Assembly: GCA_021734325.1 (NCBI GenBank)
Contig: JAIPJF010000001.1
Coordinates: 1 to 64,000, forward strand
DNA from: Fidelibacterota bacterium
GTDB taxonomy: Bacteria; Fidelibacterota; UBA8477; JABMPR01
Length of the DNA: 64,000 nt
Reading direction: 5' to 3'
Positions 1-64,000 of the stretch are shown piece by piece. Every line of letters starts with the position of its first letter. Positions within the stretch are counted from its first letter, which is position 1. The translations under genes were made by a program, and so were the position numbers. The notes below the pieces were generated by a model. It was given only the letters and a program-made list of their open reading frames with translations. It was not told the origin of the DNA and did no database searches.

Positions 1-49
1 CATTACTTGCTTTGATTTTGAAGGAGGGTTTTCTAACTTGGCGCATCTT

Positions 50-72
50 CACCTCGTAGGTGTTTTTGTTTT
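50..72 (+). terminator. Possible intrinsic terminator at the window edge
   Basis: A 5-bp perfect stem (CACCT at 50-54, AGGTG at 58-62) with a 3-nt loop is followed by TTTTTGTTTT. This looks like a short rho-independent terminator for a plus-strand gene ending left of the window. The stem is short, so confidence is modest. The rest of 73-169 shows no gene. Confidence 0.4.
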
Positions 73-169
73 GTGTCTTATCAACTACAATTTAAAACAC
101 TTACGGGGTTTTTTGTTATCCTAAAGCGGAATCAGGGAAGCGATGCATAGCGTTTTACGGTCTATAAAT

Positions 170-1399
170 TCAATTCTGATAGTCAGATTTTGATTTTGTT
201 TCTCCAAGAAGGATGGAGATATCTTTCCGCTCATTATTACGGAGTATATGCAGCAAGAGCTCGTCGCCCAATTTCATATTCTGACCTATCAGATACGCAA
301 GAATATCATCAAGCTTTTCCACGCGCTCGCCTTCGAGACCGATGATAAGATCGCCAATCATGATTCCTGCACGCTCTGCAGGGGAACCCTCTTTTACCCC
401 GTTAACCAGGACACCCGTTGATGTCGGAAGGCTCAGCAGGCGCGCGATCCTTGCATTATTGTTTCTATAGCTTAAACCTGTTGAATAATTGCGATCAACA
501 TACCCGGTCTTCCGTAATTCATTGATGATTTCCATCGCTTTGTTTATGGGCAAGGCAAAGCCAATACCGATAGATCCTGAATTATTGGCACCTGAATAGA
601 TAAATGTGTTGATACCTATCACCTGCCCCTGTGAGTTAACCAGGGGTCCGCCACTGTTCCCAGCGTTGATCGAAGCATCGGTCTGGATCATATCCTGATA
701 GACCCGACCTGATTGCTGAAAACCAAAATCCATGTGTAAACTGCTAATGATTCCAGCCGTGGCTATGGGCATCCGGCTTTCACTGAAAAGTCCAAAGGGA
801 TTCCCCAACGCAATGACCCATTCTCCCATGATGATGGCATTGGAATCACCGAGGTGAACGGTTGGGTAGCTCCCATCATGCTTGATTTTGATCAATGCCA
901 GATCAGTTTTTTCATCAATACCGATCAGGCTGGCGATATGCTGGGTCCCATCTGCCAGGGTAACTGTGATATCCTGTGGATTCTCAACGACATGGGCATT
1001 GGTAATAATATATCCCTGTGAGTCATAGATAAAACCGGAGCCAATGGAAGATACTGTCTCCTGTACCCAGCTTGGAGCCTGTGGCATCATCATACGCCAG
1101 AAGGGATCAGACATCAATGGAGATTGTGAATAGCGTATCTGTGTTACTGTGATCCCGACCACAGCGGGAGCGACATCAGCAATTCCACGGGTAATCGCTG
1201 TTTCTCTGGACCATTCCAGGGGGATCGGCAGCGGGTTTTCAGTAGAGGATAAATTCGCATCCTGAACAAGAGGCTCGGAAGCGACCGTTTCAGCGCTTTC
1301 CACACTGCCAAGTTTCCAATTCCTCAGTTCCCTGAGGGAAAGGGTCAACATCCCCAAGAATAAGGCCATGGCGAATATGAATGTGGTGAACTTTTTCAT
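170..1399 (-). CDS. htrA: HtrA/DegP-family periplasmic serine protease
   Basis: This is a 409-aa trypsin-like protease with one PDZ domain, expected to degrade or refold misfolded envelope proteins. An N-terminal hydrophobic segment (about residues 5-20) acts as a signal or membrane anchor. The catalytic triad is visible: His136 in TNAHVV, Asp166 in DEKTDLALIKI and Ser249 in GNSGGPL. The C-terminal PDZ domain (about 310-395) carries GVLVNGVKEGSPAERAG. One PDZ places it nearer DegS or short DegQ forms than two-PDZ DegP. It is the last gene of the minus-strand housekeeping string, 32 bp after truA. Family assignment is firm; the DegP/DegQ/DegS subtype is not. Confidence 0.93.
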   Translation of the reverse strand: MKKFTTFIFAMALFLGMLTLSLRELRNWKLGSVESAETVASEPLVQDANLSSTENPLPIPLEWSRETAITRGIADVAPAVVGITVTQIRYSQSPLMSDPFWRMMMPQAPSWVQETVSSIGSGFIYDSQGYIITNAHVVENPQDITVTLADGTQHIASLIGIDEKTDLALIKIKHDGSYPTVHLGDSNAIIMGEWVIALGNPFGLFSESRMPIATAGIISSLHMDFGFQQSGRVYQDMIQTDASINAGNSGGPLVNSQGQVIGINTFIYSGANNSGSIGIGFALPINKAMEIINELRKTGYVDRNYSTGLSYRNNNARIARLLSLPTSTGVLVNGVKEGSPAERAGIMIGDLIIGLEGERVEKLDDILAYLIGQNMKLGDELLLHILRNNERKDISILLGETKSKSDYQN

Positions 1400-1431
1400 A
1401 GATATCTAGTCCATCCTAAAGATAATCTATA

Positions 1432-2229
1432 TTAACCTGCATGCAGAGATGGCGCAAGGTCCTGTTCGAATAATAGCCAATCAGGTTGCACTTCATCTGG
1501 ATAACTGACCTTGATCAAAGCCAGTCCCTGTGGAGCAGCTGTGACTGTGTGATTTTGGCGATCAGGATTTTCTAGTAACTTTGTGAATTTCCCGATCTCC
1601 CACTTCCCTCGCGCCACTTCCACCATGCTTCCAACGAGCATGCGAACCATGTGGTGAAGGAAGCGATCAGCCTTCACAGTAAAGCGAATGACACCATCAG
1701 CATCCTTTTCCCATCTGGCTTTTGATATATTGCACGTCATGTTTTCTGTTTCACTCTGCGCGTAACAAAAGCTTGAAAAATCATGGACGCCCAGGATTTG
1801 TCGTGACAAAGATTCCAAAATATCCATGGAAAGAGGAAAGCGAACATGCCAACAGGCATTTCGCCTTAAAATGTCGGCATTGCTGATGATCTGATAGCGG
1901 TATTGTCTTTGAACAGCCATAAATCTGCTATGGAAATCTGCATTTGTCTGAGCAGATGCCAGGATTCTTATATCTGCAGGTAAATACCGGTTAAGGGTCA
2001 TCCAGATATGGGTATGTGGTATGGACGTCTCATCAACATCAAAATGAGCCACCTGACCCAGGGCGTGGACACCAGCATCTGTCCTTCCAGAGCCGTGCAA
2101 TGCGATCTTTTCCCCAAACACCTTTTGGAGTGCTGATTCGATACTGCCCTGTACAGTGGGTGTGTTCGGCTGAATTTGCCAGCCGTGATAATTGCCGCCA
2201 TCATACTGTATGAGCAAGGCAAATCTCAT
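1432..2229 (-). CDS. truA: tRNA pseudouridine(38-40) synthase TruA
   Basis: A 265-aa enzyme of normal family length that converts uridines 38-40 in the anticodon stem-loop of many tRNAs to pseudouridine. The catalytic aspartate is Asp51 in the family motif GSGRTDAGVHALGQ. The N-terminal RFALLIQYDGGNYHGWQ and the late motif FLHHMVRMLVGSM also match TruA. Its start overlaps the end of the upstream ecfT-like gene by 4 bp (ATGA), which indicates translational coupling. Confidence 0.95.
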   Translation of the reverse strand: MRFALLIQYDGGNYHGWQIQPNTPTVQGSIESALQKVFGEKIALHGSGRTDAGVHALGQVAHFDVDETSIPHTHIWMTLNRYLPADIRILASAQTNADFHSRFMAVQRQYRYQIISNADILRRNACWHVRFPLSMDILESLSRQILGVHDFSSFCYAQSETENMTCNISKARWEKDADGVIRFTVKADRFLHHMVRMLVGSMVEVARGKWEIGKFTKLLENPDRQNHTVTAAPQGLALIKVSYPDEVQPDWLLFEQDLAPSLHAG

Positions 2230-3086
2230 GAATCACCTCTGGTCTGTAACGCTGCAGCGGTGAGACTCAACCAGGCCGACATGCACAACCAAATGAAGAG
2301 CAAGATATCACTGCTCAAATATGCGAGAATACCAACGGGAAACCAGATCATCAGGGATGTAAAAAGGTGCTGGTCGAATTGCATTTGTGGTCTGTTTGGT
2401 AAGCCCTTCAATGCCAATAGATTGCCTGTGTTGACAGCTCTGGCGATGGTATGGGCAATCATTGCCTGGAGAATGCCCTGTCCGTACTGCAAGCGTTGGA
2501 TGAGTGTATTCCCGGTGCTTCGTGAGGAAAAATAAGTTTGAAAATATGAAAATCGATTCCACTCTTTCTGTAGTGTGGGCACGAAGCGTAGAGCAAGGAT
2601 TATCAGGGTCTGCAACTCGTCAATCTTCAAGCCGATCCATCTCAATGGTGCCAGAAGATTGATCATGTTGGAGGCAACGATGGGACTATTCAATTTGCGA
2701 TGAAGAATAGAAACCAGCATCAGGGGCCAGGCAAATCGTTCAACAGCAAACAGGAGATACTGCCAATCGGTCCAGCTAAAGCCTTCATTGAGAGATCGAA
2801 AAAACATCTCCCGCATGAAGGGTGAGAACAGGATTTGCAAACATGCGAGAAAAAGGACCAGCAATAATATGGATACCAATGTCTTAACAGGAGATTCAGA
2901 TCCATACCAAAGCGCGAACAGGGTTAATGTGCTAATCCCGATATGCCAGACTGGAATATGGATAATCCAAAGGGAGACAAAGACAAGAACAGCAGAAAAA
3001 AAACCCACCCACATCAGCCAGGGACCAAACCCGCGCTTTGCTGAGTATTTGTTTTGATTCAGTTCAGTCATCACCAAATCATTCAA
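2226..3086 (-). CDS. ecfT: EcfT/CbiQ-like energy-coupling factor transmembrane protein, orphan
   Basis: A 286-aa integral membrane protein with about five or six hydrophobic segments. The stretch LAPLRWIGLKIDELQ followed by ALRFVPTLQKEWNRF matches the cytoplasmic coupling region of EcfT, the T component of energy-coupling-factor vitamin and metal importers. A second conserved part is ARAVNTGNLLALKG. The usual partners, two EcfA ATPases and an S component, are not encoded nearby. It overlaps the genes on both sides by 4 bp. The substrate cannot be told from sequence. Family membership is likely; function as a transporter without local ATPases is an open point. Confidence 0.75.
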   Translation of the reverse strand: MNDLVMTELNQNKYSAKRGFGPWLMWVGFFSAVLVFVSLWIIHIPVWHIGISTLTLFALWYGSESPVKTLVSILLLVLFLACLQILFSPFMREMFFRSLNEGFSWTDWQYLLFAVERFAWPLMLVSILHRKLNSPIVASNMINLLAPLRWIGLKIDELQTLIILALRFVPTLQKEWNRFSYFQTYFSSRSTGNTLIQRLQYGQGILQAMIAHTIARAVNTGNLLALKGLPNRPQMQFDQHLFTSLMIWFPVGILAYLSSDILLFIWLCMSAWLSLTAAALQTRGDS

Positions 3087-3703
3087 AATGAAAGGCTTAA
3101 GAGCATTCCAGTGTTATTCAATCCAATGATAGGTTGTACGGTAAGGCTCGACTGCTGCCGTTTTAGAAATAATGCGTCCATGGTACTCACCAGATGATTA
3201 AGGGCCAGTGCTCCAAAGGTATAGGTCAATCTCTGCCGCCAGTAATATCTCTGTGTCTTGATATCATAATATTCCTTGCGCCTTTCCGTCGTTTCCCAGT
3301 TCCAGTATTCGCCCTCTTCCCGAGAATAAATTCGATCCCACTGCCGATTGCGGAGCATCTGCTCGTTATACGCATCCATGCTCTCATAGCTTGAGACACG
3401 ATCCAGAAAGATATCAGATTTGGATTGAGGGTCAGTCACCTCTGCATATTCAGCTGCGAGATAATAAAGATCACTCTCATGACTCCTGATCGTACTTGAG
3501 GCAACACCGGCAAAGATCCACAGGGAAGCCTCAATTCCATTAAAAATATAAGCACGTGTCTTGGACTGATAGCTGTGCTCTCCCCATCCAGGAATGACAG
3601 CACTTTTCAACACGCCAAATTTTGGAGCCGTGGATGGTTTTTCATTCCCAATTAATGGGATGGTGAAGATCAATGTCAGAATGATGGTTCGAAAATAGAT
3701 CAT
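3083..3703 (-). CDS. DUF5683-like envelope protein of unknown function
   Basis: A 206-aa protein with an N-terminal signal segment (residues 1-18). The motif LKSAVIPGWGEHSYQSKTRA followed by hydrophobic segments resembles the start of DUF5683-type membrane proteins, which have an 'SAVLPGxGQxY' signature. The middle is charged and tyrosine-rich (YSREEGEYWNWETTERRKEY), and a second hydrophobic segment lies near 165-185. It overlaps ecfT by 4 bp and follows the next unknown gene by 8 bp, so it is co-translated with envelope and vitamin-transport genes. No function can be assigned. Confidence 0.7.
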   Translation of the reverse strand: MIYFRTIILTLIFTIPLIGNEKPSTAPKFGVLKSAVIPGWGEHSYQSKTRAYIFNGIEASLWIFAGVASSTIRSHESDLYYLAAEYAEVTDPQSKSDIFLDRVSSYESMDAYNEQMLRNRQWDRIYSREEGEYWNWETTERRKEYYDIKTQRYYWRQRLTYTFGALALNHLVSTMDALFLKRQQSSLTVQPIIGLNNTGMLLSLSF

Positions 3704-3711
3704 GGATAAGA

Positions 3712-4257
3712 TCAGCTCCTTATAAAGTAGAGTGCTGCGACCAGGGAAAGAATGGTGAAGGTTGTAAGCACTATCGAGAGTGAACCTGGTTGATCGTCAA
3801 GATAATTTCCAGAGATAGGCACAGGGAACCATTCAGGTAACAGATTTTTCATTTGAGTATTTGAGACCTTATCTGCAATATTTCCCTGCCATTGGAACAT
3901 TTTGTCTTCAACCAAGAATTCAACATTGAGATTTAACTTTCTGACGTACGCTGTGTTCCTTAAAGAATTCTCAGTCACTTTGTTCAGGGAAAGATCCAGC
4001 GTTTTGATCTGGACGCGAATACTATCCTTCCCTGCTCTGGTATCAAATTGATGGCTCTGGTTCATTATATCGTCGAGATATTCGGTAACATCGGGATCAC
4101 CCAAAAATGACACTGTTTGCTTTTCAGGTTGAATCCCAGTAGAATCAGCGATCGCCCTCTGCATATCCGTTACCAGAACTGTACATAGCGATTGGTGACT
4201 TGATTGAGCCTGAAGGGACATCGAAGCGATAACGAATAATAGGAACCTTATTTTCAT
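3712..4257 (-). CDS. Exported protein with C-terminal membrane anchor, unknown
   Basis: A 181-aa protein with a signal peptide (MKIRFLLFVIASMSLQAQ) and a single C-terminal hydrophobic helix (about 161-178, ending RS). The 140-residue domain between should face the periplasm. I do not recognise the family. It sits 12 bp after lnt and 8 bp before the DUF5683-like gene, so the two unknowns are probably co-expressed and may work together in the envelope. Confidence 0.65.
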   Translation of the reverse strand: MKIRFLLFVIASMSLQAQSSHQSLCTVLVTDMQRAIADSTGIQPEKQTVSFLGDPDVTEYLDDIMNQSHQFDTRAGKDSIRVQIKTLDLSLNKVTENSLRNTAYVRKLNLNVEFLVEDKMFQWQGNIADKVSNTQMKNLLPEWFPVPISGNYLDDQPGSLSIVLTTFTILSLVAALYFIRS

Positions 4258-4269
4258 GCAATACGGCGA

Positions 4270-5799
4270 TCACGTGCGATCAGGTTTACTGAAAAGTACC
4301 AGCATCAGACCAAAGGCTGCAAGCAAAAGCATGCCTAGCGCAAAGACATCACCTTTTTTACTGTAAAAAGTGCGATCCAACCCAAAAGGTGCATCGTAGA
4401 TGATCTCACCCTTTTCGCCCAGGGGTATGGAAGCAGCAATTCGGCCACTTGGAAGGATCAAAGCGCTTATCCCGGTCTGAGCTGCCCGGGCGATGCTGAT
4501 GCGGTGTTCGATTGCTCTCAGCTTGCCAGCAGCCAGATGTTGATACGGGCCGAGAGATTTTCCCAGCCAGGCATCATTGGTGATGATGGACATGAGTTCG
4601 GCACCATTATCAATAAATTTACTGAATATGTAGGGATTTGCTGATTCATAGCAGATCAACGCTCCCATCTCTGCGGTCTGAAAACGGCTCCCCATGGGAT
4701 AAACTGTAGATTCTTTTCCGGCTTCAAAATTTGCCTGTCCGAAATTGAGACTCTCGAGAACAGGGAAGGTTTCCACCATGGGAATTCGCTCAGCAAATGG
4801 GACCAATCCCTGCTTGCTGTAAATGGTGAGGGGCCGGTCAGGGCTGTAAAAGAAAGCAGAATTATAAAATAAGTACTCGCCTTCTTTCTCAACATGATGC
4901 AGCGCTCCTGTGAGCACAGAGACATCATTATCATCGACCAGCCTTCTTATTTTTCGATCAAACTGCGGATAATAGCGCAAATGTGCCGGGATGGCACTTT
5001 CGGGCCAGATGAGAATGAGGGCATCTTCAGCAATCGCTTTTTCAGATTGATCTATAATTGCTTGAACGTGTTTGGTCTTTTCTGAACGTATCCACTTTTG
5101 GTGAGGATCAAGATTGGTTTGAATGATACCCACCCGAATAGTGGAATAATTGATTTCACCTGTCACCTTGATCCTAACAGCTCCAAAAATAAGGGAGCCA
5201 ACGATGATAAAGCCCAGGATACCCCATATCAGTTGCTGTGTTCTGACGGTCAATCTGCCAAATTCCAGTTGAAATAGAATTGTATTGATTATCAAGACCC
5301 AAAAGCTGACGGCGTAAATTCCCCCGTACTCGGCAAATTGCTGAATCGGCAAGGCAAAGTTTTGCGTCATTGCCAGGGATAACCATGGAAAGGCCAAAGT
5401 GAATCCATGATAGCTAAACATGAATTCTATCGATACCCAGAACACTGGAGCAAACCAGAAACCTTTTGTCCCTAAATTCCGGCCGGTTCGCGCTATGATG
5501 AACCCGAAAAGACCAAACCATAGTGATAGGTAGGCGACACTCCCCATCATGGAGAGGGAGGCAATCCAGAAATTGGTACCCGAATTATTGGCTATCCAGT
5601 TCAGACTTGTGAGGGTAAATATGAAACCGGTGATAAATCCCAGCTTAAAACCCTTCGTCCACCTTTCCTGCTGTAAAGCAGCCCATAATGGAAGCCAGGC
5701 GACCCAGGCAATAAAAAACATGTCGAACGGAGGAAAACTAAGCGTGAGCAACAATCCAGAAAAGATTGCCAGGGTTTCTGCTCTAAATCTTTTAGTCAT
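4270..5799 (-). CDS. lnt: Apolipoprotein N-acyltransferase
   Basis: A 509-aa inner membrane enzyme that adds the third acyl chain to the N-terminal cysteine of lipoproteins. The N-terminal half has about six transmembrane helices. The periplasmic half is a nitrilase-like domain with the expected catalytic residues in Lnt motifs: Glu in WPESAIPAHLR, Lys in YSKQGLVPFAERIP and Cys in ALICYESANPY. A final helix (about 485-502) anchors the C-terminus. Its length matches typical Lnt. Its presence fits the several lipoproteins encoded later in this window. Confidence 0.95.
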   Translation of the reverse strand: MTKRFRAETLAIFSGLLLTLSFPPFDMFFIAWVAWLPLWAALQQERWTKGFKLGFITGFIFTLTSLNWIANNSGTNFWIASLSMMGSVAYLSLWFGLFGFIIARTGRNLGTKGFWFAPVFWVSIEFMFSYHGFTLAFPWLSLAMTQNFALPIQQFAEYGGIYAVSFWVLIINTILFQLEFGRLTVRTQQLIWGILGFIIVGSLIFGAVRIKVTGEINYSTIRVGIIQTNLDPHQKWIRSEKTKHVQAIIDQSEKAIAEDALILIWPESAIPAHLRYYPQFDRKIRRLVDDNDVSVLTGALHHVEKEGEYLFYNSAFFYSPDRPLTIYSKQGLVPFAERIPMVETFPVLESLNFGQANFEAGKESTVYPMGSRFQTAEMGALICYESANPYIFSKFIDNGAELMSIITNDAWLGKSLGPYQHLAAGKLRAIEHRISIARAAQTGISALILPSGRIAASIPLGEKGEIIYDAPFGLDRTFYSKKGDVFALGMLLLAAFGLMLVLFSKPDRT

Positions 5800-5812
5800 C
5801 GGATTATCCGTT

Positions 5813-6235
5813 CTAATATCCTTGTGTTTCCTTGAGATATTGCTTTAAGATAAGCGCAGCAGCTATACGGTCAACTGCCCCTTTATCCTGCCCCACCTTT
5901 TTACCCATTTGATGGAGGGATTCCTCGGCTTCAACTGAACTGTAGCTCTCGTCAGTGGTAAAGACAGGAATATTCACCTTTGAGCTGAGTTCAGAGATAA
6001 ATAATTCGACACGCTTGGCCTGCTCACTTTTCTCTAACCCCGGCCTCAAGGGTAAACCAACAACAATTTCCGCGACCTGTTCTTTGATAATGATAGCCAT
6101 GATCTGCTCAATGGCATCTGCATTATTCTTTACGAGAAGCGTTTCGTATGGGCTCGCAATAATACGCATAGGATCAGTCAAAGCCAATCCCACACGCCGG
6201 CCACCGGGATCGATGGCTAGAATTCGACCCAGCAT
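5813..6235 (-). CDS. ruvX: RuvX/YqgF Holliday-junction resolvase-like nuclease
   Basis: A 140-aa RNase H-fold protein of standard length. Motifs include ILAIDPGGRRVGLAL near the N-terminus (first catalytic Asp), VVGLPLRPG, TTDESYSSVEAEESL, and the C-terminal DRIAAALIL (last acidic ligand). The family acts in pre-16S rRNA 5'-end processing and has been proposed as a Holliday-junction resolvase. It lies 13 bp before lnt in the same strand order. Confidence 0.93.
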   Translation of the reverse strand: MLGRILAIDPGGRRVGLALTDPMRIIASPYETLLVKNNADAIEQIMAIIIKEQVAEIVVGLPLRPGLEKSEQAKRVELFISELSSKVNIPVFTTDESYSSVEAEESLHQMGKKVGQDKGAVDRIAAALILKQYLKETQGY

Positions 6236-6255
6236 CTTAGGGAACCATAATGGTT

Positions 6256-6561
6256 CTATTTAAGAGGCTGCTTCAGAACCTCTTTGAGCATTTTACCTGG
6301 TTTGAAGTGCGTCTTCCGTCTTGCAGGAACAAAAATCTCCTCATTGGTGCGAGGATTTCTGGCCCTGGGTTTGGCCTTTGTTGGTTTGACCTCAAATACA
6401 CCAAAATTTCTTATTTCAATGCGAATTGAGTCTTCTCCACTCATCATTTCGCGCAGTACTGTGAATACACCATCCACAATTTCCTCGGTCTGAAATATCT
6501 TCTGACCCAGTTTTTCAGCTGTCCATTTAGCAACATCTTTTTTTGTGTAGGTAATCGGCAT
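6256..6561 (-). CDS. HU/IHF-family DNA-binding protein
   Basis: A 101-aa histone-like DNA-bending protein. The family signature around the beta-arm is seen in IEIRNFGVFEVKPTKAKPRARNP (about residues 48-70), followed by FVPARRKTHFKPGKMLKEVL. The N-terminus begins MPITYTKKDVAKWTAEKLGQ. It cannot be split between HU and IHF by eye. It lies between relA and ruvX. Confidence 0.92.
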   Translation of the reverse strand: MPITYTKKDVAKWTAEKLGQKIFQTEEIVDGVFTVLREMMSGEDSIRIEIRNFGVFEVKPTKAKPRARNPRTNEEIFVPARRKTHFKPGKMLKEVLKQPLK

Positions 6562-6585
6562 TATGCTATCCTTTCTATCTGTGGC

Positions 6586-8790
6586 CTACTCACGATCGAC
6601 GCTGATAACGCCTTCTGAAGCCAGTAGTTTTGATTTTAATTTATCTAATTGTTTGACACCCTCGACCTCGATGATGACCAAGCCAGTAACAACGTCACCA
6701 TCAACCTTCATGGAAAGCGTGTCAATATTTATGTCATATGAAGAGATAATGTCGGTAACATCTCTTACTAAATGCTTACGCTCCTGCGCCAGAATCTTCA
6801 GCCGGACCAAAAAGGTTTGAGATCTGGCAACAGCCCAATCCACATCAATAATTCGTTCTTTCTCAACCAGATTTGGTCCCACGGTATCACAGGTCTTCTG
6901 ATGCACGGTAATGCCCCTGCCGCGGGTGATAAAACCGATGATGGGATCTCCGGGAATTGGATTACAACATTTCCCAAAGCTGATCATCATATTATTAATA
7001 CCTTGTATGGACACGCCCTTCGTATTCCGGCGGGCTCTGCTGAGAAAAGATTCGGCAACCTGGGATTCAGATTGTTCCTTCTTGGCATTCAAGTACTCTT
7101 CAGGAAAGAATTTGGTGAGAATGGAGGAAACGGTTCGATGTCCCGATCCGATGGATGCGATCATCTTCTCCTCAGATTCAAATTTGAGTTTATGATAGGA
7201 GTCCTTGAGGTGTTTCCACTCCTTTAGTTTTCCAATCTTTCGTAGCTCCTTCTCAAGGATCTCTTTTCCAAGGCGCACACTTTCGTCAAATTCCTGGCCC
7301 TTGATCCATTTGCGAATACCTGACTTGGCTTTGGAGGTCTTGACAAATTTGAGCCAGGCTGAATTGGGTTTTTGCGAATCGCTGGTAATGATCTCAACCT
7401 GATCTCCACTATGGAGATCACTGTTAAGCGGTTTGATCCTGCCATTGATCTTTGCACCAATACAGTGCAAGCCGACCTGGGAATGGACATCGAATGCAAA
7501 ATCCAGCGGCGTCGCACCCAGAGGTAGAATGCGTACTTCACCCTTTGGCGTATAAACAAATATTTCGTCTTTATACAAATCAATCTTCAGGAGATCCATG
7601 AATTGATTGGATGTGGTACTGTCTTCCGCCTGCAAAATATCGACAAGATTTCTCAACCAATTCACTTGTTGATCGATATCATCTGGAGATGATTTTGGAC
7701 TTTTTTCCTTGTACTGCCAATGGGCTGCCACGCCCTCCTCGGCTGTCCGATCCATTTCAACCGTTCTCACCTGGACCTCAACCGGGAGTCCCTCAGGACC
7801 AACCACTGTGGTTTGAATACTCTGGTATCCGTTTGACTTGGGTTGGGCAATAAAATCCTTAAATCGCTCCTGAATAGGTGTATAAAATGAATGAATCAAG
7901 CCCAGAACGCTATAACATGATTCCACTTTATCAACAATGGCACGCACAGCATAGATGTCATATACATCCTCAAAGGGACGGTTTTGGTCCTGCATTTTCC
8001 TATATATGGAATAGCTTGATTTGAATCGACTCTTGAAGGTGGCTTCAATACCGGCCTCTTCCAGGCGTTGTTTTACGGGCTCCAGGAATTTTTGGATATA
8101 TTTTTCAAAGAAGACCTGACGCTTGGAAATAAGTTTACCAAGTTCTTTGGATGCCTTGGGTTCGAGAATTTTAAAAATGAGATCTTCCATCTCAGATTTA
8201 ATGCGATACATGCCTAAACGATGAGCAAGTGGCGCATAGACGTCACGAGTCTCCCTCGCGATGCGTCTCTGTTTTACGGCTGGAAGATATTCCAGGGTCC
8301 GCATATTGTGCAGACGATCAGCGAATTTGATGATGATAACACGAATGTCATCTGCAACTGAGAGCAGCATCTTTCTGAAATTCACAGCCTGCTTATCTTT
8401 TTCACTTCTGAATTTTATGTCTGATAGTTTGGTCACGCCGTCGACCAGCTGGGCGACCTCATCTGAAAATTCTTTGGCCACATCCTCAACAGTATATCCA
8501 GTATCTTCAATAACATCATGAAGCAATGCTGCGGAAATGGTGACCGGATCCAAATTCATTTCAGCCAGGATTGTAGCCACTCCGACGCAGTGGGAGAAAT
8601 AGGGTTCACCTGATTTTCTTAATTGACCCTTGTGAGCCTCTTTGCCAAAGGTGTAAGCGTGCCAGATGAAATCCTGAGCCTCCTTGCCGACAGGTCTTGT
8701 CTCGCCAATAAGATCGATGATCTTTTGGAAGTCCGCAGGATAGGTACCACTATCAGAGGATCGGATTCTATCTAAGATGGTCGCAGCCAT
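6586..8790 (-). CDS. relA: RelA/SpoT-family (p)ppGpp synthetase/hydrolase
   Basis: A 734-aa bifunctional-type Rsh enzyme. The N-terminal HD hydrolase domain shows HCVGVATILAEM, LLHDVIEDTGY and FADRLHNMRTLEYL. The synthetase domain follows (about 240-370, SYSIYRKMQ, FEDVYDIYAVRAIV). The TGS domain (about 400-460, EIFVYTPKGEVRILPLGATP) and a C-terminal ACT domain (about 660-734) complete the long-form layout. The intact HD motif suggests that hydrolysis is retained. The start codon overlaps the dnaB stop (TAATG at 8790), so the two are coupled. Confidence 0.95.
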   Translation of the reverse strand: MAATILDRIRSSDSGTYPADFQKIIDLIGETRPVGKEAQDFIWHAYTFGKEAHKGQLRKSGEPYFSHCVGVATILAEMNLDPVTISAALLHDVIEDTGYTVEDVAKEFSDEVAQLVDGVTKLSDIKFRSEKDKQAVNFRKMLLSVADDIRVIIIKFADRLHNMRTLEYLPAVKQRRIARETRDVYAPLAHRLGMYRIKSEMEDLIFKILEPKASKELGKLISKRQVFFEKYIQKFLEPVKQRLEEAGIEATFKSRFKSSYSIYRKMQDQNRPFEDVYDIYAVRAIVDKVESCYSVLGLIHSFYTPIQERFKDFIAQPKSNGYQSIQTTVVGPEGLPVEVQVRTVEMDRTAEEGVAAHWQYKEKSPKSSPDDIDQQVNWLRNLVDILQAEDSTTSNQFMDLLKIDLYKDEIFVYTPKGEVRILPLGATPLDFAFDVHSQVGLHCIGAKINGRIKPLNSDLHSGDQVEIITSDSQKPNSAWLKFVKTSKAKSGIRKWIKGQEFDESVRLGKEILEKELRKIGKLKEWKHLKDSYHKLKFESEEKMIASIGSGHRTVSSILTKFFPEEYLNAKKEQSESQVAESFLSRARRNTKGVSIQGINNMMISFGKCCNPIPGDPIIGFITRGRGITVHQKTCDTVGPNLVEKERIIDVDWAVARSQTFLVRLKILAQERKHLVRDVTDIISSYDINIDTLSMKVDGDVVTGLVIIEVEGVKQLDKLKSKLLASEGVISVDRE

Positions 8791-10184
8791 TAGAAGGGAT
8801 TTGAGGAACCTCCACTGCTCTTTGGCTCAGGTGAATAAGCCGCTAAATTCTGGAACGAAGCAAATCTATCAATAAAGGTGACCCGCACGGTGTCAGTGGG
8901 ACCATTTCGCTGTTTTGCAATAATGATTTCAGCGAGACCCTTCACATTTTCAAGTGTCTCTTCATCATGGGCGTATTTTTCAGCTCGGTAAATGAACATG
9001 ACCACATCAGCATCCTGCTCAATAGAGCCTGATTCACGAAGATCTGAAAGTATGGGACGTTTGTCCCCTCCCCTCATTTCCACGGCTCGGGAAAGCTGAG
9101 AAAGGGCAATTATCGGTATATTCAATTCTTTGGCCAGCATCTTCAAAGAGCGTGATATCTGACTGATCTCCTGCTGACGGGATTCGACACGACCAGTCCC
9201 CTGGAGGAGCTGCATATAGTCGACAATAATGACGTCGACATCCTTGTCAGCTTTCAGTCTCCTGGCTTTGGCACGAAGCTCGGTAATATTCAACGAGGCG
9301 GAATCATCCAGATATATTTCAGCGTCGGCTAATTTACCGGCGGCGGAACTTAAATTTGGCCAGAGGTTCGATGGTAGCCTGCCAGTTCGAACGAGGTGTG
9401 CATCAACTTTGGCTTCGCTGCACAGCAGCCGCATGGCAAGTTGATAATTAGACATTTCCAATGAGAAAAATCCAATTTTATGGCCGTGATCGACGGCAGC
9501 ATTTCTGGCAATGGATAAAGCAAGTGCTGTTTTTCCCATGGATGGTCTGGCTGCGATGATGATCAGATCTGAATTTTGGAAGCCTGAAGTAACGTTGTCC
9601 AACTGATCAAAACCAGTGGCCACACCCCTTATCCCGCCTGGATTTTCATGAAATTTGTCAACCTGGGCAAATGCTTCATCCAGTGCCGATCTAATGCGTA
9701 CAAAATCGGCTGTTTTAAAACGTTTCTCAGACAACTCAAATATCTTGCTCTCAGCCTTTTCCAGCAAATCATCCACACGCTCCCGTGTTTCGTAGGCCTC
9801 TGTGGAAAGTTCAGCAGATAATTGAATAAGCGCTCGGAGTGCTGAGCTTTCCATAACCAATTTGGCATAATAGCGTGTGTTGGCAGTAGAAGGAATTTTT
9901 TCTGTCAGTTCTGTGATATAATAGGCACCACCAGCTGCCTGGAGATCACCACTGCGCTTCAACTCATCAGCAACTGAGATCTGATCAACTGGTTCTCCCC
10001 TGTTGTCAAGGTTGAGAATGGCTTTGAATATCTTCTGATGGGCCGGTCGATAAAAACTCTGAGGATCCAGAAATTCCATAGCAGTCGAGAGTGCTGCGCG
10101 ATCCAGGAGCATGGAACCCAGAACACTCTGCTCTGCTTCTTCATTGTGTGGTGGGAGTCTCAGATTATGACTGGTTTCACTCAT
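8790..10184 (-). CDS. dnaB: Replicative DNA helicase DnaB
   Basis: A 464-aa hexameric helicase of normal length. The N-terminal domain begins LPPHNEEAEQSVLGSMLLD. The RecA-like core has Walker A in IIIAARPSMGKTALALSI and Walker B in VIIVDYMQLLQG, then ISRSLKMLAKELNIPIIALS and SDLRESGSIEQDADVV. No intein or insertion is seen. It overlaps udg upstream by 4 bp and relA downstream by 1 bp. Confidence 0.97.
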   Translation of the reverse strand: MSETSHNLRLPPHNEEAEQSVLGSMLLDRAALSTAMEFLDPQSFYRPAHQKIFKAILNLDNRGEPVDQISVADELKRSGDLQAAGGAYYITELTEKIPSTANTRYYAKLVMESSALRALIQLSAELSTEAYETRERVDDLLEKAESKIFELSEKRFKTADFVRIRSALDEAFAQVDKFHENPGGIRGVATGFDQLDNVTSGFQNSDLIIIAARPSMGKTALALSIARNAAVDHGHKIGFFSLEMSNYQLAMRLLCSEAKVDAHLVRTGRLPSNLWPNLSSAAGKLADAEIYLDDSASLNITELRAKARRLKADKDVDVIIVDYMQLLQGTGRVESRQQEISQISRSLKMLAKELNIPIIALSQLSRAVEMRGGDKRPILSDLRESGSIEQDADVVMFIYRAEKYAHDEETLENVKGLAEIIIAKQRNGPTDTVRVTFIDRFASFQNLAAYSPEPKSSGGSSNPF

Positions 10185-10873
10185 GAAGACATTCCTTTTT
10201 TCTGGCGATACAGTTCACGAATTTTTTTAAAATCATCCCATGCCGGACGCTTCCAGTTTGGATTCCTCAAGAGTGCTGCCGGATGATATGTGACGAGCAT
10301 ATCAGTTCCATGATAATCAAATATTCTGCCCCGCATGGCAGTAAGTGAATCCTTGCTTCGCAGCAATGTGGTCGCCGATATGCGACCAAGGGCAACCAGG
10401 AGTTTGGGTTTGATCAACTCGATCTGTTTTAACAGATACGGTTCGCACTGCTCAATCTCTTCCTTATTCGGATCACGATTATTTGGAGGACGACATTTCA
10501 GAACATTCGCTATATAGACATCCTCTCTTTTTAAATCAATCGCCTTGAGAATATCATCCAATAATTTTCCAGCACGCCCTACGAAGGGAATCCCTTCAAG
10601 ATCTTCGCTTTCACCTGGAGCTTCACCAACGAACATGAGATCAGCATCAGGATTTCCTGTACCAAATACAAAATTTGTCCGTGAGGAGCCGAGGGGACAA
10701 TTTTGACAGTGCATGATCTTTTCTCTGAATTCATTGAGATCGGTTATTTCAGAGCTCACAAATGGTCTCTCCGTGGAAATTTCATCTTCATTTTCAGGCA
10801 TATACAGCGGTCCACCAAAGATCTCCAATTCCTCTTCAATAAAGGTTTTGATCTTTTGGGTATCTGACTGCAC
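10181..10873 (-). CDS. udg: Type-4 (iron-sulfur) uracil-DNA glycosylase
   Basis: A 230-aa family 4 UDG that removes uracil from DNA. The substrate-pocket motif is FVGEAPGESEDLEGIPFVG, followed by GRAGKLLDDIL and the late motif VTYHPAALLRNP. Cysteines that can bind the 4Fe-4S cluster are seen in CQNCPLG, in VLKCRPP and in EQCEPYL. An acidic N-terminal extension of about 50 residues precedes the core. It sits between rpoZ and dnaB, with a 4-bp overlap into dnaB. Confidence 0.93.
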   Translation of the reverse strand: MQSDTQKIKTFIEEELEIFGGPLYMPENEDEISTERPFVSSEITDLNEFREKIMHCQNCPLGSSRTNFVFGTGNPDADLMFVGEAPGESEDLEGIPFVGRAGKLLDDILKAIDLKREDVYIANVLKCRPPNNRDPNKEEIEQCEPYLLKQIELIKPKLLVALGRISATTLLRSKDSLTAMRGRIFDYHGTDMLVTYHPAALLRNPNWKRPAWDDFKKIRELYRQKKGMSS

Positions 10874-10892
10874 GTAAAAAGCGAATCAGTGC

Positions 10893-11237
10893 TTATTCTT
10901 TATCCTGATCAGATGCCTCTGATTCATCCTCGAACATGGCCTGTTTTTCCCATTTGAGCTCGCCGGATAAAAACTCATTGAGTCCCATGGTTGTTGGTTT
11001 GACCAGGCTGTCATGAGCTTCACGATCTATTTCAAAATCAACATTGTAATTACTGGTTGGCATTTCATCATCGCCACTGATCTCTTCCAGATTCTCTTCC
11101 TCACGTCGGCGCTCTTCCTCAATGATATAGCGGTCACCAATGATCTGACGCGCTCGCTTTGCGATCACCGTCACGGCTTCGAATATATCTTCCGTATGCT
11201 CTTCAATTTTTCTGAAAGGTATTGTTTTTAAACCCAT
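10893..11237 (-). CDS. rpoZ: DNA-directed RNA polymerase omega subunit
   Basis: A 114-aa small RNA polymerase subunit. The region EDIFEAVTVIAKRARQIIG matches the conserved omega helix ('ya-avv-aa-rArql'). The remainder is highly acidic (EEERRREEENLEEISGDDE), as in many longer FCB omega subunits. The gene order gmk-rpoZ is a well known conserved pair and supports the call. It begins 12 bp after gmk. Confidence 0.88.
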   Translation of the reverse strand: MGLKTIPFRKIEEHTEDIFEAVTVIAKRARQIIGDRYIIEEERRREEENLEEISGDDEMPTSNYNVDFEIDREAHDSLVKPTTMGLNEFLSGELKWEKQAMFEDESEASDQDKE

Positions 11238-11249
11238 TTATCTACTCCT

Positions 11250-11834
11250 TTATTCGTGATAGATCGTTTGTTTTAGTATTTCGCTAAAGTCCTCAACAGC
11301 ATCAGATAGATTTGCATTGACGACCTTATAATCGAATAATTGGCCTAGGGACATCTCTTCACCCGCTCGTTCCAGACGGATCTTGATCTGCTCTGGATTA
11401 TCTGTACCCCTGGCAATCAGTCTCTGCTCCAAGTCATCGAGTGAGGGCGGCTCTATGAAAATGGAGACACTCAATTCCGGATATTCCTTTTTCACATTAA
11501 GACCACCTTTAATATCAATATCCAGAAGCAGGATCTTTCCCTGATCCAGAGCCTGGTCGATATAGGACCTGAGCGTCCCATAGAGGTGACCGTTCTTCGA
11601 ATATACCTCTTGCCATTCAACCAATTCATCCCGCCGAATCTTGTTAAGGAAATCATCTTTTGAGATGAAAAAATAATGCTGACCGTCAATTTCATAGTCG
11701 CGGCGTGGTCGCGTGGTTACAGAGACAGAAAATTGAATATCCGAATATTTCTTCATGATGGCTTTTTCGATGGTCCCCTTTCCTGCTCCGGAAGGACCTG
11801 CAACAATAATTATTCTACCTCGTCGTGACATCAT
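11250..11834 (-). CDS. gmk: Guanylate kinase
   Basis: A 194-aa enzyme phosphorylating GMP to GDP. The P-loop is VAGPSGAGKGT near residue 11. GMP-binding motifs follow in SVTTRPRRDYEIDGQHYFF, then EWQEVYSKNGHLYGT and ILLLDIDIKGG. Length is standard. The start overlaps the end of yicC (ATGA at 11831-11834). Confidence 0.96.
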   Translation of the reverse strand: MMSRRGRIIIVAGPSGAGKGTIEKAIMKKYSDIQFSVSVTTRPRRDYEIDGQHYFFISKDDFLNKIRRDELVEWQEVYSKNGHLYGTLRSYIDQALDQGKILLLDIDIKGGLNVKKEYPELSVSIFIEPPSLDDLEQRLIARGTDNPEQIKIRLERAGEEMSLGQLFDYKVVNANLSDAVEDFSEILKQTIYHE

Positions 11835-12718
11835 TGAACGTTCTGTACTTGCTCTCTTATGCGTTCGATCTCATTCTTCAGTTCAACGACAGCATGCCCG
11901 ATAGGTGTTGAATTGGCCTTGCTCCCGATCGTATTCGCTTCACGATTCATCTCCTGAAGTAAAAAATTCAAACGCTTGCCAGCATCACCATTCTCATGCA
12001 TTAATTCACGAAAATGCTGAACATGGGCATCCATACGGGTAAGTTCCTCGTTGATATCCAGTTTATCGCTCCAGATCAGGACTTCCTGCTCAATCCTTTT
12101 TTCATCGATCTGCTGATCCGTTGTCAGTCCGGAATCCAATATCTTTTTGCGCATTTTATCTGTGAGAACCTGTAGACGATCTGCGTCATTTTCGCGTATT
12201 TTCTCAAGGATTCTCATAACATTGGTCAATTGCTCAGAGATGGTTACCTCCAGCAGTTCACCCTCCCTGTAACGCATGGCCTGCAATTGATCAATCGCCT
12301 CTGTCAGGACATCCATGACAGCGGCCATAAACTTTTGCTGGTCTTCCGTATTGATGGAATAAGATATCACATCTGGGAATTTTAGGAGTTCTACCAGTGG
12401 AAACGAATCCGATTGTCGACCCAGCAGGGCGGCACCATGGTTGACAAGTTGTTGATAATGTTGGAGTAATTCCCCATCCAGACGGGGCTTCCCGACTGAA
12501 GATTGCTCCGTGCCAATATTCAATGTCACCGTCACTCGTCCGCGAGTCAGAATGGACTGCAAACTGGTTCTGGCACTGTCTTCTATCCCTTCATAACCTC
12601 GGGGAAGCCGCATCACGAACTCCAGAAAACGGCTATTAACCGCCCTAAGTTCTATCGTTACGCTGGTCTCACCGATTTTATTCTCAGCCCGGCCATAGCC
12701 GGTCATACTTATTAGCAT
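11831..12718 (-). CDS. yicC: YicC family endoribonuclease-like protein
   Basis: A 295-aa protein beginning MLISMTGYGRAENKIGE, the classic YicC/YloC N-terminus, and ending with the conserved domain (NFLLQEMNREANTIGSKAN, then a C-terminal helix). The family has been reported as endoribonucleases in E. coli and Bacillus. It is the first gene of the minus-strand housekeeping string. The start lies opposite the divergent cytochrome operon. The yicC-gmk-rpoZ order is widely conserved. Confidence 0.93.
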   Translation of the reverse strand: MLISMTGYGRAENKIGETSVTIELRAVNSRFLEFVMRLPRGYEGIEDSARTSLQSILTRGRVTVTLNIGTEQSSVGKPRLDGELLQHYQQLVNHGAALLGRQSDSFPLVELLKFPDVISYSINTEDQQKFMAAVMDVLTEAIDQLQAMRYREGELLEVTISEQLTNVMRILEKIRENDADRLQVLTDKMRKKILDSGLTTDQQIDEKRIEQEVLIWSDKLDINEELTRMDAHVQHFRELMHENGDAGKRLNFLLQEMNREANTIGSKANSTPIGHAVVELKNEIERIREQVQNVQ

Positions 12719-13016
12719 AAGCCCTCTCTTAAAGCCGCATAGTATAATTTTTTGCCCTAGTTATGTCAAAAGATATATTGAAGTTAGGCAATATATTTTC
12801 ACATGAGCACAGATTAGCTGCCTAAAAGACCCTCGACCGAGCATTTCTTGATTAATACATGTCCACTCAGGATTTATTTCGTAGATCAATTGGTGTTACT
12901 ATGATATATGTCATTCTGTGTCAATTTTATTATCCTAATATCAATCCATTATGGCAATTAGTTCTTTAAGTAAATATTTTGATGGGCTTGTCAAACATGC
13001 GGAGTGATAAAAGGAC
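12719..13016. promoter_or_regulatory. Divergent intergenic region between yicC and the cytochrome operon
   Basis: This 298-bp AT-rich spacer separates the minus-strand housekeeping string from the plus-strand electron-transfer operon, so it should hold promoters for both. A near-palindrome ATGATATATGTCAT occurs at 12901-12914. I could not assign -35/-10 boxes with confidence. No ORF of note is present. Confidence 0.5.
12901..12914 (+). promoter_or_regulatory. Candidate CRP/FNR-type operator upstream of the cytochrome operon
   Basis: The sequence ATGA-TATATG-TCAT is a near-perfect inverted repeat with half-sites TGA and TCA spaced by 6 bp, the spacing used by CRP/FNR-family dimers (TGTGA-N6-TCACA or TTGAT-N4-ATCAA). 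It lies about 103 bp before the GTG start of the cytochrome b gene. The outer positions of the consensus are not well matched, so this is only a candidate. Confidence 0.25.
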
Positions 13017-13889
13017 GTGAAATTAAGGACTCATAACTGGATCATTGGAACACTTTCTGGCGTCCTGCTTATTTTGATTGTCATCTACTCGCTTAACGGG
13101 CTTTCCTACTTAATTTCTCCACGTATAGAAAGGCACCTGCTCAAGGAGCTGGGTCAATTGTATAGTCCCTCGGGACTTTACGGCCACGGTGTGGGGTTTC
13201 TGGCCGGCCTGCTGATGGTCCTGCTCTGGTTGTATATTCTTCGGAAGCACTGGTATCGACTTCGCGGTGTTGGCCGTCTGAGTCAATGGCTGAAATACCA
13301 CATGTGGTTTGGTATCGCTGCTCCCCTGTTGGCAGCCTATCATGCAGCTTTTCAATTTGAGGGACTGATCGGTGTCATGTACTGGGCCATGATCGCAGTC
13401 ATGTTAAGTGGCGTCGTTGGCAGATATCTGTATGGCCACATTCCCAGACTAAGAGATGGACATGAAATGAGCATGGAAGAGATGAACATGGAGCGGGCTG
13501 CAAAACTTCGCTCATTGCAAATGGAATTCGGGATCACTTCAGAAGACATCAACCGCATACAAAACATGACTCCCAAAACGAGCACAGGCAATGTCCTGAC
13601 CTCTCTGTATGATCTGGTAGCCTTTGATATCAATCGCAAGCATAAGGTCAATGCCATTCTAAAGGAATTTGAGATCAAGTATGGCACAAGTCGACAGGAC
13701 CTTGTCTATTTCAAATCAACGATTGAAAAGCAGTTGGTCATGAGTCAGAGAGTAGTGGTTTTGGAGGCTGTAAATAAGGTCTTTCACTGGTGGCACGTCA
13801 TACACAAACCCTTTGCCTATGCTATTTTCCTTGTATTAACGCTCCATATCGTCCTGACCCTTAGTTTTGGGTTCACATGGATTTTCTAA
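13017..13889 (+). CDS. Membrane diheme cytochrome b-like protein
   Basis: A 290-aa protein with a GTG start and five hydrophobic helices (about 8-27, 56-75, 96-113, 118-139, 264-284). Two helices carry the His-X13-His pattern expected for a stacked b-heme pair: His95/His109 and His263/His277. Further histidines sit at 57, 141, 257 and 260. A soluble stretch of about 110 residues separates helices 4 and 5. The pattern resembles ferric-reductase-like or b561-like diheme proteins; I cannot name the family. It is first in the operon and its stop overlaps the next start (TAATG). Inferred role: moving electrons across the inner membrane, to or from the flavoprotein and the periplasmic cytochromes. 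Confidence 0.7.
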   Translation: MKLRTHNWIIGTLSGVLLILIVIYSLNGLSYLISPRIERHLLKELGQLYSPSGLYGHGVGFLAGLLMVLLWLYILRKHWYRLRGVGRLSQWLKYHMWFGIAAPLLAAYHAAFQFEGLIGVMYWAMIAVMLSGVVGRYLYGHIPRLRDGHEMSMEEMNMERAAKLRSLQMEFGITSEDINRIQNMTPKTSTGNVLTSLYDLVAFDINRKHKVNAILKEFEIKYGTSRQDLVYFKSTIEKQLVMSQRVVVLEAVNKVFHWWHVIHKPFAYAIFLVLTLHIVLTLSFGFTWIF

Positions 13890-15190
13890 TGACAGAATCA
13901 GTTCTTTCCTGGATCATCGGTGCAGCCCTGATATTTGCCTTCACCGTTCCCTATCTGATCAAGTGGAATCGTAAACACAAGCAGACAAAGGCAAAATTGG
14001 ATGAAGCCATCCGCATCGGAGCCAATAAGCCCTTGATGCAGCACCCGATCATTGATCTTTCGCGTTGCATCGGATGTGGAATTTGTACAAGAGTCTGTCC
14101 AGAAGGTGAAGTTCTGGGTCTGGTTGGCGGGAAAGCGGTTCTGATCAACGGGAGTAAATGTGTTGGGCATGAGGTATGCAAGGAGAGTTGTCCTGTAGGC
14201 GGAATTGAAGTTGGACTAGGCGATATATCCAGTCGGGAGGATATCCCCACCCTGGGACCAAATCTTGAGTCCAATTTGGAGAATGTCTTTATCATCGGTG
14301 AAATGGGCGGTCTGGCACTGATCAGAAATGCCGTAAATCAAGGTGCACGGGTAGCAAATTCCATCCGCGAGCGCCTGGATGGACGGAAACCGGAACATCC
14401 CATCGTGGTTATTGGAGCAGGTCCAGCCGGTCTGGCTTGCGCGATTTCGCTCATTGAAATGGATCTTCCAGTCGTATGGCTGGATCAAAGCGAACCCGGA
14501 GGCACCGTTTTACAATATCCACGGCGCAAGCTGGTCATGGTGCAACCGATTGACCTGCCTGGCTATGGGATGATGAATAAAAAGGAATATTCCAAAGAGG
14601 AGTTGCTTGAAATATGGGAACAAATCTTTCAAAAGTATAAACCTGATTTTCAAGGCGGTCACCAGCTGCAAGCCATGGAAAAGCACGAAGATGGATATGT
14701 CATTCAAACGAGCCAGGCAAGGATCGAAACAGAATATGTTGTCTTGGCCCTCGGTCGTCGTGGTACCCCTCGAAAACTTGGGGTCCCAGGTGAAGAAATG
14801 AGCAAGGTTGCCTATAAACTACTGGATGCAGAGAGTTACCAATTACAGAACATACTCGTCGTGGGCGGTGGTGATTCAGCCATTGAGGCTGCCGTGGGAC
14901 TGGGTCAACAGATTGGGAATACTGTCACACTCTCCTACCGTAAAGCAGCCTTTACCAGAATTAAGACTAGAAATCAAGAGCAGCTTGAGAAAGCGATCAA
15001 GAATGGCTGGGTGAATCCCCTGTTCGAATCGACGGTTAAATCTATCGCAATCGATCATGTGACCATTGATCACCAGGGAGAAGACATTAAACTTATAAAC
15101 GATTACATCTTTATTTTTGCCGGAGGTGTACCCCCCTTCGGTTTGATGGAATCATTGGGCATAGAATTCGGAACGTCAACCATTTCATGA
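13889..15190 (+). CDS. Membrane-anchored ferredoxin / FAD-NAD(P) oxidoreductase
   Basis: About 433 aa from the ATG at 13889, which overlaps the previous stop; an in-frame ATG at 13877 is the alternative. Domain order: N-terminal helix (about 5-22), two iron-sulfur motifs, then a thioredoxin-reductase-like flavoprotein. Numbering from 13877, the first cluster is CIGCGICTRVCPEG (Cys64, 67, 70, 74). The second is CVGHEVCKESCPVGG, with His98 where the second cysteine is expected. The FAD motif is VVIGAGPAGLACA and the pyridine-nucleotide motif is VVGGGDSAIEAA. No CXXC redox disulfide of true TrxB was seen. It probably passes electrons between NAD(P)H, FAD, FeS centres and the cytochrome b encoded just upstream. 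The next gene overlaps by 4 bp. Confidence 0.8.
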   Translation: MTESVLSWIIGAALIFAFTVPYLIKWNRKHKQTKAKLDEAIRIGANKPLMQHPIIDLSRCIGCGICTRVCPEGEVLGLVGGKAVLINGSKCVGHEVCKESCPVGGIEVGLGDISSREDIPTLGPNLESNLENVFIIGEMGGLALIRNAVNQGARVANSIRERLDGRKPEHPIVVIGAGPAGLACAISLIEMDLPVVWLDQSEPGGTVLQYPRRKLVMVQPIDLPGYGMMNKKEYSKEELLEIWEQIFQKYKPDFQGGHQLQAMEKHEDGYVIQTSQARIETEYVVLALGRRGTPRKLGVPGEEMSKVAYKLLDAESYQLQNILVVGGGDSAIEAAVGLGQQIGNTVTLSYRKAAFTRIKTRNQEQLEKAIKNGWVNPLFESTVKSIAIDHVTIDHQGEDIKLINDYIFIFAGGVPPFGLMESLGIEFGTSTIS

Positions 15191-16818
15191 AACAATCACT
15201 GATCATTAAGTTAGTGATACTCTGTATCCTTGGGCTGACATTTACCTATGGTCAGCTCAGTCCAGGTCCCCTTTCAGAACCACATACCCATCTATCGGGG
15301 ATTAGTAATTGCCTTAATTGTCATACCTGGGGTAATAATGATTTCACCCAAAAATGTCTTGATTGCCACAAACCTATTCAAAACCGGATCAAGAACAAGA
15401 CTGGTTTCCATGGTCAAATGGAAGACGCTGACTGTGTCAATTGCCATACAGACCACGTAAAAAGCGATTTTAAAATGATACAATGGGATCCTTCTCTGAA
15501 AGCTTTCGATCATGATCAGATCGGATACAAACTGGCAGGCAAACACAGGGATCTTGAATGCCGTGATTGTCATAAGCGAGAGCTGATCATCAACGAAGAT
15601 GTACTTCAATATGCCCAGACAACAAAGACCCGTGATGTACTATCAACCAGTTTTTTGGGACTTGGCAATAGCTGTGCTGATTGTCATGCTGATGTTCACC
15701 GAGGTGAATTCATTGATCAAAAATGTCAGGAATGCCACAGCGAAAAAGCCTGGCTGGACATCAGGGGAACTTTTGATCATGATAAGAAAACCGACTTTCC
15801 CATAAAAGGGGCACATAAAAAGATAAAATGCGAACAATGCCACAAGGAAAAGCAGGCAACTGTTGGCAAATTTCAGGTTCAACGCTTTACAGGATTGGAA
15901 TTTAAACTGTGCACCAATTGTCACGAGGACAAGCACAAAAGTGCCTTTGGTGAGAACTGTCTTCGATGTCATTCAGAGGATAGTTTCAAATCTGCAGGTC
16001 GTAGCACATCATTCGATCATGAGAAATCACGCTTTCCCCTGGTCGGAAAACATATACCTGTAAAATGCGAAGCTTGCCATACCCGCAAAAACCAATTCAG
16101 TCAGCCCAACAGTTTTGATCAATGTACGGATTGCCACGAGGATTATCATCAAGGGGCATTTGTCCGGACCGATCGGGATGCTGCCTGTGAAAATTGCCAC
16201 ACAATCGATGGCTTCTTCCCGGCGCGATATGGAATTGCAGAACATCAAAAAACCCGTTTCCCACTGGTGGGTGCGCATCTGGCCCAACCGTGTATCAAGT
16301 GTCATTTGTCGGATAAGAAATCTGTTTACCACTGGGACTCACTCAAATGTGAAACCTGTCATGATAATGTCCATGGCGCTCAATTTGCCCGCTACTCCCG
16401 CACAGACCAGGGGTGTGCCTCCTGTCATAAGTCCACTGCATGGAGTGATCTCCTGTTTGATCATCAGAAAAGCAATTTCCCACTGGTGGGCAGGCATGCC
16501 GAACTGGATTGTGCTTATTGTCACAAACCTGCTGCAGGAATTGTGCAATACGAGGCGACGGCTGCACAATGCAGTAACTGCCATCAGTCTACCCATGGGG
16601 AGCAGTTCACTTCCAGACAATGCAGCTCTTGTCATGGGGCCACCACCTGGAAGATCAATAACTTCAATCATGAAAACACTCAATTCGCCCTGGATGGACA
16701 GCACAAGAAATTAAGCTGTGGTCAATGTCATAAATATGAGGCAAGCATCAATACGATCCGCTTCCAACCGATTGCTCACAAATGTCAGGATTGTCATGGT
16801 TTTGGAGACTTCAAGTGA
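15187..16818 (+). CDS. 20-heme c-type cytochrome, exported
   Basis: A 543-aa protein with a signal peptide (residues 1-22, ending TFTYG) and 20 CXXCH motifs by my count, spread evenly. No CX4CH is seen. Most hemes belong to a repeated module of the form FDH-x-x-x-x-FPL-x-G-x-H-x(4)-CXXCH, for example FDHQKSNFPLVGRH and AEHQKTRFPLVGAH; the extra histidines are likely distal heme ligands. There is no transmembrane helix after the signal peptide, so it should be soluble in the periplasm or inserted in a barrel. It overlaps the upstream oxidoreductase (ATGA) and the downstream cytochrome (GTGA), showing one translational unit. Inferred role: periplasmic part of an electron conduit. Confidence 0.88.
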   Translation: MKQSLIIKLVILCILGLTFTYGQLSPGPLSEPHTHLSGISNCLNCHTWGNNDFTQKCLDCHKPIQNRIKNKTGFHGQMEDADCVNCHTDHVKSDFKMIQWDPSLKAFDHDQIGYKLAGKHRDLECRDCHKRELIINEDVLQYAQTTKTRDVLSTSFLGLGNSCADCHADVHRGEFIDQKCQECHSEKAWLDIRGTFDHDKKTDFPIKGAHKKIKCEQCHKEKQATVGKFQVQRFTGLEFKLCTNCHEDKHKSAFGENCLRCHSEDSFKSAGRSTSFDHEKSRFPLVGKHIPVKCEACHTRKNQFSQPNSFDQCTDCHEDYHQGAFVRTDRDAACENCHTIDGFFPARYGIAEHQKTRFPLVGAHLAQPCIKCHLSDKKSVYHWDSLKCETCHDNVHGAQFARYSRTDQGCASCHKSTAWSDLLFDHQKSNFPLVGRHAELDCAYCHKPAAGIVQYEATAAQCSNCHQSTHGEQFTSRQCSSCHGATTWKINNFNHENTQFALDGQHKKLSCGQCHKYEASINTIRFQPIAHKCQDCHGFGDFK

Positions 16819-18698
16819 AGAACTCCCTCCTCTTATTGATGCTCATGATTTCCGCGCTTTCAGGCTTTGGACAGGATCAACAGGAATTCTCAACAGACCT
16901 CGCATGCGATGTCTGTCATTCGAGCGGTGATTGGACAAAAAATGCCGGTCAGGCATTTGAACACCTGAGCACCGGTTTTGAGCTTTTAGGTGCTCATCGG
17001 GATATTGAATGTAGTAGGTGTCACACTGGGTCGAACACGGTCGAAAGGCATGATTTCAGCCGTGTGATTGATGAATGCAGCAGCTGTCACGAAGACGTCC
17101 ACCGCGATCAGTGGGGTCAGGATTGTGAGCGTTGTCATGACTCTGATTCCTGGGTACTTCCCACAATATTCCAGAACCATGATCTTACACGTTTCCCGCT
17201 CCAGGGCGCCCATCAGAATCAGTCCTGCGAAGGCTGTCATATGAACAATCCAGGCAAAAAAGAGATTTTACCTCTGGACTGCTGGGGTTGTCATGAGAAA
17301 GACTATGTTGCTACCCGCAATCCGGATCATCTGGATAGTGGTTTCCCACGGTCGTGCGATGTCTGCCACTCCCAGAATGACTGGATGTCCCGGGTTGTGG
17401 ATCACGACAAGACGCGATTCCCCTTAAGGGGTGCACATATCCAGGTTGACTGTGAATCTTGCCATAGCACTGGCTATAGTATTTCCACAAGCTGTGAAAG
17501 TTGTCATCAGAGTACTTATTCAGGGACTCAAAATCCAAATCACCAAAATTATGGCTATCCAGAATATCTTTGCGAAGCTTGCCACAACTCCACCTCCTGG
17601 GAACCTTCGATCTTTACACACAACGTGATCTCTCTGGAATGTGCAAGCTGTCATGGCGTTGAATATTCCGCAACATCTGAGCCACCTCACGAATTGATGT
17701 CCATCCCCAACACCTGTGCAGACTGCCATACAAGTAATGCCTGGGTGCCCTCAGAGTTTGAACATTCTGAGCAAAATACAGGCTTTCCTCTTCAGGAGGC
17801 CCACACTGAGGTGATTTGTCAAGACTGTCATACAACCTGGGTAAGTGCCTCTGAACCAAGGACCTGTTATTACTCTAGCTGTCATTTGTCCGCATTTCAG
17901 GAAACGAATGATCCCGACCATGAACTATATGGATATCCAGGAAATTACTGTGAGAGTTGTCACTCACAGACAGCTTGGGATCCTGCAATTTTCAGTCACA
18001 ATCTGCCATCTATCGAATGTGTAACATGTCATCTGGTGAACTATTCAGCTACGGCGCAGCCTCCCCACGAGACAGTTACGTTTTCACAAAATTGTGCTGA
18101 GTGCCATTCCACTGCAACATGGGTTCCCTCTCAGTTTCCCCATGATTTACAGACAACAGGTTTTCTCCTTGAAGGTGCTCACCTTTCCACAGATTGCCAG
18201 CAATGTCATTCGACCTGGGAAAGTGTATCAGTGCCCCGGACCTGTGCCGACGCTTCCTGCCATCTGCCTGACTATCAGGCTACCATCAATCCCGATCACG
18301 AGGCAGTATCCTTTCCGCTGGATTGCACCGAATGCCATTCCTCAAATGCCTGGACACCGGCAACTTTTGATCATGATGGACTATTCTTTCCCATCTATAG
18401 TGGTAAACATAATAATGAATGGAATGAATGCTCACAGTGTCACATCAACTCAATGGATTACAGTGCCTTTACCTGTTTTGGTAGTGAATGCCACACAATG
18501 ACTCGAATGAACGACAAACATTGTGAGGGTAGCAGCTGTGAAAGCTGCAATGGTCTGACCTATCAGGCTAACCTCGTAACCCCTGATGATTGTTATAGTT
18601 GCCACCCAACAGGGGATGAAGATGATTGTAAGGGTTCTTCAGATAGTTTTTATCCACCGGATCGCTGGCTTAAACCGACTGAGAGTAATCAGAAATGA
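16815..18698 (+). CDS. Large multiheme cytochrome with 20 CXXCH and three CX4CH motifs
   Basis: The best start is GTG at 16815, overlapping the previous stop (GTGA) and giving a clean signal peptide (VKNSLLLLMLMISALSGFGQ); an upstream in-frame ATG at 16782 would bury it. The protein is then about 627 aa. I count 20 CXXCH motifs plus three CX4CH motifs (CYYSSCH, CADASCH, CFGSECH). A pentaheme block of about 126 residues is tandemly duplicated (17571-18323). The C-terminus has an unusual cysteine module, HCEGSSCESCNG followed by CYSCH, shared with the next gene. No outer-membrane lipobox is seen. Likely exported; surface exposure is an inference from the operon. Confidence 0.88.
   Translation: MKNSLLLLMLMISALSGFGQDQQEFSTDLACDVCHSSGDWTKNAGQAFEHLSTGFELLGAHRDIECSRCHTGSNTVERHDFSRVIDECSSCHEDVHRDQWGQDCERCHDSDSWVLPTIFQNHDLTRFPLQGAHQNQSCEGCHMNNPGKKEILPLDCWGCHEKDYVATRNPDHLDSGFPRSCDVCHSQNDWMSRVVDHDKTRFPLRGAHIQVDCESCHSTGYSISTSCESCHQSTYSGTQNPNHQNYGYPEYLCEACHNSTSWEPSIFTHNVISLECASCHGVEYSATSEPPHELMSIPNTCADCHTSNAWVPSEFEHSEQNTGFPLQEAHTEVICQDCHTTWVSASEPRTCYYSSCHLSAFQETNDPDHELYGYPGNYCESCHSQTAWDPAIFSHNLPSIECVTCHLVNYSATAQPPHETVTFSQNCAECHSTATWVPSQFPHDLQTTGFLLEGAHLSTDCQQCHSTWESVSVPRTCADASCHLPDYQATINPDHEAVSFPLDCTECHSSNAWTPATFDHDGLFFPIYSGKHNNEWNECSQCHINSMDYSAFTCFGSECHTMTRMNDKHCEGSSCESCNGLTYQANLVTPDDCYSCHPTGDEDDCKGSSDSFYPPDRWLKPTESNQK
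17571..18323 (+). repeat. Tandem duplication of a pentaheme unit inside a cytochrome
   Basis: Two consecutive units of 126 and 125 codons (17571-17948 and 17949-18323) share the same order of motifs. Each runs from CE(A/S)CH through three further CXXCH motifs to a CX4CH in a PRTC..SCHL context, and ends in a NPDH or DPDH segment. Shared stretches include EYSATSEPPHE versus NYSATAQPPHE and AWVPSEF versus TWVPSQF. This is an in-frame internal duplication seen directly in the translation. Confidence 0.8.
18366..18698 (+). repeat. C-terminal cysteine-rich module, copy 1
   Basis: This end of the 20+3-heme cytochrome matches the end of the following 9+1-heme protein (19262-19531). Shared order: FFPIY-x-G-x-H, CSxCH, DY, CFGSxCH (CX4CH), MN, HCEGxxCExCNG, TY, DDCYxCH, GD. 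The CExCN motif lacks the heme-ligand histidine. This copy then carries a tail of about 20 residues (PPDRWLKPTESNQK). Confidence 0.8.
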
Positions 18699-19531
18699 GA
18701 TTGACCAAGCTGCTGCTTCTTGTGATCATACTCACTGGTCAGATTTGGTCTCAAGAAACTGATGATCGAGCCTGTCAGAAGTGCCACCAATCAGGGACCT
18801 GGTTTCCCCTTTCCAGTTCGCCTGAATTCGACCATAATAGAGATACGGCATTTAATCTGGTAGATTCTCATGCTGATCTGCAGTGTTCACAGTGTCATAC
18901 TGGTCAGGGTATTGAAGAATTTCATAAGTTTTCTACAACGGGAAACGACTGTGCTGATTGTCATCAGGATATTCACGACAACTATTGGGGTGATCGTTGC
19001 GAGCAATGTCACACACCGGAGAGCTGGAACATGGGGCAGGCCTACCGACGCCATGATGAGACCCTCTTTCCCCTTGTCGCAGCTCATCATCGTTTGAGTT
19101 GCTATCTGTGTCATCGTTCGCCCAGATCATTACCCTCCCTGGACTGTCAGGTTTGTCACAGCACTGACTTCCTACCTGATCTAGCCTCCCATTCCGGGTT
19201 GGACGAGCGGGCTGACTGTGCCAATTGTCATGCGCCAACAAGCTGGAAGGATATACTTGCCATTAATCACGGGGTATTCTTTCCAATCTATAATGGCGTG
19301 CATCGAGGCCGCTGGAGTTCCTGCTCGACCTGCCATAATCAGGCTGGTGATTACCAAAGCTTCAGCTGTTTTGGCTCGGGATGTCACAGTATCTCGGGTA
19401 TGAATAGCGAGCATTGTGAAGGAGGCGGTTGCGAGCGCTGTAATGGTTTCACCTACCCCAGAACCGGTGTCGATTCAGATGATTGCTATTTTTGCCACTC
19501 AAGAGGAGATAAATCGACATGTGGGGACTGA
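18695..19531 (+). CDS. Ten-heme-type cytochrome (9 CXXCH + 1 CX4CH), paralogue of the upstream gene
   Basis: A 278-aa protein with a signal peptide (MRLTKLLLLVIILTGQIWSQ). It has nine CXXCH motifs and one CX4CH (CFGSGCH). Its N-terminal half repeats the FDH..F-x-L..H..CXXCH module. Its last 90 residues match the end of the preceding cytochrome, including HCEGGGCERCNG and DDCYFCH. It looks like a shortened paralogue made of the first and last parts of that protein. It overlaps the upstream gene by 4 bp (ATGA) and reaches 13 bp beyond the ATG at 19519 of the barrel gene. Probably exported; whether it is periplasmic or on the surface is not visible. Confidence 0.87.
   Translation: MRLTKLLLLVIILTGQIWSQETDDRACQKCHQSGTWFPLSSSPEFDHNRDTAFNLVDSHADLQCSQCHTGQGIEEFHKFSTTGNDCADCHQDIHDNYWGDRCEQCHTPESWNMGQAYRRHDETLFPLVAAHHRLSCYLCHRSPRSLPSLDCQVCHSTDFLPDLASHSGLDERADCANCHAPTSWKDILAINHGVFFPIYNGVHRGRWSSCSTCHNQAGDYQSFSCFGSGCHSISGMNSEHCEGGGCERCNGFTYPRTGVDSDDCYFCHSRGDKSTCGD
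19262..19531 (+). repeat. C-terminal cysteine-rich module, copy 2
   Basis: Second copy of the module described at 18366-18698, closing the 9+1-heme protein. It ends soon after DDCYFCH with a last cysteine two residues from the end (CGD). The two copies are clearly related at protein level, but the DNA is diverged, so the duplication is not recent. Confidence 0.8.
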
Positions 19532-19542
19532 GAGCAAGGACG

Positions 19543-21129
19543 ATGATTAAGGCATGTTTTATGGCAGGTCTGCACCTGTTTGTGGCTCAGGCTCTCATGG
19601 CCCAGGATTTTCTATCCGGCACGATAACATATATCAGCCAGGACAATGCTTTTAGCGATATGGGAAAAAAGGATGGTATCCTGGTTGGTGATACTGTCCG
19701 CGTACAAAGAGCTGATCTGGATTTAGGAACAGCAATTATCTCCCAGACCAGTGGATCCTCTTCTGCACTTGTGGTCCAGGATGGGATGGATATAAGCTGG
19801 CAGATAGGAGATCAGGTAATACTGACCAGACCCGTCATCAAGAATCTTTCCGAATCAGGTTCCCTTGAATTGGATAGCACACATATTTCAGCTACAATAA
19901 CCCAAGTTTTTTTAGATAGTAACGCCTACAGGGAAAGAGGCCAACGCTCCCTTGAAACGAGTCGTTTAGCTCCCAGATACAGTGGATATCTATCGGCTCG
20001 TATTGATGATCGTGGAGGGGATCCCCAGACCGAAGGTACGACATCGGGATTTCTTTACGGAAAATTCAAGATTCAGGATATGGGAATCAAATTTCTCAGT
20101 ACCAGCGTCTATTTTCGGGCCAGCGGCATATCTACAGAAAAATCCATCAGCTCAAATATTTACTCAATCATGTTTCAGTACAAGAACCCGAACAGCCATT
20201 TCGACTATCTCGGAGGCAGAATGTACCATCCCCAATTTTCAATGTTGGGAACTGTTGATGGCCTTGGTCTTACCTGGCTTTCCAAGCGACGAATGGTGTC
20301 CGCTCTTGCTGGATTAGAGGCACCCCTGTACGGCTCAATTTCAACCAGTCGGCGAAGTAAAATGGGCATTGTTGATTTGGAATATTTCGCCTGGGGAAAT
20401 ATCCAATTTGGGAATATCACTGAAATCCAGAATGGGGATCTGGCCCGCAATTATATCCTTCTGGGTTCAAGTTTGAAATTAAAGGGCGGTATCCGCATAC
20501 GAGGTTACTCAGAATATGATCTGGATCCTTTTGACCAAAGCAGCAGTCAAAGTACGATTTCCCTGACCCGCTTCAATGCATCAATGAATATGCGTATTTG
20601 GAAGTCATTATCTGGAAATTTCAGATACAATTATCGTGAAAATGTGCAAAGCCTTCTCGATACGGTGGATACTGAGCTCAATTTAACAGCGCGACATGCT
20701 CTAAGTGCCAACCTGAGCTGGATCTTCAAACCGGGAATGAGTATGTCGGCGCAGGCCTCCTATCGAAGTGATGCCAACGCAAGAAATATACAGATGTATG
20801 GGTTGACGATGAATTACGGCAATTTCACAGCCCGATCATTTTCGTTTAATGCAGGTCTCCTGGCCATGTTCTCATATGTAAGTGAAGGTGGTCGTGTTCA
20901 TGCTTCCTTGGGAAAGACCCTTCTTCCCTGGCTGGATATGGAACTATATGACGAATTATTCCTTTACAGGATTTTGGGTGAGACCTCTTTCAGAACACGT
21001 CATTTACCAGAAATATCAATGGCTTTCAAAGTCCCTGGTTTGAATCGATTGAAATTGCGCTCCAGATTTGAACAAGAGAACGGAGACCTGTTTTACCGTT
21101 TAAGCCTGAGTGCAACACGCCAGTTTTAG
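19543..21129 (+). CDS. Outer membrane beta-barrel protein of the cytochrome operon
   Basis: About 528 aa from the ATG at 19543, which has AAGGA just upstream and gives a signal peptide ending ALMAQ; an ATG at 19519 is the alternative and overlaps the previous gene by 13 bp. An N-terminal domain (about 25-115) has repeated short beta segments with GD turns (GDTVRV, GDQVILTRP). The rest alternates hydrophobic and polar residues like a barrel and ends with an aromatic residue (SATRQF), the usual outer-membrane insertion signal. No CXXCH is present. By position it is the candidate porin partner of the multiheme cytochromes, as MtrB is to MtrA. I see no clear sequence signature of MtrB, so this is inference. 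Confidence 0.7.
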   Translation: MIKACFMAGLHLFVAQALMAQDFLSGTITYISQDNAFSDMGKKDGILVGDTVRVQRADLDLGTAIISQTSGSSSALVVQDGMDISWQIGDQVILTRPVIKNLSESGSLELDSTHISATITQVFLDSNAYRERGQRSLETSRLAPRYSGYLSARIDDRGGDPQTEGTTSGFLYGKFKIQDMGIKFLSTSVYFRASGISTEKSISSNIYSIMFQYKNPNSHFDYLGGRMYHPQFSMLGTVDGLGLTWLSKRRMVSALAGLEAPLYGSISTSRRSKMGIVDLEYFAWGNIQFGNITEIQNGDLARNYILLGSSLKLKGGIRIRGYSEYDLDPFDQSSSQSTISLTRFNASMNMRIWKSLSGNFRYNYRENVQSLLDTVDTELNLTARHALSANLSWIFKPGMSMSAQASYRSDANARNIQMYGLTMNYGNFTARSFSFNAGLLAMFSYVSEGGRVHASLGKTLLPWLDMELYDELFLYRILGETSFRTRHLPEISMAFKVPGLNRLKLRSRFEQENGDLFYRLSLSATRQF

Positions 21130-21441
21130 GGCTCGAATCTTTCGGGAATCCTTGTCTGTTTCAATTCTGGGCATCAATCTGGGATCGAATTTATATTCAT
21201 CTTAGCAAATTAATCTTTTTTCAAATACTGCGTCTGGCCTCAATTTTGCAAAGATAAATAAAGTCAAAATAGCAGAAGACCTTTCATCATATCCGAAAAG
21301 AGATATATTCAAAGGTTCATTCTGAGACTAGAAAAAGACCAACCTCAACATTACTTTTGGAGAGGAACTTTTTTGTTATCTTCAGGTCAAGACAAGAGTA
21401 TATGTGCAGCTAGCTCTGCATAGCAACCACAAGGAGGGGAA
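21130..21441. promoter_or_regulatory. Non-coding gap before the second cytochrome group
   Basis: This 312-bp AT-rich region separates the barrel gene from the c554-like gene and holds no ORF of note. It contains an inverted repeat TGCAG-CTAGCT-CTGCA (about 21406-21421) and, next to the downstream start, a strong ribosome binding site AAGGAGGGG (21431-21439). A promoter is expected here, but I cannot place its boxes. Confidence 0.4.
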
Positions 21442-22032
21442 ATGCGAATCATCTTAATGGCACTCGTAGTGCTGGTTACAGGTAGTTTTGCAGGCGATTT
21501 TGATTACATAGGAAGCAGTAAATGTAAAGCATGCCATAAAAAGGCTGCCGATGGCGAACAATATCAAAAATGGGAAGCGGGCCCGCATGCCGGAGCTTAT
21601 GAGACCCTGAAAAGTGAAGAATCAGCCAAAATCGCTAAAGGAAAAGGACTAAAAGTCCCTGCTTATGAAGCACCGGAATGTTTGAAGTGTCACACCACTG
21701 GTTTTGGGGAGGGTGGATTTGAGGTCAAGGGTGCTGATTTCTGGAGCGCAGTTACAGAAAAAGGTGAACCTACAAAAGAAGTTAAGTTTATGACCAGTCT
21801 TGCTGGCGTAGGCTGTGAATCCTGTCATGGCGCCGGGAGTGAGTATAAATCCAAAAAAACCATGGAAGGCGTTTTTAGCGGAAGCATCGATGCAGCTTCT
21901 GTGGGTCTTCTAGCTCCCGATGAAAAGCTCTGCAAAACCTGTCATAATGCTGAGAGTCCAACCTACAAGGTTTTTGTATTCGCTGAAAAATCAAAGAAAA
22001 TTGCCCATCCCTATCCTGCTGGGAAAAGATAG
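21442..22032 (+). CDS. Tetraheme cytochrome c, c554-like
   Basis: A 196-aa protein with a signal peptide (residues 1-17, ending SFAG) and four CXXCH motifs: CKACH, CLKCH, CESCH and CKTCH. The order YIGSSKCKACHKK, PECLKCHTTGFGEGG, GVGCESCHGAG and LCKTCHN matches the cytochrome c554 family, named for the hydroxylamine oxidoreductase partner but widespread in anaerobes without that pathway. A strong ribosome binding site precedes the ATG. It is probably a mobile periplasmic electron carrier. It is followed at 9 bp by another cytochrome. Confidence 0.88.
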   Translation: MRIILMALVVLVTGSFAGDFDYIGSSKCKACHKKAADGEQYQKWEAGPHAGAYETLKSEESAKIAKGKGLKVPAYEAPECLKCHTTGFGEGGFEVKGADFWSAVTEKGEPTKEVKFMTSLAGVGCESCHGAGSEYKSKKTMEGVFSGSIDAASVGLLAPDEKLCKTCHNAESPTYKVFVFAEKSKKIAHPYPAGKR

Positions 22033-22041
22033 GCAGCCTAT

Positions 22042-22899
22042 TTGATCAAGATTCATATTTTACGTTTTATCAAAGGGAGCCGACTCATCATCTGCTCCCT
22101 TTTTCTCGTTCCTACCCTATCTGCTCAGCAATTCACTTTCCCGGAGAGGCCCAATCCCCATGGTGGGGATGATTGTAGTGCCTGTCACTCAACTAATGGG
22201 AAACCATCGAAGACAAATTTCCAAATCGCATCTTGTTCGACCTGTCACTCCGCCGATGCTGTAAATTCGCATATTCATCCATTGTATCATCTGAATCCTG
22301 CATCAGAAATAATCAGCATGCCGGAAAATTTTAAGCTGGATGCTTCTGGAAATGCCAGTTGTTTAACCTGCCACGAGATTCGCTGTAAGGTCGATAGAGC
22401 AAATCGCACATTTTTAAGGGATGGTCCCTACAGTCAGGAATTGGATTTTTGCTATAAGTGCCATGACCGGGAACTGTATGCCAGAACCAATCCGCATAAT
22501 CAGTTGCTGGAAGATGGCTCAATCGATTCAGATGTCTGCCTGTATTGTCACCTTAAAAAGCCGACGCCGGAAGATCATCCGCTGATATCAAGACAGATGC
22601 ACCTGGGGATTAATGAGACCTGCAACAAGTGTCATGCCTTGCATCGACATGAGAATGAACATCAGGGCGTGAATGTTGTGACTTCCAAGAAAACTTCTCT
22701 CCGACATATCAAACGGTCAGAGAAACGTCTGAATATCAAATTGCCTCTCTCTGAGAATAATGAGATCCAATGCAATACCTGTCACTACATTCATGGATCC
22801 TTTGGTATTGATCAGGTCCACTACGGAAGCAGTGGCGAGAATGAACACTATTTGAGGGTACCCAACGAGAAGTTATGCTACGCCTGTCATGAGCTCTAG
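22042..22899 (+). CDS. Octaheme c-type cytochrome
   Basis: A 285-aa protein with a TTG start; the signal segment IICSLFLVPTLSAQ supports it, as the first in-frame ATG lies after two heme motifs. It has eight CXXCH motifs: CSACH, CSTCH, CLTCH, CYKCH, CLYCH, CNKCH, CNTCH and CYACH. The spacing resembles the cytochrome c3/c7 and 'doubled CXXCH' type of proteins rather than nitrite or hydroxylamine enzymes. No catalytic Lys or Tyr motif was seen. It probably shares a transcript with the c554-like gene. It converges on the 12-heme gene with a 38-bp gap and no obvious terminator. Confidence 0.82.
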   Translation: MIKIHILRFIKGSRLIICSLFLVPTLSAQQFTFPERPNPHGGDDCSACHSTNGKPSKTNFQIASCSTCHSADAVNSHIHPLYHLNPASEIISMPENFKLDASGNASCLTCHEIRCKVDRANRTFLRDGPYSQELDFCYKCHDRELYARTNPHNQLLEDGSIDSDVCLYCHLKKPTPEDHPLISRQMHLGINETCNKCHALHRHENEHQGVNVVTSKKTSLRHIKRSEKRLNIKLPLSENNEIQCNTCHYIHGSFGIDQVHYGSSGENEHYLRVPNEKLCYACHEL

Positions 22900-22937
22900 T
22901 CCCAGACTACCAACCCTATAAGCACCTAGCAAAGCAA

Positions 22938-23954
22938 CTATTCCAGATATTCTCCAGGCAAATCATCTGGGAAACGATAATCGTCATCATGACACTCGAC
23001 GCACTGTGGCGTTGCATCGAATTTATTGTCGATGTGACACTCATAACAGTCAAGCTCCTGGTGGTCTTCATACAAGACCAGACCAGTAGCTGCATGATCG
23101 AACTCACCTAATACAAAATTGGAATGACAGTTGGTGCATGTTTTATCTAGTCGCTCAACCCTTTCCTGCCCTACGTGGCAGGATTCACATTTATTCTTTG
23201 CGTGAAATGGTTTGAGGGTAAAGCCAGTCATACTATGTGAGAAGCCCTTTGAAGGAGCTGATTTATGGCAGAACGAGCACCCATCCTCATCCTCTGTCTC
23301 ATGACAGGATTCGCAGGGGACGTGAAATTCTTTCAATTCAGCGATTGTATTCATGGGAGTGTCTGAATAGCTATGACATTTTGAACAGCGCTCATCATGA
23401 TGACAGGCACTGCACTCGATGCGGAAAAGGTTTACATGTTCCTTGTGATGAAATGTGACCATTGGTTCGTCTGCATCAGGTGTTTCAAATGTAAGCACCT
23501 CAGGTCCTGAAAGTCTTGGTGAATGATACTTAAATTCAGGTTTTTCAGGTTTGGCCTGGCCGCTTACGGTATGGCAGGTGCTGCAGATGCTTACTTTCGG
23601 TTCATTTTCACGATGACAGGTCATACATTTGCGATGATAAGCACCATTCAGGGTTGGTTGACCTTCATCGGTTTCATTTGGATTATTTGAATGGCAATCA
23701 GAGCAGGGTGAGAAATCCCCATCTTCAAAATCATGGTGACAGGTTTCACAACCTGTTCCCATCTCAGACATGTGGGCATGGGTATCATGGGAAAATTCAA
23801 CCGGGTAAAAGATATTTGCCAGAGATCCCAGGATAACCGGCTTTGGTAAATCTGAATTGGATTCACTTTGCAGAGCATAGAGTCCAATGGCCATCCCAAG
23901 TAGAACTAAAAGCAGGGTTAAAATATTCCGTATTCGCATCGAGTTGTTATCCAT
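22938..23954 (-). CDS. Membrane-anchored 12-heme c3-like cytochrome
   Basis: A 338-aa protein with an uncleaved-looking N-terminal helix (about 10-28) and 12 CXXCH motifs by my count. The N-terminal part, YPVEFSHDTHAHMS followed by GCETCHHDF, is of the class III (c3) type with paired histidines before the heme. Later blocks such as FSHSMTGFTLKPFHAKNKCESCH resemble the F-x-L-x-x-H-CXXCH module of the 13-19.5 kb cytochromes. It is transcribed towards the octaheme gene. Likely a periplasm-facing electron carrier fixed to the inner membrane. Confidence 0.85.
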   Translation of the reverse strand: MDNNSMRIRNILTLLLVLLGMAIGLYALQSESNSDLPKPVILGSLANIFYPVEFSHDTHAHMSEMGTGCETCHHDFEDGDFSPCSDCHSNNPNETDEGQPTLNGAYHRKCMTCHRENEPKVSICSTCHTVSGQAKPEKPEFKYHSPRLSGPEVLTFETPDADEPMVTFHHKEHVNLFRIECSACHHDERCSKCHSYSDTPMNTIAELKEFHVPCESCHETEDEDGCSFCHKSAPSKGFSHSMTGFTLKPFHAKNKCESCHVGQERVERLDKTCTNCHSNFVLGEFDHAATGLVLYEDHQELDCYECHIDNKFDATPQCVECHDDDYRFPDDLPGEYLE

Positions 23955-24083
23955 CTTAGATTTAGATTTAATAATTAATTAGCCTAAACTATCAAATATA
24001 GTGCCATAGTTAAAGACTTTACAATTGTCATTTATCACCATTCACATGCCGATCAGTCCAATATCGCTTTGATTCAGGTAATG

Positions 24084-26438
24084 TCAAAGATTCAATGGCC
24101 AGAATAATGGTAAAACAAAAACGGCGATTAAACCAAATAGAATTACCAATGGCAGACCAACCTTTGTATAATCCGTAAAACGGTAGCCCCCAATACCCAT
24201 GACCAACAGGTTAACAGGATGTCCAACCGGACTCAGGAAACTACTTGAGCTGCCAATGACTACTACCATGGCCAGAGCATGAGGTGATAGCCCCAGATCT
24301 GCTGCTGTGATCATGGCTATAGGTGCCATGAGGACTGCCACAGCGGCAGTGGGCATAACCTGAGCAAATAAGCAGGTGATCAGAAACAGCCCGGCTAAAA
24401 CACCTTGCGGACCAAAAAATTCAAGAGATTCCAGCAGATTATTTGCCAGCATCGTGGTCACCCCTGACTCGTGCATGGCAATCCCCAAGCTCAGCATTCC
24501 AGCGATTAGCATAATGGCTCTCCACTCAATAGCTTCGTAAGCCTCCTCCATACATATACAGCGAGTTAAGACCATAAGAACAGCACCTGCCAGTGCGGCG
24601 ATATAAATTGGTAGCCAACCCATGGCTACTGTAAAAAGGACGCCAATTTCGATACCGGCAGCCACCATTATCTTTTCTTTTTTATAGATTGGTTGATCCA
24701 GCCCGCTGATGACCAGATAATCGTCTTCTGACTGCAATTGTTTGAGGTCTTCCCGCATACCGTAAACCATAAGCGCATCTCCGGCTTCCAGGGCGAAATC
24801 ACGTAAATTTGTTCTATAGGCTCTATCCTTGCGCCAGATTGCCAAAACGGAGAGTCCAAACTTTTCTCTGAAATACAACTCTCCGACGGTTTGACCAATG
24901 ATGGAGGTTCGTGGAGACAGTGTTATTTCCGCCACCCCTACCTCATCTGATTCTAAGTGTTCCAGATCGGTGTCGGTCTGTTGTTCCAAATTCAGATTTT
25001 GCAGACAATTTAATATTTCTAGTATCTCAGGTTCACCAATCACAAGGAGGACATCTTCAGCTTGTAGTACTTCCTCAGCAGGTGGCATAAAATGAATGGT
25101 GCCTTGGCGACTGATCCCCAGGACATTGATATCAAGGGCACTTTTTAAATGACTTCTACTGATGGAACGTGACACCAGAGTAGAGTCCTCTGGTATCTGA
25201 ATACCGATTACATGCCGATGCAGCTTATATTTAAGTGCTACTTTTCTGGGGCTGAGATACTCAAAATCGCTGAAATCCCTGCTTTCTGCCATTGTGCCCA
25301 GATTTTCTTCATGGCCAATCACAATGAGCGTATCATCTTTATTAAATCGATAATTACGAAGTCGTGTTACCTTCACTTTGTTTTTCTCGATTACTGCCAG
25401 AATGTTGATGTTAAATGAAGTACGTGTGCCAGCTTCTTTAAAGGTTTTCCCAATGTATACTGAATTGGCAGCAATTCGGAATTCTGCAAATTTGAGAGCC
25501 TGGCCCGGTTCATGCTCTCCAATAAGCCATCCATGCTTCAAAGAAAGTGTCTTCCAGTCATGGAGGGTGCCCACCTGATCCCGCCAACCCTCAACCAATA
25601 ATTTATCCTGCGATCGAAGCTGAGTATCCGGACCCGGCGCTAAAATTGTTTTCTCTCCCCTAAGTATTGCCAGCACATTGAACCCCAAAGCAGAACCCAG
25701 TCGACTTTCAGACAAATTTTTATTCGCCAGAGGTGAGTCTGCTGGCAAGGTCATAGTTAGCAGACGCTGATTCAGTTCATATTGCCCTTTTAAGATGTCT
25801 GTAATGGACGTAGCGCGCCCCAGATCGCGATCTGGTAATATGTGCCGACCCCAAATTACCAGGTACAGAATGCCCACGCCCACGGCGATCACACCCACTG
25901 GCGCAAAATCAAAAAGCTTAAATGGCTCCAGTCCTTCAGTTTCCAGAGCAGTGCTTATAAGAATATTCGGAGCAGTAGCTATCAGGGTTGTGAGTCCACC
26001 AAAGAGTGAAGCAAAAGCTAAAGGGATAAGGAGTTTGGACGGTGATGTGCCAGTTCGCCGAGCAATTTCCATAACAACTGGTAGCATCAAGGCTGCCACA
26101 GCAATATTATTCATGAGACCAGATAGAGCAGCAACGGTAAGCATCATGATGATCAGCAGTTTAATTTCACTATTCCCAGAAAGTTTAAGGATTTGACCTC
26201 CCAGGATCTGTGCCACACCAGTGCGCACGAGTCCTGCACTTAGCACAAGGACAGAGGCGATGGTAATGATTGCAGTATTGCTGAAGCCAGCAATAGCCTG
26301 ATGATGAGTAACAAACCCGAAAATGGCCAAGATCAGCATGACGGAGAGAGCCACAATATCTACACGCAGCCATTCCGTAATGAATAACAGAATGGCAACT
26401 CCCAGTAGCGATAACACAAAAATCATGGAAAAAGTCAT
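24084..26438 (-). CDS. SLC13-family permease with central TrkA-C domains
   Basis: A 784-aa membrane protein. The N-terminal block of helices (about 1-200) contains the DASS/SLC13-type loop AALSGLMNNIAVAALMLPVV. The middle (about 205-590) has several RCK/TrkA-C domains, for example KLLVEGWRDQ and TLIVIGHEENLGT. The C-terminal helices include PTAAVAVLMAP and SSSFLSPVGHPVNLLVMG. Such proteins move dicarboxylates, sulfate or related anions with sodium. The substrate is unknown; its place after the glutamate genes could suggest dicarboxylates or glutamate, but the 161-bp gap leaves co-transcription open. Confidence 0.88.
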   Translation of the reverse strand: MTFSMIFVLSLLGVAILLFITEWLRVDIVALSVMLILAIFGFVTHHQAIAGFSNTAIITIASVLVLSAGLVRTGVAQILGGQILKLSGNSEIKLLIIMMLTVAALSGLMNNIAVAALMLPVVMEIARRTGTSPSKLLIPLAFASLFGGLTTLIATAPNILISTALETEGLEPFKLFDFAPVGVIAVGVGILYLVIWGRHILPDRDLGRATSITDILKGQYELNQRLLTMTLPADSPLANKNLSESRLGSALGFNVLAILRGEKTILAPGPDTQLRSQDKLLVEGWRDQVGTLHDWKTLSLKHGWLIGEHEPGQALKFAEFRIAANSVYIGKTFKEAGTRTSFNINILAVIEKNKVKVTRLRNYRFNKDDTLIVIGHEENLGTMAESRDFSDFEYLSPRKVALKYKLHRHVIGIQIPEDSTLVSRSISRSHLKSALDINVLGISRQGTIHFMPPAEEVLQAEDVLLVIGEPEILEILNCLQNLNLEQQTDTDLEHLESDEVGVAEITLSPRTSIIGQTVGELYFREKFGLSVLAIWRKDRAYRTNLRDFALEAGDALMVYGMREDLKQLQSEDDYLVISGLDQPIYKKEKIMVAAGIEIGVLFTVAMGWLPIYIAALAGAVLMVLTRCICMEEAYEAIEWRAIMLIAGMLSLGIAMHESGVTTMLANNLLESLEFFGPQGVLAGLFLITCLFAQVMPTAAVAVLMAPIAMITAADLGLSPHALAMVVVIGSSSSFLSPVGHPVNLLVMGIGGYRFTDYTKVGLPLVILFGLIAVFVLPLFWPLNL

Positions 26439-26599
26439 TTTGTTCCTGTCAGGCTAAATTTCTCTGTATTTAATATTAGGAACAAAGGTAAGGGGAAATT
26501 GAACCGGTGCAAGTTCTCTTGGATGCTTAAGTCAAAGACTTTTTAAACCCCTGATTGACTACATCATGATTCAAGCGGTACAACGATGTATTCAGCCCC

Positions 26600-27820
26600 T
26601 TACTTAAGAAAATGCATTTTAATTACTTGCGAGTGAGTTGGCGATTGCAGTTTTGCGAAATAAATTCCAGTCGGAACCGTAATTCCACCATTATCCTGAC
26701 CATTCCAGACATATTCATAATCCCCAATATGTCTGTTTGCAGATTCCACTGTCTTAACCATCCTGCCCGAAATATCGTAGATTACCAACGATAGATCTGA
26801 TGTCTGCTGGGAGCTATAACGAATAGTTGTGCTTGGGTTAAAGGGATTAGGATAATTTTGGACTAAATAAAACCCTTCTGACGCAATTCTCTCTTCCTGA
26901 ATACCGGTCACTATACCGGCCCATCCAAAGTGGACATGAAAATATTCATCAAATACCGCAGTGATTGCTTCAGCATACTTTTTGCGATTTGTATCTGTAT
27001 CACGTAAACCCACCCGATAGGCTTCGATCTGTACGGCGTTGATGTTTCCCCCAAGACTCGAACCGTGCATTTGTGTGGTATACCCGCCACTGAAATAGGG
27101 ATTGCCATCGCCTGGATCGGGCTGGAACAGGCTCGGGACTGCAGAGATTCCCTGTTCCTCAAAGAGGGCACCCAAACTATTGGCGCCCCTGATAAGATCT
27201 GCAAAACTTAAATCTGAATTTTCAGCCAATGCCCTGATACTGCTGTTTGAAGCATAGCTATTCACCACGTTATCTGACTGCATCAGGGTCGTTGCAGACA
27301 AGAGATATCCCAATTCCAATCGCTGCAGTGTATGACCGTGACCATGGATGTCCACAATGAAACCCTTGCCATACTGTGACTCCACAGAATCGCTGGCAAT
27401 ATTTATAAATCCATGATATTCAGTCCATGCCTGTTCGGCCCATTGATTCTCCTGAGCCGCCTCCAGTATCTCCCGATTGGGATCAAGTTTTGTACGCTTC
27501 AAATTGGAGATGATTATATGTGGATAGCCTCCTGTCGCCTCGAAAACTGCATTCCGGACAGCAATGGCTGTTTCTTTTGTGTATGAATCTGTAACCGTTG
27601 TACCCCAGGTTCGATCTGGAATCTCAGCAGGAGTAAGATCGCCTCCATGAGGGGCTGTAACTATGAGTGCTACATCTCCCGGATAATATTCAACATAGCT
27701 ATTGCGGCCATAGTATACCTCGCCAACCTCGTATGTTTGGGCATAAAGAGTGGCGACAAATGCCAGACACAGGGCTACATATATTGCCTTGAAGAATCTC
27801 TTATATTTCATAATTCTCAT
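26600..27820 (-). CDS. N-formylglutamate-amidohydrolase-like protein with type IX sorting domain
   Basis: A 406-aa protein with signal peptide (ending ATLYAQ). The catalytic region resembles the N-formylglutamate amidohydrolase family: ALIVTAPHGGDLTP, LKRTKLDPNRE and VDIHGHGH carry the likely zinc ligands and conserved arginine. The last about 80 residues are a type A sorting domain (YPNPFNPSTTIRYS, VWNGQDNGG, PTGIYFAKL), so the enzyme should be exported through the outer membrane by a Por (T9SS) system. Family members are normally cytoplasmic, which makes the tag notable. It is the last gene of the gamma-glutamate string, 42 bp after pgsW. Confidence 0.82.
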   Translation of the reverse strand: MRIMKYKRFFKAIYVALCLAFVATLYAQTYEVGEVYYGRNSYVEYYPGDVALIVTAPHGGDLTPAEIPDRTWGTTVTDSYTKETAIAVRNAVFEATGGYPHIIISNLKRTKLDPNREILEAAQENQWAEQAWTEYHGFINIASDSVESQYGKGFIVDIHGHGHTLQRLELGYLLSATTLMQSDNVVNSYASNSSIRALAENSDLSFADLIRGANSLGALFEEQGISAVPSLFQPDPGDGNPYFSGGYTTQMHGSSLGGNINAVQIEAYRVGLRDTDTNRKKYAEAITAVFDEYFHVHFGWAGIVTGIQEERIASEGFYLVQNYPNPFNPSTTIRYSSQQTSDLSLVIYDISGRMVKTVESANRHIGDYEYVWNGQDNGGITVPTGIYFAKLQSPTHSQVIKMHFLK

Positions 27821-27862
27821 CCTCGGGAAGGTTAATCCTCTTTATTACCTAATTAACAAAAT

Positions 27863-28912
27863 TTATTCCGTCGCTGTTTTGATCCACCACACACAAAGTG
27901 ATAAAACGATTAGAAAAAGCAACCCAAACTGCTTATTCACCGCTGAATCAAAATACAAGATTTCTGACCTCGATTCCTGGTCACCGTAATTTGTTCGAAT
28001 GTCATATCGCAACGCCAGCTCTCTGATATTCAGTAACTGTATGATCGGTATCCCTTTGGCGTTCATTCCCAGGATCAAACCACGATTCTTGTGTTCACAG
28101 TGAGGAAGCTTAAAGTTTAAACCAGGGGGAATCTCCAGCGCATGGCTACAGGCTCCCATACTTGCCTGGTTTCCTCCAACATTGATCAACAGAGCAATAG
28201 TATTATCACTCAGTATCTGTGTTTTCTGTGCGATTGACTCCTCAAGAGAGAGCGGAATATATACCGCTTCCCCATACTCCTGGAGGCTGGAGTCCATGCT
28301 CGCAATCCCTTCAGGATAGTTTGCAGATCCATTGTCATTCTCACCACCATAGGTCACAAGGAGGGAACGATACCGCAGACCCCCACGTTCTCGCAGCCAA
28401 CGCTCATAGTCTATCCACAATGAACCGGGCTGATTGGCACCAAATGAGGATGCCCCAAGTGAGCTGAAAATAACTGCCTCGATTCCCATAGTTTGCAAGG
28501 CGGCCAGCGTTGATATCCCCAGAGCTGGAAATGAACCACTCAGGGTAACGCCAACCCGTTTGGAAGCATCGATCCCTGCCTCATGAAGCAGTCGAACTAC
28601 CAAGGCGGAAAACTCTGGATTGGTTGACAGCTCTTTGGCCTGTCTTGAACCAAGGGTGGTTGTAACAGCCGAATACTCTATACCGAGAAGATTTTGGTAG
28701 GGAATATTTGAATCGAGATCACCAGGGATGCCTCTGCTCCGTTTTTCCAGATGGATTTGCTCTAACCAGTTTTGTGCTAAACCTCTCGCCTGCTCCATGG
28801 ACGCAACATCATCTCGCAACACCTGTTTCTGTAGCACGGTCTCTGACAATAGAATGAATAATACTGCGAATCCACCACTGATGAGCAGTCGTCTGTTTCT
28901 GGAAATTTGCAT
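27863..28912 (-). CDS. pgsW: Poly-gamma-glutamate system protein (PgsW-like)
   Basis: A 349-aa protein with an N-terminal helix (about 8-25) and a possible C-terminal helix (about 330-345), the bulk being periplasmic. Sequence features such as GVTLSGSFPALGI, IFSSLGASSFGANQPG and LINVGGNQASMG match the family I know as 'poly-gamma-glutamate system protein', found next to pgsB and pgsC. Its biochemical role is unknown. The start overlaps the pgsC stop (TAATG at 28912). A CapA/PgsA gene, the usual third component, is absent from this window. Confidence 0.8.
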   Translation of the reverse strand: MQISRNRRLLISGGFAVLFILLSETVLQKQVLRDDVASMEQARGLAQNWLEQIHLEKRSRGIPGDLDSNIPYQNLLGIEYSAVTTTLGSRQAKELSTNPEFSALVVRLLHEAGIDASKRVGVTLSGSFPALGISTLAALQTMGIEAVIFSSLGASSFGANQPGSLWIDYERWLRERGGLRYRSLLVTYGGENDNGSANYPEGIASMDSSLQEYGEAVYIPLSLEESIAQKTQILSDNTIALLINVGGNQASMGACSHALEIPPGLNFKLPHCEHKNRGLILGMNAKGIPIIQLLNIRELALRYDIRTNYGDQESRSEILYFDSAVNKQFGLLFLIVLSLCVWWIKTATE

Positions 28913-29340
28913 TAGCTCAGGATGAGCCCGATCATATAGACTCCAGACATGACAATTACGATACTTGTAATTGTAGGGATGACTTTTTGCCTCACCATTT
29001 CGGTGGCGATAAGACCGGGTACCAGGTATCCAATTGAGTGGATCGCATGTGGAATATAGGATCCATATCCCAGCAGACGATTGATGAGAATTCCATATAC
29101 AAAGCCCAGGAGCATTGCCAAAAGCAATCTTCGTCGGCCGTACAGGAGCAAATATGGCATCAATATTCTCATGCTGCCCCAGGTCAGGAATGCGACCACC
29201 AGAGTGAGGAGTATTTGACCCGGTTCATGGATGTACAGAGCCAGATATGCCGGGGCAATGACACCTCCTGGAGTGATTCCAACCACTTCGTAGTAAACAA
29301 AACCAAGGATCAAACCAATAAAGAATGTTTCAGCTATCAT
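28912..29340 (-). CDS. pgsC: Poly-gamma-glutamate biosynthesis protein PgsC
   Basis: A 142-aa hydrophobic protein with about four or five helices, the normal size for PgsC/CapC. The N-terminus LILGFVYYEVVGITPGGVIAPAYLALY carries the typical PgsC motif 'E--GI-PGG-V-P-YLA'. It is thought to form the membrane part of the polymer synthase and export complex with PgsB. It lies 9 bp after pgsB and is coupled to pgsW. Confidence 0.9.
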   Translation of the reverse strand: MIAETFFIGLILGFVYYEVVGITPGGVIAPAYLALYIHEPGQILLTLVVAFLTWGSMRILMPYLLLYGRRRLLLAMLLGFVYGILINRLLGYGSYIPHAIHSIGYLVPGLIATEMVRQKVIPTITSIVIVMSGVYMIGLILS

Positions 29341-29349
29341 GAGGATATC

Positions 29350-30468
29350 TTACTCCTGGATCCTGCGCTTTAAATCATTCCACATAATCAGGCCTTCGTG
29401 GCCGGTGTTGCCAAATCCGAACAGGGTCGATTCACCGCTCAATACATTCTCCAGATTTCCAGGTAGCCGCGTCCCCCACTCAAGGATCCGATTCTCAGTG
29501 ATCCCCAATTTTCTTAAGAGTCTGTTTGCCGGCATCGTATGCGTTCCTGTCAAGATGATAATTTTAATGTTTGGCAGGTGTGCAATCCATTCTGCGAATT
29601 GGATCGTCCTCAGGGGCCGATCATTTCTCGTATGCAGGAGAATAATAGAATTTTCATAGGAGCTTTGCCACTGCATAAACAATTTTTCTGCAGAACTCGT
29701 ATCATTGACAGCCAAGCCATTGATCATCTGGAATCCAGATCTCACATTTGAAACAATAGGCTCCGTATTCGTCTTTGCATACCCCACGATGCCTTCGATG
29801 GCAATTTGACGTTCAACTCCGGCCTGCACACACACTTCCAGAGCCAAATCCAGGTTCGCAGCAATTATTCCTCCGGGTGCATCGTCATGAGTGGTTCGCG
29901 AAGCAAGAACAACTTTTGTATCCCGCTGCTCTGCAATCTGCTGAATAAGAGGTAAATATTTTTCTTCGCCTGTCACAACAATCGCTTTTTCAGGGATAGC
30001 TTTACAGATCGCTGCCGCATAAAGATCCAGATTCCCAGCGTAATGTTCGCGATGATCATCTAAAATATTGGTAATCACATATATCTGGGGCAGAATCATA
30101 CGTGAGTTTATCACCTGGTATTCAGGAGTTACAGCCATACATTCGGCAACCAATACATCCACATGTTCTTTCGCTGCCCAGTAGACCACTTTCATCTGCT
30201 CCTGAATCCTGGGTGAGCCCCTTCGTCGAATCGGTTTTTTTTCACCGCCCGGCAAATGGACCAGAGGTTCTGTACCTGTCGTTTTCCCAAATACCTGCTT
30301 TCCACCAGCTCGTAAACCGGCATAGATAAATTCAGTTACACTGGATTTGCCTCGTGTCCCATTGACTGAAATGCGCAATGGGATCTGACGAATCCAGTAT
30401 GCATGGAGAATCTTTTCCAGAAGGAGTACAGTCAGGATAATGACTGGTAACAATAGCACAAAATTCAT
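29350..30468 (-). CDS. pgsB: Poly-gamma-glutamate synthase PgsB (Mur-ligase-like)
   Basis: A 372-aa ATP-dependent amide ligase. After an N-terminal hydrophobic anchor (about 3-18) comes the P-loop VNGTRGKSSVTEFI (about 35-48). Later motifs include VAECMAVTPEYQ and NILDDHREHYAG, as in PgsB/CapB. It should join glutamates through gamma-carboxyl groups on the cytoplasmic face. The length fits the family (about 390). The genes around it for racemisation and gamma-glutamyl hydrolysis strengthen the call. Confidence 0.93.
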   Translation of the reverse strand: MNFVLLLPVIILTVLLLEKILHAYWIRQIPLRISVNGTRGKSSVTEFIYAGLRAGGKQVFGKTTGTEPLVHLPGGEKKPIRRRGSPRIQEQMKVVYWAAKEHVDVLVAECMAVTPEYQVINSRMILPQIYVITNILDDHREHYAGNLDLYAAAICKAIPEKAIVVTGEEKYLPLIQQIAEQRDTKVVLASRTTHDDAPGGIIAANLDLALEVCVQAGVERQIAIEGIVGYAKTNTEPIVSNVRSGFQMINGLAVNDTSSAEKLFMQWQSSYENSIILLHTRNDRPLRTIQFAEWIAHLPNIKIIILTGTHTMPANRLLRKLGITENRILEWGTRLPGNLENVLSGESTLFGFGNTGHEGLIMWNDLKRRIQE

Positions 30469-30509
30469 CGCCAGTCCGGAGGAACGATCAGGTAGAATTT
30501 AAATGCGAT

Positions 30510-31544
30510 TTATTTTGCATGGACAATGGCTTCCCACTCAAAAAACTGGGGATCAAAATCCCAATTCTCCAATGCGTCTGCAGTTATTCCTGATACTTCT
30601 CTTATGAGTGGGGCTATTGACTGAATACGAGTATCATCCAGGACGGGTTGGGAAAGTACATATACACTCACATCCGTTTCTGGAAACCTGTGGAGGCATT
30701 TGCTGGGGAATAGCCCATCAGCCATATATGGATTGGGGTCAAGCACGGTGGCAACCGAAGTGCCTTGAGCCTCAATTTTATCCCTGAATTTGTCTCTTAT
30801 ATATGGGTAATGGGTACAGTTCAGACTCACGATCACATCCTGTTCACCTTTTGGTAAATTGGCAAGGGCAGCCTGAGTATATTGCTCGACGAGGCTATCC
30901 GTTTCTACGCTATTGGTTCCCCTTTCAATCGCTCCCGCCAGATGGGGACAGGCTTGTGTAATAATTCGATCCGCTTTGAGACCACGCTGCACCAAACCCT
31001 CCTTATGGGTATTCTGTTGAACCGTGGTTTCCGTAGCAAAGAGCAGGATTGATGCAGATTCGTTGATCTTACTTCCCTGCTCCATAAGATCTATTCCAGC
31101 CTCCACGACCCCGACTACAGGAACTTGTGAGTGCTTGCTAAATTCTGTATAATCATACAAGACCGAAAGGGTATTGCAGGCAATCAGTAAAACATCCGGA
31201 TTGAAGTTCTCTGCCATTGCCTCGAGGGCGTTATTAAAGACGGCGACCTTTTGTTCAGTAGACTTCATGGAATTGTAGCCCTGTTCCTTACTGGGCTGGG
31301 CATTGAAGAAGATGACTTCAACATGGCTGAACACCCCCAATGATTCCATCCGGTTTGCAATGTTTGCCGCTACGGAAAGTCCACCCAGGCCAGAATCTGT
31401 AACCAGAATCGTCACCGAATCGTTTTGGAATAGTGGCGAAAGTGGATCCTCTGATTCTATGGTCACCTGCTGAGGTGCACAAGCATTCAGCATGAGGAAA
31501 AGTATAAAAATGATGAGATAGGCAATATTATTTTTGGTTCTCAT
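30510..31544 (-). CDS. Lipoprotein glutamate racemase-like enzyme
   Basis: A 344-aa protein whose N-terminus is a lipoprotein signal (hydrophobic core then LMLNAC, Cys at 22). After a linker follows an Asp/Glu racemase fold with the MurI active-site set: DSGLGGLSV (catalytic Asp/Ser region), IACNTLSV (first catalytic Cys) and SLNCTHYPYI (second catalytic Cys). All key residues are kept, so activity on glutamate is likely. MurI is normally a cytoplasmic enzyme for peptidoglycan precursors; an exported lipid-anchored form is unusual. Between pgsB and a gamma-glutamyltransferase it could convert D-glutamate freed from a polymer into L-glutamate for uptake, or the reverse. Confidence 0.85.
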   Translation of the reverse strand: MRTKNNIAYLIIFILFLMLNACAPQQVTIESEDPLSPLFQNDSVTILVTDSGLGGLSVAANIANRMESLGVFSHVEVIFFNAQPSKEQGYNSMKSTEQKVAVFNNALEAMAENFNPDVLLIACNTLSVLYDYTEFSKHSQVPVVGVVEAGIDLMEQGSKINESASILLFATETTVQQNTHKEGLVQRGLKADRIITQACPHLAGAIERGTNSVETDSLVEQYTQAALANLPKGEQDVIVSLNCTHYPYIRDKFRDKIEAQGTSVATVLDPNPYMADGLFPSKCLHRFPETDVSVYVLSQPVLDDTRIQSIAPLIREVSGITADALENWDFDPQFFEWEAIVHAK

Positions 31545-31556
31545 GATAAGCCTTCC

Positions 31557-33257
31557 TTAGTATCCAACCACGTCGCCGTCGCGACGTGAATCGGCTCCAC
31601 CTTTAATAAGAGAATCGTTTGGATCAATGAGAATTCCTTGTGCACCACCAAAATACAAATCATAAGGTGCCTTGATCGTTAAACTATGCCCCCAGGCACG
31701 AAGACTATCCATGCTCGCTTCCAGGAATCTGTTTTCCAGATAAAGCTCATCTCCAATTGCATGTATCCGGGGTGCCTCAATGGCATCATCAATTTCCATA
31801 TTGAAATCGACGATATTGACAATGATCTGTACCAGGGCTGAAATGATCCGGGTGGCGCCTGGCGTCCCAACTGTCAGGAATGGCTTGCCATCCTTGGAAA
31901 CGATCGTTGGAGCAATGCTACTGGCCGGGCGCTTCAAGCTTTGTAAGCTATTTGGTGAATCTGGTGATCTGGAAAAGTCCTTCAGATGATCGTTTAACAA
32001 CACGCCATATGTTGGATCAGAAATACCGGACCCAAACCAGTGATTCACACTCTGTGTAAGGGCGAGCATATTACCCTGTGCATCAACAACGGAAAAATGG
32101 GTCGTGCTGCCCGATTCAGGTTCCAGGGGGAGATCATAATGATAATCAAAGGATGCTTGTCCGGGAATAATTAGTTTACCCAATGCTTCTGCATGTGTCT
32201 TACTGATCAAATCTGAGACAGGAACCTCAGTAAAATCAGGGTCTCCCATGCTTGCACTCTTGTCAATAAAAACCATTTTCATGGCTTCAGCGAGAATATG
32301 CAAATATTTCGGGTCATCATGGGTATAGCTCTGGATCTCATACTGTTCCAATATATTCAGTAGTTGGATGATCTGGGTTCCACCGGCAGGAGCAGCTGCT
32401 GAAAATATATCGTATCCCCGATAGGTTCCAGAGACTGGGACCTTGTCCAGTGCTTTATATTTTTTAAGGTCCTTTTTGGATAAAACACCACCACGATCCT
32501 TGACGGTCTTAACCACAGAAGCAGCGATGTTCCCCCGATAAAAGCCTCTGGCTCCCTTTGAAGCAATCTCTTCGTAACATTCAGCCATTTCCTTGTTGTA
32601 AACCTGCTCACCAGGCATGGCCGGTAAGCCGTCTATGACATAATGAGCAGCCAGTTCAGGGTTCTCTGCCATCTTGTCGAAATTTGACATGATCATATCT
32701 GAAAATTTCTCACTGACTTCAAATCCATCACGGGCATATTTGATGGCTGGTGCCAGGATATCCTTCAAATCCAGTGAACCATCTTCAGCATGTAATTTTA
32801 GAAGTCCGGCAACCGTTCCCGGGACACCAATGGCCATCACACTGGAATTTTCTGTGAGCAGTTGCTCTCCATCTGGATCAAACAATTGCTGCTGGTTAAA
32901 ATTACGGGGGGTAGTCTCCCGAAAATCGATCATTCTCACTTTGCCGGTCTCAGCGTTTGCATATAACATGAATCCGCCTCCCCCGACACCACTGGCATTG
33001 GGTTCTACCACTCCCAGGGCAAAGGCAATGCCCACTGCTGCGTCGGCTGCATTTCCACCTTTTTGCAGAATTTCGATCCCAGCCTTGGTTGCCAGGGGAT
33101 TTGCAGTGGCTACCATACCATGTTCGGCGGAAATTGTCTGACCAAATACACTCGCCAGTCCAAACAGGTGGATCCAAATAAGCTGGCTCACCCGCATCCT
33201 GAAGGAGTGGTGTTTCTTTGGACTTAAGGCTCCAATCCCTAACTGTAAGATATTCAT
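31557..33257 (-). CDS. ggt: Gamma-glutamyltransferase 1
   Basis: A 566-aa Ntn-hydrolase precursor. Family motifs: GMVATANPLA, GGNAADAAVG, GVGGGGFMLYA, and the autocleavage site STTHFSVVDAQGN, where the second Thr becomes the N-terminal nucleophile of the small subunit. VGTPGATRI follows later. The annotated start gives a long n-region; an in-frame ATG at 33197 yields a more typical signal peptide (MRVSQLIWIHLFGLASVFGQ). It hydrolyses or transfers gamma-glutamyl groups outside the cytoplasm. It is one of two copies in the string, and only moderately similar to the other. Confidence 0.93.
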   Translation of the reverse strand: MNILQLGIGALSPKKHHSFRMRVSQLIWIHLFGLASVFGQTISAEHGMVATANPLATKAGIEILQKGGNAADAAVGIAFALGVVEPNASGVGGGGFMLYANAETGKVRMIDFRETTPRNFNQQQLFDPDGEQLLTENSSVMAIGVPGTVAGLLKLHAEDGSLDLKDILAPAIKYARDGFEVSEKFSDMIMSNFDKMAENPELAAHYVIDGLPAMPGEQVYNKEMAECYEEIASKGARGFYRGNIAASVVKTVKDRGGVLSKKDLKKYKALDKVPVSGTYRGYDIFSAAAPAGGTQIIQLLNILEQYEIQSYTHDDPKYLHILAEAMKMVFIDKSASMGDPDFTEVPVSDLISKTHAEALGKLIIPGQASFDYHYDLPLEPESGSTTHFSVVDAQGNMLALTQSVNHWFGSGISDPTYGVLLNDHLKDFSRSPDSPNSLQSLKRPASSIAPTIVSKDGKPFLTVGTPGATRIISALVQIIVNIVDFNMEIDDAIEAPRIHAIGDELYLENRFLEASMDSLRAWGHSLTIKAPYDLYFGGAQGILIDPNDSLIKGGADSRRDGDVVGY

Positions 33258-33288
33258 ACGATAAAACCCGATTTAAAGTCGATGTTAC

Positions 33289-34176
33289 TTAGGATACGCC
33301 CGACTCCCGAAGAATGATACTCACCATCTTTAGTTGATAGGCGATACGTTTTTCCAGAGGAAGTTTTTTACAGGTTTCTGTCGTGAATCCCGGGATACCA
33401 AAACATTCCCCTGCTGACCATGCAGCGCTGTGCTGAACGGGTCCAGCGGCGAGGGAGAAGCGCTCCAGGCCTTCTGGAATGGTCTCATTCATTTCGTCAA
33501 GTAATACCAGAGCAACCCAGGAGGCAGCATCATTGGGAGTATAAATAAGGGTTTGCCCAAGACCGTGATACTGACTGTTGGCCTCCACATACTCCAGGTG
33601 AAAAACAGGACTTTCATGCAGGTCAATGACAACATCGATCTTATGCTGCTTGATCAAAGTGGTTATTTCATAGGCCTCTTTTTCCATGGCGAGTCCATGA
33701 CTATTTCCAGGATAGCAGCGATTTAGATTTCCCATCTCAACATCCACACCCTTTGGAACCTTTATCCTGCGCGTTCCCTGGCGATCGGCAATCTTGTTTG
33801 CCTCTGGAATGATAAAAACCTCTCCTGTTTGCAAAGGGGAATCTGTGAATTTTTTCACTAGGCGGTGAGCACTTTCAAAACCTGCCGGTTCATTGCCGTG
33901 GGTACCACCAATGATCAATATGGAGGGTCCTGCTTCCTTCCCGACGAAGTGAAATATTGGTGTTTCATATTCAGTTGAGTCCATCAGATTTTTATAGAAA
34001 TACGGTCTGGTCTGGAAATAGGATGCGTGAATTTCGCTTGCCTCAGGTGTCAGGTAATTCTTCTGAGTTCCTGCACACGACAGAAGCAACAAAACCAATG
34101 TATTTATGCTGATTATTCTGAATATTAAAATATTTTCACTCCAATCCATTCTTACGCTCCCTGCTTCCCGAATCAT
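33289..34176 (-). CDS. Lipoprotein succinylglutamate desuccinylase/aspartoacylase-like hydrolase 1
   Basis: A 295-aa M14-related zinc hydrolase. The N-terminus carries a lipobox-like LLLLSC (Cys about 34). Zinc ligands are expected in GGTHGNEPAG (His and Glu) and VIDLHESP (His), with the substrate motif LNRCYPG between. Relatives remove acyl groups from N-acyl-aspartate or glutamate or trim gamma-linked residues. It overlaps ggt2 upstream by 4 bp (ATGA). Substrate unknown; context suggests an N-blocked or gamma-linked glutamate compound. Confidence 0.82.
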   Translation of the reverse strand: MIREAGSVRMDWSENILIFRIISINTLVLLLLSCAGTQKNYLTPEASEIHASYFQTRPYFYKNLMDSTEYETPIFHFVGKEAGPSILIIGGTHGNEPAGFESAHRLVKKFTDSPLQTGEVFIIPEANKIADRQGTRRIKVPKGVDVEMGNLNRCYPGNSHGLAMEKEAYEITTLIKQHKIDVVIDLHESPVFHLEYVEANSQYHGLGQTLIYTPNDAASWVALVLLDEMNETIPEGLERFSLAAGPVQHSAAWSAGECFGIPGFTTETCKKLPLEKRIAYQLKMVSIILRESGVS

Positions 34177-35855
34177 TGACCACCAGCGACAACACCGGAC
34201 CGACGCGGGTCTGCAGAGCCAAAGAGTTCACCGGTTTTCTGATCAATCATGATCAGATGGACACCGCCAAAATAATTGTCCATTTCTCCAAACACCTCGA
34301 TCTTATGACCTCTCTTCTCCAACGCATCCAGAAGTGACTGATCAAAGCGCCTTTCAACTGCTATGGTCCTTGAATTGTCCCGACTATAAAAACGTGGTGC
34401 TCTGTTTGCTTCGACTGCATTCTGATCAAAATCGAGGAGATTCGTAATGATCTCAACCATTGTAGCAGGGATACGACCGCCTCCCGGTGTACCGACGATC
34501 ACATAGAGCTCATCATTCTTGAAAATGAACGATGGTGAAATAGTACTCCGTGGCTGCTTATCAGGCTCAATGATATTGGCTTTTGTTGATATGGAAAAAC
34601 TCGTCATGCCGTCATTCAGAAGAAATCCACCCACACTAATGCCGGACCCCCAGTATCGGCTTAAAGTTTGTGTCAGTGACACGGCGTTGCCAGCTCGGTC
34701 AATGACCGATAAATGAGTTGTACTTCCATCGGGATCATCCGACTCATCTGAGAGGGATTCACGAATACTACCGGCTGGCGTATTTTCCCCCTCACCCCAG
34801 ATAGCTTTTCCATGATCCATCTCTGCATAGCGAGATTTTGCATAAGCGTCATCAATCAGAATATCGACGGGGACATCAACGAATTGTGGATCGCCCAAAT
34901 ATTGATCACGATCAGCATATCCAAGTTTCATGGCTTCAGCCATAAAATGGAAAGTACTATCATGGTATTTAAAATCACCCATGGCTCGAATATCCTGCAA
35001 CTCAAGGATATTAAGGATCTCCAGTGTGGTAAGCCCCGATTGCGGAGGCGGAGAACTCACAATATGATAAGCTCTGTAATCGGTGGAAACCGGAGAGAGC
35101 TCAATTGCCTGGTAAGACTGTAGATCAGATTTCCTGATCTGGCCGCCTTCCCGGATCATGATTGTCTCAATGGAATCGGCCAGATCACCCTCATAAAAGA
35201 ATTCAGGACCGTTATCTGCAAGATAACGAAAGGTCCTGAGTATATCAGTATTTACCAGGGTATCTCCAAGTTCGAAGGGAAGCATTTCGTTGAGAAAGAT
35301 GTCAGCAGTTTGTTCGTGTCCACTTAAAATCTCATACGAATCCAGAATCACCTTGTTAAAATGCTCATCGATGACAAAGCCGTTCTTCACTTTTTCAATG
35401 CTCCGTTCAAGAATTTCCTGCCAACTCATGGTTCCGTATTTTTGCAATGCCATAGATAATCCAGCCACCGTTCCTGGCACGAGAACAGCTTTTGCCGTGT
35501 AACCATCCCTGCTCGATCTGAACTCTTTCGGTATTTCATGGGCGGCTCGGGGGTAGTAGTTGATATAGGTCAGTGAATCCTGATCAGCGAGATAGATAAG
35601 CATTCCACCGCCTCCGCCCAGGCCCGAGGCATGTGGTTCAACAACACCCAGAACCATGGCTGTGGCCACTGCTGCATCAATGGCATTGCCTCCCGACTGT
35701 AATATCTCATATCCAAATTCTGCAGCAATTGGGTGAGCGGCTACAACCATTCCCCGGGACTCCAGAGCCACCTTGGGAGGAACATGAGCACAAGCTGCAA
35801 AAAGTAGAATAACAGGAAGTATTAGCCATTGTTCAGGACGATTCGTTCGTAACAC
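34173..35855 (-). CDS. ggt: Gamma-glutamyltransferase 2, lipoprotein
   Basis: A 560-aa Ntn-hydrolase with a lipoprotein signal (ILLFAACAHVPP, Cys about 22). Motifs: GMVVAAHPIA, GGNAIDAAVA, GLGGGGGMLIYL, and the processing site GSTTHLSVIDRAGNAVSLTQ with the Thr nucleophile; VGTPGGGRIP follows. Unlike copy 1 it should be tethered by lipid. The two copies differ along their length, so this is not a recent duplication. Likely role: removing gamma-glutamyl units in the periplasm or at the outer membrane. Confidence 0.93.
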   Translation of the reverse strand: MLRTNRPEQWLILPVILLFAACAHVPPKVALESRGMVVAAHPIAAEFGYEILQSGGNAIDAAVATAMVLGVVEPHASGLGGGGGMLIYLADQDSLTYINYYPRAAHEIPKEFRSSRDGYTAKAVLVPGTVAGLSMALQKYGTMSWQEILERSIEKVKNGFVIDEHFNKVILDSYEILSGHEQTADIFLNEMLPFELGDTLVNTDILRTFRYLADNGPEFFYEGDLADSIETIMIREGGQIRKSDLQSYQAIELSPVSTDYRAYHIVSSPPPQSGLTTLEILNILELQDIRAMGDFKYHDSTFHFMAEAMKLGYADRDQYLGDPQFVDVPVDILIDDAYAKSRYAEMDHGKAIWGEGENTPAGSIRESLSDESDDPDGSTTHLSVIDRAGNAVSLTQTLSRYWGSGISVGGFLLNDGMTSFSISTKANIIEPDKQPRSTISPSFIFKNDELYVIVGTPGGGRIPATMVEIITNLLDFDQNAVEANRAPRFYSRDNSRTIAVERRFDQSLLDALEKRGHKIEVFGEMDNYFGGVHLIMIDQKTGELFGSADPRRSGVVAGGQ

Positions 35856-35888
35856 AGGAGACTCCAGATCACTAAAATGATTAATTAA

Positions 35889-36452
35889 TTACTCTGTCTC
35901 GGTGCTGAAAATATCCAATAATACTGTCTTCACCTGAATGATCTTGTCAATGGATATGAGTGGCACCTTGTTGGCCTCGGCAATCTTTGTGAAAAAGCCA
36001 TCTTCGTTCCCACCCTCCACAACGACGATGCAAGCCCCTGCCTGAGCTGCAACCAGATTAAATTCATCAGATAGGCTGCCACGACGGGCTTTCCCACCAA
36101 CATGCATAGTCACAATGGGAATACCCTGTTTTGTAGCAGCTGAGACCAGTTCCTGAACCCTTTTCAGCTCATCATCCTTATCAATTTTTGCTGCTCCCAA
36201 TCCTTTCGTGCTCCCACCGGAGACAACGATCACAGATTTGACTTTATCTAGACTCTCACCTTTGGCCAGTTTATCCAGGGTAAAGTTCAAACCAGCTTTC
36301 TGTGCCAGTACCTTTACCATGAGGACATCAGCGCTTTGGCCGGCGGCAGTGATCAGGATCGGTTGGTCAGCCTTGAAGGTCTCTGCCATCAAGACAGAGG
36401 TCAGTGTGACTGCCACACCAATAATTTGTATTAATCTATTTCTCAGAAACAT
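35889..36452 (-). CDS. DUF6305-like exported protein
   Basis: A 187-aa protein with a signal peptide (ending SVLMAE). It begins the mature part with DQPILITAAGQSADVLMVKV and later has VIVVSGGSTKGLGAA, PIVTMHVGGKARRG and VVVEGGNEDGFF, a Rossmann-like alternation of strands and glycine loops. I associate this with the DUF6305 family from memory, without a search. It lies 19 bp after the second desuccinylase-like gene and 33 bp before ggt2. It might bind a ligand in the periplasm as a stand-in for a TRAP binding protein, but this is only a guess. Confidence 0.65.
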   Translation of the reverse strand: MFLRNRLIQIIGVAVTLTSVLMAETFKADQPILITAAGQSADVLMVKVLAQKAGLNFTLDKLAKGESLDKVKSVIVVSGGSTKGLGAAKIDKDDELKRVQELVSAATKQGIPIVTMHVGGKARRGSLSDEFNLVAAQAGACIVVVEGGNEDGFFTKIAEANKVPLISIDKIIQVKTVLLDIFSTETE

Positions 36453-36471
36453 TGTTATAACTCCTTATTAA

Positions 36472-37590
36472 TTATTTTAAGTAAACTCCCAAACCATTCG
36501 TGATCATTTCGCTATAGGAGGGAATATTTTTTACAATAATCTGATCATCCTGATGGGAGCTGTTCCAAATATCGAAAGTAGTTGCCAGCCCGGAAAGATG
36601 GCGTGCAACTCGCAGATTCAGGGGAATCCCATCCGCTGGATAGTTAACCTCGATCAGACCGCTTTTTGCCGCCTGCAGATTGTATTTGTCCTTCCCGGTA
36701 ACAATGATATCAGGGGTAACTTTCCCATGGTAGCGACCCTGCAGGGGGTTTGCTGATTCCATGAGGATAACTGGTATGCCCAGTGCATCTCCCCATTCAC
36801 GGTGTGAAAGTCCATGAAAATCAACGGGGGACGGTTCCAGATTAAATAGAATATCTTCCATCTGAAGAGTCATGACGACTTCAGCTGCCAGATCAAAAGC
36901 CAGCTGATGGGCAACGACTGCATTTATTACTGGATATTCCAGGGATGCCTCATGTAGATCAAAGGCTAGATCCACATGCTCCTGTTTCAGCAATTGCATG
37001 ATGGCATATCCTATTTTTTCAGTCAGATTACCGTCCGGACTGCCTGGATAGGATCTATTTAAGTTGCGGGTTTCCGATCCGGAAAGATGTTGCCCTGAAG
37101 GTTGGTGTTCATACACATCTGGGTCCGGCCACTGATCGATGGAATTGGTGTATCGTGAGCCATACCTAAACCAGCGTTCACCGCGCCGCGTTTTGATCAT
37201 GAATCGCTGAGGATTGCCCTCCTGGGGATCATTATGGGTAAAGCCACTGTTATTTGCCCTGGGAAGAATGATGAGCCGACCAGCATCCACTTCAATATTT
37301 TCCATAAGACTCACCGCTGCAATATGACCGGCTGGTTCGTTGGCATGGGTCCCACCCAGGATCAGTACCGTTGCCCCGGCTTGATCTCCTTCAAATATAT
37401 ATACATCAGTATCCCCTGCCGTACCTGCCAAAGGTTTGAAGTAGTCACTCAATTGTAATTTCTGGCACGGGTTGGGATAAATCGGGTCAGGGACATGCAT
37501 GGAAAGAAAATCTATGCCAACGAAGGCAGACACTGAAAGGGCAGAGGCCAGAATGAGCAAACGGGTCAAATGTTTTTTTAAAAAGCTCAT
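36472..37590 (-). CDS. Succinylglutamate desuccinylase/aspartoacylase-like hydrolase 2
   Basis: A 372-aa zinc hydrolase with an N-terminal hydrophobic signal or anchor (about 8-28). Zinc-site motifs: GGTHANEPAGH and FDLHEASLE; the substrate motif is NLNRSYPGSPDG. It is longer than copy 1 (295 aa), with an insert around 120-160. Its start overlaps the stop of the 49-aa gene upstream (ATGA). Expected location is the periplasm. Substrate unknown. Confidence 0.82.
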   Translation of the reverse strand: MSFLKKHLTRLLILASALSVSAFVGIDFLSMHVPDPIYPNPCQKLQLSDYFKPLAGTAGDTDVYIFEGDQAGATVLILGGTHANEPAGHIAAVSLMENIEVDAGRLIILPRANNSGFTHNDPQEGNPQRFMIKTRRGERWFRYGSRYTNSIDQWPDPDVYEHQPSGQHLSGSETRNLNRSYPGSPDGNLTEKIGYAIMQLLKQEHVDLAFDLHEASLEYPVINAVVAHQLAFDLAAEVVMTLQMEDILFNLEPSPVDFHGLSHREWGDALGIPVILMESANPLQGRYHGKVTPDIIVTGKDKYNLQAAKSGLIEVNYPADGIPLNLRVARHLSGLATTFDIWNSSHQDDQIIVKNIPSYSEMITNGLGVYLK

Positions 37591-37736
37591 TTTACGAGGA
37601 AGACTCTCAATAGTAAGGGAATGATAACGATCAAATGGGTCAGTTGTTGTTTCCAGTCACACTCATTGAATAGGTCCTTGATCGAGAGAATCAAAACCAT
37701 TGCTGCTATACCGATATATATGAATTCTAACATCAT
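37587..37736 (-). CDS. 49-aa two-helix membrane protein
   Basis: A short ORF fills exactly the gap between the TRAP-like permease and the second desuccinylase-like gene. Its ATG overlaps the permease stop (TAATG at 37736) and its TGA overlaps the next ATG (ATGA at 37587-37590), so it is coupled at both ends. The product begins MMLEFIYIGIAAMVLI and ends PLLLRVFLVK: two hydrophobic helices (about 4-19 and 34-48) joined by a polar loop with one Cys. It may replace the small DctQ subunit of a TRAP transporter or accompany the Pgs complex. No family recognised. Confidence 0.72.
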   Translation of the reverse strand: MMLEFIYIGIAAMVLILSIKDLFNECDWKQQLTHLIVIIPLLLRVFLVK

Positions 37737-39013
37737 TACACGATCAAATACTTTGCGAACCAGTTAGCACCAATGATCATCATTACACCATAGAATGCCG
37801 TTATCACGATATAGGGAATACAGACTTTTAATATTCGAAAATAATTCGGTTCATCGACCACCTGTGCTGAGAAAATTCCAGCCAGTGCAGTCGGTGGCAT
37901 CATGTCACCAAGACTGGCGATCAGGGTTATGGCTGAGGCAACGATGATCTCATTCCTGCCCAGCAAGGCCAGGAGGAATGGCACTCCAAGAACATAGGAA
38001 GCGCCATATGAGGAGATGGCCCCAAATAGGGGTAGTGATACTGCAATGGCCACATATATCCAGTAAGATGGTATCTGAACAATATTGACAATCAGAAATC
38101 CACGAACACCGCTCAAACTGAGTATCTGGATGAACATACCAATCCCAACTAATATCCCCATCACCGGCATTGCCTTCTTGATCGCCGATTGAGCAACTTT
38201 CCAGTAATTGAAATCACGTCCGGAACGAAAGGCCGCCAAACTGGAAATCACAAATATCAGAGGGAGCCCAAGGGAAGTCAGGTCATTCGGAATGAGACGG
38301 GACAGACTCATCAGAAGGACCAGAACCAGGACAGGTAAAAAGAGTCGTGCTCTATGAATATCCTGGGTTAGTGCAGAAATTTTTTCCAGCACTTCAGAAC
38401 GTACTCCCCTGCTCACATGGGGTCTGGCGATAAAATAAGTCGTAAACAAGGCCAGAGGAACCGTAGCAAATAGCAGTGGGAGTTCAAACCCGATAAACGG
38501 CATGTCGACTCCTCCACCGATGATCATGGCAGGAACGTTGATGGGAGGCGCTATCATTCCATATAAAGCAGCCATGGCGATAATACTTCCAGTCTTGACC
38601 TTTGGAATGCCATAGGCTATAAGCGCCGGCGCGACGACTGCTCCTGTGGTCAGAACTGATGCAGTTGATAGACCAGTCAGCATCCCAGGGATCATAATAA
38701 AGAAGGTGATCGCCGTTAAAAAAAGGAAAGGGTATGCATGGAAGTAACGGACAATGAGACGACTGGTTTCTCCAAGGGCACCAGTTTCCTTTATGATCTC
38801 CATGAATATCATTGCTGTCACAATGATCAGGATAGGATCAAGATAGGAAATACTGCCCTCAACCAGATGGCGAAACGGAACACCAAAACCTGAAAGCAGG
38901 GCACCCGCTATTGATGCCAGAGCGAGCGAAATGCCGATGGGATATTTCCCTATGAACACCGCAATGGCAAATAGTGCCATCATGGCGATCAGAACGAGGA
39001 GTTCAGCGTTCAT
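37736..39013 (-). CDS. dctM: TRAP-type (DctM-like) large permease
   Basis: A 425-aa membrane protein with about 11-12 helices. The stretches TGLSTASVLTTGAVVAPALI and GMIAPPINVPAMIIG are typical of DctM-like and ion-transporter-superfamily permeases, and ASLGDMMPPTALAG repeats the motif in the second half. No DctP binding protein or normal DctQ subunit is encoded nearby; only the coupled 49-aa protein follows. It could import glutamate, a gamma-glutamyl peptide or another organic acid produced by the exported hydrolases. It starts 13 bp after porV. Confidence 0.8.
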   Translation of the reverse strand: MNAELLVLIAMMALFAIAVFIGKYPIGISLALASIAGALLSGFGVPFRHLVEGSISYLDPILIIVTAMIFMEIIKETGALGETSRLIVRYFHAYPFLFLTAITFFIMIPGMLTGLSTASVLTTGAVVAPALIAYGIPKVKTGSIIAMAALYGMIAPPINVPAMIIGGGVDMPFIGFELPLLFATVPLALFTTYFIARPHVSRGVRSEVLEKISALTQDIHRARLFLPVLVLVLLMSLSRLIPNDLTSLGLPLIFVISSLAAFRSGRDFNYWKVAQSAIKKAMPVMGILVGIGMFIQILSLSGVRGFLIVNIVQIPSYWIYVAIAVSLPLFGAISSYGASYVLGVPFLLALLGRNEIIVASAITLIASLGDMMPPTALAGIFSAQVVDEPNYFRILKVCIPYIVITAFYGVMMIIGANWFAKYLIV

Positions 39014-39026
39014 CTAAGATTCCTGT

Positions 39027-40064
39027 TTAAAAACCGGAACTGATCGAAAAGGTCTGGATATTTCCGAAATCACCATAGGGTGTAAACGCGTAATCCAACA
39101 TTAAGGTTTGACCATACAGATTGAGCTTCAATCCACCTCCATAGGCATATTGTTGCAGGTCATAACCCCTGCTGTAACCCCCACGTGCAAACAACATATC
39201 ACGATAGGCATACTCACAGCCGATATTCAATTTCTCGCTGTCGTCGTTGGGATGGGTTCCATTCACAGCAAGGATCAATCGACTTTGGTCTGATTGAAAC
39301 AGACGGTCACCCTGACCCATGAGCTCCATGGATGTGCTTATTTTGAAGCTTGTTGGGAGTGGCCATGGTTCCGTATGCAATCGGACGTCCACGCTTGCGT
39401 TGAGTGAATTCGCCTCATTCGGATCGAACTCACGAATCAGATCGCGCCCTGCAAGCTGCATGTTATTTCCGAAGTTGGTAAATGCCATGCCAATAATAAT
39501 GCCCTTGTATTTGGTATCCAGATAGGTACCCACATCGACACCAACAGCCGTTGCAGACTCATTCCAGATCCGCTCGGAAATGTATTTAACCGTTCCTCCG
39601 AGAGAAAATCGGTCGGTCATGCGCCTGGCATACGTGATGCCGGCAGCGATGCCCTGGGCGTTCCAGAATTGACCCGTTCCTTTCGGGTCCATCTCGGTGG
39701 TGATTTCTTCATCATTCACCGTCATGGAATTCACACTCAAGCCCAAATAGGAGCTGCTGTTCATCGGGATAACCAGAGCACTGAAGTCATGACCGGTATC
39801 CACCAGCCAGGCCTCATGGGAAAATGTCCAGGTAGTTCGATCCAGATTGGTAATCCCTGCCGGATTCCAATACACGGTTGAAGCATCATTTGCTACGGAT
39901 TCGAAGGCTCCCCCCATGGCCAGAGCGCGTGCCCCAACACCCACTTTCAGGAATTGTGCAATGGAGGTGCCTACCTTGCGAAACTCTTCTGCCTGCGCGA
40001 GTTGCAGAGAACCAAGCACAAATGCCAGAGTCAGTAATCGAATGATTATGTTTCTTTTCTTCAT
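39027..40064 (-). CDS. porV: PorV/PorQ-family outer membrane protein
   Basis: A 345-aa barrel protein with a signal peptide (ending LAQAEE). The early motif GVGARALAMGGAFESVANDASTVYWNPAG (about 43-71) is the FadL-like PorV/PorQ signature, and it ends with an aromatic residue (SISSGF). PorV-like proteins escort or anchor type IX secretion cargo at the surface. It follows the 989-aa sorted protein by 10 bp and may serve that cargo specifically. Confidence 0.87.
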   Translation of the reverse strand: MKKRNIIIRLLTLAFVLGSLQLAQAEEFRKVGTSIAQFLKVGVGARALAMGGAFESVANDASTVYWNPAGITNLDRTTWTFSHEAWLVDTGHDFSALVIPMNSSSYLGLSVNSMTVNDEEITTEMDPKGTGQFWNAQGIAAGITYARRMTDRFSLGGTVKYISERIWNESATAVGVDVGTYLDTKYKGIIIGMAFTNFGNNMQLAGRDLIREFDPNEANSLNASVDVRLHTEPWPLPTSFKISTSMELMGQGDRLFQSDQSRLILAVNGTHPNDDSEKLNIGCEYAYRDMLFARGGYSRGYDLQQYAYGGGLKLNLYGQTLMLDYAFTPYGDFGNIQTFSISSGF

Positions 40065-40074
40065 GATGCTTCTC

Positions 40075-43044
40075 CTACCTCACAATGGCCAGTTTGCCGG
40101 TTGTCTGGTCTCCACCCGGTGTACTTATCAAATAATAATAGACACCATAGGATATTTCCTGACCGAAGGTGTTGGTCAGATTCCAGTTTTCGATACCTGT
40201 TCCATTGTCATGATGAAGTTCTTTAACCTTGGTCCCACTCAGAGAATATATCTTAATATCACATTCCTCCGGGAGATACATGAATTTCAAGCTGCTGACG
40301 TTCTCCATGGGATCGAATAGAGAGGTGACCACATAGGGATTGGGAACCACCTTCACACTGGACAGAGCCCCAGCTTCCATGGTTTTATCAATGGTGGGAT
40401 CATCAATCGTAAATGTCAATACATCTCCTGCATAGTAGCTTGAAGTGGTGTCAAAGCCAGATCCGTCCGAGTATGCACTCGTATAGGTGATGATGGTCTT
40501 TTGACCCGCTATGGGCAAGCTTCCTGTTGCACCGGCAATGGAATAAACAACTTTCATCGGCCACTTGCCGGGGAAAAAACCAACAGGATCAAATCCCTTG
40601 AGGGAATCACCTGCAGCAGGTGTGGAACTGGGATATAACACATCACACACATAGATTTCATCTCCGACACTGAAGGCTCCGTCAGCATCCTTATCCTTAT
40701 AGGCGCCCACGATCTGGACTTCAGCCGGTTTTACCCTCCAGACTTCAAAAGGGACCCAGAACATGGCCATTGGCTGTGTTCTGTCCTGAGAATACACCCA
40801 CGACCCTGTATCGGTAAAACGAATCTCATACCCCTGGACCCTGGAGGCAATCGAAGAGGTTGCAACGTTTGTTACTGAAACTGACCAGGATTCGGTTGTA
40901 TCTGTTGCACCAACGACTGAAAGATCCTTCCCCGATCCATCCTCAATGGTCCCAACAGTCCCAATTTCCTGAGTAGAATTGACCTTGATCTGCAGTCCGA
41001 TATCCTCCAGGATGTAATAGGTATCTGAATTTATCTCCATTCCAGATTTAAGGATCTCCTCGCTGGAAACATCCTGAACGGAATAACTGGTCGCCGGAAA
41101 TCCATCAAAGGTGATTTCAAAGGTCGGATCCACTGAGTATCCCTGATCATCCTTGTAAATGATGTACTGCTCGGAATCGATGATATCGAAGGATACAGTA
41201 CCTTCTCCAGCACCCGAAGTATGGTCCGTTTCACTCACTTCCCCCGGTATGTAACCGATGGGTCGAGGCGCCGGAATGACATCGACAAAATTCTTTTCCG
41301 CCGCACTCGTACCCTTGGCGCTTTCATAGGAAGGAATGGAAGCACCCGGTACTCCCTGGTCATATGAGGTGACTGTGTAGGAATAGGTAATTCCATTTAG
41401 AACTGTATTGTCAGTATAGCTATATTTAAGACCGGTATTGTCACCGAGATAATTGGTCGGAGTAATTGGATCGACACCATTTACACTATTATCCAGATCG
41501 AATTGTATCAGAGGTACGTATCCGATCACATTTCCCTGATAATCAGTAATCTCATCACCCCAGGTAACGCCTCCATCTTCACTGCGATAGATCTTGTACC
41601 CTTCGAAATCCAAATCACCTGTTGAGGGATCGGCTGCAAATTCAGGACTATTGTCCCAATAGATAGTGACAGATTCATCACCGGGAACTGCTTTTAATTC
41701 TGGTCCAGGAGGAGCAGAAGGTCCCACAAAGCCAGCCTCGTACATTGTGATGGCCATTTCGCTGTTTTTCATGAAATCTTCATCTGTGTCACCGACAACA
41801 ACGGCAATGGTCCACTTCAGTGTATCGCCGGGAGCCAGTGAAAAAGGTCCTGAGGCAATGATATACACCCAATCTCCCCCAGCGGTGATGGTATTCAGGT
41901 CATCCAGGTGTGGATTGGATCCATGAAAAAATTCACTCTTGATCAATGCCAGGTCCGGATCATTCATATCACTACTGATAATCGGCCATAACTGCTCATC
42001 GGCCGTCGGTCCAGTATCCGTATAATAATGGAAGTCTGTGATCCCCATGTCATTCGGTGTTTCCAGATAGATGATACCATAGTCCATATCCTCCAGACGA
42101 CCATTGGCATTTGCGAGGCTCGCACCACCGATATCTGCATCGATATCACGGTTGAAAATGATTGGATACTGGTTTGAAAACCCGTATCCACTTGGACTGA
42201 TGAGCGTTTCCTGTCCATAATCACTACAATCAGGATCCTGATACATACCGATCCAGGCGCTATCAATCGTTGTGTTACTGGTGTTGTGGATAAAGAATTC
42301 ATAGAATTGAAAATCTTCAGCATAGGATCTACCATAACAATAGGCCATCTGCTCGATCTCTATGCCCAGCGGATTACCCTGGACATTGGCAGCATCGGTA
42401 TACACTGCATACACGTCCCTGTCTGAGACAAACTCATTTTCGTAGACATAGCCTGTAGCACGATCTCGTCGAAAATATCCCGGCCAAAAATGTTCTCCAC
42501 TGGCATCGACGGGCCAGGTAACTGGAATATCGCTATGAGCCAAATAGGGTGTGGTACCGTCAACGTACTTCAGCATTGCTTCCTTACCACTGCCATCATA
42601 ATGCGTTTTGCCAAGGCTACCATCTTTTGCAACCCAATCCTCATTCCCGTTTGCGCTGAAGCCATCAATGACATTCCCGTTGTCCCCATTTTTTGAATTC
42701 TGACGCACGGCGAATAAAAGTGCAAAATCATCTACCATGGAACCATAGGGTTCAGTCTTCGGATAACGAAAGTTATAGAAATCCTTGGAAGGATTGTTGC
42801 CTGGATCTTCAAGACGGGTATCTGTGATCTGGCCATAGTTCATGGTGAGATTACAGAGTTGACCTTTGCTCATCACACCAATGGCTTCATCAATTCTTGC
42901 CGCTGGCTTATTTAGCTTCAATTTGGTATACCAGGGTTTTTTAGGCTGCAGGGAAACATCATCAATTTCCTGTGCAAGCCCTGGCAAGCTGACAATGATG
43001 ATCAACAGGATGATATTCATGAAGTTCGATCTCATATTTTTCAC
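40075..43044 (-). CDS. Large surface protein with type IX-like sorting domain
   Basis: A 989-aa exported protein with a signal peptide (ending LPGLAQ). The N-terminal 450 residues lack a family I recognise. A fibronectin-III-like segment follows (about 455-580, GDESVTIYWDNSPEF and YSYTVTSYDQG). The C-terminus (about 900-989) is a T9SS type A-like domain: VKVVPNPYVV, IKIYSLSGTKVKEL, GVYYYLIST. It lies 23 bp after a TonB receptor and just before porV, so the three form a surface module. It might bind the polymer or substrate taken in by the receptor; there is no direct evidence. Confidence 0.78.
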   Translation of the reverse strand: MKNMRSNFMNIILLIIIVSLPGLAQEIDDVSLQPKKPWYTKLKLNKPAARIDEAIGVMSKGQLCNLTMNYGQITDTRLEDPGNNPSKDFYNFRYPKTEPYGSMVDDFALLFAVRQNSKNGDNGNVIDGFSANGNEDWVAKDGSLGKTHYDGSGKEAMLKYVDGTTPYLAHSDIPVTWPVDASGEHFWPGYFRRDRATGYVYENEFVSDRDVYAVYTDAANVQGNPLGIEIEQMAYCYGRSYAEDFQFYEFFIHNTSNTTIDSAWIGMYQDPDCSDYGQETLISPSGYGFSNQYPIIFNRDIDADIGGASLANANGRLEDMDYGIIYLETPNDMGITDFHYYTDTGPTADEQLWPIISSDMNDPDLALIKSEFFHGSNPHLDDLNTITAGGDWVYIIASGPFSLAPGDTLKWTIAVVVGDTDEDFMKNSEMAITMYEAGFVGPSAPPGPELKAVPGDESVTIYWDNSPEFAADPSTGDLDFEGYKIYRSEDGGVTWGDEITDYQGNVIGYVPLIQFDLDNSVNGVDPITPTNYLGDNTGLKYSYTDNTVLNGITYSYTVTSYDQGVPGASIPSYESAKGTSAAEKNFVDVIPAPRPIGYIPGEVSETDHTSGAGEGTVSFDIIDSEQYIIYKDDQGYSVDPTFEITFDGFPATSYSVQDVSSEEILKSGMEINSDTYYILEDIGLQIKVNSTQEIGTVGTIEDGSGKDLSVVGATDTTESWSVSVTNVATSSIASRVQGYEIRFTDTGSWVYSQDRTQPMAMFWVPFEVWRVKPAEVQIVGAYKDKDADGAFSVGDEIYVCDVLYPSSTPAAGDSLKGFDPVGFFPGKWPMKVVYSIAGATGSLPIAGQKTIITYTSAYSDGSGFDTTSSYYAGDVLTFTIDDPTIDKTMEAGALSSVKVVPNPYVVTSLFDPMENVSSLKFMYLPEECDIKIYSLSGTKVKELHHDNGTGIENWNLTNTFGQEISYGVYYYLISTPGGDQTTGKLAIVR

Positions 43045-43067
43045 TATTTTACCTCACACATTGTCAA

Positions 43068-45863
43068 TTAAAATTTGATGTACATACCAAGACGAATGTC
43101 ACGACGGGGACCAACATTGGCCGGATTCGCCTGACGATCGTAGCTGCGATAATTTGCTGGTCCAGCCCACCATGGATCGCCGGTTTCGGACCACACGTAC
43201 CTCACGTTGAGATTGTCCAGGATATTTGTGCCCTTGAGAAAGACTACAAATTTGGTATCTCCAAGATTAAAGGTCCTATCCAGGCGCAGATCAAGCGTAT
43301 TGGTATTCCCCTTTCTTTCGGAGTTGGTCTCAATGCTCAATGCGCCACTGTAGCTTGGTGTGTACGGTAGACCGCTGGCTAGCTGAAAGAGCAGGTTGGC
43401 ACCAAAATTCGAGAGCATTTTTACCCGATAGTTGCTCGGGAAGCGCAGATCGATGTTAGCTGAAAAATCATGGGTTCGGTCAAAGTCCAGATAGAACTCC
43501 CGGATGGGCCTTAAATTGGCATCCCCTTCACGGAAATAGTACCCTGCAAGAGGATCAGAACCTGAACCCTGGGCCACACTGTAGGTATAATGGGCGCTAC
43601 TATTGATCAGACGGCCGATTCGATGCTTAAGACTCACATCAAAACCTTTGACCCTTGCATAATCCTCGTTGATGTAGATTGTGTAATTATAGGGTTGCCT
43701 GGAGTAGTATTTAGTAGAAGTGAGATCACGGATATCCTTGTAGAATCCAGAGAAATCAAGCGCGAGGTTCTCATTGATCTGGTATTTACCTCCCACCTCA
43801 AAGGCGACTGTTTTCTGTGGTTTTAAGCCGGGGTTTCCGATGATCACATCTGATTCTGCCAGGTTGGCAACAGCATTATCATTTCGATATAGATAATAGA
43901 AATCAGGATTCTGGAAAAAATGACCGTAGGAAAAATGGAACACCAGCTTGTCTGTTACGACATGGGCCAACCCGATTCTGGGACTAAATTTATAGCGTAA
44001 TGGAACTTCTTTCAGCTCTTTAAACTGGAATTCTGATGTCGTGGTTCCGTCCCCATTATCAACAGTCACGGTTTCCTGAATATCACCAACATCCTCAAAA
44101 TATTCATCATTTACCTTGAGTGCATCGAATCGAATTCCCAGATTCAACACCATGAAATCAAACTCCATTTTGTCCTGAATGTAAAATGCTGCTTCCTGGG
44201 GCGTTCGTTCATAGAATTCGGGACGATGTCTGAATGCACCTGGCCACGGATCAGCAATGGCATGACGGAAAAGGGTATGCTGCTTCAGATCGAAACCCGT
44301 CTTCAATTGGTGAGCCAGTGTCAACTGACTGGTCAGATCTCCTTTTAAATTAAGCGTGGTCGTTTCTTCACGATACCAGTTGCGGGCATCCCCTCCCCGA
44401 AAATCACTTTCCGTTCCAAAGATGTATTGTAATTTTGTGTATTCAGTGGTCACCGTATCAAGGAGGACACCTGTGTCAGGGTCATAGGGAACATTGATGC
44501 CTGGAATATTTTGCTCCCCAGTCCGAAATAAGCGCTGGAAATGCAGGGTGTAAAAAGTCTTGCTGCTCACAGCTTGTTTCCATGTCACGACCTGTCGTTG
44601 AGTCTTCGTCGTTGTCAGATCCTGATGCCCCAATAATCTTGTGTTATAATTGATGACATCCGATGTGTCATTCGTGACAGGTGGTATGTATTTGTAGTAA
44701 TGGGAATACCCCATGAAATAATTCGATGTAGTCTGGGCAATAAAGGATAGACTTGATGAATTTGTCAACTTATAACTTAATTTCCCCATGAGTTGATTCT
44801 CGATGGTGAAACCAGATGGTAAATAACTATCATGATTATTGTGAAAGCCTGATACGAAGAAGGTCATTTTCTTTGTCATGGGCAGCGGACCGGAAAGATT
44901 TCCGCTGAATCGACCAAGAGCAGGGATGAGCAACTTACCCTCTGCATAGTCATGATCCAGGACACTCACATGCTGATACTGGGATTGGCCAACCGTATCT
45001 TCGACAGAACTGTAGTAGCGAACAGCATCCAGATAATCCTGCTTTTCTGTCTCAGTCAAGCCATCCACCATATTCGATTCCAACAGCCAGTCAGATATAT
45101 GGTAGGGTGAGCTGTTCACGATGTCAGATTCATACTGGAATTTCCCTTCCAGCTTATTGCCACCATCTTTTGTGGTTATATTTACGATACCACTCATGGC
45201 CTCGCCATACTCAGCGTTGAATCCACCCGTCAGGATGGACATTTCACTCACGGAATTGATATCAATTCCAGCACCCAAGCCACCACCAATAGGATCCTTG
45301 ACCAGTATGCCATCGACATAGTACGATACCTCGCCGCTACGTCCACCGCGTAGATGGAGGCTTCCATCCTCGCCTTCAACAAAACCTGCCTGGGTGGTGA
45401 GGGCATCGTTAACTGTGGTCATCGGTGCTTTTTCCGCCATGTCTGCACCGGACATGATGGATTGTTTTGCTGTGATGTCCTTGTTGACCAGCCTTCTCTC
45501 CGCAACAACAGTCACGATCTCCCCTTCAATGGTACTGAACTGGAGGGTAATGACGATGTCAGTAGTCAAGTCTGTTTTTACCAGAACTTCCAAAATGTCC
45601 TCTCCCCGATACCCGATCATTGTAGCCCTGAGTGTGTAGGCTCCCGGGGGGATATTATTAATGAAGAAATGTCCATCTTCACCACTGGATGCTCCCCATT
45701 CTGTACCCAGAATTACGACGTTTGCGCCAAAAAGAGGTTCATCTGTGCTGCCATCTACAATTCGTCCTACGATTTTCCCGGTATTGCCTCCGAATACAAG
45801 CGTCTGCATTGCACAGAGGAGAATAATCAAATGCCTGAGATACGAATGTATGTTACCGTTCAT
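43068..45863 (-). CDS. TonB-dependent receptor with carboxypeptidase-regulatory-like N-domain
   Basis: A 931-aa outer membrane receptor. After the signal peptide comes a carboxypeptidase-D regulatory-like fold (about 28-112, KIVGRIVDGSTDEPLFGANV). The plug (about 130-240) has LHLRGGRSGEVSYYVDGI, and the 22-strand barrel ends RDIRLGMYIKF. It is the first gene of the minus-strand string that leads into the gamma-glutamate genes, so its substrate may be a glutamate polymer or oligomer. The 144-bp gap upstream holds a terminator-like hairpin for the preceding gene. Confidence 0.9.
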   Translation of the reverse strand: MNGNIHSYLRHLIILLCAMQTLVFGGNTGKIVGRIVDGSTDEPLFGANVVILGTEWGASSGEDGHFFINNIPPGAYTLRATMIGYRGEDILEVLVKTDLTTDIVITLQFSTIEGEIVTVVAERRLVNKDITAKQSIMSGADMAEKAPMTTVNDALTTQAGFVEGEDGSLHLRGGRSGEVSYYVDGILVKDPIGGGLGAGIDINSVSEMSILTGGFNAEYGEAMSGIVNITTKDGGNKLEGKFQYESDIVNSSPYHISDWLLESNMVDGLTETEKQDYLDAVRYYSSVEDTVGQSQYQHVSVLDHDYAEGKLLIPALGRFSGNLSGPLPMTKKMTFFVSGFHNNHDSYLPSGFTIENQLMGKLSYKLTNSSSLSFIAQTTSNYFMGYSHYYKYIPPVTNDTSDVINYNTRLLGHQDLTTTKTQRQVVTWKQAVSSKTFYTLHFQRLFRTGEQNIPGINVPYDPDTGVLLDTVTTEYTKLQYIFGTESDFRGGDARNWYREETTTLNLKGDLTSQLTLAHQLKTGFDLKQHTLFRHAIADPWPGAFRHRPEFYERTPQEAAFYIQDKMEFDFMVLNLGIRFDALKVNDEYFEDVGDIQETVTVDNGDGTTTSEFQFKELKEVPLRYKFSPRIGLAHVVTDKLVFHFSYGHFFQNPDFYYLYRNDNAVANLAESDVIIGNPGLKPQKTVAFEVGGKYQINENLALDFSGFYKDIRDLTSTKYYSRQPYNYTIYINEDYARVKGFDVSLKHRIGRLINSSAHYTYSVAQGSGSDPLAGYYFREGDANLRPIREFYLDFDRTHDFSANIDLRFPSNYRVKMLSNFGANLLFQLASGLPYTPSYSGALSIETNSERKGNTNTLDLRLDRTFNLGDTKFVVFLKGTNILDNLNVRYVWSETGDPWWAGPANYRSYDRQANPANVGPRRDIRLGMYIKF

Positions 45864-45964
45864 TTTGGCGCTCCACAGTCTTTTAATGTTGTTGCGATTC
45901 TCACGTGTTGCTTACTCATTTCGCAAGAACCAGCAGCCCATGACATCAATCCATGGGTAATAGT

Positions 45965-45996
45965 ATGAGGGCAGCACCTTGCAGCACTGCCCTCAT
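45965..45996 (-). terminator. Hairpin terminator after the sorted sialidase-like gene
   Basis: A perfect 10-bp inverted repeat (ATGAGGGCAG at 45965-45974, CTGCCCTCAT at 45987-45996) with a 12-nt loop lies 11 bp past the stop of the minus-strand gene at 46008. The T-tract is poor on the minus strand, so it may be a weak or bidirectional terminator. It marks the boundary with the TonB-receptor operon. Confidence 0.55.
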
Positions 45997-46007
45997 TTGA
46001 TTTCTGT

Positions 46008-47549
46008 TTACTTCAAGTATATCAGTTTATTCGTGATGATCTGATCACTGGTCACCAGTCGATAAAAGTAAATACCTGAGGACAAAGACCTGGCGTTAAA
46101 GGTCACGTCATAGGTACCTGACTCCATTTTCTGATTCACAAGCTGAGCAACTTCCTGTCCCAGGGTGTTATACACATTCAACTCGACCACACCCGATTGT
46201 TTGATCGAAAATTCGATGGTCGTGGAAGGATTAAACGGATTTGGATAATTTGATAACAAATTATGCGTCACTGGCTTCTGAACGCCATCAACACTGACCA
46301 CAGCTTTTGGAATCAGACCATACATGATAGCCTGGTCGTCTCCGTCAGCCTCGATCCAGATAATATCTGCGCCATTTGTCCCAATATTATTGCTGATAGA
46401 AGGAGCACGTGCCGCTAAATCAATGCTATTTGTGCTAATCTGGATTGGACGTGTCCAAGTTGCACCCAAATCTGCAGAATTGAGGCCGTAAATACGGCGG
46501 ATACCATCATTGTCGTCGCCAAAGTACACCACATACAGATCATCATTACCACCAAAGGCAATGGATGGATAATCTGCCTGACCTCCGGGGTTATTTGTAA
46601 TTTTCACGGGGTCAGTCCAGGTGTTGTCCACATTCTTCTTCAGATAGTAGATTTGACCATCGTCTGCATTATCGAAATCAGCTTCAGCAGTATAAAATAC
46701 AAAGTGACGGACTCCTGCATCATCATAGGCTAATGAGATCGAGTAAATATCCACTGAATCGGCAAAGACAGGTCCGCCACTTGCGTCTGACAGGTATTCG
46801 GTGGCTCCCCAGGTACTTCCGTCATACTCTTGAAAAGCACCTGCGTATTGACCAAGCGGTCCCTTTAGTCCACGAATGGTTACACCCACTTTGCCGGCGG
46901 GGCCGGATGCAATATTTATAAAAGCAAGGGAATTGCTTGCCAATGACCCTTTAATTGTATCTGCAAAGAGGACGGTTGGTGTGCTCCATGATGTACCATC
47001 TGTGCTTTTACTTATATAGTAATATTCGCTTACATCATCATTTTCCCAGCCTGTACTCCAGGCAACCCACAGATCACCATTGCTGTCAAATGCTGCTGCC
47101 GTATGCGCTGCCCTGAGTGTGTCCCACGGCGTCGCGGTTCCAGTCACTGAGACAGGTGTTGACCAGGCTGAGCCATTATAGGTCGCATGAACAATATTCC
47201 AGTTGCTGGACCATAAGGCGTGGAATGTATTCGCATCATCAACAAGGACACAGGCATGACTCAGATTACGTCCCTCACCTGTTCCCCTGCCAACAGCAAC
47301 CGGTTCATTCCATGTTTCCAGAAAGTCATCATAGGTTACAGAGTAAACCAATGAATCCGGACCTGCTACAGTTCCGTAAATAGCCATGACCTCTCCATTG
47401 CTCGCCCGAGCAATTTTGGAACCACCTGGCCAGTTGATGGCGCGATCATCATCGCTCGTACCAATCCTACTGCCACTGGTTTGCGCAAACAGCGTCGAAA
47501 ACGTTGCCATGAGAACCAGAACCATGCAGTAACTTGTAACTTTTTTCAT
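46008..47549 (-). CDS. Sorted extracellular beta-propeller-like protein
   Basis: About 513 aa from the ATG at 47549, which has GGAGAG about 8 bp upstream and gives a clean signal peptide (MKKVTSYCMVLVLMATFSTLFAQ); a longer frame to 47663 is unlikely to be translated. The body has repeated segments with W and SxDxGxTW-like turns (DGTSWSTPTV, LGATWTRPIQI), as in sialidase or BNR propellers. The end is a type A sorting domain (YPNPFNPSTTIEFS, SSGIYFYRLV). Catalytic sialidase residues were not identified. Probably a surface or secreted binding protein. Confidence 0.8.
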   Translation of the reverse strand: MKKVTSYCMVLVLMATFSTLFAQTSGSRIGTSDDDRAINWPGGSKIARASNGEVMAIYGTVAGPDSLVYSVTYDDFLETWNEPVAVGRGTGEGRNLSHACVLVDDANTFHALWSSNWNIVHATYNGSAWSTPVSVTGTATPWDTLRAAHTAAAFDSNGDLWVAWSTGWENDDVSEYYYISKSTDGTSWSTPTVLFADTIKGSLASNSLAFINIASGPAGKVGVTIRGLKGPLGQYAGAFQEYDGSTWGATEYLSDASGGPVFADSVDIYSISLAYDDAGVRHFVFYTAEADFDNADDGQIYYLKKNVDNTWTDPVKITNNPGGQADYPSIAFGGNDDLYVVYFGDDNDGIRRIYGLNSADLGATWTRPIQISTNSIDLAARAPSISNNIGTNGADIIWIEADGDDQAIMYGLIPKAVVSVDGVQKPVTHNLLSNYPNPFNPSTTIEFSIKQSGVVELNVYNTLGQEVAQLVNQKMESGTYDVTFNARSLSSGIYFYRLVTSDQIITNKLIYLK

Positions 47550-47879
47550 GTCACTTTCTCTCCTTTTGATAATTCCAGCCAAATTCACCTTGACCATGTG
47601 AATCATGCTGACGTTGAATAATTCTTTCCAGTAAAACTTGATTATTGGCAACATTTGAGCCAAAGTTCAACTACCTGCAATCAATCCTTCTGAATCCCAG
47701 ATATACAGGGCTTTCCTTAATTTTTCCCCTGCAAAGTATTCAGTTGAATTATCCGATATCTACGCTAATTTGTGTTCGCTTTCAGCACACATGTGCACAG
47801 TTAATGCAGCAGTGAAAAGAGAACCAAAATTAGTAATATCCGACGCAATACCGCGATTATCACCTTCATCATAGCCCTT

Positions 47880-49346
47880 GTGGTGAGTGGTATAAGTATT
47901 TTTGCCATCTCGTTTATCAATCGCTGGGGCGATGAGGTCGTCTCCTCCCATGAAACCATGACCGAGATCATCGCCCATCAACTGCTGCAATATTCTGAAT
48001 CTGTGTTTTATGACCCTGGGATAGAAACCCTCTTCAAAGATGAGAAATTGAGTGAAGCTGATTTGAATGAGCTTGATTCCCTGCTGAAGACTCTTTCCAA
48101 TATCGTACTGAATGAGATCAAGGGACTGGAGGGCGGATTCTATTTAAGATCCAATGACAAGTTTATCGGGTATGCCTATCCAACATTGCCACCCCCAAAA
48201 CCTGCCTACGGTCCACCCCCCCGTTCATATGATATCATTAAAGGGCAAATCCTGGAGACCATTAACGGGAACCACGGGATATCAAGACTCCATGAGTTTG
48301 ATCCTGCTGTTTTTCCGTTATCCACCGTTCCCATTGTTCTGAATACCAAAGTTATTGGTGCCACCTGGGTGCGTATCCATATCGAACGGAAATTACCTGC
48401 CTATCGGTTGCGGGAATTTCTATTCTTTGTTGCCGCCATCTCCATTGGCGGATTCATTGTGGCCGTTATCATTTTCCTGAGTCTTCAGAAGCGAACCCGG
48501 GACATCCGGATCGGTTTGGAATCGATTCAGAAGGATCCCACCTACAGATTCCATATGAAAGGTGGTACATACGGATTTATTACCGAATCCATAAATTCAC
48601 TTGTTGATAATCTGGATGTGGAGCATAGAAACCTTCAAAAACTTGAAAAGGAGATGCACCAGCAGGATAAATTGGCCTCTCTGGGGAAACTGATCGCAGG
48701 TGTCGCCCACGAGGTGAAAACACCACTGGCCATGATCAAGACGCGCGTTCAGCTCTGGCAGCATAAATTGAATGCCCGAACAGATACAGAGGATATTCTG
48801 GAAATCGTCACTCCAGAGTCCATGGAGCTTGTGGTGAAAGAGATCAATCGCCTCACCGATCTTGTCAATCGACTCCTTGTATTCAGCAAACCAATCAATA
48901 AAGAACTTAGCAATTATAATATTAATCAGGTAAGCCAGGAGAGTATCGACCTTTTAAAGATGAGTCACCCAGGGATTGAATTTATTGAGACCTATGCAGC
49001 AAACATACCTGACATCCCTATAGATTCCCTTGCCATGAAGCAAGTGATCATCAATATCCTTTCAAATTCCATACAGGCCAATGCTGAAAAAGGACAGGTT
49101 ACACTGACAACCCTGATGTCAGATGACAAGAAGTCCATTTTGGTTCGTATCCATGATAATGGTCCCGGGATACCAGCGAATCTACTTAATAAGATTTTTG
49201 ATCCCTTTTTTACGACCAGGGCCGAAGGTGCAGGTTTAGGCCTCTCCATATCCTACGAGATCATCAAGGCCCATGGAGGAAACATTGAATTTTTTAATGG
49301 AATAGATGGTGGACTTACTTGTGAGATCAGACTCCCTGCCTCCTAA
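47880..49346 (+). CDS. Membrane sensor histidine kinase
   Basis: At least 488 aa. The sensor part (about 20-175) lies between an N-terminal helix and a second helix (about 180-202). A HAMP-like region leads to the kinase core: GVAHEVKTPLAMIKTR (phospho-acceptor His), NILSNSIQANAEKG (N box), HDNGPGIP and GAGLGLSISYEII (G boxes). The GTG at 47880 falls inside the first helix; the same frame stays open back to 47805 and reads RRNTAIITFIIALVVSG, so the true start is probably upstream, perhaps ATT at 47829, or the 5' end carries a frameshift. It is paired with the regulator 9 bp downstream. Confidence 0.85.
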   Translation: MVSGISIFAISFINRWGDEVVSSHETMTEIIAHQLLQYSESVFYDPGIETLFKDEKLSEADLNELDSLLKTLSNIVLNEIKGLEGGFYLRSNDKFIGYAYPTLPPPKPAYGPPPRSYDIIKGQILETINGNHGISRLHEFDPAVFPLSTVPIVLNTKVIGATWVRIHIERKLPAYRLREFLFFVAAISIGGFIVAVIIFLSLQKRTRDIRIGLESIQKDPTYRFHMKGGTYGFITESINSLVDNLDVEHRNLQKLEKEMHQQDKLASLGKLIAGVAHEVKTPLAMIKTRVQLWQHKLNARTDTEDILEIVTPESMELVVKEINRLTDLVNRLLVFSKPINKELSNYNINQVSQESIDLLKMSHPGIEFIETYAANIPDIPIDSLAMKQVIINILSNSIQANAEKGQVTLTTLMSDDKKSILVRIHDNGPGIPANLLNKIFDPFFTTRAEGAGLGLSISYEIIKAHGGNIEFFNGIDGGLTCEIRLPAS

Positions 49347-49355
49347 GGACATCTT

Positions 49356-50705
49356 ATGAAAAAATTGATCCATATCGTTGATGATGAAGCCTTCATGAGG
49401 CAGAATATCATCGATGCTTTGTCCAGCCAAAAGGTTGAATTCATTGAATCAAGCGACGGTCTGGCAGCCATTGAAGTGTTGGAAAGCAAGCAACCGAATT
49501 TATTGCTTCTGGACATTAACCTGCCAGGCATGGATGGTCTCTCAGTGCTGAAGAAGGCGCGCATTCTGCACCCCCAGCTTCCCATTATCATGTTGACTGC
49601 CCACGGGACCAGCGAACGGGCGATCCGGGCCATGAAAAATGGTGCCTTTGATTACCTGGAGAAGCCCTTTGAACTGGAAGAATTTTTATTGATCGTTGAA
49701 CGGGCTCTGGAGTACAGTGATCTCATAAATGAAATTCAACAACTTCGCTCGGAACGAACGCGCGACTCACAGCTTACGGGAAATGAGATCGTTGGTCGAA
49801 GTGAAGGCATGCAGGAGGTGTTTAAACTCATTGGCAAGGTGGCCATGACAAATGCTCCCGTTCTGATTGAGGGAGAGAGTGGCACTGGCAAGGAACTGAT
49901 TGCCGATGCCATCCAGCGCCATTCAGACCGAAAAAGTGAACCCTACATCAAAGTCAATTGTGGTGCCCTGCCGGAGACTTTGCTGGAGAGTGAGATATTT
50001 GGACATGAAAAGGGAGCGTATACGGGAGCTCATTCACGGGTCATGGGTCGTTTTGAGTTGGCCCATGGCGGCACCATCCTCCTGGATGAGTTGAACAGCA
50101 TGCCCCTCTCACTTCAGGTAAAATTGCTACGGGTTCTTGAAACAGGGACCTTTGAAAGGCTGGGAGGGGAAAAGTCGGTTCAGGCGAATGTTCGGGTTCT
50201 GGCCATTACCAATCGGGATGCTGAGTATGAAGTTGCCCATGGTCATTTGAGAGAGGATCTGTTTTACAGATTAAATGTGGTCCGGATCATTGTACCTCCC
50301 TTAAGAAAAAGACTGGATGATCTGCCTCTATTGATGGAACATTTTATTCACAAATACAGCCCCACAAGAAAGGTCATGATCTCCCCTGAAACGATCGAAA
50401 AATCGAGGGACTATGATTGGCCCGGTAATGTGCGCGAGCTTGAGAATACGATTCGGAGTCATCTGGTATTGACCCAGGGAAACGTTTTATCCTTTGATAA
50501 AACAGATTCAGCAGGGAAAGCGGGTGTGGAAGGGGTGACTCAGGAGAATTTGAACTTCAAGGAACGGATCTCTGCCCTGGAGCGGGAGCTCATCTTATCG
50601 GCCCTCTATAAAAGTGGCGATAATAAAGCCATGGCGGCGCGATTACTCGGGATAAATCGACGCTTACTTTATTCCAAGATAAGTGAATATGAAATCGAGC
50701 TTTAA
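49356..50705 (+). CDS. NtrC-family sigma-54 response regulator
   Basis: A 449-aa regulator with three domains. The receiver (about 1-120) has acidic residues DDEA and the phospho-acceptor in LLLLDINLPGMDG. The AAA+ domain (about 140-375) has Walker A GESGTGKEL, the sigma-54 contact loop GAYTGA (a GAFTGA variant) and GTILLDELNSM. The C-terminal Fis-like helix-turn-helix is KAMAARLLGINRRLLYSKI. It should activate sigma-54 promoters in response to the upstream kinase. Targets are not visible. Confidence 0.94.
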   Translation: MKKLIHIVDDEAFMRQNIIDALSSQKVEFIESSDGLAAIEVLESKQPNLLLLDINLPGMDGLSVLKKARILHPQLPIIMLTAHGTSERAIRAMKNGAFDYLEKPFELEEFLLIVERALEYSDLINEIQQLRSERTRDSQLTGNEIVGRSEGMQEVFKLIGKVAMTNAPVLIEGESGTGKELIADAIQRHSDRKSEPYIKVNCGALPETLLESEIFGHEKGAYTGAHSRVMGRFELAHGGTILLDELNSMPLSLQVKLLRVLETGTFERLGGEKSVQANVRVLAITNRDAEYEVAHGHLREDLFYRLNVVRIIVPPLRKRLDDLPLLMEHFIHKYSPTRKVMISPETIEKSRDYDWPGNVRELENTIRSHLVLTQGNVLSFDKTDSAGKAGVEGVTQENLNFKERISALERELILSALYKSGDNKAMAARLLGINRRLLYSKISEYEIEL

Positions 50706-50772
50706 GATAGAGAAATGGAGTTGGATTTTGAGTTCCGCCTATGGATTCGGGAGCATTGCCAGTGTACGCAAG

Positions 50773-51960
50773 ATGAAATGCTATGCCCTCGCTGGATTGC
50801 TGCTCTTCTTCTTCAGGTGTGAACATTCAGGTGAGAAACAATCTAACCCGGCTCATGTCCTGGGTACAAACTCAAATCATCTGACCCTGGACAATGCTTC
50901 ATTCCCTGTAAAGGGAGTCGTGTATGTTCCATTTGCCCCTGGGTATTTACCCTGGCAATTTGAATTTGACGATCAACTCCCAAGTATATTGCAGGATCGT
51001 ATTAATCAGGACATTGATAGTATCAAAGCCCTCGGTGTAAATACGATACGACTTTGGGGAGCCCCAAAATACTGCTATAAAAGAATTGCCCAGGAATCAG
51101 ACATCCTTATTCTTCAGACCATCTGGCTGGATAGTGAACATGAGGATTTTCGTTCCAGTGAATTTCTCAACTCGAGCAAAACAGTCATTACAGATGCAAT
51201 TTCCAAAATTTTTTCCATCATGGATCCAAATGACCCGGTCATCCTGGCATACCTTCTGGGAAATGAACTTTCCAGACAAAGCATACTCAGCACGAATCAG
51301 GCGCATCCGGGGAGCTATGCCTTTGCAGGCGAGTACATTCAGACTGATTCCACCTTGACGGCGACAGAGTTGACATTGGCTGAACTTGCTGATTATTTAA
51401 AACAAGTTGTGGTTTCCTTTACATCAGTTGAACCTCTTGTGAGTTATTCGAACGAGTTAAGGACATTTGACATTCTGGATACCCCATTTCTTGATTTCAG
51501 AAGCTACAATGTTTACTCATACGCAGTTGACTATTATGTTAAGAATCATGTACCAGGTTCCAGCAGCGGAACCATTACCCAGGGATTTATCGAAACCTTA
51601 AAATCGAAGCACCCGGATATGCCGTTACTCATAACGGAAACCGGTTTGAGTGTCAGTCCCCTTGCGACTCACGTCGGTCCACCCAATTATGGATATGGTG
51701 GGAATACTGAGACTGAACAGGCTGAGGGGATCCTGCAAACCATTCAGGATATTGAAACGGCATCACCCCCCATTGCAGGGCTTATCGTCCATGAGTTTAA
51801 CGATGCCTGGTGGAAATATGATCTAGAGGATTCATATACCCAGGATCCGGCAGACATTGAGGAATGGTTTGGGATTGTGGGATTCACTGGGGATCTGTCC
51901 AATTGGCAACTTTCTCCCAGGAAAGCGTATACTGCCCTTCGTATGCATTGGAACAATTGA
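50773..51960 (+). CDS. Exported glycoside-hydrolase-like (clan A fold) protein
   Basis: About 395 aa from the ATG at 50773, which places a hydrophobic segment and Cys (LLLFFFRC) at the N-terminus; the frame is open to an ATG at 50683, overlapping the regulator gene by 23 bp. The body resembles a TIM-barrel glycosidase: FPVKGVVYVPF, LGVNTIRLWGAP, YLLGNELSRQ (general acid Glu after Asn) and PLLITETGLSV (likely nucleophile Glu). The end shows HEFNDAWWKY. Relatives include GH2/GH5-type enzymes; the substrate is unknown. The pre-Cys Arg is atypical for a lipobox, so lipidation is uncertain. Confidence 0.7.
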   Translation: MKCYALAGLLLFFFRCEHSGEKQSNPAHVLGTNSNHLTLDNASFPVKGVVYVPFAPGYLPWQFEFDDQLPSILQDRINQDIDSIKALGVNTIRLWGAPKYCYKRIAQESDILILQTIWLDSEHEDFRSSEFLNSSKTVITDAISKIFSIMDPNDPVILAYLLGNELSRQSILSTNQAHPGSYAFAGEYIQTDSTLTATELTLAELADYLKQVVVSFTSVEPLVSYSNELRTFDILDTPFLDFRSYNVYSYAVDYYVKNHVPGSSSGTITQGFIETLKSKHPDMPLLITETGLSVSPLATHVGPPNYGYGGNTETEQAEGILQTIQDIETASPPIAGLIVHEFNDAWWKYDLEDSYTQDPADIEEWFGIVGFTGDLSNWQLSPRKAYTALRMHWNN

Positions 51961-51998
51961 ATGAAGTTGGTTGGAAGCAAAATAATGAATAGTCTATT

Positions 51999-52631
51999 AT
52001 GATGTTTTTAAAAGTCATACTATACATTGTTTTAATAATGGTAACATTCCATTCTTGTGATTCATTTTCATTATACGATTGTGGCAACAATCCTGGTCCA
52101 TTTGATTATGACTATACTTGGGTTGATTGCAACTTAAAAATTCGCACAGTGGGGATGCCAATGGACGATGGTGAATATGAATCCTATATATTTGCTCTCG
52201 ACGGCTATGAATACATTTTCGATGAGGAGACTCCAGATTGTGGTTATTGGAGATACGAATGGGATATAAGCCCAATTATTGAATATGAGATTATACGGAA
52301 TGATACTGTATGGCACGAATACGATATTAAACTACCATTTCCCTCAAAATATTACAGCATGAACCACGAATGCGATACTACCTTGCTTTCTTCTGATTGT
52401 AATCTTTTTGTGAACACGCCTGTTAAATTGAAATATAGGTTTTCTGATTTATTATTCAAAGATGGGACCACACTACCCGCTCCTGCTCCAATAAACACTG
52501 CTATACCTGAGAACATAGATAGCACATCAACTGTACACGTAAGAATTGAATTTGCTTACAGTAAATTAGCTATTAAGGGTAGTGATGGAAACTGGGTAAC
52601 AAATTCGAGGCCATTTTATATAATTCGATAA
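51999..52631 (+). CDS. Small lipoprotein of unknown function
   Basis: A 210-aa protein with a lipoprotein-like signal (IVLIMVTFHSC, Cys about 20). The mature part is rich in Tyr and Asp with several cysteines (CGNNPG, DCGYW, ECDTT, SSDCN) and looks all-beta. I do not recognise the family. The DNA is clearly more AT-rich than its neighbours. It is 38 bp after the glycosidase-like gene on the same strand. Confidence 0.6.
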   Translation: MMFLKVILYIVLIMVTFHSCDSFSLYDCGNNPGPFDYDYTWVDCNLKIRTVGMPMDDGEYESYIFALDGYEYIFDEETPDCGYWRYEWDISPIIEYEIIRNDTVWHEYDIKLPFPSKYYSMNHECDTTLLSSDCNLFVNTPVKLKYRFSDLLFKDGTTLPAPAPINTAIPENIDSTSTVHVRIEFAYSKLAIKGSDGNWVTNSRPFYIIR

Positions 52632-52808
52632 AAGGCATTTCCTAATTCTTAGGTGGCACATAATGGATTGTTTGGGGCAATGGGTTTACTGTGCAATAAC
52701 CAGGTAATTCGATTCCGTGATGGGATTATTTGCCATGCAGGATACAGAAACAAGGAAGATAACAAGTATGAAAACAGGTCGCTTCAACGTACTTTTCATA
52801 ATTGGCTC

Positions 52809-54044
52809 CTAATCAATCTTCATTTTGAGATTATAAATCCTGTTGTCGAATTGGGCTGAGACCCTTTCCCCATTACCTGAAACACTTATATTACCGTGGA
52901 GTTTTTTATTTCCCTTGTATGTTCTTAACGTTGTACCTTCTAGGAAAATGTCTCTTGTTTTATGGATATTAACAACAACGAGTTGAAATAACGTTTCATT
53001 AGGAGTTAGTTTACGATGTAAAATAAAAAGTTCTTCGGTTTTAGGGGCATAGTCAACATCAACAAAATTTCTTCCAAGACTTTGTGTAATCTTATTAACA
53101 ACTAGACCATTTAAAATATCATAAACGATAATCTCTTTTCCATCAACAACAGTTATGATGTATTTGTCATCTGACGAAATCTGAACATTACCTGGGGAAA
53201 ACCGCACATTATTTAACTCTGTTACCATATTACCCGCACGATCTAGAATTTCAATCTTGCCTCTAAAAAGAGATTCCTTTGGAAGCGCTACAGCAAAATA
53301 CTCACCTGAAATAGAATTATGTATAATTGGGAAAAATCTAGCATCTATTCCCTTTTCATATTTTCGCTCCCACATCAATTGATTGTATTTATTAACTACA
53401 AAAATTTGGGCGGCTTTTTTATCGTTTTGCCAGATTCCTGCTACGACATGTATGTCACCAGTGATGGAATTGTAACTACTGTTCGCTCCCATCCAATCAC
53501 CGAATAAAATAGCTTGATTCCCAGCTTTTACAATTTGTAGAGGCAAAGATTTCTCTGGTGTCATTAATGACCATGTTTTCCTGCGATTATCATATACTAG
53601 CACTCTCCCATCAGCAAATGGTGAAGGATATTGTATCATACTGGAATCTGAATAACTATGATGTGCTATTTGTGCTCCGAAATGATTATAAATTGTAATC
53701 TCTTTTCTATCCCCTTTTTTTTGTATGGAATAATAGCAATCCTTTGCAGAATTTTGATTGATATATATTTTATTCCCCTCTGGAGAAACGCTAGGAAGTT
53801 TAATATCTTCATCCGTTACCAAAGTTTTTATCTCGTTCACATGTAGGCCATCACGACCCGTTTTTCTCTTAAAGGACAATAATTTTCTTGGCTCATCGAA
53901 TGATTTATTTTCATATATGGGAGACTTGAAATCCTTTGAAAGTTCAATGGTTGACTCAATCTCATAGTTCACATTTGTTGGTTGCGAAAAACATAATGCA
54001 ATCATCCCTAAAATTGATAGTAATATCTTCTTAATCATTTTCAT
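52809..54044 (-). CDS. Exported beta-propeller-like protein, unknown
   Basis: A 411-aa protein with a signal peptide (ending LCFSQ). The body has regularly spaced strands with segments such as VSPEGNKIYINQNS, ISGEYFAVALP, SSDDKYIITVVDG and SVSGNGERVSAQF, typical of WD40- or TolB-like propellers. No enzyme motif is seen. The region is AT-rich. The 90-aa ORF directly upstream ends 6 bp before its start and may be part of the same transcript. Confidence 0.65.
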   Translation of the reverse strand: MKMIKKILLSILGMIALCFSQPTNVNYEIESTIELSKDFKSPIYENKSFDEPRKLLSFKRKTGRDGLHVNEIKTLVTDEDIKLPSVSPEGNKIYINQNSAKDCYYSIQKKGDRKEITIYNHFGAQIAHHSYSDSSMIQYPSPFADGRVLVYDNRRKTWSLMTPEKSLPLQIVKAGNQAILFGDWMGANSSYNSITGDIHVVAGIWQNDKKAAQIFVVNKYNQLMWERKYEKGIDARFFPIIHNSISGEYFAVALPKESLFRGKIEILDRAGNMVTELNNVRFSPGNVQISSDDKYIITVVDGKEIIVYDILNGLVVNKITQSLGRNFVDVDYAPKTEELFILHRKLTPNETLFQLVVVNIHKTRDIFLEGTTLRTYKGNKKLHGNISVSGNGERVSAQFDNRIYNLKMKID

Positions 54045-54050
54045 ACGCTC

Positions 54051-54323
54051 CTATTTCGCCATATCGATTTGCCAATCTTCTGAAGTGAAATTCCCCTGAA
54101 AGTCATACACTTCAATTGTTAATGTCATCGGACCTAATGCATGATCACTCGGGTCAAAAGCCCCACTATAGTCGTTTGTATTGTGACTAGCTTGGGTAAA
54201 ATCGTTGGTGATATAGTGTCTTACGAATGCGTTGTCAAATGTATGGCCTTCGGTTTCAAAGTAGGCATCTTGTTCCTGTAATTCTGATGAACAATATAAC
54301 AATTCCAATTTCTTATTATTCAA
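54051..54323 (-). CDS. 90-aa fragment-like protein, possibly decayed
   Basis: A TTG-started ORF of 90 aa without a signal peptide. Its C-terminal half (ALGPMTLTIEVYDFQGNFTS) looks like the end of an exported beta-sandwich domain. Upstream on the same strand other frames also read protein-like for short stretches (for example VWLMKWARAIKKTSTYF, then a stop), which suggests remnants of a longer gene broken by frameshifts. It may be a pseudogene fragment rather than a real small gene. Confidence 0.35.
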   Translation of the reverse strand: MNNKKLELLYCSSELQEQDAYFETEGHTFDNAFVRHYITNDFTQASHNTNDYSGAFDPSDHALGPMTLTIEVYDFQGNFTSEDWQIDMAK

Positions 54324-54804
54324 AATAGGTGGATGTCTTTTTAATAGCTCTTGCCCACTTCATCAACCATACATCTTCAATCCCATGTCAGCAATACTTT
54401 AGATGTTCTGAAAGTCGGGATTGGAGAAATACATAGTGAATTGGACAAAAGAAGTATCGCACAAAATCTTAATCCTCAACTCGTTGATGAAATAAATGAT
54501 CATATACTGTTCTTGTTTCATTCCGAATCACTTTATACAGAGGAATATGCTTGATTCATTGAGTCATCTCAAGCTAATTCGAATTGCCGGAGATTAATTT
54601 GCTTGTAGTCAGGGACACAAACTAGCATGATATCGCTGGTATTGTCCGCATTTTCGTAGTCCGCATTTGCTGTTCGCTGGCAGCTCCAGCTCTACTCACA
54701 CAATGCGTTCGTGGTGTCGCAGGCTGGTACCCACTGTCATCTCCTGGCGTGATCTTGTCCCATCATGGCGACAAAAAAGCAGTTAAATACTTAATATTAG
54801 CTAT
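54324..54804. other. Non-coding or decayed region
   Basis: This 481-bp stretch holds no convincing gene. A plus-strand ORF of 67 aa (54351-54554) has no ribosome binding site or recognisable family. Minus-strand frames show short protein-like remnants next to the 90-aa fragment. The right part (54600-54780) is more GC-rich and ends in ACAAAAAAGCAGT, which recurs at 56663-56675. Confidence 0.4.
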
Positions 54805-56445
54805 TTATTTTAAATATGTAGCTTTGACCACTTGCTTTAATTCAGGATTTGACTGCGTCCAAACGTTGATTAAATAAATGCCAGACGAAATCTCAGCCGT
54901 TGAAAAATTAATCAGCAACCTATTAACTCCTGGTTTTCCACTCTGAGAGGTGGATTGTATATACCTTCCATTTAGATCATAAATGTCTGCATATATCTTA
55001 TCATATGTGTTTATCTGACATTGGATTGCGAGACTGGAATTGAAGGGATTGGGATATAGTGAAACAAGCCTTAGCGCATCAGGTAAGGGTGAGTTTGGTT
55101 TGCGATCATCAATGCCTGTGAGACTCCCTACAAGGCCATTTGGCCCCAATTGCGTGACGTAACTGCTAGAGTTAATATCAAAAACATAAATGATACCATC
55201 TGCACCATCCGAGACGGATTTCCCCCATAGACTTGTATAGTTATTGTATCCATAAATTTTTGTATTGTCGGGCCAAAACAAATCACCATTGCGATCTATC
55301 CGTTGCGCAATATGACTATTGTCACCCTGATAAGTGGAGATAAAGCTCTCCGAACCACTTAAGGATACCGAAGGATGTTTAACTTTTGCTTTGGTAACAA
55401 ACAAGGCTGTTGAATCATATTGCAATTGGCCGGAATTGTCTACCCACTGGCTAAAAAATCTTCCAGAAGATTCATCCTTCCTAAATTGAACAATTGCCCC
55501 TCCGGATTCATCAGGTATCAGATTCAAGATAGAGTATACGGTATCAGAAATTTTGATACCTTCTGTCGGCCAAATATGTTGAAAATCAAGATCAACTTTA
55601 TAAACACTCGTATAGTAGTCATGATAAAATATATGTTCTTCGCTGTCTTGCTTGAAACCCCCAAGAGGTTGCATGTTAAAATTGTAGCGCTCAAGGAATG
55701 TGAAACTTTTATCCGGTTCAACTATCTGAGCATGAATCTGAATCCAATTATTAATAGCTCTTGTATATACGAGCAGTACACCTGAAGAGCTTGAGAAAGT
55801 GATATAACTGAGATCTCTTATCACTGTGTCAACAAGTACTCCCAAACTATCCCACACGATTTCACCTTCAGAATTTATCTTTTGTATAAAAAGATCTGAC
55901 CACTCTCCCCATGGGTCATTTCGGTAATCCTTCCAGGCTACATAAGCACCACCTAAATCATCAGAGACTACATAACTATTAATGTAGGGGAAGTAATCGT
56001 CAGTTCCGCTCGCATTATCTGGTGTGACCACCACCCCTTCACCCCATAGCTTTTCTCCATCAGGTGAGATTTTCTGAACACGGATATGTGCATCTCCCCA
56101 ATCCCAACCACCTATGTATTTGATATCCCGATAAGAAACGATCAGGCTGCTATCTGAGGCAAGTGCTGCAGATTGATGAGGCTGCTCATCGTAGACCCCA
56201 TCCAAGGACACATCCTCCCAGACTTTTACCCCGTCATGATTGATGCGTGTACAGAGCCCGTTATAGTCCCCGTGAACGATATAAGCGCCCCCTTGACCAT
56301 CCTCTACAACTTGCTTATTCCTTCCTGAGCCGATAAGAATTGCTGAATCTGGTGAGGTGGGCCACTGAGCGAACAAAATATTGCTACATAATATGAAAAG
56401 GATTATTAAAGTAATTACCCTGGCTCTAAATCTCATACAAAACAC
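54805..56445 (-). CDS. Sorted extracellular protein with propeller-like repeats
   Basis: A 546-aa protein with a signal peptide (ending SNILFAQ). Repeats of the type GGAYIVHGDYNG, GGAYVAWKDYRN and GGAIVQFRKDES, each followed by a W- or I-rich strand, suggest a beta-propeller. The end is a type A sorting domain (YPNPFNSSLAIQCQ, ISSGIYLINVWTQ). No catalytic residues recognised. The gene is isolated and flanked by two copies of a 13-bp sequence. Confidence 0.78.
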   Translation of the reverse strand: MFCMRFRARVITLIILFILCSNILFAQWPTSPDSAILIGSGRNKQVVEDGQGGAYIVHGDYNGLCTRINHDGVKVWEDVSLDGVYDEQPHQSAALASDSSLIVSYRDIKYIGGWDWGDAHIRVQKISPDGEKLWGEGVVVTPDNASGTDDYFPYINSYVVSDDLGGAYVAWKDYRNDPWGEWSDLFIQKINSEGEIVWDSLGVLVDTVIRDLSYITFSSSSGVLLVYTRAINNWIQIHAQIVEPDKSFTFLERYNFNMQPLGGFKQDSEEHIFYHDYYTSVYKVDLDFQHIWPTEGIKISDTVYSILNLIPDESGGAIVQFRKDESSGRFFSQWVDNSGQLQYDSTALFVTKAKVKHPSVSLSGSESFISTYQGDNSHIAQRIDRNGDLFWPDNTKIYGYNNYTSLWGKSVSDGADGIIYVFDINSSSYVTQLGPNGLVGSLTGIDDRKPNSPLPDALRLVSLYPNPFNSSLAIQCQINTYDKIYADIYDLNGRYIQSTSQSGKPGVNRLLINFSTAEISSGIYLINVWTQSNPELKQVVKATYLK

Positions 56446-56775
56446 CTTTCAATGATGTTTGGTTTCATTTTGTATAAGATAGTAGACACTGGATTGTCCA
56501 CAAACCCTCACAGGATTTCTTTTAGATAAAATGCGTTTTTTGTCATTTGAGAGTAAATCAATTGAATGTGCCCCCACATTATGTTCATTTTGTGATGGTA
56601 AAATATGTAATTTCACTTGAAATAATAATCGTTTTCTGACGGAGTTCAAGCGCTTAGAAGGAACAAAAAAGCAGTCAATGAAGACTTCTTATGTGTTTGT
56701 TATTACTAGTTTAGCAGCTTGTCCCGTCATAGCCAGGGGCGACGACGGAGGGGCGGATTTGGTGTTCGCTACCCA

Positions 56776-56874
56776 CCGCCGTTGGCGGGGTTCGCTCCAC
56801 CTTCCTCCGTCCCGACTCACCGTGTCGGGACTCCGGTTGAACCGGCGCTTCGCTAAGGCGGTTCAATAACCGCC
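56776..56874. repeat. Array of four perfect hairpins next to tRNA-Met
   Basis: Four inverted repeats follow each other: CCGCC/GGCGG (56776-56788), GTCCCGAC/GTCGGGAC (56809-56831), CCGGTT/AACCGG (56833-56845) and GGCGGTT/AACCGCC (56857-56874). The last resembles the T-arm of the adjacent tRNA (GGCGGATTTGAACCGCC), and GGGGCGGATTT also occurs twice in the area. This may be a tRNA-derived repetitive element or a structured RNA. Confidence 0.6.
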
Positions 56875-56883
56875 CCACAAAGC

Positions 56884-56910
56884 AAAAAACCCGCACGAGG
56901 CGGGTTTTTT
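56884..56910 (-). terminator. Intrinsic terminator of tRNA-Met
   Basis: A6-CCCGC, loop ACGAG, GCGGG-T6: a strong symmetric rho-independent terminator located 6 bp beyond the 3' end of the minus-strand tRNA. The A- and T-tracts would let it act on both strands. Confidence 0.88.
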
Positions 56911-56916
56911 ACTTTG

Positions 56917-56990
56917 TAGCAGGGGGCGGATTTGAACCGCCGACACCCGGCTTATGAAGCCGGTGCTCTAACCAACTGAGCTACCCTGCC
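56917..56990 (-). tRNA. tRNA-Met (anticodon CAU), elongator type
   Basis: A 74-nt cloverleaf on the minus strand: acceptor GGCAGGG, D-arm with AGCTCAGTTGGTTAGAGC, anticodon arm CCGGC-TTCATAA-GCCGG (anticodon CAT), T-arm GGCGG-TTCAAAT-CCGCC, discriminator A. No CCA is encoded. The lack of the GGG/CCC anticodon stem argues against an initiator. A lysidine-modified tRNA-Ile2 also has a CAU anticodon and cannot be excluded by eye. Confidence 0.9.
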
Positions 56991-57068
56991 ATTTTAAGGC
57001 GCGCAAAAGTAGAATAAGGCTCATGGTGTGGCAAGATAATTAACAATCCGCACACGCTATTTCTTCAG

Positions 57069-58598
57069 CTAGAAAGTTTTCAAATACTCTTCACGGAAAT
57101 ACTTGTTCTTGTGCTCATCAAAAGTATTAAACTCATTATCAAGAATGTATTGCAAAGGATCCTCATCACCCATTGAGAGGATCGAATGACACAGGGTGCA
57201 TTCATCAGAAATGGAGTTCCCTTTCTCATCAACCAGATGACGATTGTGGCATCTGAAACACCCGTCGCTCTGTTCGTGCTGCATGAAATTATGACAGGAA
57301 AAACAGCCGAACTCAACCTTGTGTCCCAAATGGTTTGGGTAAGTGTTCCATCCGATATTCATATTCGGATGAATATTTCGCTTATAAATCGTTTGAATAG
57401 CTGCTATCGATGAATCCAGTGTCGGCGTTTCCATTGTTGAGTACTCTATGGCATAGAAGGATCTTAACCTGTCTTCAATTCCCTGCAATCCTGATGGTTT
57501 ATCCGGATAATCACCAATGATGGCTGCCAATCCCTCTCTCTTGATATAGGGAAGACTGGCATCAACATAGCCATTTGCCAGTGCCAGGTCCATAGCTGCA
57601 TCCGGTCTCTCATAAATGTGAGTGGCCCGGTTGTGACAGTCAACGCAATCCATGGTACGAGGTTCAAATTCCGTGATGGTGGAATCAATGAAATGGGTAT
57701 TGTTAAAGCGATGATACTCTCCGTTTTCCTTCTTCACCTCTACCCAGATCATCGACTCCCGAATATCATCAACTGAACTGTAGCGTACCTCATTCTCCTC
57801 AGAGACATGCCAGTGAATGCCGGTTCCAACACCATTGGTGGCATCAACCTTCAGGTTGAGTGTCGTGTACTGGAGGGTATTTGTCTCATCCTCCTTGTAG
57901 CGTTTATGTTTGACCAGCTTCGAGCCATAATGTTTTTCAGGCCAGTGACATTTGCCACAGGTCTCCCGCGCCGGTCGTAAATTATGAATGGGGGTACCGA
58001 TCGGTTTGTCATACAGATCGAATATGCTGGAGACTGCCTGCCAGGCGCCATTGAGCTTTGCAGAGGCAAGCGCTTTTACTCCTTCCCCAATATGGCAGTC
58101 TACACAGGGAACTCGAGAGTGGGGTGAAACAGAATATACGGCCCATTCAGGACCCATGATCTCATGACAGGCAGTACCGCAAAATTCAGATTGATCCATG
58201 TAGTGCATGGCACTTGATCCTGCTGCAACAAGGAATACCACATTGACAACGGTCAGGATCAAAACGATGGGAATGACCTTTTCCCAGAAATCCTGTACAT
58301 CCACGCCACTGCTTTTAAGTTTATCAATAAAAACATTGTGAAGGGTTTTGCCCGTCTCTTTTTTCTGAACGCTCCAGGCGATAGGCAGAAGAATAAGACC
58401 GATGACAAAAATTATGGGAATGATGAAATAGGTGACAATACCAGTATAGGTACTTCTAAAAACACCGATCACCGTGAGTCCCTCAAGGACAAAGAATGAC
58501 ATGAATGTTGTACTGGTCAGAATCACACCAAGTTTACCGATCCAGCTCATGAACAGCAGTTGAATGAACATGATATAACGTTTGAAAAATTCCATCAA
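57069..58598 (-). CDS. Seven-heme NapC/NirT-type inner membrane cytochrome, ImcH-like
   Basis: A 509-aa protein with three N-terminal helices (about 23-46, 55-75, 108-127) followed by a NapC/NirT domain. The first heme motif is CGTACHEIM (Cys140, CX3CH, with a Met two residues after the His); six CXXCH motifs follow (CVDCH, CGKCH, CVDCH, CFSCH, CFRCH, CTLCH). Family knowledge: NapC/NrfH proteins oxidise menaquinol and pass electrons to periplasmic partners. The three-helix, seven-heme layout and the length are those of Geobacter ImcH, which is needed for extracellular electron transfer to higher-potential acceptors. Identity with ImcH is inferred from architecture, not alignment. Confidence 0.82.
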   Translation of the reverse strand: MMEFFKRYIMFIQLLFMSWIGKLGVILTSTTFMSFFVLEGLTVIGVFRSTYTGIVTYFIIPIIFVIGLILLPIAWSVQKKETGKTLHNVFIDKLKSSGVDVQDFWEKVIPIVLILTVVNVVFLVAAGSSAMHYMDQSEFCGTACHEIMGPEWAVYSVSPHSRVPCVDCHIGEGVKALASAKLNGAWQAVSSIFDLYDKPIGTPIHNLRPARETCGKCHWPEKHYGSKLVKHKRYKEDETNTLQYTTLNLKVDATNGVGTGIHWHVSEENEVRYSSVDDIRESMIWVEVKKENGEYHRFNNTHFIDSTITEFEPRTMDCVDCHNRATHIYERPDAAMDLALANGYVDASLPYIKREGLAAIIGDYPDKPSGLQGIEDRLRSFYAIEYSTMETPTLDSSIAAIQTIYKRNIHPNMNIGWNTYPNHLGHKVEFGCFSCHNFMQHEQSDGCFRCHNRHLVDEKGNSISDECTLCHSILSMGDEDPLQYILDNEFNTFDEHKNKYFREEYLKTF

Positions 58599-58773
58599 AA
58601 CTCTCCCAATAAATTCGCAAATAAACTTAAGGTTCTATTCAACTATAGCAATTCCTTCTCATGTCAAATTTTGGGAATATTTTTATCGTTCAGCCAGTTG
58701 TTCCCAATTGGATTCTCGATGGACATCCTTATTTTATTCAATCAGATAATTTTGAATCAGGGAAGGTTGTACG

Positions 58774-60018
58774 ATGAAATTCAGTTACAGACGTTTACTG
58801 CTGCTCGGTTTCGGATTTATGGGGACCACCATCCTGTGGGGAATCTACAATGCCTATGTACCCATATTCCTCCAGGCTGGTCGGGAGGGATTTGCCACAT
58901 CTGCTGGTGTAAAAGGTTTTGGAATGAGTGCAACCACGACAGGGTTTATCATGACCCTGGACAATATTGCAGCGCTGTTCATCCTGCCTTTTATCGGTGC
59001 CTGGTCAGATCGGATCAGGACACGCATCGGTAGACGCAAACCTTTTATTGCCATGGGTGCTCCCCTCGCCTTTATTGGTTTTATCGGAATTCCGCTTATG
59101 CTGAATGTCTCCCTGCTCCCCTTCATGATCGCCATTTTTATTACTCTTTTCGCCATGGATGTTTTTCGCACGCCTGTCATTTCATTGATGCCTGATATCA
59201 CCCCTTCCCCAAAGCGTTCGCAGGCCAACGGAATGATCAACCTGATGGGTGGTGTCGGTGCTGTCCTGGCCTTTGTGATCGGCGGGATGCTCTTTAAGGT
59301 TTCCGTTGGGGCGCCTTTTTATTTTGGCGGTATCATCATGCTCATCGGTGCTGCAGTTGTTCTCTATTTCATCAAAGAACCAGCGGCGCCTGAACCGTCG
59401 GAAAAAGAGCCTGGGATTCTTGACAGCCTTAAAACGGTCGTCTCTGACAAGGACCGTTCGGCCTTGTTCCTGCTGCTGGCTATTTTCTTCTGGTTTCTCG
59501 GTTATGGAGCCCTTGAGGTATTCTTCACTTCCTTTGCCGTTAACCGTTTTGGAATCGACAGTGGCCAGGCAACGGGTTTGTTGGCATTTTTCTCGCTGCC
59601 AATAGTATTGTTCTCACCCCTCAGTGGATATCTGGGTGCAAAATTTGGACGGCGATTCATCATTATTGTTGGTATTCTCGGGTTTGCCCTTCTGCTATTC
59701 TGGGCATTTGGTATCCAGAGCCTTTCCATGGTCAAGATCATGCTTCCGCTCTCAGGGGTAGCCTGGTCACTGATCCTTGTGAATTCGCTGCCAATGGTGG
59801 TCGATATGGCCCCCCAGGATCGTCTGGGAGCCTATACCGGTCTCTACTACCTGTCTTCGCAATCCTCGGCCATTGCCGGCCCGATTATGGCTGGAAAAAT
59901 AATTGAGATATTTAACAATAATTATGGTGTAGGATTTATTTATGGGTCGGTGACTCTGGTCATCGCGCTGTTCTTTATGCTCCCGGTAAAACGCGGTGAA
60001 GCTCTGATCAGCGACTGA
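58774..60018 (+). CDS. MFS transporter, sugar (SLC45/GPH-like) type
   Basis: A 414-aa protein with 12 predicted helices. The loop after helix 2 has GAWSDRIRTRIGRRKPFI, the form of the MFS loop motif found in SLC45/sucrose-type and related transporters. The N-terminal LWGIYNAYVPIFL also fits. Substrate unknown, possibly a disaccharide. The next gene starts 1 bp after its stop and is probably co-translated. Confidence 0.87.
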   Translation: MKFSYRRLLLLGFGFMGTTILWGIYNAYVPIFLQAGREGFATSAGVKGFGMSATTTGFIMTLDNIAALFILPFIGAWSDRIRTRIGRRKPFIAMGAPLAFIGFIGIPLMLNVSLLPFMIAIFITLFAMDVFRTPVISLMPDITPSPKRSQANGMINLMGGVGAVLAFVIGGMLFKVSVGAPFYFGGIIMLIGAAVVLYFIKEPAAPEPSEKEPGILDSLKTVVSDKDRSALFLLLAIFFWFLGYGALEVFFTSFAVNRFGIDSGQATGLLAFFSLPIVLFSPLSGYLGAKFGRRFIIIVGILGFALLLFWAFGIQSLSMVKIMLPLSGVAWSLILVNSLPMVVDMAPQDRLGAYTGLYYLSSQSSAIAGPIMAGKIIEIFNNNYGVGFIYGSVTLVIALFFMLPVKRGEALISD

Positions 60019-60019
60019 C

Positions 60020-61414
60020 GTGCTTTACTATATCCTTAAAAAGCTGCTGTTTTTTATTGTCTATGTGTTTTTTCGTCGATTACACGTAGAACATCAGGAC
60101 AGGGTACCTGTCAAAGGTCCAGTAATTCTGGCAGCCAACCATCCCAACACGCTCATGGATCCCGTTCTGGTAGCCCTGCTCTCAGGACGCAATCCCCACT
60201 TCCTCGGGAAGAGTACCCTTTTCAATTCACCTGTTGCAAAATGGTTTTTTCATGCGGTACACGTCATTCCAGTCTATCGGAAGCAGGATGCCGAAGCAGA
60301 AATGGGAAAAAATGCTCAGATCTTCGAGCGCTGTTTTGAATCCCTTGAGGCAGGCAATGCGCTGGTCATCATGCCGGAGGGGATCAGTCAGATGGATGGG
60401 ACCTTGCACGAGATAAAGACAGGGACGGCAAGAATTGGTCTCGGAGCAGAAGCCCGCAATGATTTTGAACTGGGTATTCAGATCATTCCTGCCGGGATCA
60501 ACTATTCATCCCCTACAGAATTCTTTAGCGATGTTCATTGTCGTTTTGGACGGCCCATTGGTCTCCGTGAATTTGGAGAGCTTTATCAAAATGATGAGTT
60601 TGAGGCCGTCTACCAGGTTACGAACCAGATAAGAGATGCCCTGGAAAAATTGACAACAACAGTGGAAAGTTCTGAAACGGCCACCGTATTGGATAACTTA
60701 AGGATCATCTATCAAATGGAGTTGGCTACTGATCAGGGTTTGCAGGAGGAGATTCAGGAGCATGGTTTTGATTTTTCCGTTACCCGCGGAATGGCTGATG
60801 CCATAAATTGGTATTATGTCAACGAACCAGAATCCTTTAAAATACTCGAGAAACAAATGAGCACCTATCTGGCCAAGATAGAAGGATTGGAGCTTCGTGA
60901 TGACCTGCTTTCGACTGCCCGGGGACAAAGGACCTTCGCCCGAAGAGCTCTTGGACTTCTGGGTGTTATAATTGGATTTCCCATTTATCTGTGGGGGATA
61001 TTGAACAACTTTATCCCCTTCAGAATCCCGGTAAATCTGGTAAAATTATTGGGGACCTCCACTGAATTTTTATCCACCATTAAAATGCTGTCAGGTTTTG
61101 TGGTATTCAGTGTTTTCTACACACTTCAGGGCCTGCTGGTTTGGTGGCTTACAGACTCAGGTCCTCTGACGACGATCTACCTGGTCAGTCTGCTTCCAGC
61201 TGGTCGATTTGCCCTTTTTTACCATGATACGATGCAGCGATATCGTCAGCATTTGAGGCTCTATACCTTGTTCATCAGGCGCAAAACGCTGATGTTCAAT
61301 ATCATTAGAGAGCGGATGGCCCTGATCGAAGCACTTGACGCGGCAAAGGTAAGGTATATGTCCAGAGAAGAGGAAAGATCAGGCTCCAGTTTCAAGGATG
61401 ATCCCAAAGCCTGA
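60020..61414 (+). CDS. PlsC-domain 1-acyl-glycerol-3-phosphate acyltransferase-like protein
   Basis: A 464-aa protein with a GTG start 1 bp after the MFS stop. The acyltransferase domain (about 20-215) has the block I motif AANHPNTLMDP (an NHxxxxD variant), then IPVYRKQDA and VIMPEGIS (block III). The C-terminal half adds about 240 residues with two or more helices (about 315-335, 360-400). It is longer than PlsC (about 250 aa), so the acceptor may differ from lysophosphatidate. Confidence 0.85.
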   Translation: MLYYILKKLLFFIVYVFFRRLHVEHQDRVPVKGPVILAANHPNTLMDPVLVALLSGRNPHFLGKSTLFNSPVAKWFFHAVHVIPVYRKQDAEAEMGKNAQIFERCFESLEAGNALVIMPEGISQMDGTLHEIKTGTARIGLGAEARNDFELGIQIIPAGINYSSPTEFFSDVHCRFGRPIGLREFGELYQNDEFEAVYQVTNQIRDALEKLTTTVESSETATVLDNLRIIYQMELATDQGLQEEIQEHGFDFSVTRGMADAINWYYVNEPESFKILEKQMSTYLAKIEGLELRDDLLSTARGQRTFARRALGLLGVIIGFPIYLWGILNNFIPFRIPVNLVKLLGTSTEFLSTIKMLSGFVVFSVFYTLQGLLVWWLTDSGPLTTIYLVSLLPAGRFALFYHDTMQRYRQHLRLYTLFIRRKTLMFNIIRERMALIEALDAAKVRYMSREEERSGSSFKDDPKA

Positions 61415-61638
61415 TCTATGTAGGAATAAGGAGGACATGTAGCCTACGTCATTCTCTGCTTCTGGTTCCCAATAATTGTATAATTCTCATCTTTTTTATG
61501 GAAATCGGTGATCGGGAAAGACCCAGAGAATTAATTTATCTCCCCTAGCTTCACCTCTTGACAGACCCTGGGTGTCAAATTATATTCAGCCCGCTTAGAC
61601 CAGGACGAAGCATGAATTAAGGAGTCCGGTTTACATAC

Positions 61639-61712
<74 letters not shown>

Positions 61713-61719
61713 CAAATAG

Positions 61720-61745
61720 AAAAGGTCACCGACAGGTGGCCTTTT
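61720..61745 (+). terminator. Intrinsic terminator of tRNA-fMet
   Basis: AAAAGGTCACC, loop GACA, GGTGGCCTTTT: an 11-bp stem with one G-U wobble, ending in T4, 7 bp past the tRNA. Confidence 0.8.
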
Positions 61746-61751
61746 GTGTTT

Positions 61752-61954
61752 GTATGGAGATTGGACTCAAATCCTAATGGTTCGATCCGCAGCGAGATTG
61801 CTAGTAGCAATTGAGCGTAGGAAGATGGAAGACACGAAGTGGCTGAACATCAATCCTACTCTCCCCCTTCGCTCAAAGAGCTACGGCGGGACAGGCCGCT
61901 ACCCCGCAAAATGCGGGGTATGGAGATTGGATGAAAATGCCTAACGGTTCGATC
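61752..61954. repeat. Imperfect direct repeats flanking a palindromic segment
   Basis: Copy A (61752-61787) and copy B (61918-61954) both read GTATGGAGATTGGA and end CTAA(T/C)GGTTCGATC. Between them lie a perfect 9-bp hairpin with an AAA loop (61900-61920) and other inverted repeats. The GGTTCGAT-C ends echo a tRNA T-arm. Possibly a tRNA-derived repetitive unit. Confidence 0.6.
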
Positions 61955-62122
61955 ACGAGGAGTTTATCCAGTGGATAGACGACGAGGGACACGGACCGAA
62001 GTGATCTGACAATTATATTTTCAGAACTCTTACAGGAAAATCGTATCAAGAACGTTTCAATATCAAATCAGGAGATTTGACAGTCTCATAAACGGCGGTT
62101 TTAGAACAAATTATTCGGGATC

Positions 62123-62572
62123 TTATTCATCTCGAAATACAACATCTTGATCTAGAGTTCGGTCATAGTCCAAAATATCACCTTTGGCACAAGTGATCTT
62201 GAAGACCTTGCCATTTGGGCTCCCGTAGTAAGTGTATGATGAATCTGAAAAGTATTTTCCAGTGAGTTCACCTGGATCAATATCGTTCCACGAAGCGCCA
62301 ATAACGTATTCTGCTATTCTCTCTTTTGGATACCTGCCGAATTCTCCCTTAAATATATCCAATTGAGTCCTGATACTTCCGAGTGCAGCGTCAGCTTCCG
62401 ATCGCTTGGCCTTTTGTACGTTATTGCTGTAGATCGGCACAGCGACAGCAGCTAATACACCAATGATTACGATCACAATCATCAATTCCACAAGGCTGAA
62501 ACCATTGATTCCTGGGCTTCTGCTTCCCAGTAAATATTTGCGGGTTGTATCCATGACATCATGAGACATCAA
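62123..62572 (-). CDS. Type IV pilin-like protein
   Basis: A 149-aa prepilin. The leader ends in Gly24 and cleavage is expected in NG-FSLVELMIVIVIIGVLA, the classic prepilin motif with Glu at +5. The mature part (about 125 aa) continues with the hydrophobic helix, then KAKRSEADAALGSIRTQLDI and a short globular domain with one visible cysteine. No pilus assembly genes are nearby. It could be a major pilin, a minor pilin or a type II secretion pseudopilin. Confidence 0.88.
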   Translation of the reverse strand: MMSHDVMDTTRKYLLGSRSPGINGFSLVELMIVIVIIGVLAAVAVPIYSNNVQKAKRSEADAALGSIRTQLDIFKGEFGRYPKERIAEYVIGASWNDIDPGELTGKYFSDSSYTYYGSPNGKVFKITCAKGDILDYDRTLDQDVVFRDE

Positions 62573-63000
62573 AATATATGCCGTGGTTCATGGGTAGGTA
62601 CATGTCTTTATATATCACGTATTTATACTTGCTATCAATGACTCATTGTTTGTAATATCTGTAATTAAAACAGGACAGTAATGTCGTTAAATAATGATAT
62701 TATTTCCAAAAAGCGTGTCTCATACCTCAGGCGCTACTTTAATGCACAGCAGCTTCAAATAACTTGGAATACTCTGTCATTTGGACGCGTTGAGAAACTC
62801 TTTATTACCGATACTTTACTGGCATGATGCACAAACCAAATTTCAATTCACTTTAGCCATATTGCGCCCTCGGCTTGTTACTAAACACAACTGTCGGGTG
62901 TTCACGAATGTCTTAATGAACATCATGAATTCATATGCTCTGATAAATGAATATGATTCCATGATCACTATTTTAACTTCTTTCCCAGACAGAATTTTGC
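62573..63000. other. Region between pilin and phosphoesterase genes
   Basis: This 428-bp AT-rich divergent gap should hold promoters for both flanking genes. A possible 48-aa gene (62681-62827) is the only coding candidate. Nothing else was recognised. Confidence 0.4.
62681..62827 (+). CDS. Possible 48-aa basic protein
   Basis: An ATG with AGGA about 6 bp upstream opens a 48-codon frame (start MSLNNDIISKKRVSYLRRYF, end ITDTLLA). It is basic at the N-terminus, has no signal peptide and no family I recognise. It may be a real small gene or chance. Coding support is weak. Confidence 0.25.
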   Translation: MSLNNDIISKKRVSYLRRYFNAQQLQITWNTLSFGRVEKLFITDTLLA

Positions 63001-63900
63001 ATGCATCATTCAGTTGTTCAACCGAGGGAGAATGAGAAGAATTCATTGATAACAAAAGCTCTTTTTGTATCTGATCTACATGGCCGAATAGAATGGTATG
63101 AAAAACTATTTCGGACCATTCGTTCAGAACCTCCTGATGTAGTTCTGCTTGGTGGTGACTTATTTCCTCACGCCTTTATGCGTTCAAAAGAATATCCGTA
63201 TTTTTTGAATGACTATTTGCGACCCGGTTTTCTACGGCTACAGAAGTCCCTGAAAGAAAAATATCCAAAAATTATGCTGATTATGGGGAATGATGACCCA
63301 AAGAGTGAAGAGACTGATCTGCTGAATGCCGGCTCAGACGGACTCTGGGATTACATCCACAATCGAAAAATCACGTGCTTTGACCATATTTTTGGTGGGT
63401 ATTCTTTTGTACCTCCAACACCCTTTCAATTGAAGGACTGGGAAAAATATGATGTATCCAGATTTGTAGACCCTGGTTGCGTTTCTCCTGAAGAAGGGAT
63501 GCATACCACCCAGACAGATCCTACTCATCTACGCTACGGAACGATCCAGAAAGATATTGCACGTCTTTATGAACATGAAAAGATGTCTAAAGTGGTCTGC
63601 CTGTTCCACTCACCCCCCTACCAAACGAACCTTGATCGGGCAGCCCTGGATGGCCAGATGTTTGATCATGCGCCCCTTGACGTTCACGTTGGGAGTATTG
63701 CTATTAAACGCTTTATTGAGCAGAAGCAACCGAAGATCACCTTGCATGGTCATATTCATGAATCCTCACGTATTACAGGTCAGTGGCAGGAAAAAATCGG
63801 AGAGACTTATCTGTTCACTGCTGCCTACGAAGGTCCGGAGCTGGCAATTATCAAGCTTGACCTGGAACGTCCTGATCTTGCTCAGCGATTACTCATCTAA
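63001..63900 (+). CDS. Calcineurin-like metallophosphoesterase
   Basis: A 299-aa cytoplasmic protein with the full metallophosphoesterase motif set: SDLHG (metal ligands), LLGGDLF, IMGNDDPK (GNxx variant), CLFHSPP and LHGHIHE. The start is uncertain: ATG at 63001 or an in-frame TTG at 63046, just before the conserved ALFVSDLHG. It lacks the features of PgsA/CapA and lies far from the Pgs genes. Substrate unknown. Confidence 0.85.
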   Translation: MHHSVVQPRENEKNSLITKALFVSDLHGRIEWYEKLFRTIRSEPPDVVLLGGDLFPHAFMRSKEYPYFLNDYLRPGFLRLQKSLKEKYPKIMLIMGNDDPKSEETDLLNAGSDGLWDYIHNRKITCFDHIFGGYSFVPPTPFQLKDWEKYDVSRFVDPGCVSPEEGMHTTQTDPTHLRYGTIQKDIARLYEHEKMSKVVCLFHSPPYQTNLDRAALDGQMFDHAPLDVHVGSIAIKRFIEQKQPKITLHGHIHESSRITGQWQEKIGETYLFTAAYEGPELAIIKLDLERPDLAQRLLI

Positions 63901-64000
63901 CTTCGAATTATTTGGATGTCGTTCTCATTTCCAATGAGGTGTCCCATCTCCAGTGGAAGAGCTGCATCACTTACAGCATTTATCTTCGCAGCAAAACTAC

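Follow-up and report, generated by a model that had tools for sequence, protein, structure and literature searches.

Organization of the gene string

The window, that is, the whole stretch of 64,000 nucleotides that was analysed, comes from a Fidelibacterota (Marinimicrobia) genome. The first-pass annotation described 15 tightly spaced minus-strand genes at positions 26600–45863, and this arrangement was confirmed: 14 ORFs of 142–989 aa and one ORF of 49 aa (37587–37736) all lie on the minus strand, and neighbours either share up to 4 bp or are separated by no more than 42 bp, the widest gaps being FGase/PgsW (42 bp) and PgsB/racemase (41 bp). Its family assignments were borne out by profile matches (Pfam, TIGRFAM/NCBIfam), and a motif check on the translations found the catalytic motifs of the enzymes. 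In the direction of transcription, the string consists of the following genes:

43068..45863, minus: TonB-dependent receptor with a CarboxypepD-reg domain (PF00593 at 5e-28, PF13715, PF07715)
40075..43044, minus: large secreted surface protein with a weak T9SS/PorZ-like C-terminus (NF052228 at 1.4e-05, TIGR04183 at 19.5 bits, both below cut-off)
39027..40064, minus: PorV/PorQ-family outer-membrane protein (NF033709, 175.8 bits, cut-off 90)
37736..39013, minus: DctM-like permease with 12 hydrophobic segments by hydropathy script (PF06808, 40 bits, cut-off 23.8)
37587..37736, minus: 49-aa small protein with two TM-like segments, overlapping both neighbours
36472..37590, minus: AspA2, AstE/AspA-type zinc hydrolase with an N-terminal hydrophobic anchor (PF24827, 46.9 bits, cut-off 25; GGTHANE, NLNR, DLHE)
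35889..36452, minus: DUF6305, exported alpha/beta protein of unknown function (PF19823, 164.9 bits)
34173..35855, minus: GGT2, exported gamma-glutamyltransferase without lid loop (TIGR00066, 420.5, cut-off 357.85; GSTTH)
33289..34176, minus: AspA1, lipoprotein AstE/AspA-type zinc hydrolase (PF24827, 67.4 bits, cut-off 25; lipobox LLSC; GGTHGNE, NLNR, DLHE)
31557..33257, minus: GGT1, gamma-glutamyltransferase without lid loop (TIGR00066, 490.8, cut-off 357.85; GSTTH)
30510..31544, minus: glutamate-racemase-like enzyme with a lipoprotein signal (PF01177, 41.4, cut-off 31; lipobox LNAC; C123, C243)
29350..30468, minus: PgsB, ATP-dependent poly-gamma-glutamate synthase subunit (TIGR04012, 250.5, cut-off 222.7; P-loop GTRGKS)
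28912..29340, minus: PgsC membrane subunit (TIGR04011, 99.3, cut-off 96.45; PF14102, 102.3)
27863..28912, minus: PgsW-like "poly-gamma-glutamate system protein" (TIGR04332, 257.5, cut-off 100)
26600..27820, minus: T9SS-sorted FGase-like amidohydrolase (PF05013, 29.2, cut-off 28.9, borderline; PF18962; TIGR04183)

The conserved block extends beyond the string to three further genes, which have the same placement in a genome of the same genus (L078):

46008..47663, minus: T9SS-sorted BNR-like protein (PF18962, 42.3 bits; PF13088 below cut-off)
47880..49346, plus: sensor histidine kinase, divergent from the string (PF00512, PF02518)
49356..50705, plus: sigma54-dependent (NtrC-type) response regulator (PF00158, PF00072, PF02954)

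The BNR-like gene lies 144 bp upstream of the string and is likely its 16th gene, perhaps with the true start at 47549; its L078 relative at the equal position matched with 732 bits. Relatives of the response regulator (500–770 bits) were found in L078, L039, L089 and L090, the same four of 38 loci in which sensor-domain relatives of the kinase adjoin the cluster.

Promoter-like sites (33 vs. 35.0 in shuffles) and terminator-like sites (11 vs. 16.0) within the string were not above chance, and because of this a single transcript across it is possible. The PgsBCW genes are in the opposite orientation in L040, L044, L046 and L064, and therefore a single transcript is not general.

Conservation of the gene neighbourhood

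We surveyed 20 loci from a scan with DUF6305 alone and a second set of 17 loci from 13 further genomes, also chosen on DUF6305 alone; genes within 10 kb of DUF6305 were counted as linked, and many of the contigs are short. The repeated linkage on which the first-pass annotation depended was found in Fidelibacterota, KSB1 and Calditrichota, and also in a Melioribacteraceae genome, where it spans two contigs. AspA2 was linked in 19/20 and 15/17 loci, the DctM-type permease in 11/20 and 13/17, relatives of the 49-aa ORF in 13/20 and 10/17, GGT (fragments counted) in 10/20 and 8/17, and PgsB together with PgsC in 5/20 and 8/17. Assuming a chance of 1% per locus for a PgsB neighbour and ignoring the kinship of the loci, 8/17 has P~2e-12 and 5/20 ~1e-6; at 3% per locus, 8/17 has P~1e-8.

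Two Calditrichota loci, L089 and L090, carry the compact operon DctM-small ORF-AspA2-DUF6305-GGT-PgsB-PgsC-PgsW, and L094 has the same core preceded by the genes for a TonB receptor, a large T9SS-type protein and PorV. The permease and AspA2 occur with no Pgs gene within 10 kb in L042, L048, L095, L097, L101, L102 and L104. AspA2 and DUF6305 stand without DctM, GGT or Pgs in L049 (one side only), L050, L051, L055 and L057, so that this pair has a role needing none of them.

Other genes of the window are less constant than the first-pass annotation had supposed. The racemase, AspA1 and FGase, which it counted as full members, are accessories (2/20, 7/20 and 3/20 loci, then 0/17 each); L064 adds one racemase and one AspA1. 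A TonB receptor of this kind was linked in only 3/20 and 3/17 loci and is likewise not a regular member. In L038, L046, L047 and L094, its relatives sit directly ahead of the T9SS surface protein, and in L089 and L090 they lie downstream. The large surface protein was linked in 5/20 and 3/17 loci, and the PorV/PorQ-family protein in 7/20 and 1/17. We also observed a T9SS-tailed AAT/C45-like hydrolase in L045.

PgsB, PgsC and PgsW

Besides the window's PgsB, five linked PgsB proteins were compared with the TIGR04012 equivalog (cut-off 222.7): those of L089, L094 and L096 passed, and those of L040 (217.3) and L044 (193.6) fell below it. The PgsC equivalog TIGR04011 was also passed by L089, L094 and L040. 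No PgsA/CapA (PGA_cap) domain was detected at E≤0.001 among the string genes scanned, and the third position after PgsB-PgsC is taken by PgsW. This protein has a TM-like segment at either end (9–27 and 323–341), its structure model has a pLDDT of 81.1, and no PDB match for the protein was obtained at E≤0.001.

In midpoint-rooted trees, the sequences of the window, L038, L039, L089, L090 and L094, which represent three phyla, formed one group for PgsB (96/92) and for PgsW (100/99), separate from the unlinked type II PgsBCW. PgsW is present in 18/20 DUF6305 genomes, but this alone proves little because it is common anyway (18/40 relatives). GGT-PgsW-DctM strings without adjoining PgsB and PgsC were found in three genomes (L066, L068 and L071), which suggested that PgsW may act in degradation or uptake instead of synthesis.

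Hydrolases and racemase

Both GGTs lack the 12-residue lid loop: at this loop, GGT1 has a 10-residue gap against 2e0w and 0 against 4y23, and GGT2 an 11-residue gap and 1, respectively. The GGT linker is 12–14 residues long in the 8 of 20 GGT rows parsed by pattern, with the other 12 rows unparsed. A missing lid loop has been associated with the cutting of polymeric PGA in the account of GGTs in PMC8062742. The AstE/AspA zinc motif (H..E, NLNR, DLHE) is present in AspA1 and AspA2. Relatives of the FGase-like enzyme at 444–656 bits occur in L038, L040 and L042, and the phage-type gamma-PGA hydrolase domain PF05908 had no match in the string genes at E≤0.001.

The racemase belongs by PF01177 to the Asp/Glu racemase superfamily. 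It scored 92.8 against the MurI equivalog TIGR00067, below its cut-off of 146.65, and another gene of the same genome passes it with 260 bits. The catalytic-Cys motifs CNT and CTH are conserved in all four cluster racemases (window, L029, L042, L064).

The earlier suggestion that cutting takes place outside the membrane agreed with our results, as most of the cutting enzymes have an N-terminal hydrophobic segment or a lipobox. GGT2 has a lipobox-like FAAC, seen by eye; the signal peptide of GGT1 was also recognized by eye only, no N-terminal segment exceeding the script threshold.

The permease and its partners

The first-pass annotation called the permease TRAP-like. The large subunit is of DctM type, as in the DctPQM transporters, passing the PF06808 cut-off; the L089 relative scored 21.9, below it. 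On the other hand, no string gene has a DctP or TAXI binding-protein domain at E≤0.001, and no DctQ was recognizable: the 49-aa ORF had no relevant Pfam match, and with two relatives it gave no DctQ match at a maximum E-value of 10, at which HMMER filters drop most weak matches. The 49-aa protein and DUF6305 accompany the permease instead, and by the subunit tests used it is not a true TRAP transporter. DUF6305 gave a model (pLDDT 91.5) with low-TM PDB matches only, and the stretches GGS[ST]KGLGAA and H.GG..RRG.LSD.FN are conserved among 19 sequences.

Proposed function

We give an even chance to the reading that the string makes, trims and re-imports a gamma-glutamyl polymer, which in the simplest case would be gamma-polyglutamate; the polymer, the direction of flow and the substrate are predictions. 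PgsB and PgsC would polymerize glutamate through gamma linkages and move the chain over the inner membrane, with PgsW, judging from its family, as a membrane-anchored partner on the outer side. Outside this membrane, the GGTs would remove glutamyl residues and the membrane-bound or lipid-anchored AspA-type hydrolases would trim the polymer; in the window type, the T9SS-exported FGase-like enzyme would act at the surface. The exported racemase would interconvert D- and L-glutamate. For all these enzymes the motifs were seen and the substrates are presumptive. The product would return to the cytoplasm through the permease and its 49-aa partner, perhaps with the help of DUF6305, and the TonB receptor, the T9SS surface protein and the PorV-type protein, where present, may retrieve shed or foreign polymer fragments. 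The conserved adjacency of the histidine kinase and sigma54 activator suggests that they probably switch the system on.

The earlier reading, in which the cell makes or scavenges the polymer, cuts it and re-imports it, is retained as to linkage, export signals and GGTs without a lid loop; weaker or unsupported are the racemase, AspA1 and FGase as full members, the TRAP character of the permease and a regular TonB receptor. The recurrence of the string among related bacteria of several phyla is a sign that uncultured bacteria have an as yet undescribed system for recycling glutamate polymers.

It is unlikely, though arguable, that the enzymes scavenge foreign gamma-glutamyl compounds, chiefly peptidoglycan stem peptides (gamma-D-Glu-DAP) or the PGA of others, while the Pgs trio serves separately, e.g., in glutamate storage. 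AspA1 has a second match to PF17033 (31.7 bits), Peptidase_M99, a family of cell-wall peptide carboxypeptidases, and a paralogue of the string racemase elsewhere in the genome adjoins an M14-type amidase-like gene (assigned by eye). The TonB and T9SS genes, the L045 hydrolase and the reversed Pgs genes of four loci also fit. However, L089, L090 and L094 hold PgsBCW in one compact string with the permease and hydrolases, their PgsB and PgsW group with those of the window, and at E≤0.001 the string genes matched no family of amidases, LD-carboxypeptidases or muropeptide permeases.

Slightly harder still to credit is the building of a coat, in which PgsB and PgsC make PGA, a CapD-like GGT transpeptidase anchors the chains at the cell surface, AspA sets their length and the permease only salvages the glutamate set free. 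AspA2 (34/37) and the permease (24/37) are commoner near DUF6305 than GGT (18/37), which L098, L099 and L100 lack, and an exported racemase or TonB receptor has no obvious place in a coat. In favour of a coat, CapD, a GGT-family protein of the B. anthracis cap operon, is described as anchoring PGA (PMC8062742; PMC4497714), and GGTs without a lid loop can accept polymers. The window GGTs match the capD chain 3g9k at 1e-46, but the PDB entries that they match best, 4y23 for GGT1 and 2e0w for GGT2, are ordinary GGTs.

A gamma-glutamyl carrier cycle, with self-made PGA as donor, periplasmic transfer of gamma-glutamyl groups by GGT to amino acids or amines, import of the gamma-glutamyl product through the permease and recycling of the glutamate, would suit a string holding permease, GGT and Pgs, the transpeptidase family of the GGTs and the PgsW genes adjoining GGT and DctM without PgsB/C, but it is very improbable, as the AspA hydrolases, also with export signals, would cut the product ahead of import, some linked loci lack GGT, and transpeptidation is tied to the absent lid loop in the description of PMC8062742.

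A bolder and rather doubtful reading is an undescribed envelope system of the FCB group, in which a polyglutamate synthase would act in one cycle with hydrolases/transpeptidases of the periplasm and with a small importer of a new, tripartite kind, made up of the DctM-like permease, the two-TM mini-subunit and DUF6305. PgsW would link polymer and importer, the exported racemase would set the D/L composition, and the polymer might be a periplasmic glutamate store or a gamma-glutamyl donor for uptake.

DUF6305, PgsW/TIGR04332 and the 49-aa DctM partner, whose roles have been unclear, are tied to gamma-glutamyl metabolism by their recurring linkage across several phyla with few cultured members. 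Production and recycling of a glutamate polymer are thereby predicted for some members of the Marinimicrobia, KSB1 and Calditrichota, a number of which would also have a racemase located beyond the cytoplasm. The compact operon of the L089 type is small enough for direct expression and testing.

Comparison with known systems

To our knowledge, genes for a transporter, an AspA-type hydrolase, a racemase and DUF6305 are all absent from the B. anthracis capBCADE operon, and PGA production by Francisella is unproven. In B. anthracis, as in the window, a GGT-family enzyme (CapD) adjoins the PgsB/PgsC homologues in the published descriptions (PMC4497714; PMC8062742), whereas the window string has two GGTs. 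Francisella capBCA resembles the window string by name in having B and C followed by a third protein, capA, a "hypothetical poly-gamma-glutamate system protein", the name under which PgsW-family proteins are annotated; the description of that locus mentions no linked GGT, permease or AspA genes (PMC5362203).

Bacillus is already known to reuse PGA of its own making, breaking the polymer down at a later stage to obtain glutamate, as PMC8062742 describes. The PgsB/PgsC families and the exported GGT without a lid loop are shared with Bacillus pgsBCA(E), PgdS and extracellular GGT, by which PGA is made, cut and reused (PMC8062742). In contrast, the present system has PgsW in place of a recognizable PgsA, AspA/FGase-type hydrolases and a Gram-negative-type envelope, and it carries the permease and DUF6305, in some cases also racemase, TonB and T9SS genes, within one string.

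The type II PgsBCW locus has phyla and the order PgsB-PgsC-PgsW in common with the window, and its PgsB in L014 is above the TIGR04012 cut-off. It forms a separate group in both trees, and neither the GGT nor the permease of the window had a match in the type II stretches fetched. In the type II loci inspected, PgsW is followed by an exported protein of ~300 aa and one resembling an outer-membrane barrel, as recognized by eye.

Gene string in the window

The string at 26600-45863 on the minus strand comprises 15 successive genes, several of them overlapping and none separated by more than 42 bp, and the gene families proposed for it in the first-pass annotation were confirmed by Pfam and NCBIfam. 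The block extends further upstream, and one of its genes is easily missed.

Features of the block
26600-45863, minus strand: string of 15 genes
37587-37736, minus strand: conserved 49-aa small ORF with two TM-like segments
46008-47663: T9SS-sorted BNR-like protein (BNR), to which the block extends
47880-50705: divergent kinase/sigma54-activator pair, to which the block also extends

The gene order common to the window and the same-genus genome G011 is regulator/kinase, BNR, TonB, T9big (a large T9SS-type surface protein), PorV, DctM, small ORF, AspA2, DUF6305, GGT2, AspA1, GGT1, Race (racemase-like), PgsB, PgsC, PgsW and FGase (a T9SS-sorted amidohydrolase).

Linkage in other genomes

Both DUF6305 and AspA2 are rare in the phylum of the window, Marinimicrobia (Fidelibacterota): the former was detected in 4 of 149 genomes and the latter (E<=1e-20) in 5 of 245. 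Of these five, the window's genome and G011 are the only ones from the window's genus. An alignment of four DUF6305 sequences, compared with the contigs of 84,980 species, gave a first set of 20 loci (L numbers); this contig scan relied on two peptide patterns and may miss divergent copies and other phyla. The records were named Marinimicrobia, KSB1, Calditrichaceae/Calditrichaeota, Melioribacteraceae, Hatepunaea or simply "bacterium". Within 10 kb of DUF6305, AspA2 was present in 19/20 loci (in the one locus lacking it, L045, the sequence ends 50 bp upstream), the small ORF in 13/20, DctM in 11/20, GGT in 10/20 (including one truncated gene in L041 and one partly masked in L048), AspA1 in 7/20, PgsW in 6/20, PgsB and PgsC in 5/20, FGase in 3/20 and the racemase in 2/20. 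PgsW occurs somewhere in 18 of the 20 first-set genomes, and many genomes without DUF6305 have it too.

DUF6305 was detected in 6/40 genomes of the phylum of L044 (Calditrichota) and in 14/82 of that of L040 (KSB1). The 17 matches not already in the first set, from 13 further genomes of these two phyla, were all taken as a second set, for which the profiles had been built before fetching. It gave AspA2 in 15/17, DctM in 13/17, the small ORF in 10/17, GGT in 8/17 (L096 and L105 counted on weak or partial matches), PgsB and PgsC in 8/17 and PgsW in 7/17, while AspA1, racemase and FGase were each 0/17. Short contigs account for some misses, e.g., in L043, L049, L052, L056, L091, L092, L093 and L103; the Pgs genes were truly absent from the covered stretch of L042, L048, L050, L051, L055, L057, L095, L097, L101, L102 and L104. 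The repeated linkage of the cluster genes, on which the earlier proposal depended, was borne out by the survey of both sets.

Arrangements of the linked loci
(a) Window type, all on one strand: window, L038
Reduced (a), without TonB, T9big, racemase, GGT1 and FGase, PorV broken off: L039
(b) Compact, DctM-small ORF-AspA2-DUF6305-GGT-PgsB-PgsC-PgsW, then BNR-TonB-T9big: L089, L090
(b) core preceded by TonB-T9big-PorV: L094
(c) PgsW-C-B on the opposite strand, converging on AspA1: L040, L044, L046, L064
(d) GGT-PgsW-DctM, no adjoining PgsB/C: L066, L068, L071
(e) Divergent DUF6305 branch, DUF6305-DctM-(small ORF)-AspA2: with PgsBC(W) nearby, L096, L098, L099, L100, L103; without, L095, L097, L101, L102, L104

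L039 adds a 2,4-diaminopentanoate-dehydrogenase-like gene and a T9SS-tailed protein, the GGT of L090 is in two pieces, and the other cluster genes of L040 are also divided between strands. L064 appears, from its gene content, to be the continuation of L047, and L053 fits type (d), though its contig begins inside PgsW. Because the same partners recur in different gene orders, we argue that the linkage reflects function and not mere inheritance of one segment.

T9SS-tailed proteins were noted within cluster variants at L039:8377-9969, L045:2618-4228, L047:11750-13240 and L047:14943-16487. The one in L045 matches AAT/C45 Ntn hydrolases; the proteins at L039 and L047:11750, though similar by eye, did not match these hydrolases. 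An unnamed T9SS-sorted family, alike by eye, adjoins DUF6305 or Pgs genes at L044:4157-5386, L046:10503-11741, L047:10534-11751, L048:10443-11699 and L094:357-1673, and the two members tested (L044, L047) had no catalytic Pfam match. At L086:10787-13507 (genome G262), a DctM-AspA2 pair has no DUF6305 in the stretch fetched; its neighbours, judged by eye, resemble sugar kinase and isomerase genes, and the pair may therefore handle other substrates as well.

Two kinds of Pgs locus

Eighteen of 40 relatives carry PgsW (TIGR04332); in 16 of them (all but the window's genome and G011) the locus was of a second kind, type II, with PgsC-PgsW, plus PgsB wherever the contig reaches. The type II stretches fetched from these 16 had no match to the GGT, AspA, DUF6305 or permease of the window. 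In six read gene by gene (by eye), an exported protein of roughly 300 aa and an outer-membrane barrel-like protein follow. The contrast with the window locus therefore indicates PgsBCW loci of two kinds, and type II resembles a conserved PGA-type export system in its own right. It is widespread (L013-L028, L030, L067, L069, L070, L072-L077).

In midpoint-rooted trees of linked and type II copies, the sequences of the window, L038, L039, L089, L090 and L094, which cover Fidelibacterota, Calditrichota and KSB1, formed one set for PgsB (support 96/92) and for PgsW (100/99), with type II set apart in both (100/99 and 100/100, respectively). Earlier trees without L089-L103 had placed the PgsB set of the window nearest type II, with long branches flagged. 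The linked copies overall do not form a single group, with 3 changes for PgsB and 4 for PgsW, so this linkage arose or disappeared on more than one occasion. The P-loop is kept in PgsB of the window and in 8/8 further copies checked.

The PgsW model (pLDDT 81) is helical at both ends and alternating alpha/beta in the middle, and a fold search against the PDB gave no reliable match. As PgsW adjoins GGT and DctM without PgsB/C, it is suggested to act on the outer, polymer-handling side. In L058-L061, a PgsW relative without PgsB/C adjoins an MBL-fold hydrolase gene (by eye; that of L058 was tested), and an oligopeptide-transporter-like gene is also near it in L058 and L059 (by eye).

Probable cutting enzymes, racemase and permease

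Both GGT1 and GGT2 carry the GSTTH nucleophile motif. They are about ten residues short at the lid loop of 2e0w, the E. coli enzyme, and nearly gapless there against 4y23, B. licheniformis GGT. A review (PMC8062742) states that absence of the lid loop goes with hydrolysis of large PGA and that Bacillus GGT cuts PGA made by the cell itself. The zinc and arginine motifs are kept in AspA1, which has a lipobox, and in AspA2, which has an N-terminal hydrophobic segment. All four cluster copies of the racemase-like protein keep both cysteines and start with an export-type signal (by eye in L042 and L064); in the window's genome, MurI is encoded by another gene (260 bits), and there is a third racemase paralogue as well. 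A paralogue of the cluster racemase at L106:7291-8908 (contig C9 of the window's genome) directly follows an M14-type amidase-like gene (by eye), possibly for cell-wall peptide recycling.

The permease had been described as TRAP-like. One subunit, with the DctM domain, was upheld, and identity as a TRAP transporter was rejected by the tests used, since neither DctP nor DctQ was found among the cluster genes. DUF6305 was modelled as an exported alpha/beta protein (pLDDT 91.5), and its conserved stretches GGS[ST]KGLGAA and H.GG..RRG.LSD.FN suggest a ligand site. The PDB matches of this model were overall weak and mixed: 11 chains at E<=0.001 were nine SGNH/GDSL-type esterases, the gamma-glutamyl hydrolase SpuA and a designed scaffold, with glutamine-amidotransferase-like chains lower and TMq <=0.46 among the best 50 matches listed. 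A classical solute-binding protein was rejected on these matches and on the pairing with AspA2; because this pairing persists where DctM is missing, no binding role is claimed.

We observed the gene content, the motifs, predicted export signals, repeated linkage and the grouping of PgsB and PgsW in six linked loci. The product of the cluster would be gamma-polyglutamate, cut outside and then re-imported; DUF6305 and the small protein may be parts of the importer, and racemisation would determine which enantiomer gets imported. The rival explanations are coat building, the scavenging of foreign gamma-glutamyl compounds, cell-wall peptides included, and a gamma-glutamyl carrier cycle. That a cell makes PGA and later reuses it is already known from Bacillus; for the gene set, the transporter and the taxonomic range found here, no description was met with in the open-licence literature searched. 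The same literature gave nothing on PgsW with poly-gamma-glutamate, on DUF6305, on Marinimicrobia polyglutamate or on an exported glutamate racemase, no title on such a locus among the matches listed and, for polyglutamate with type IX secretion, only papers unrelated by title. The phrase "poly-gamma-glutamate system protein" occurs in one paper, on Francisella.

Regulation and flanking regions

A kinase with the same sensor adjoins the cluster in 4 of 38 further loci examined. For the sigma54 promoter sought upstream of the BNR gene, the window had 33 pattern matches where 34.7 were expected, and a looser pattern gave no site at the matching place in L078, from a same-genus genome; the idea was dropped. 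Sigma70-like and terminator-like sites were no more numerous than by chance. Directly downstream of the string, on the same strand, lies a large CitMHS/TrkA-C transporter gene (24084-26438), whose place is taken by a different gene in L029. The G+C content is low at 52001-56000, being 0.35-0.39 against about 0.45.
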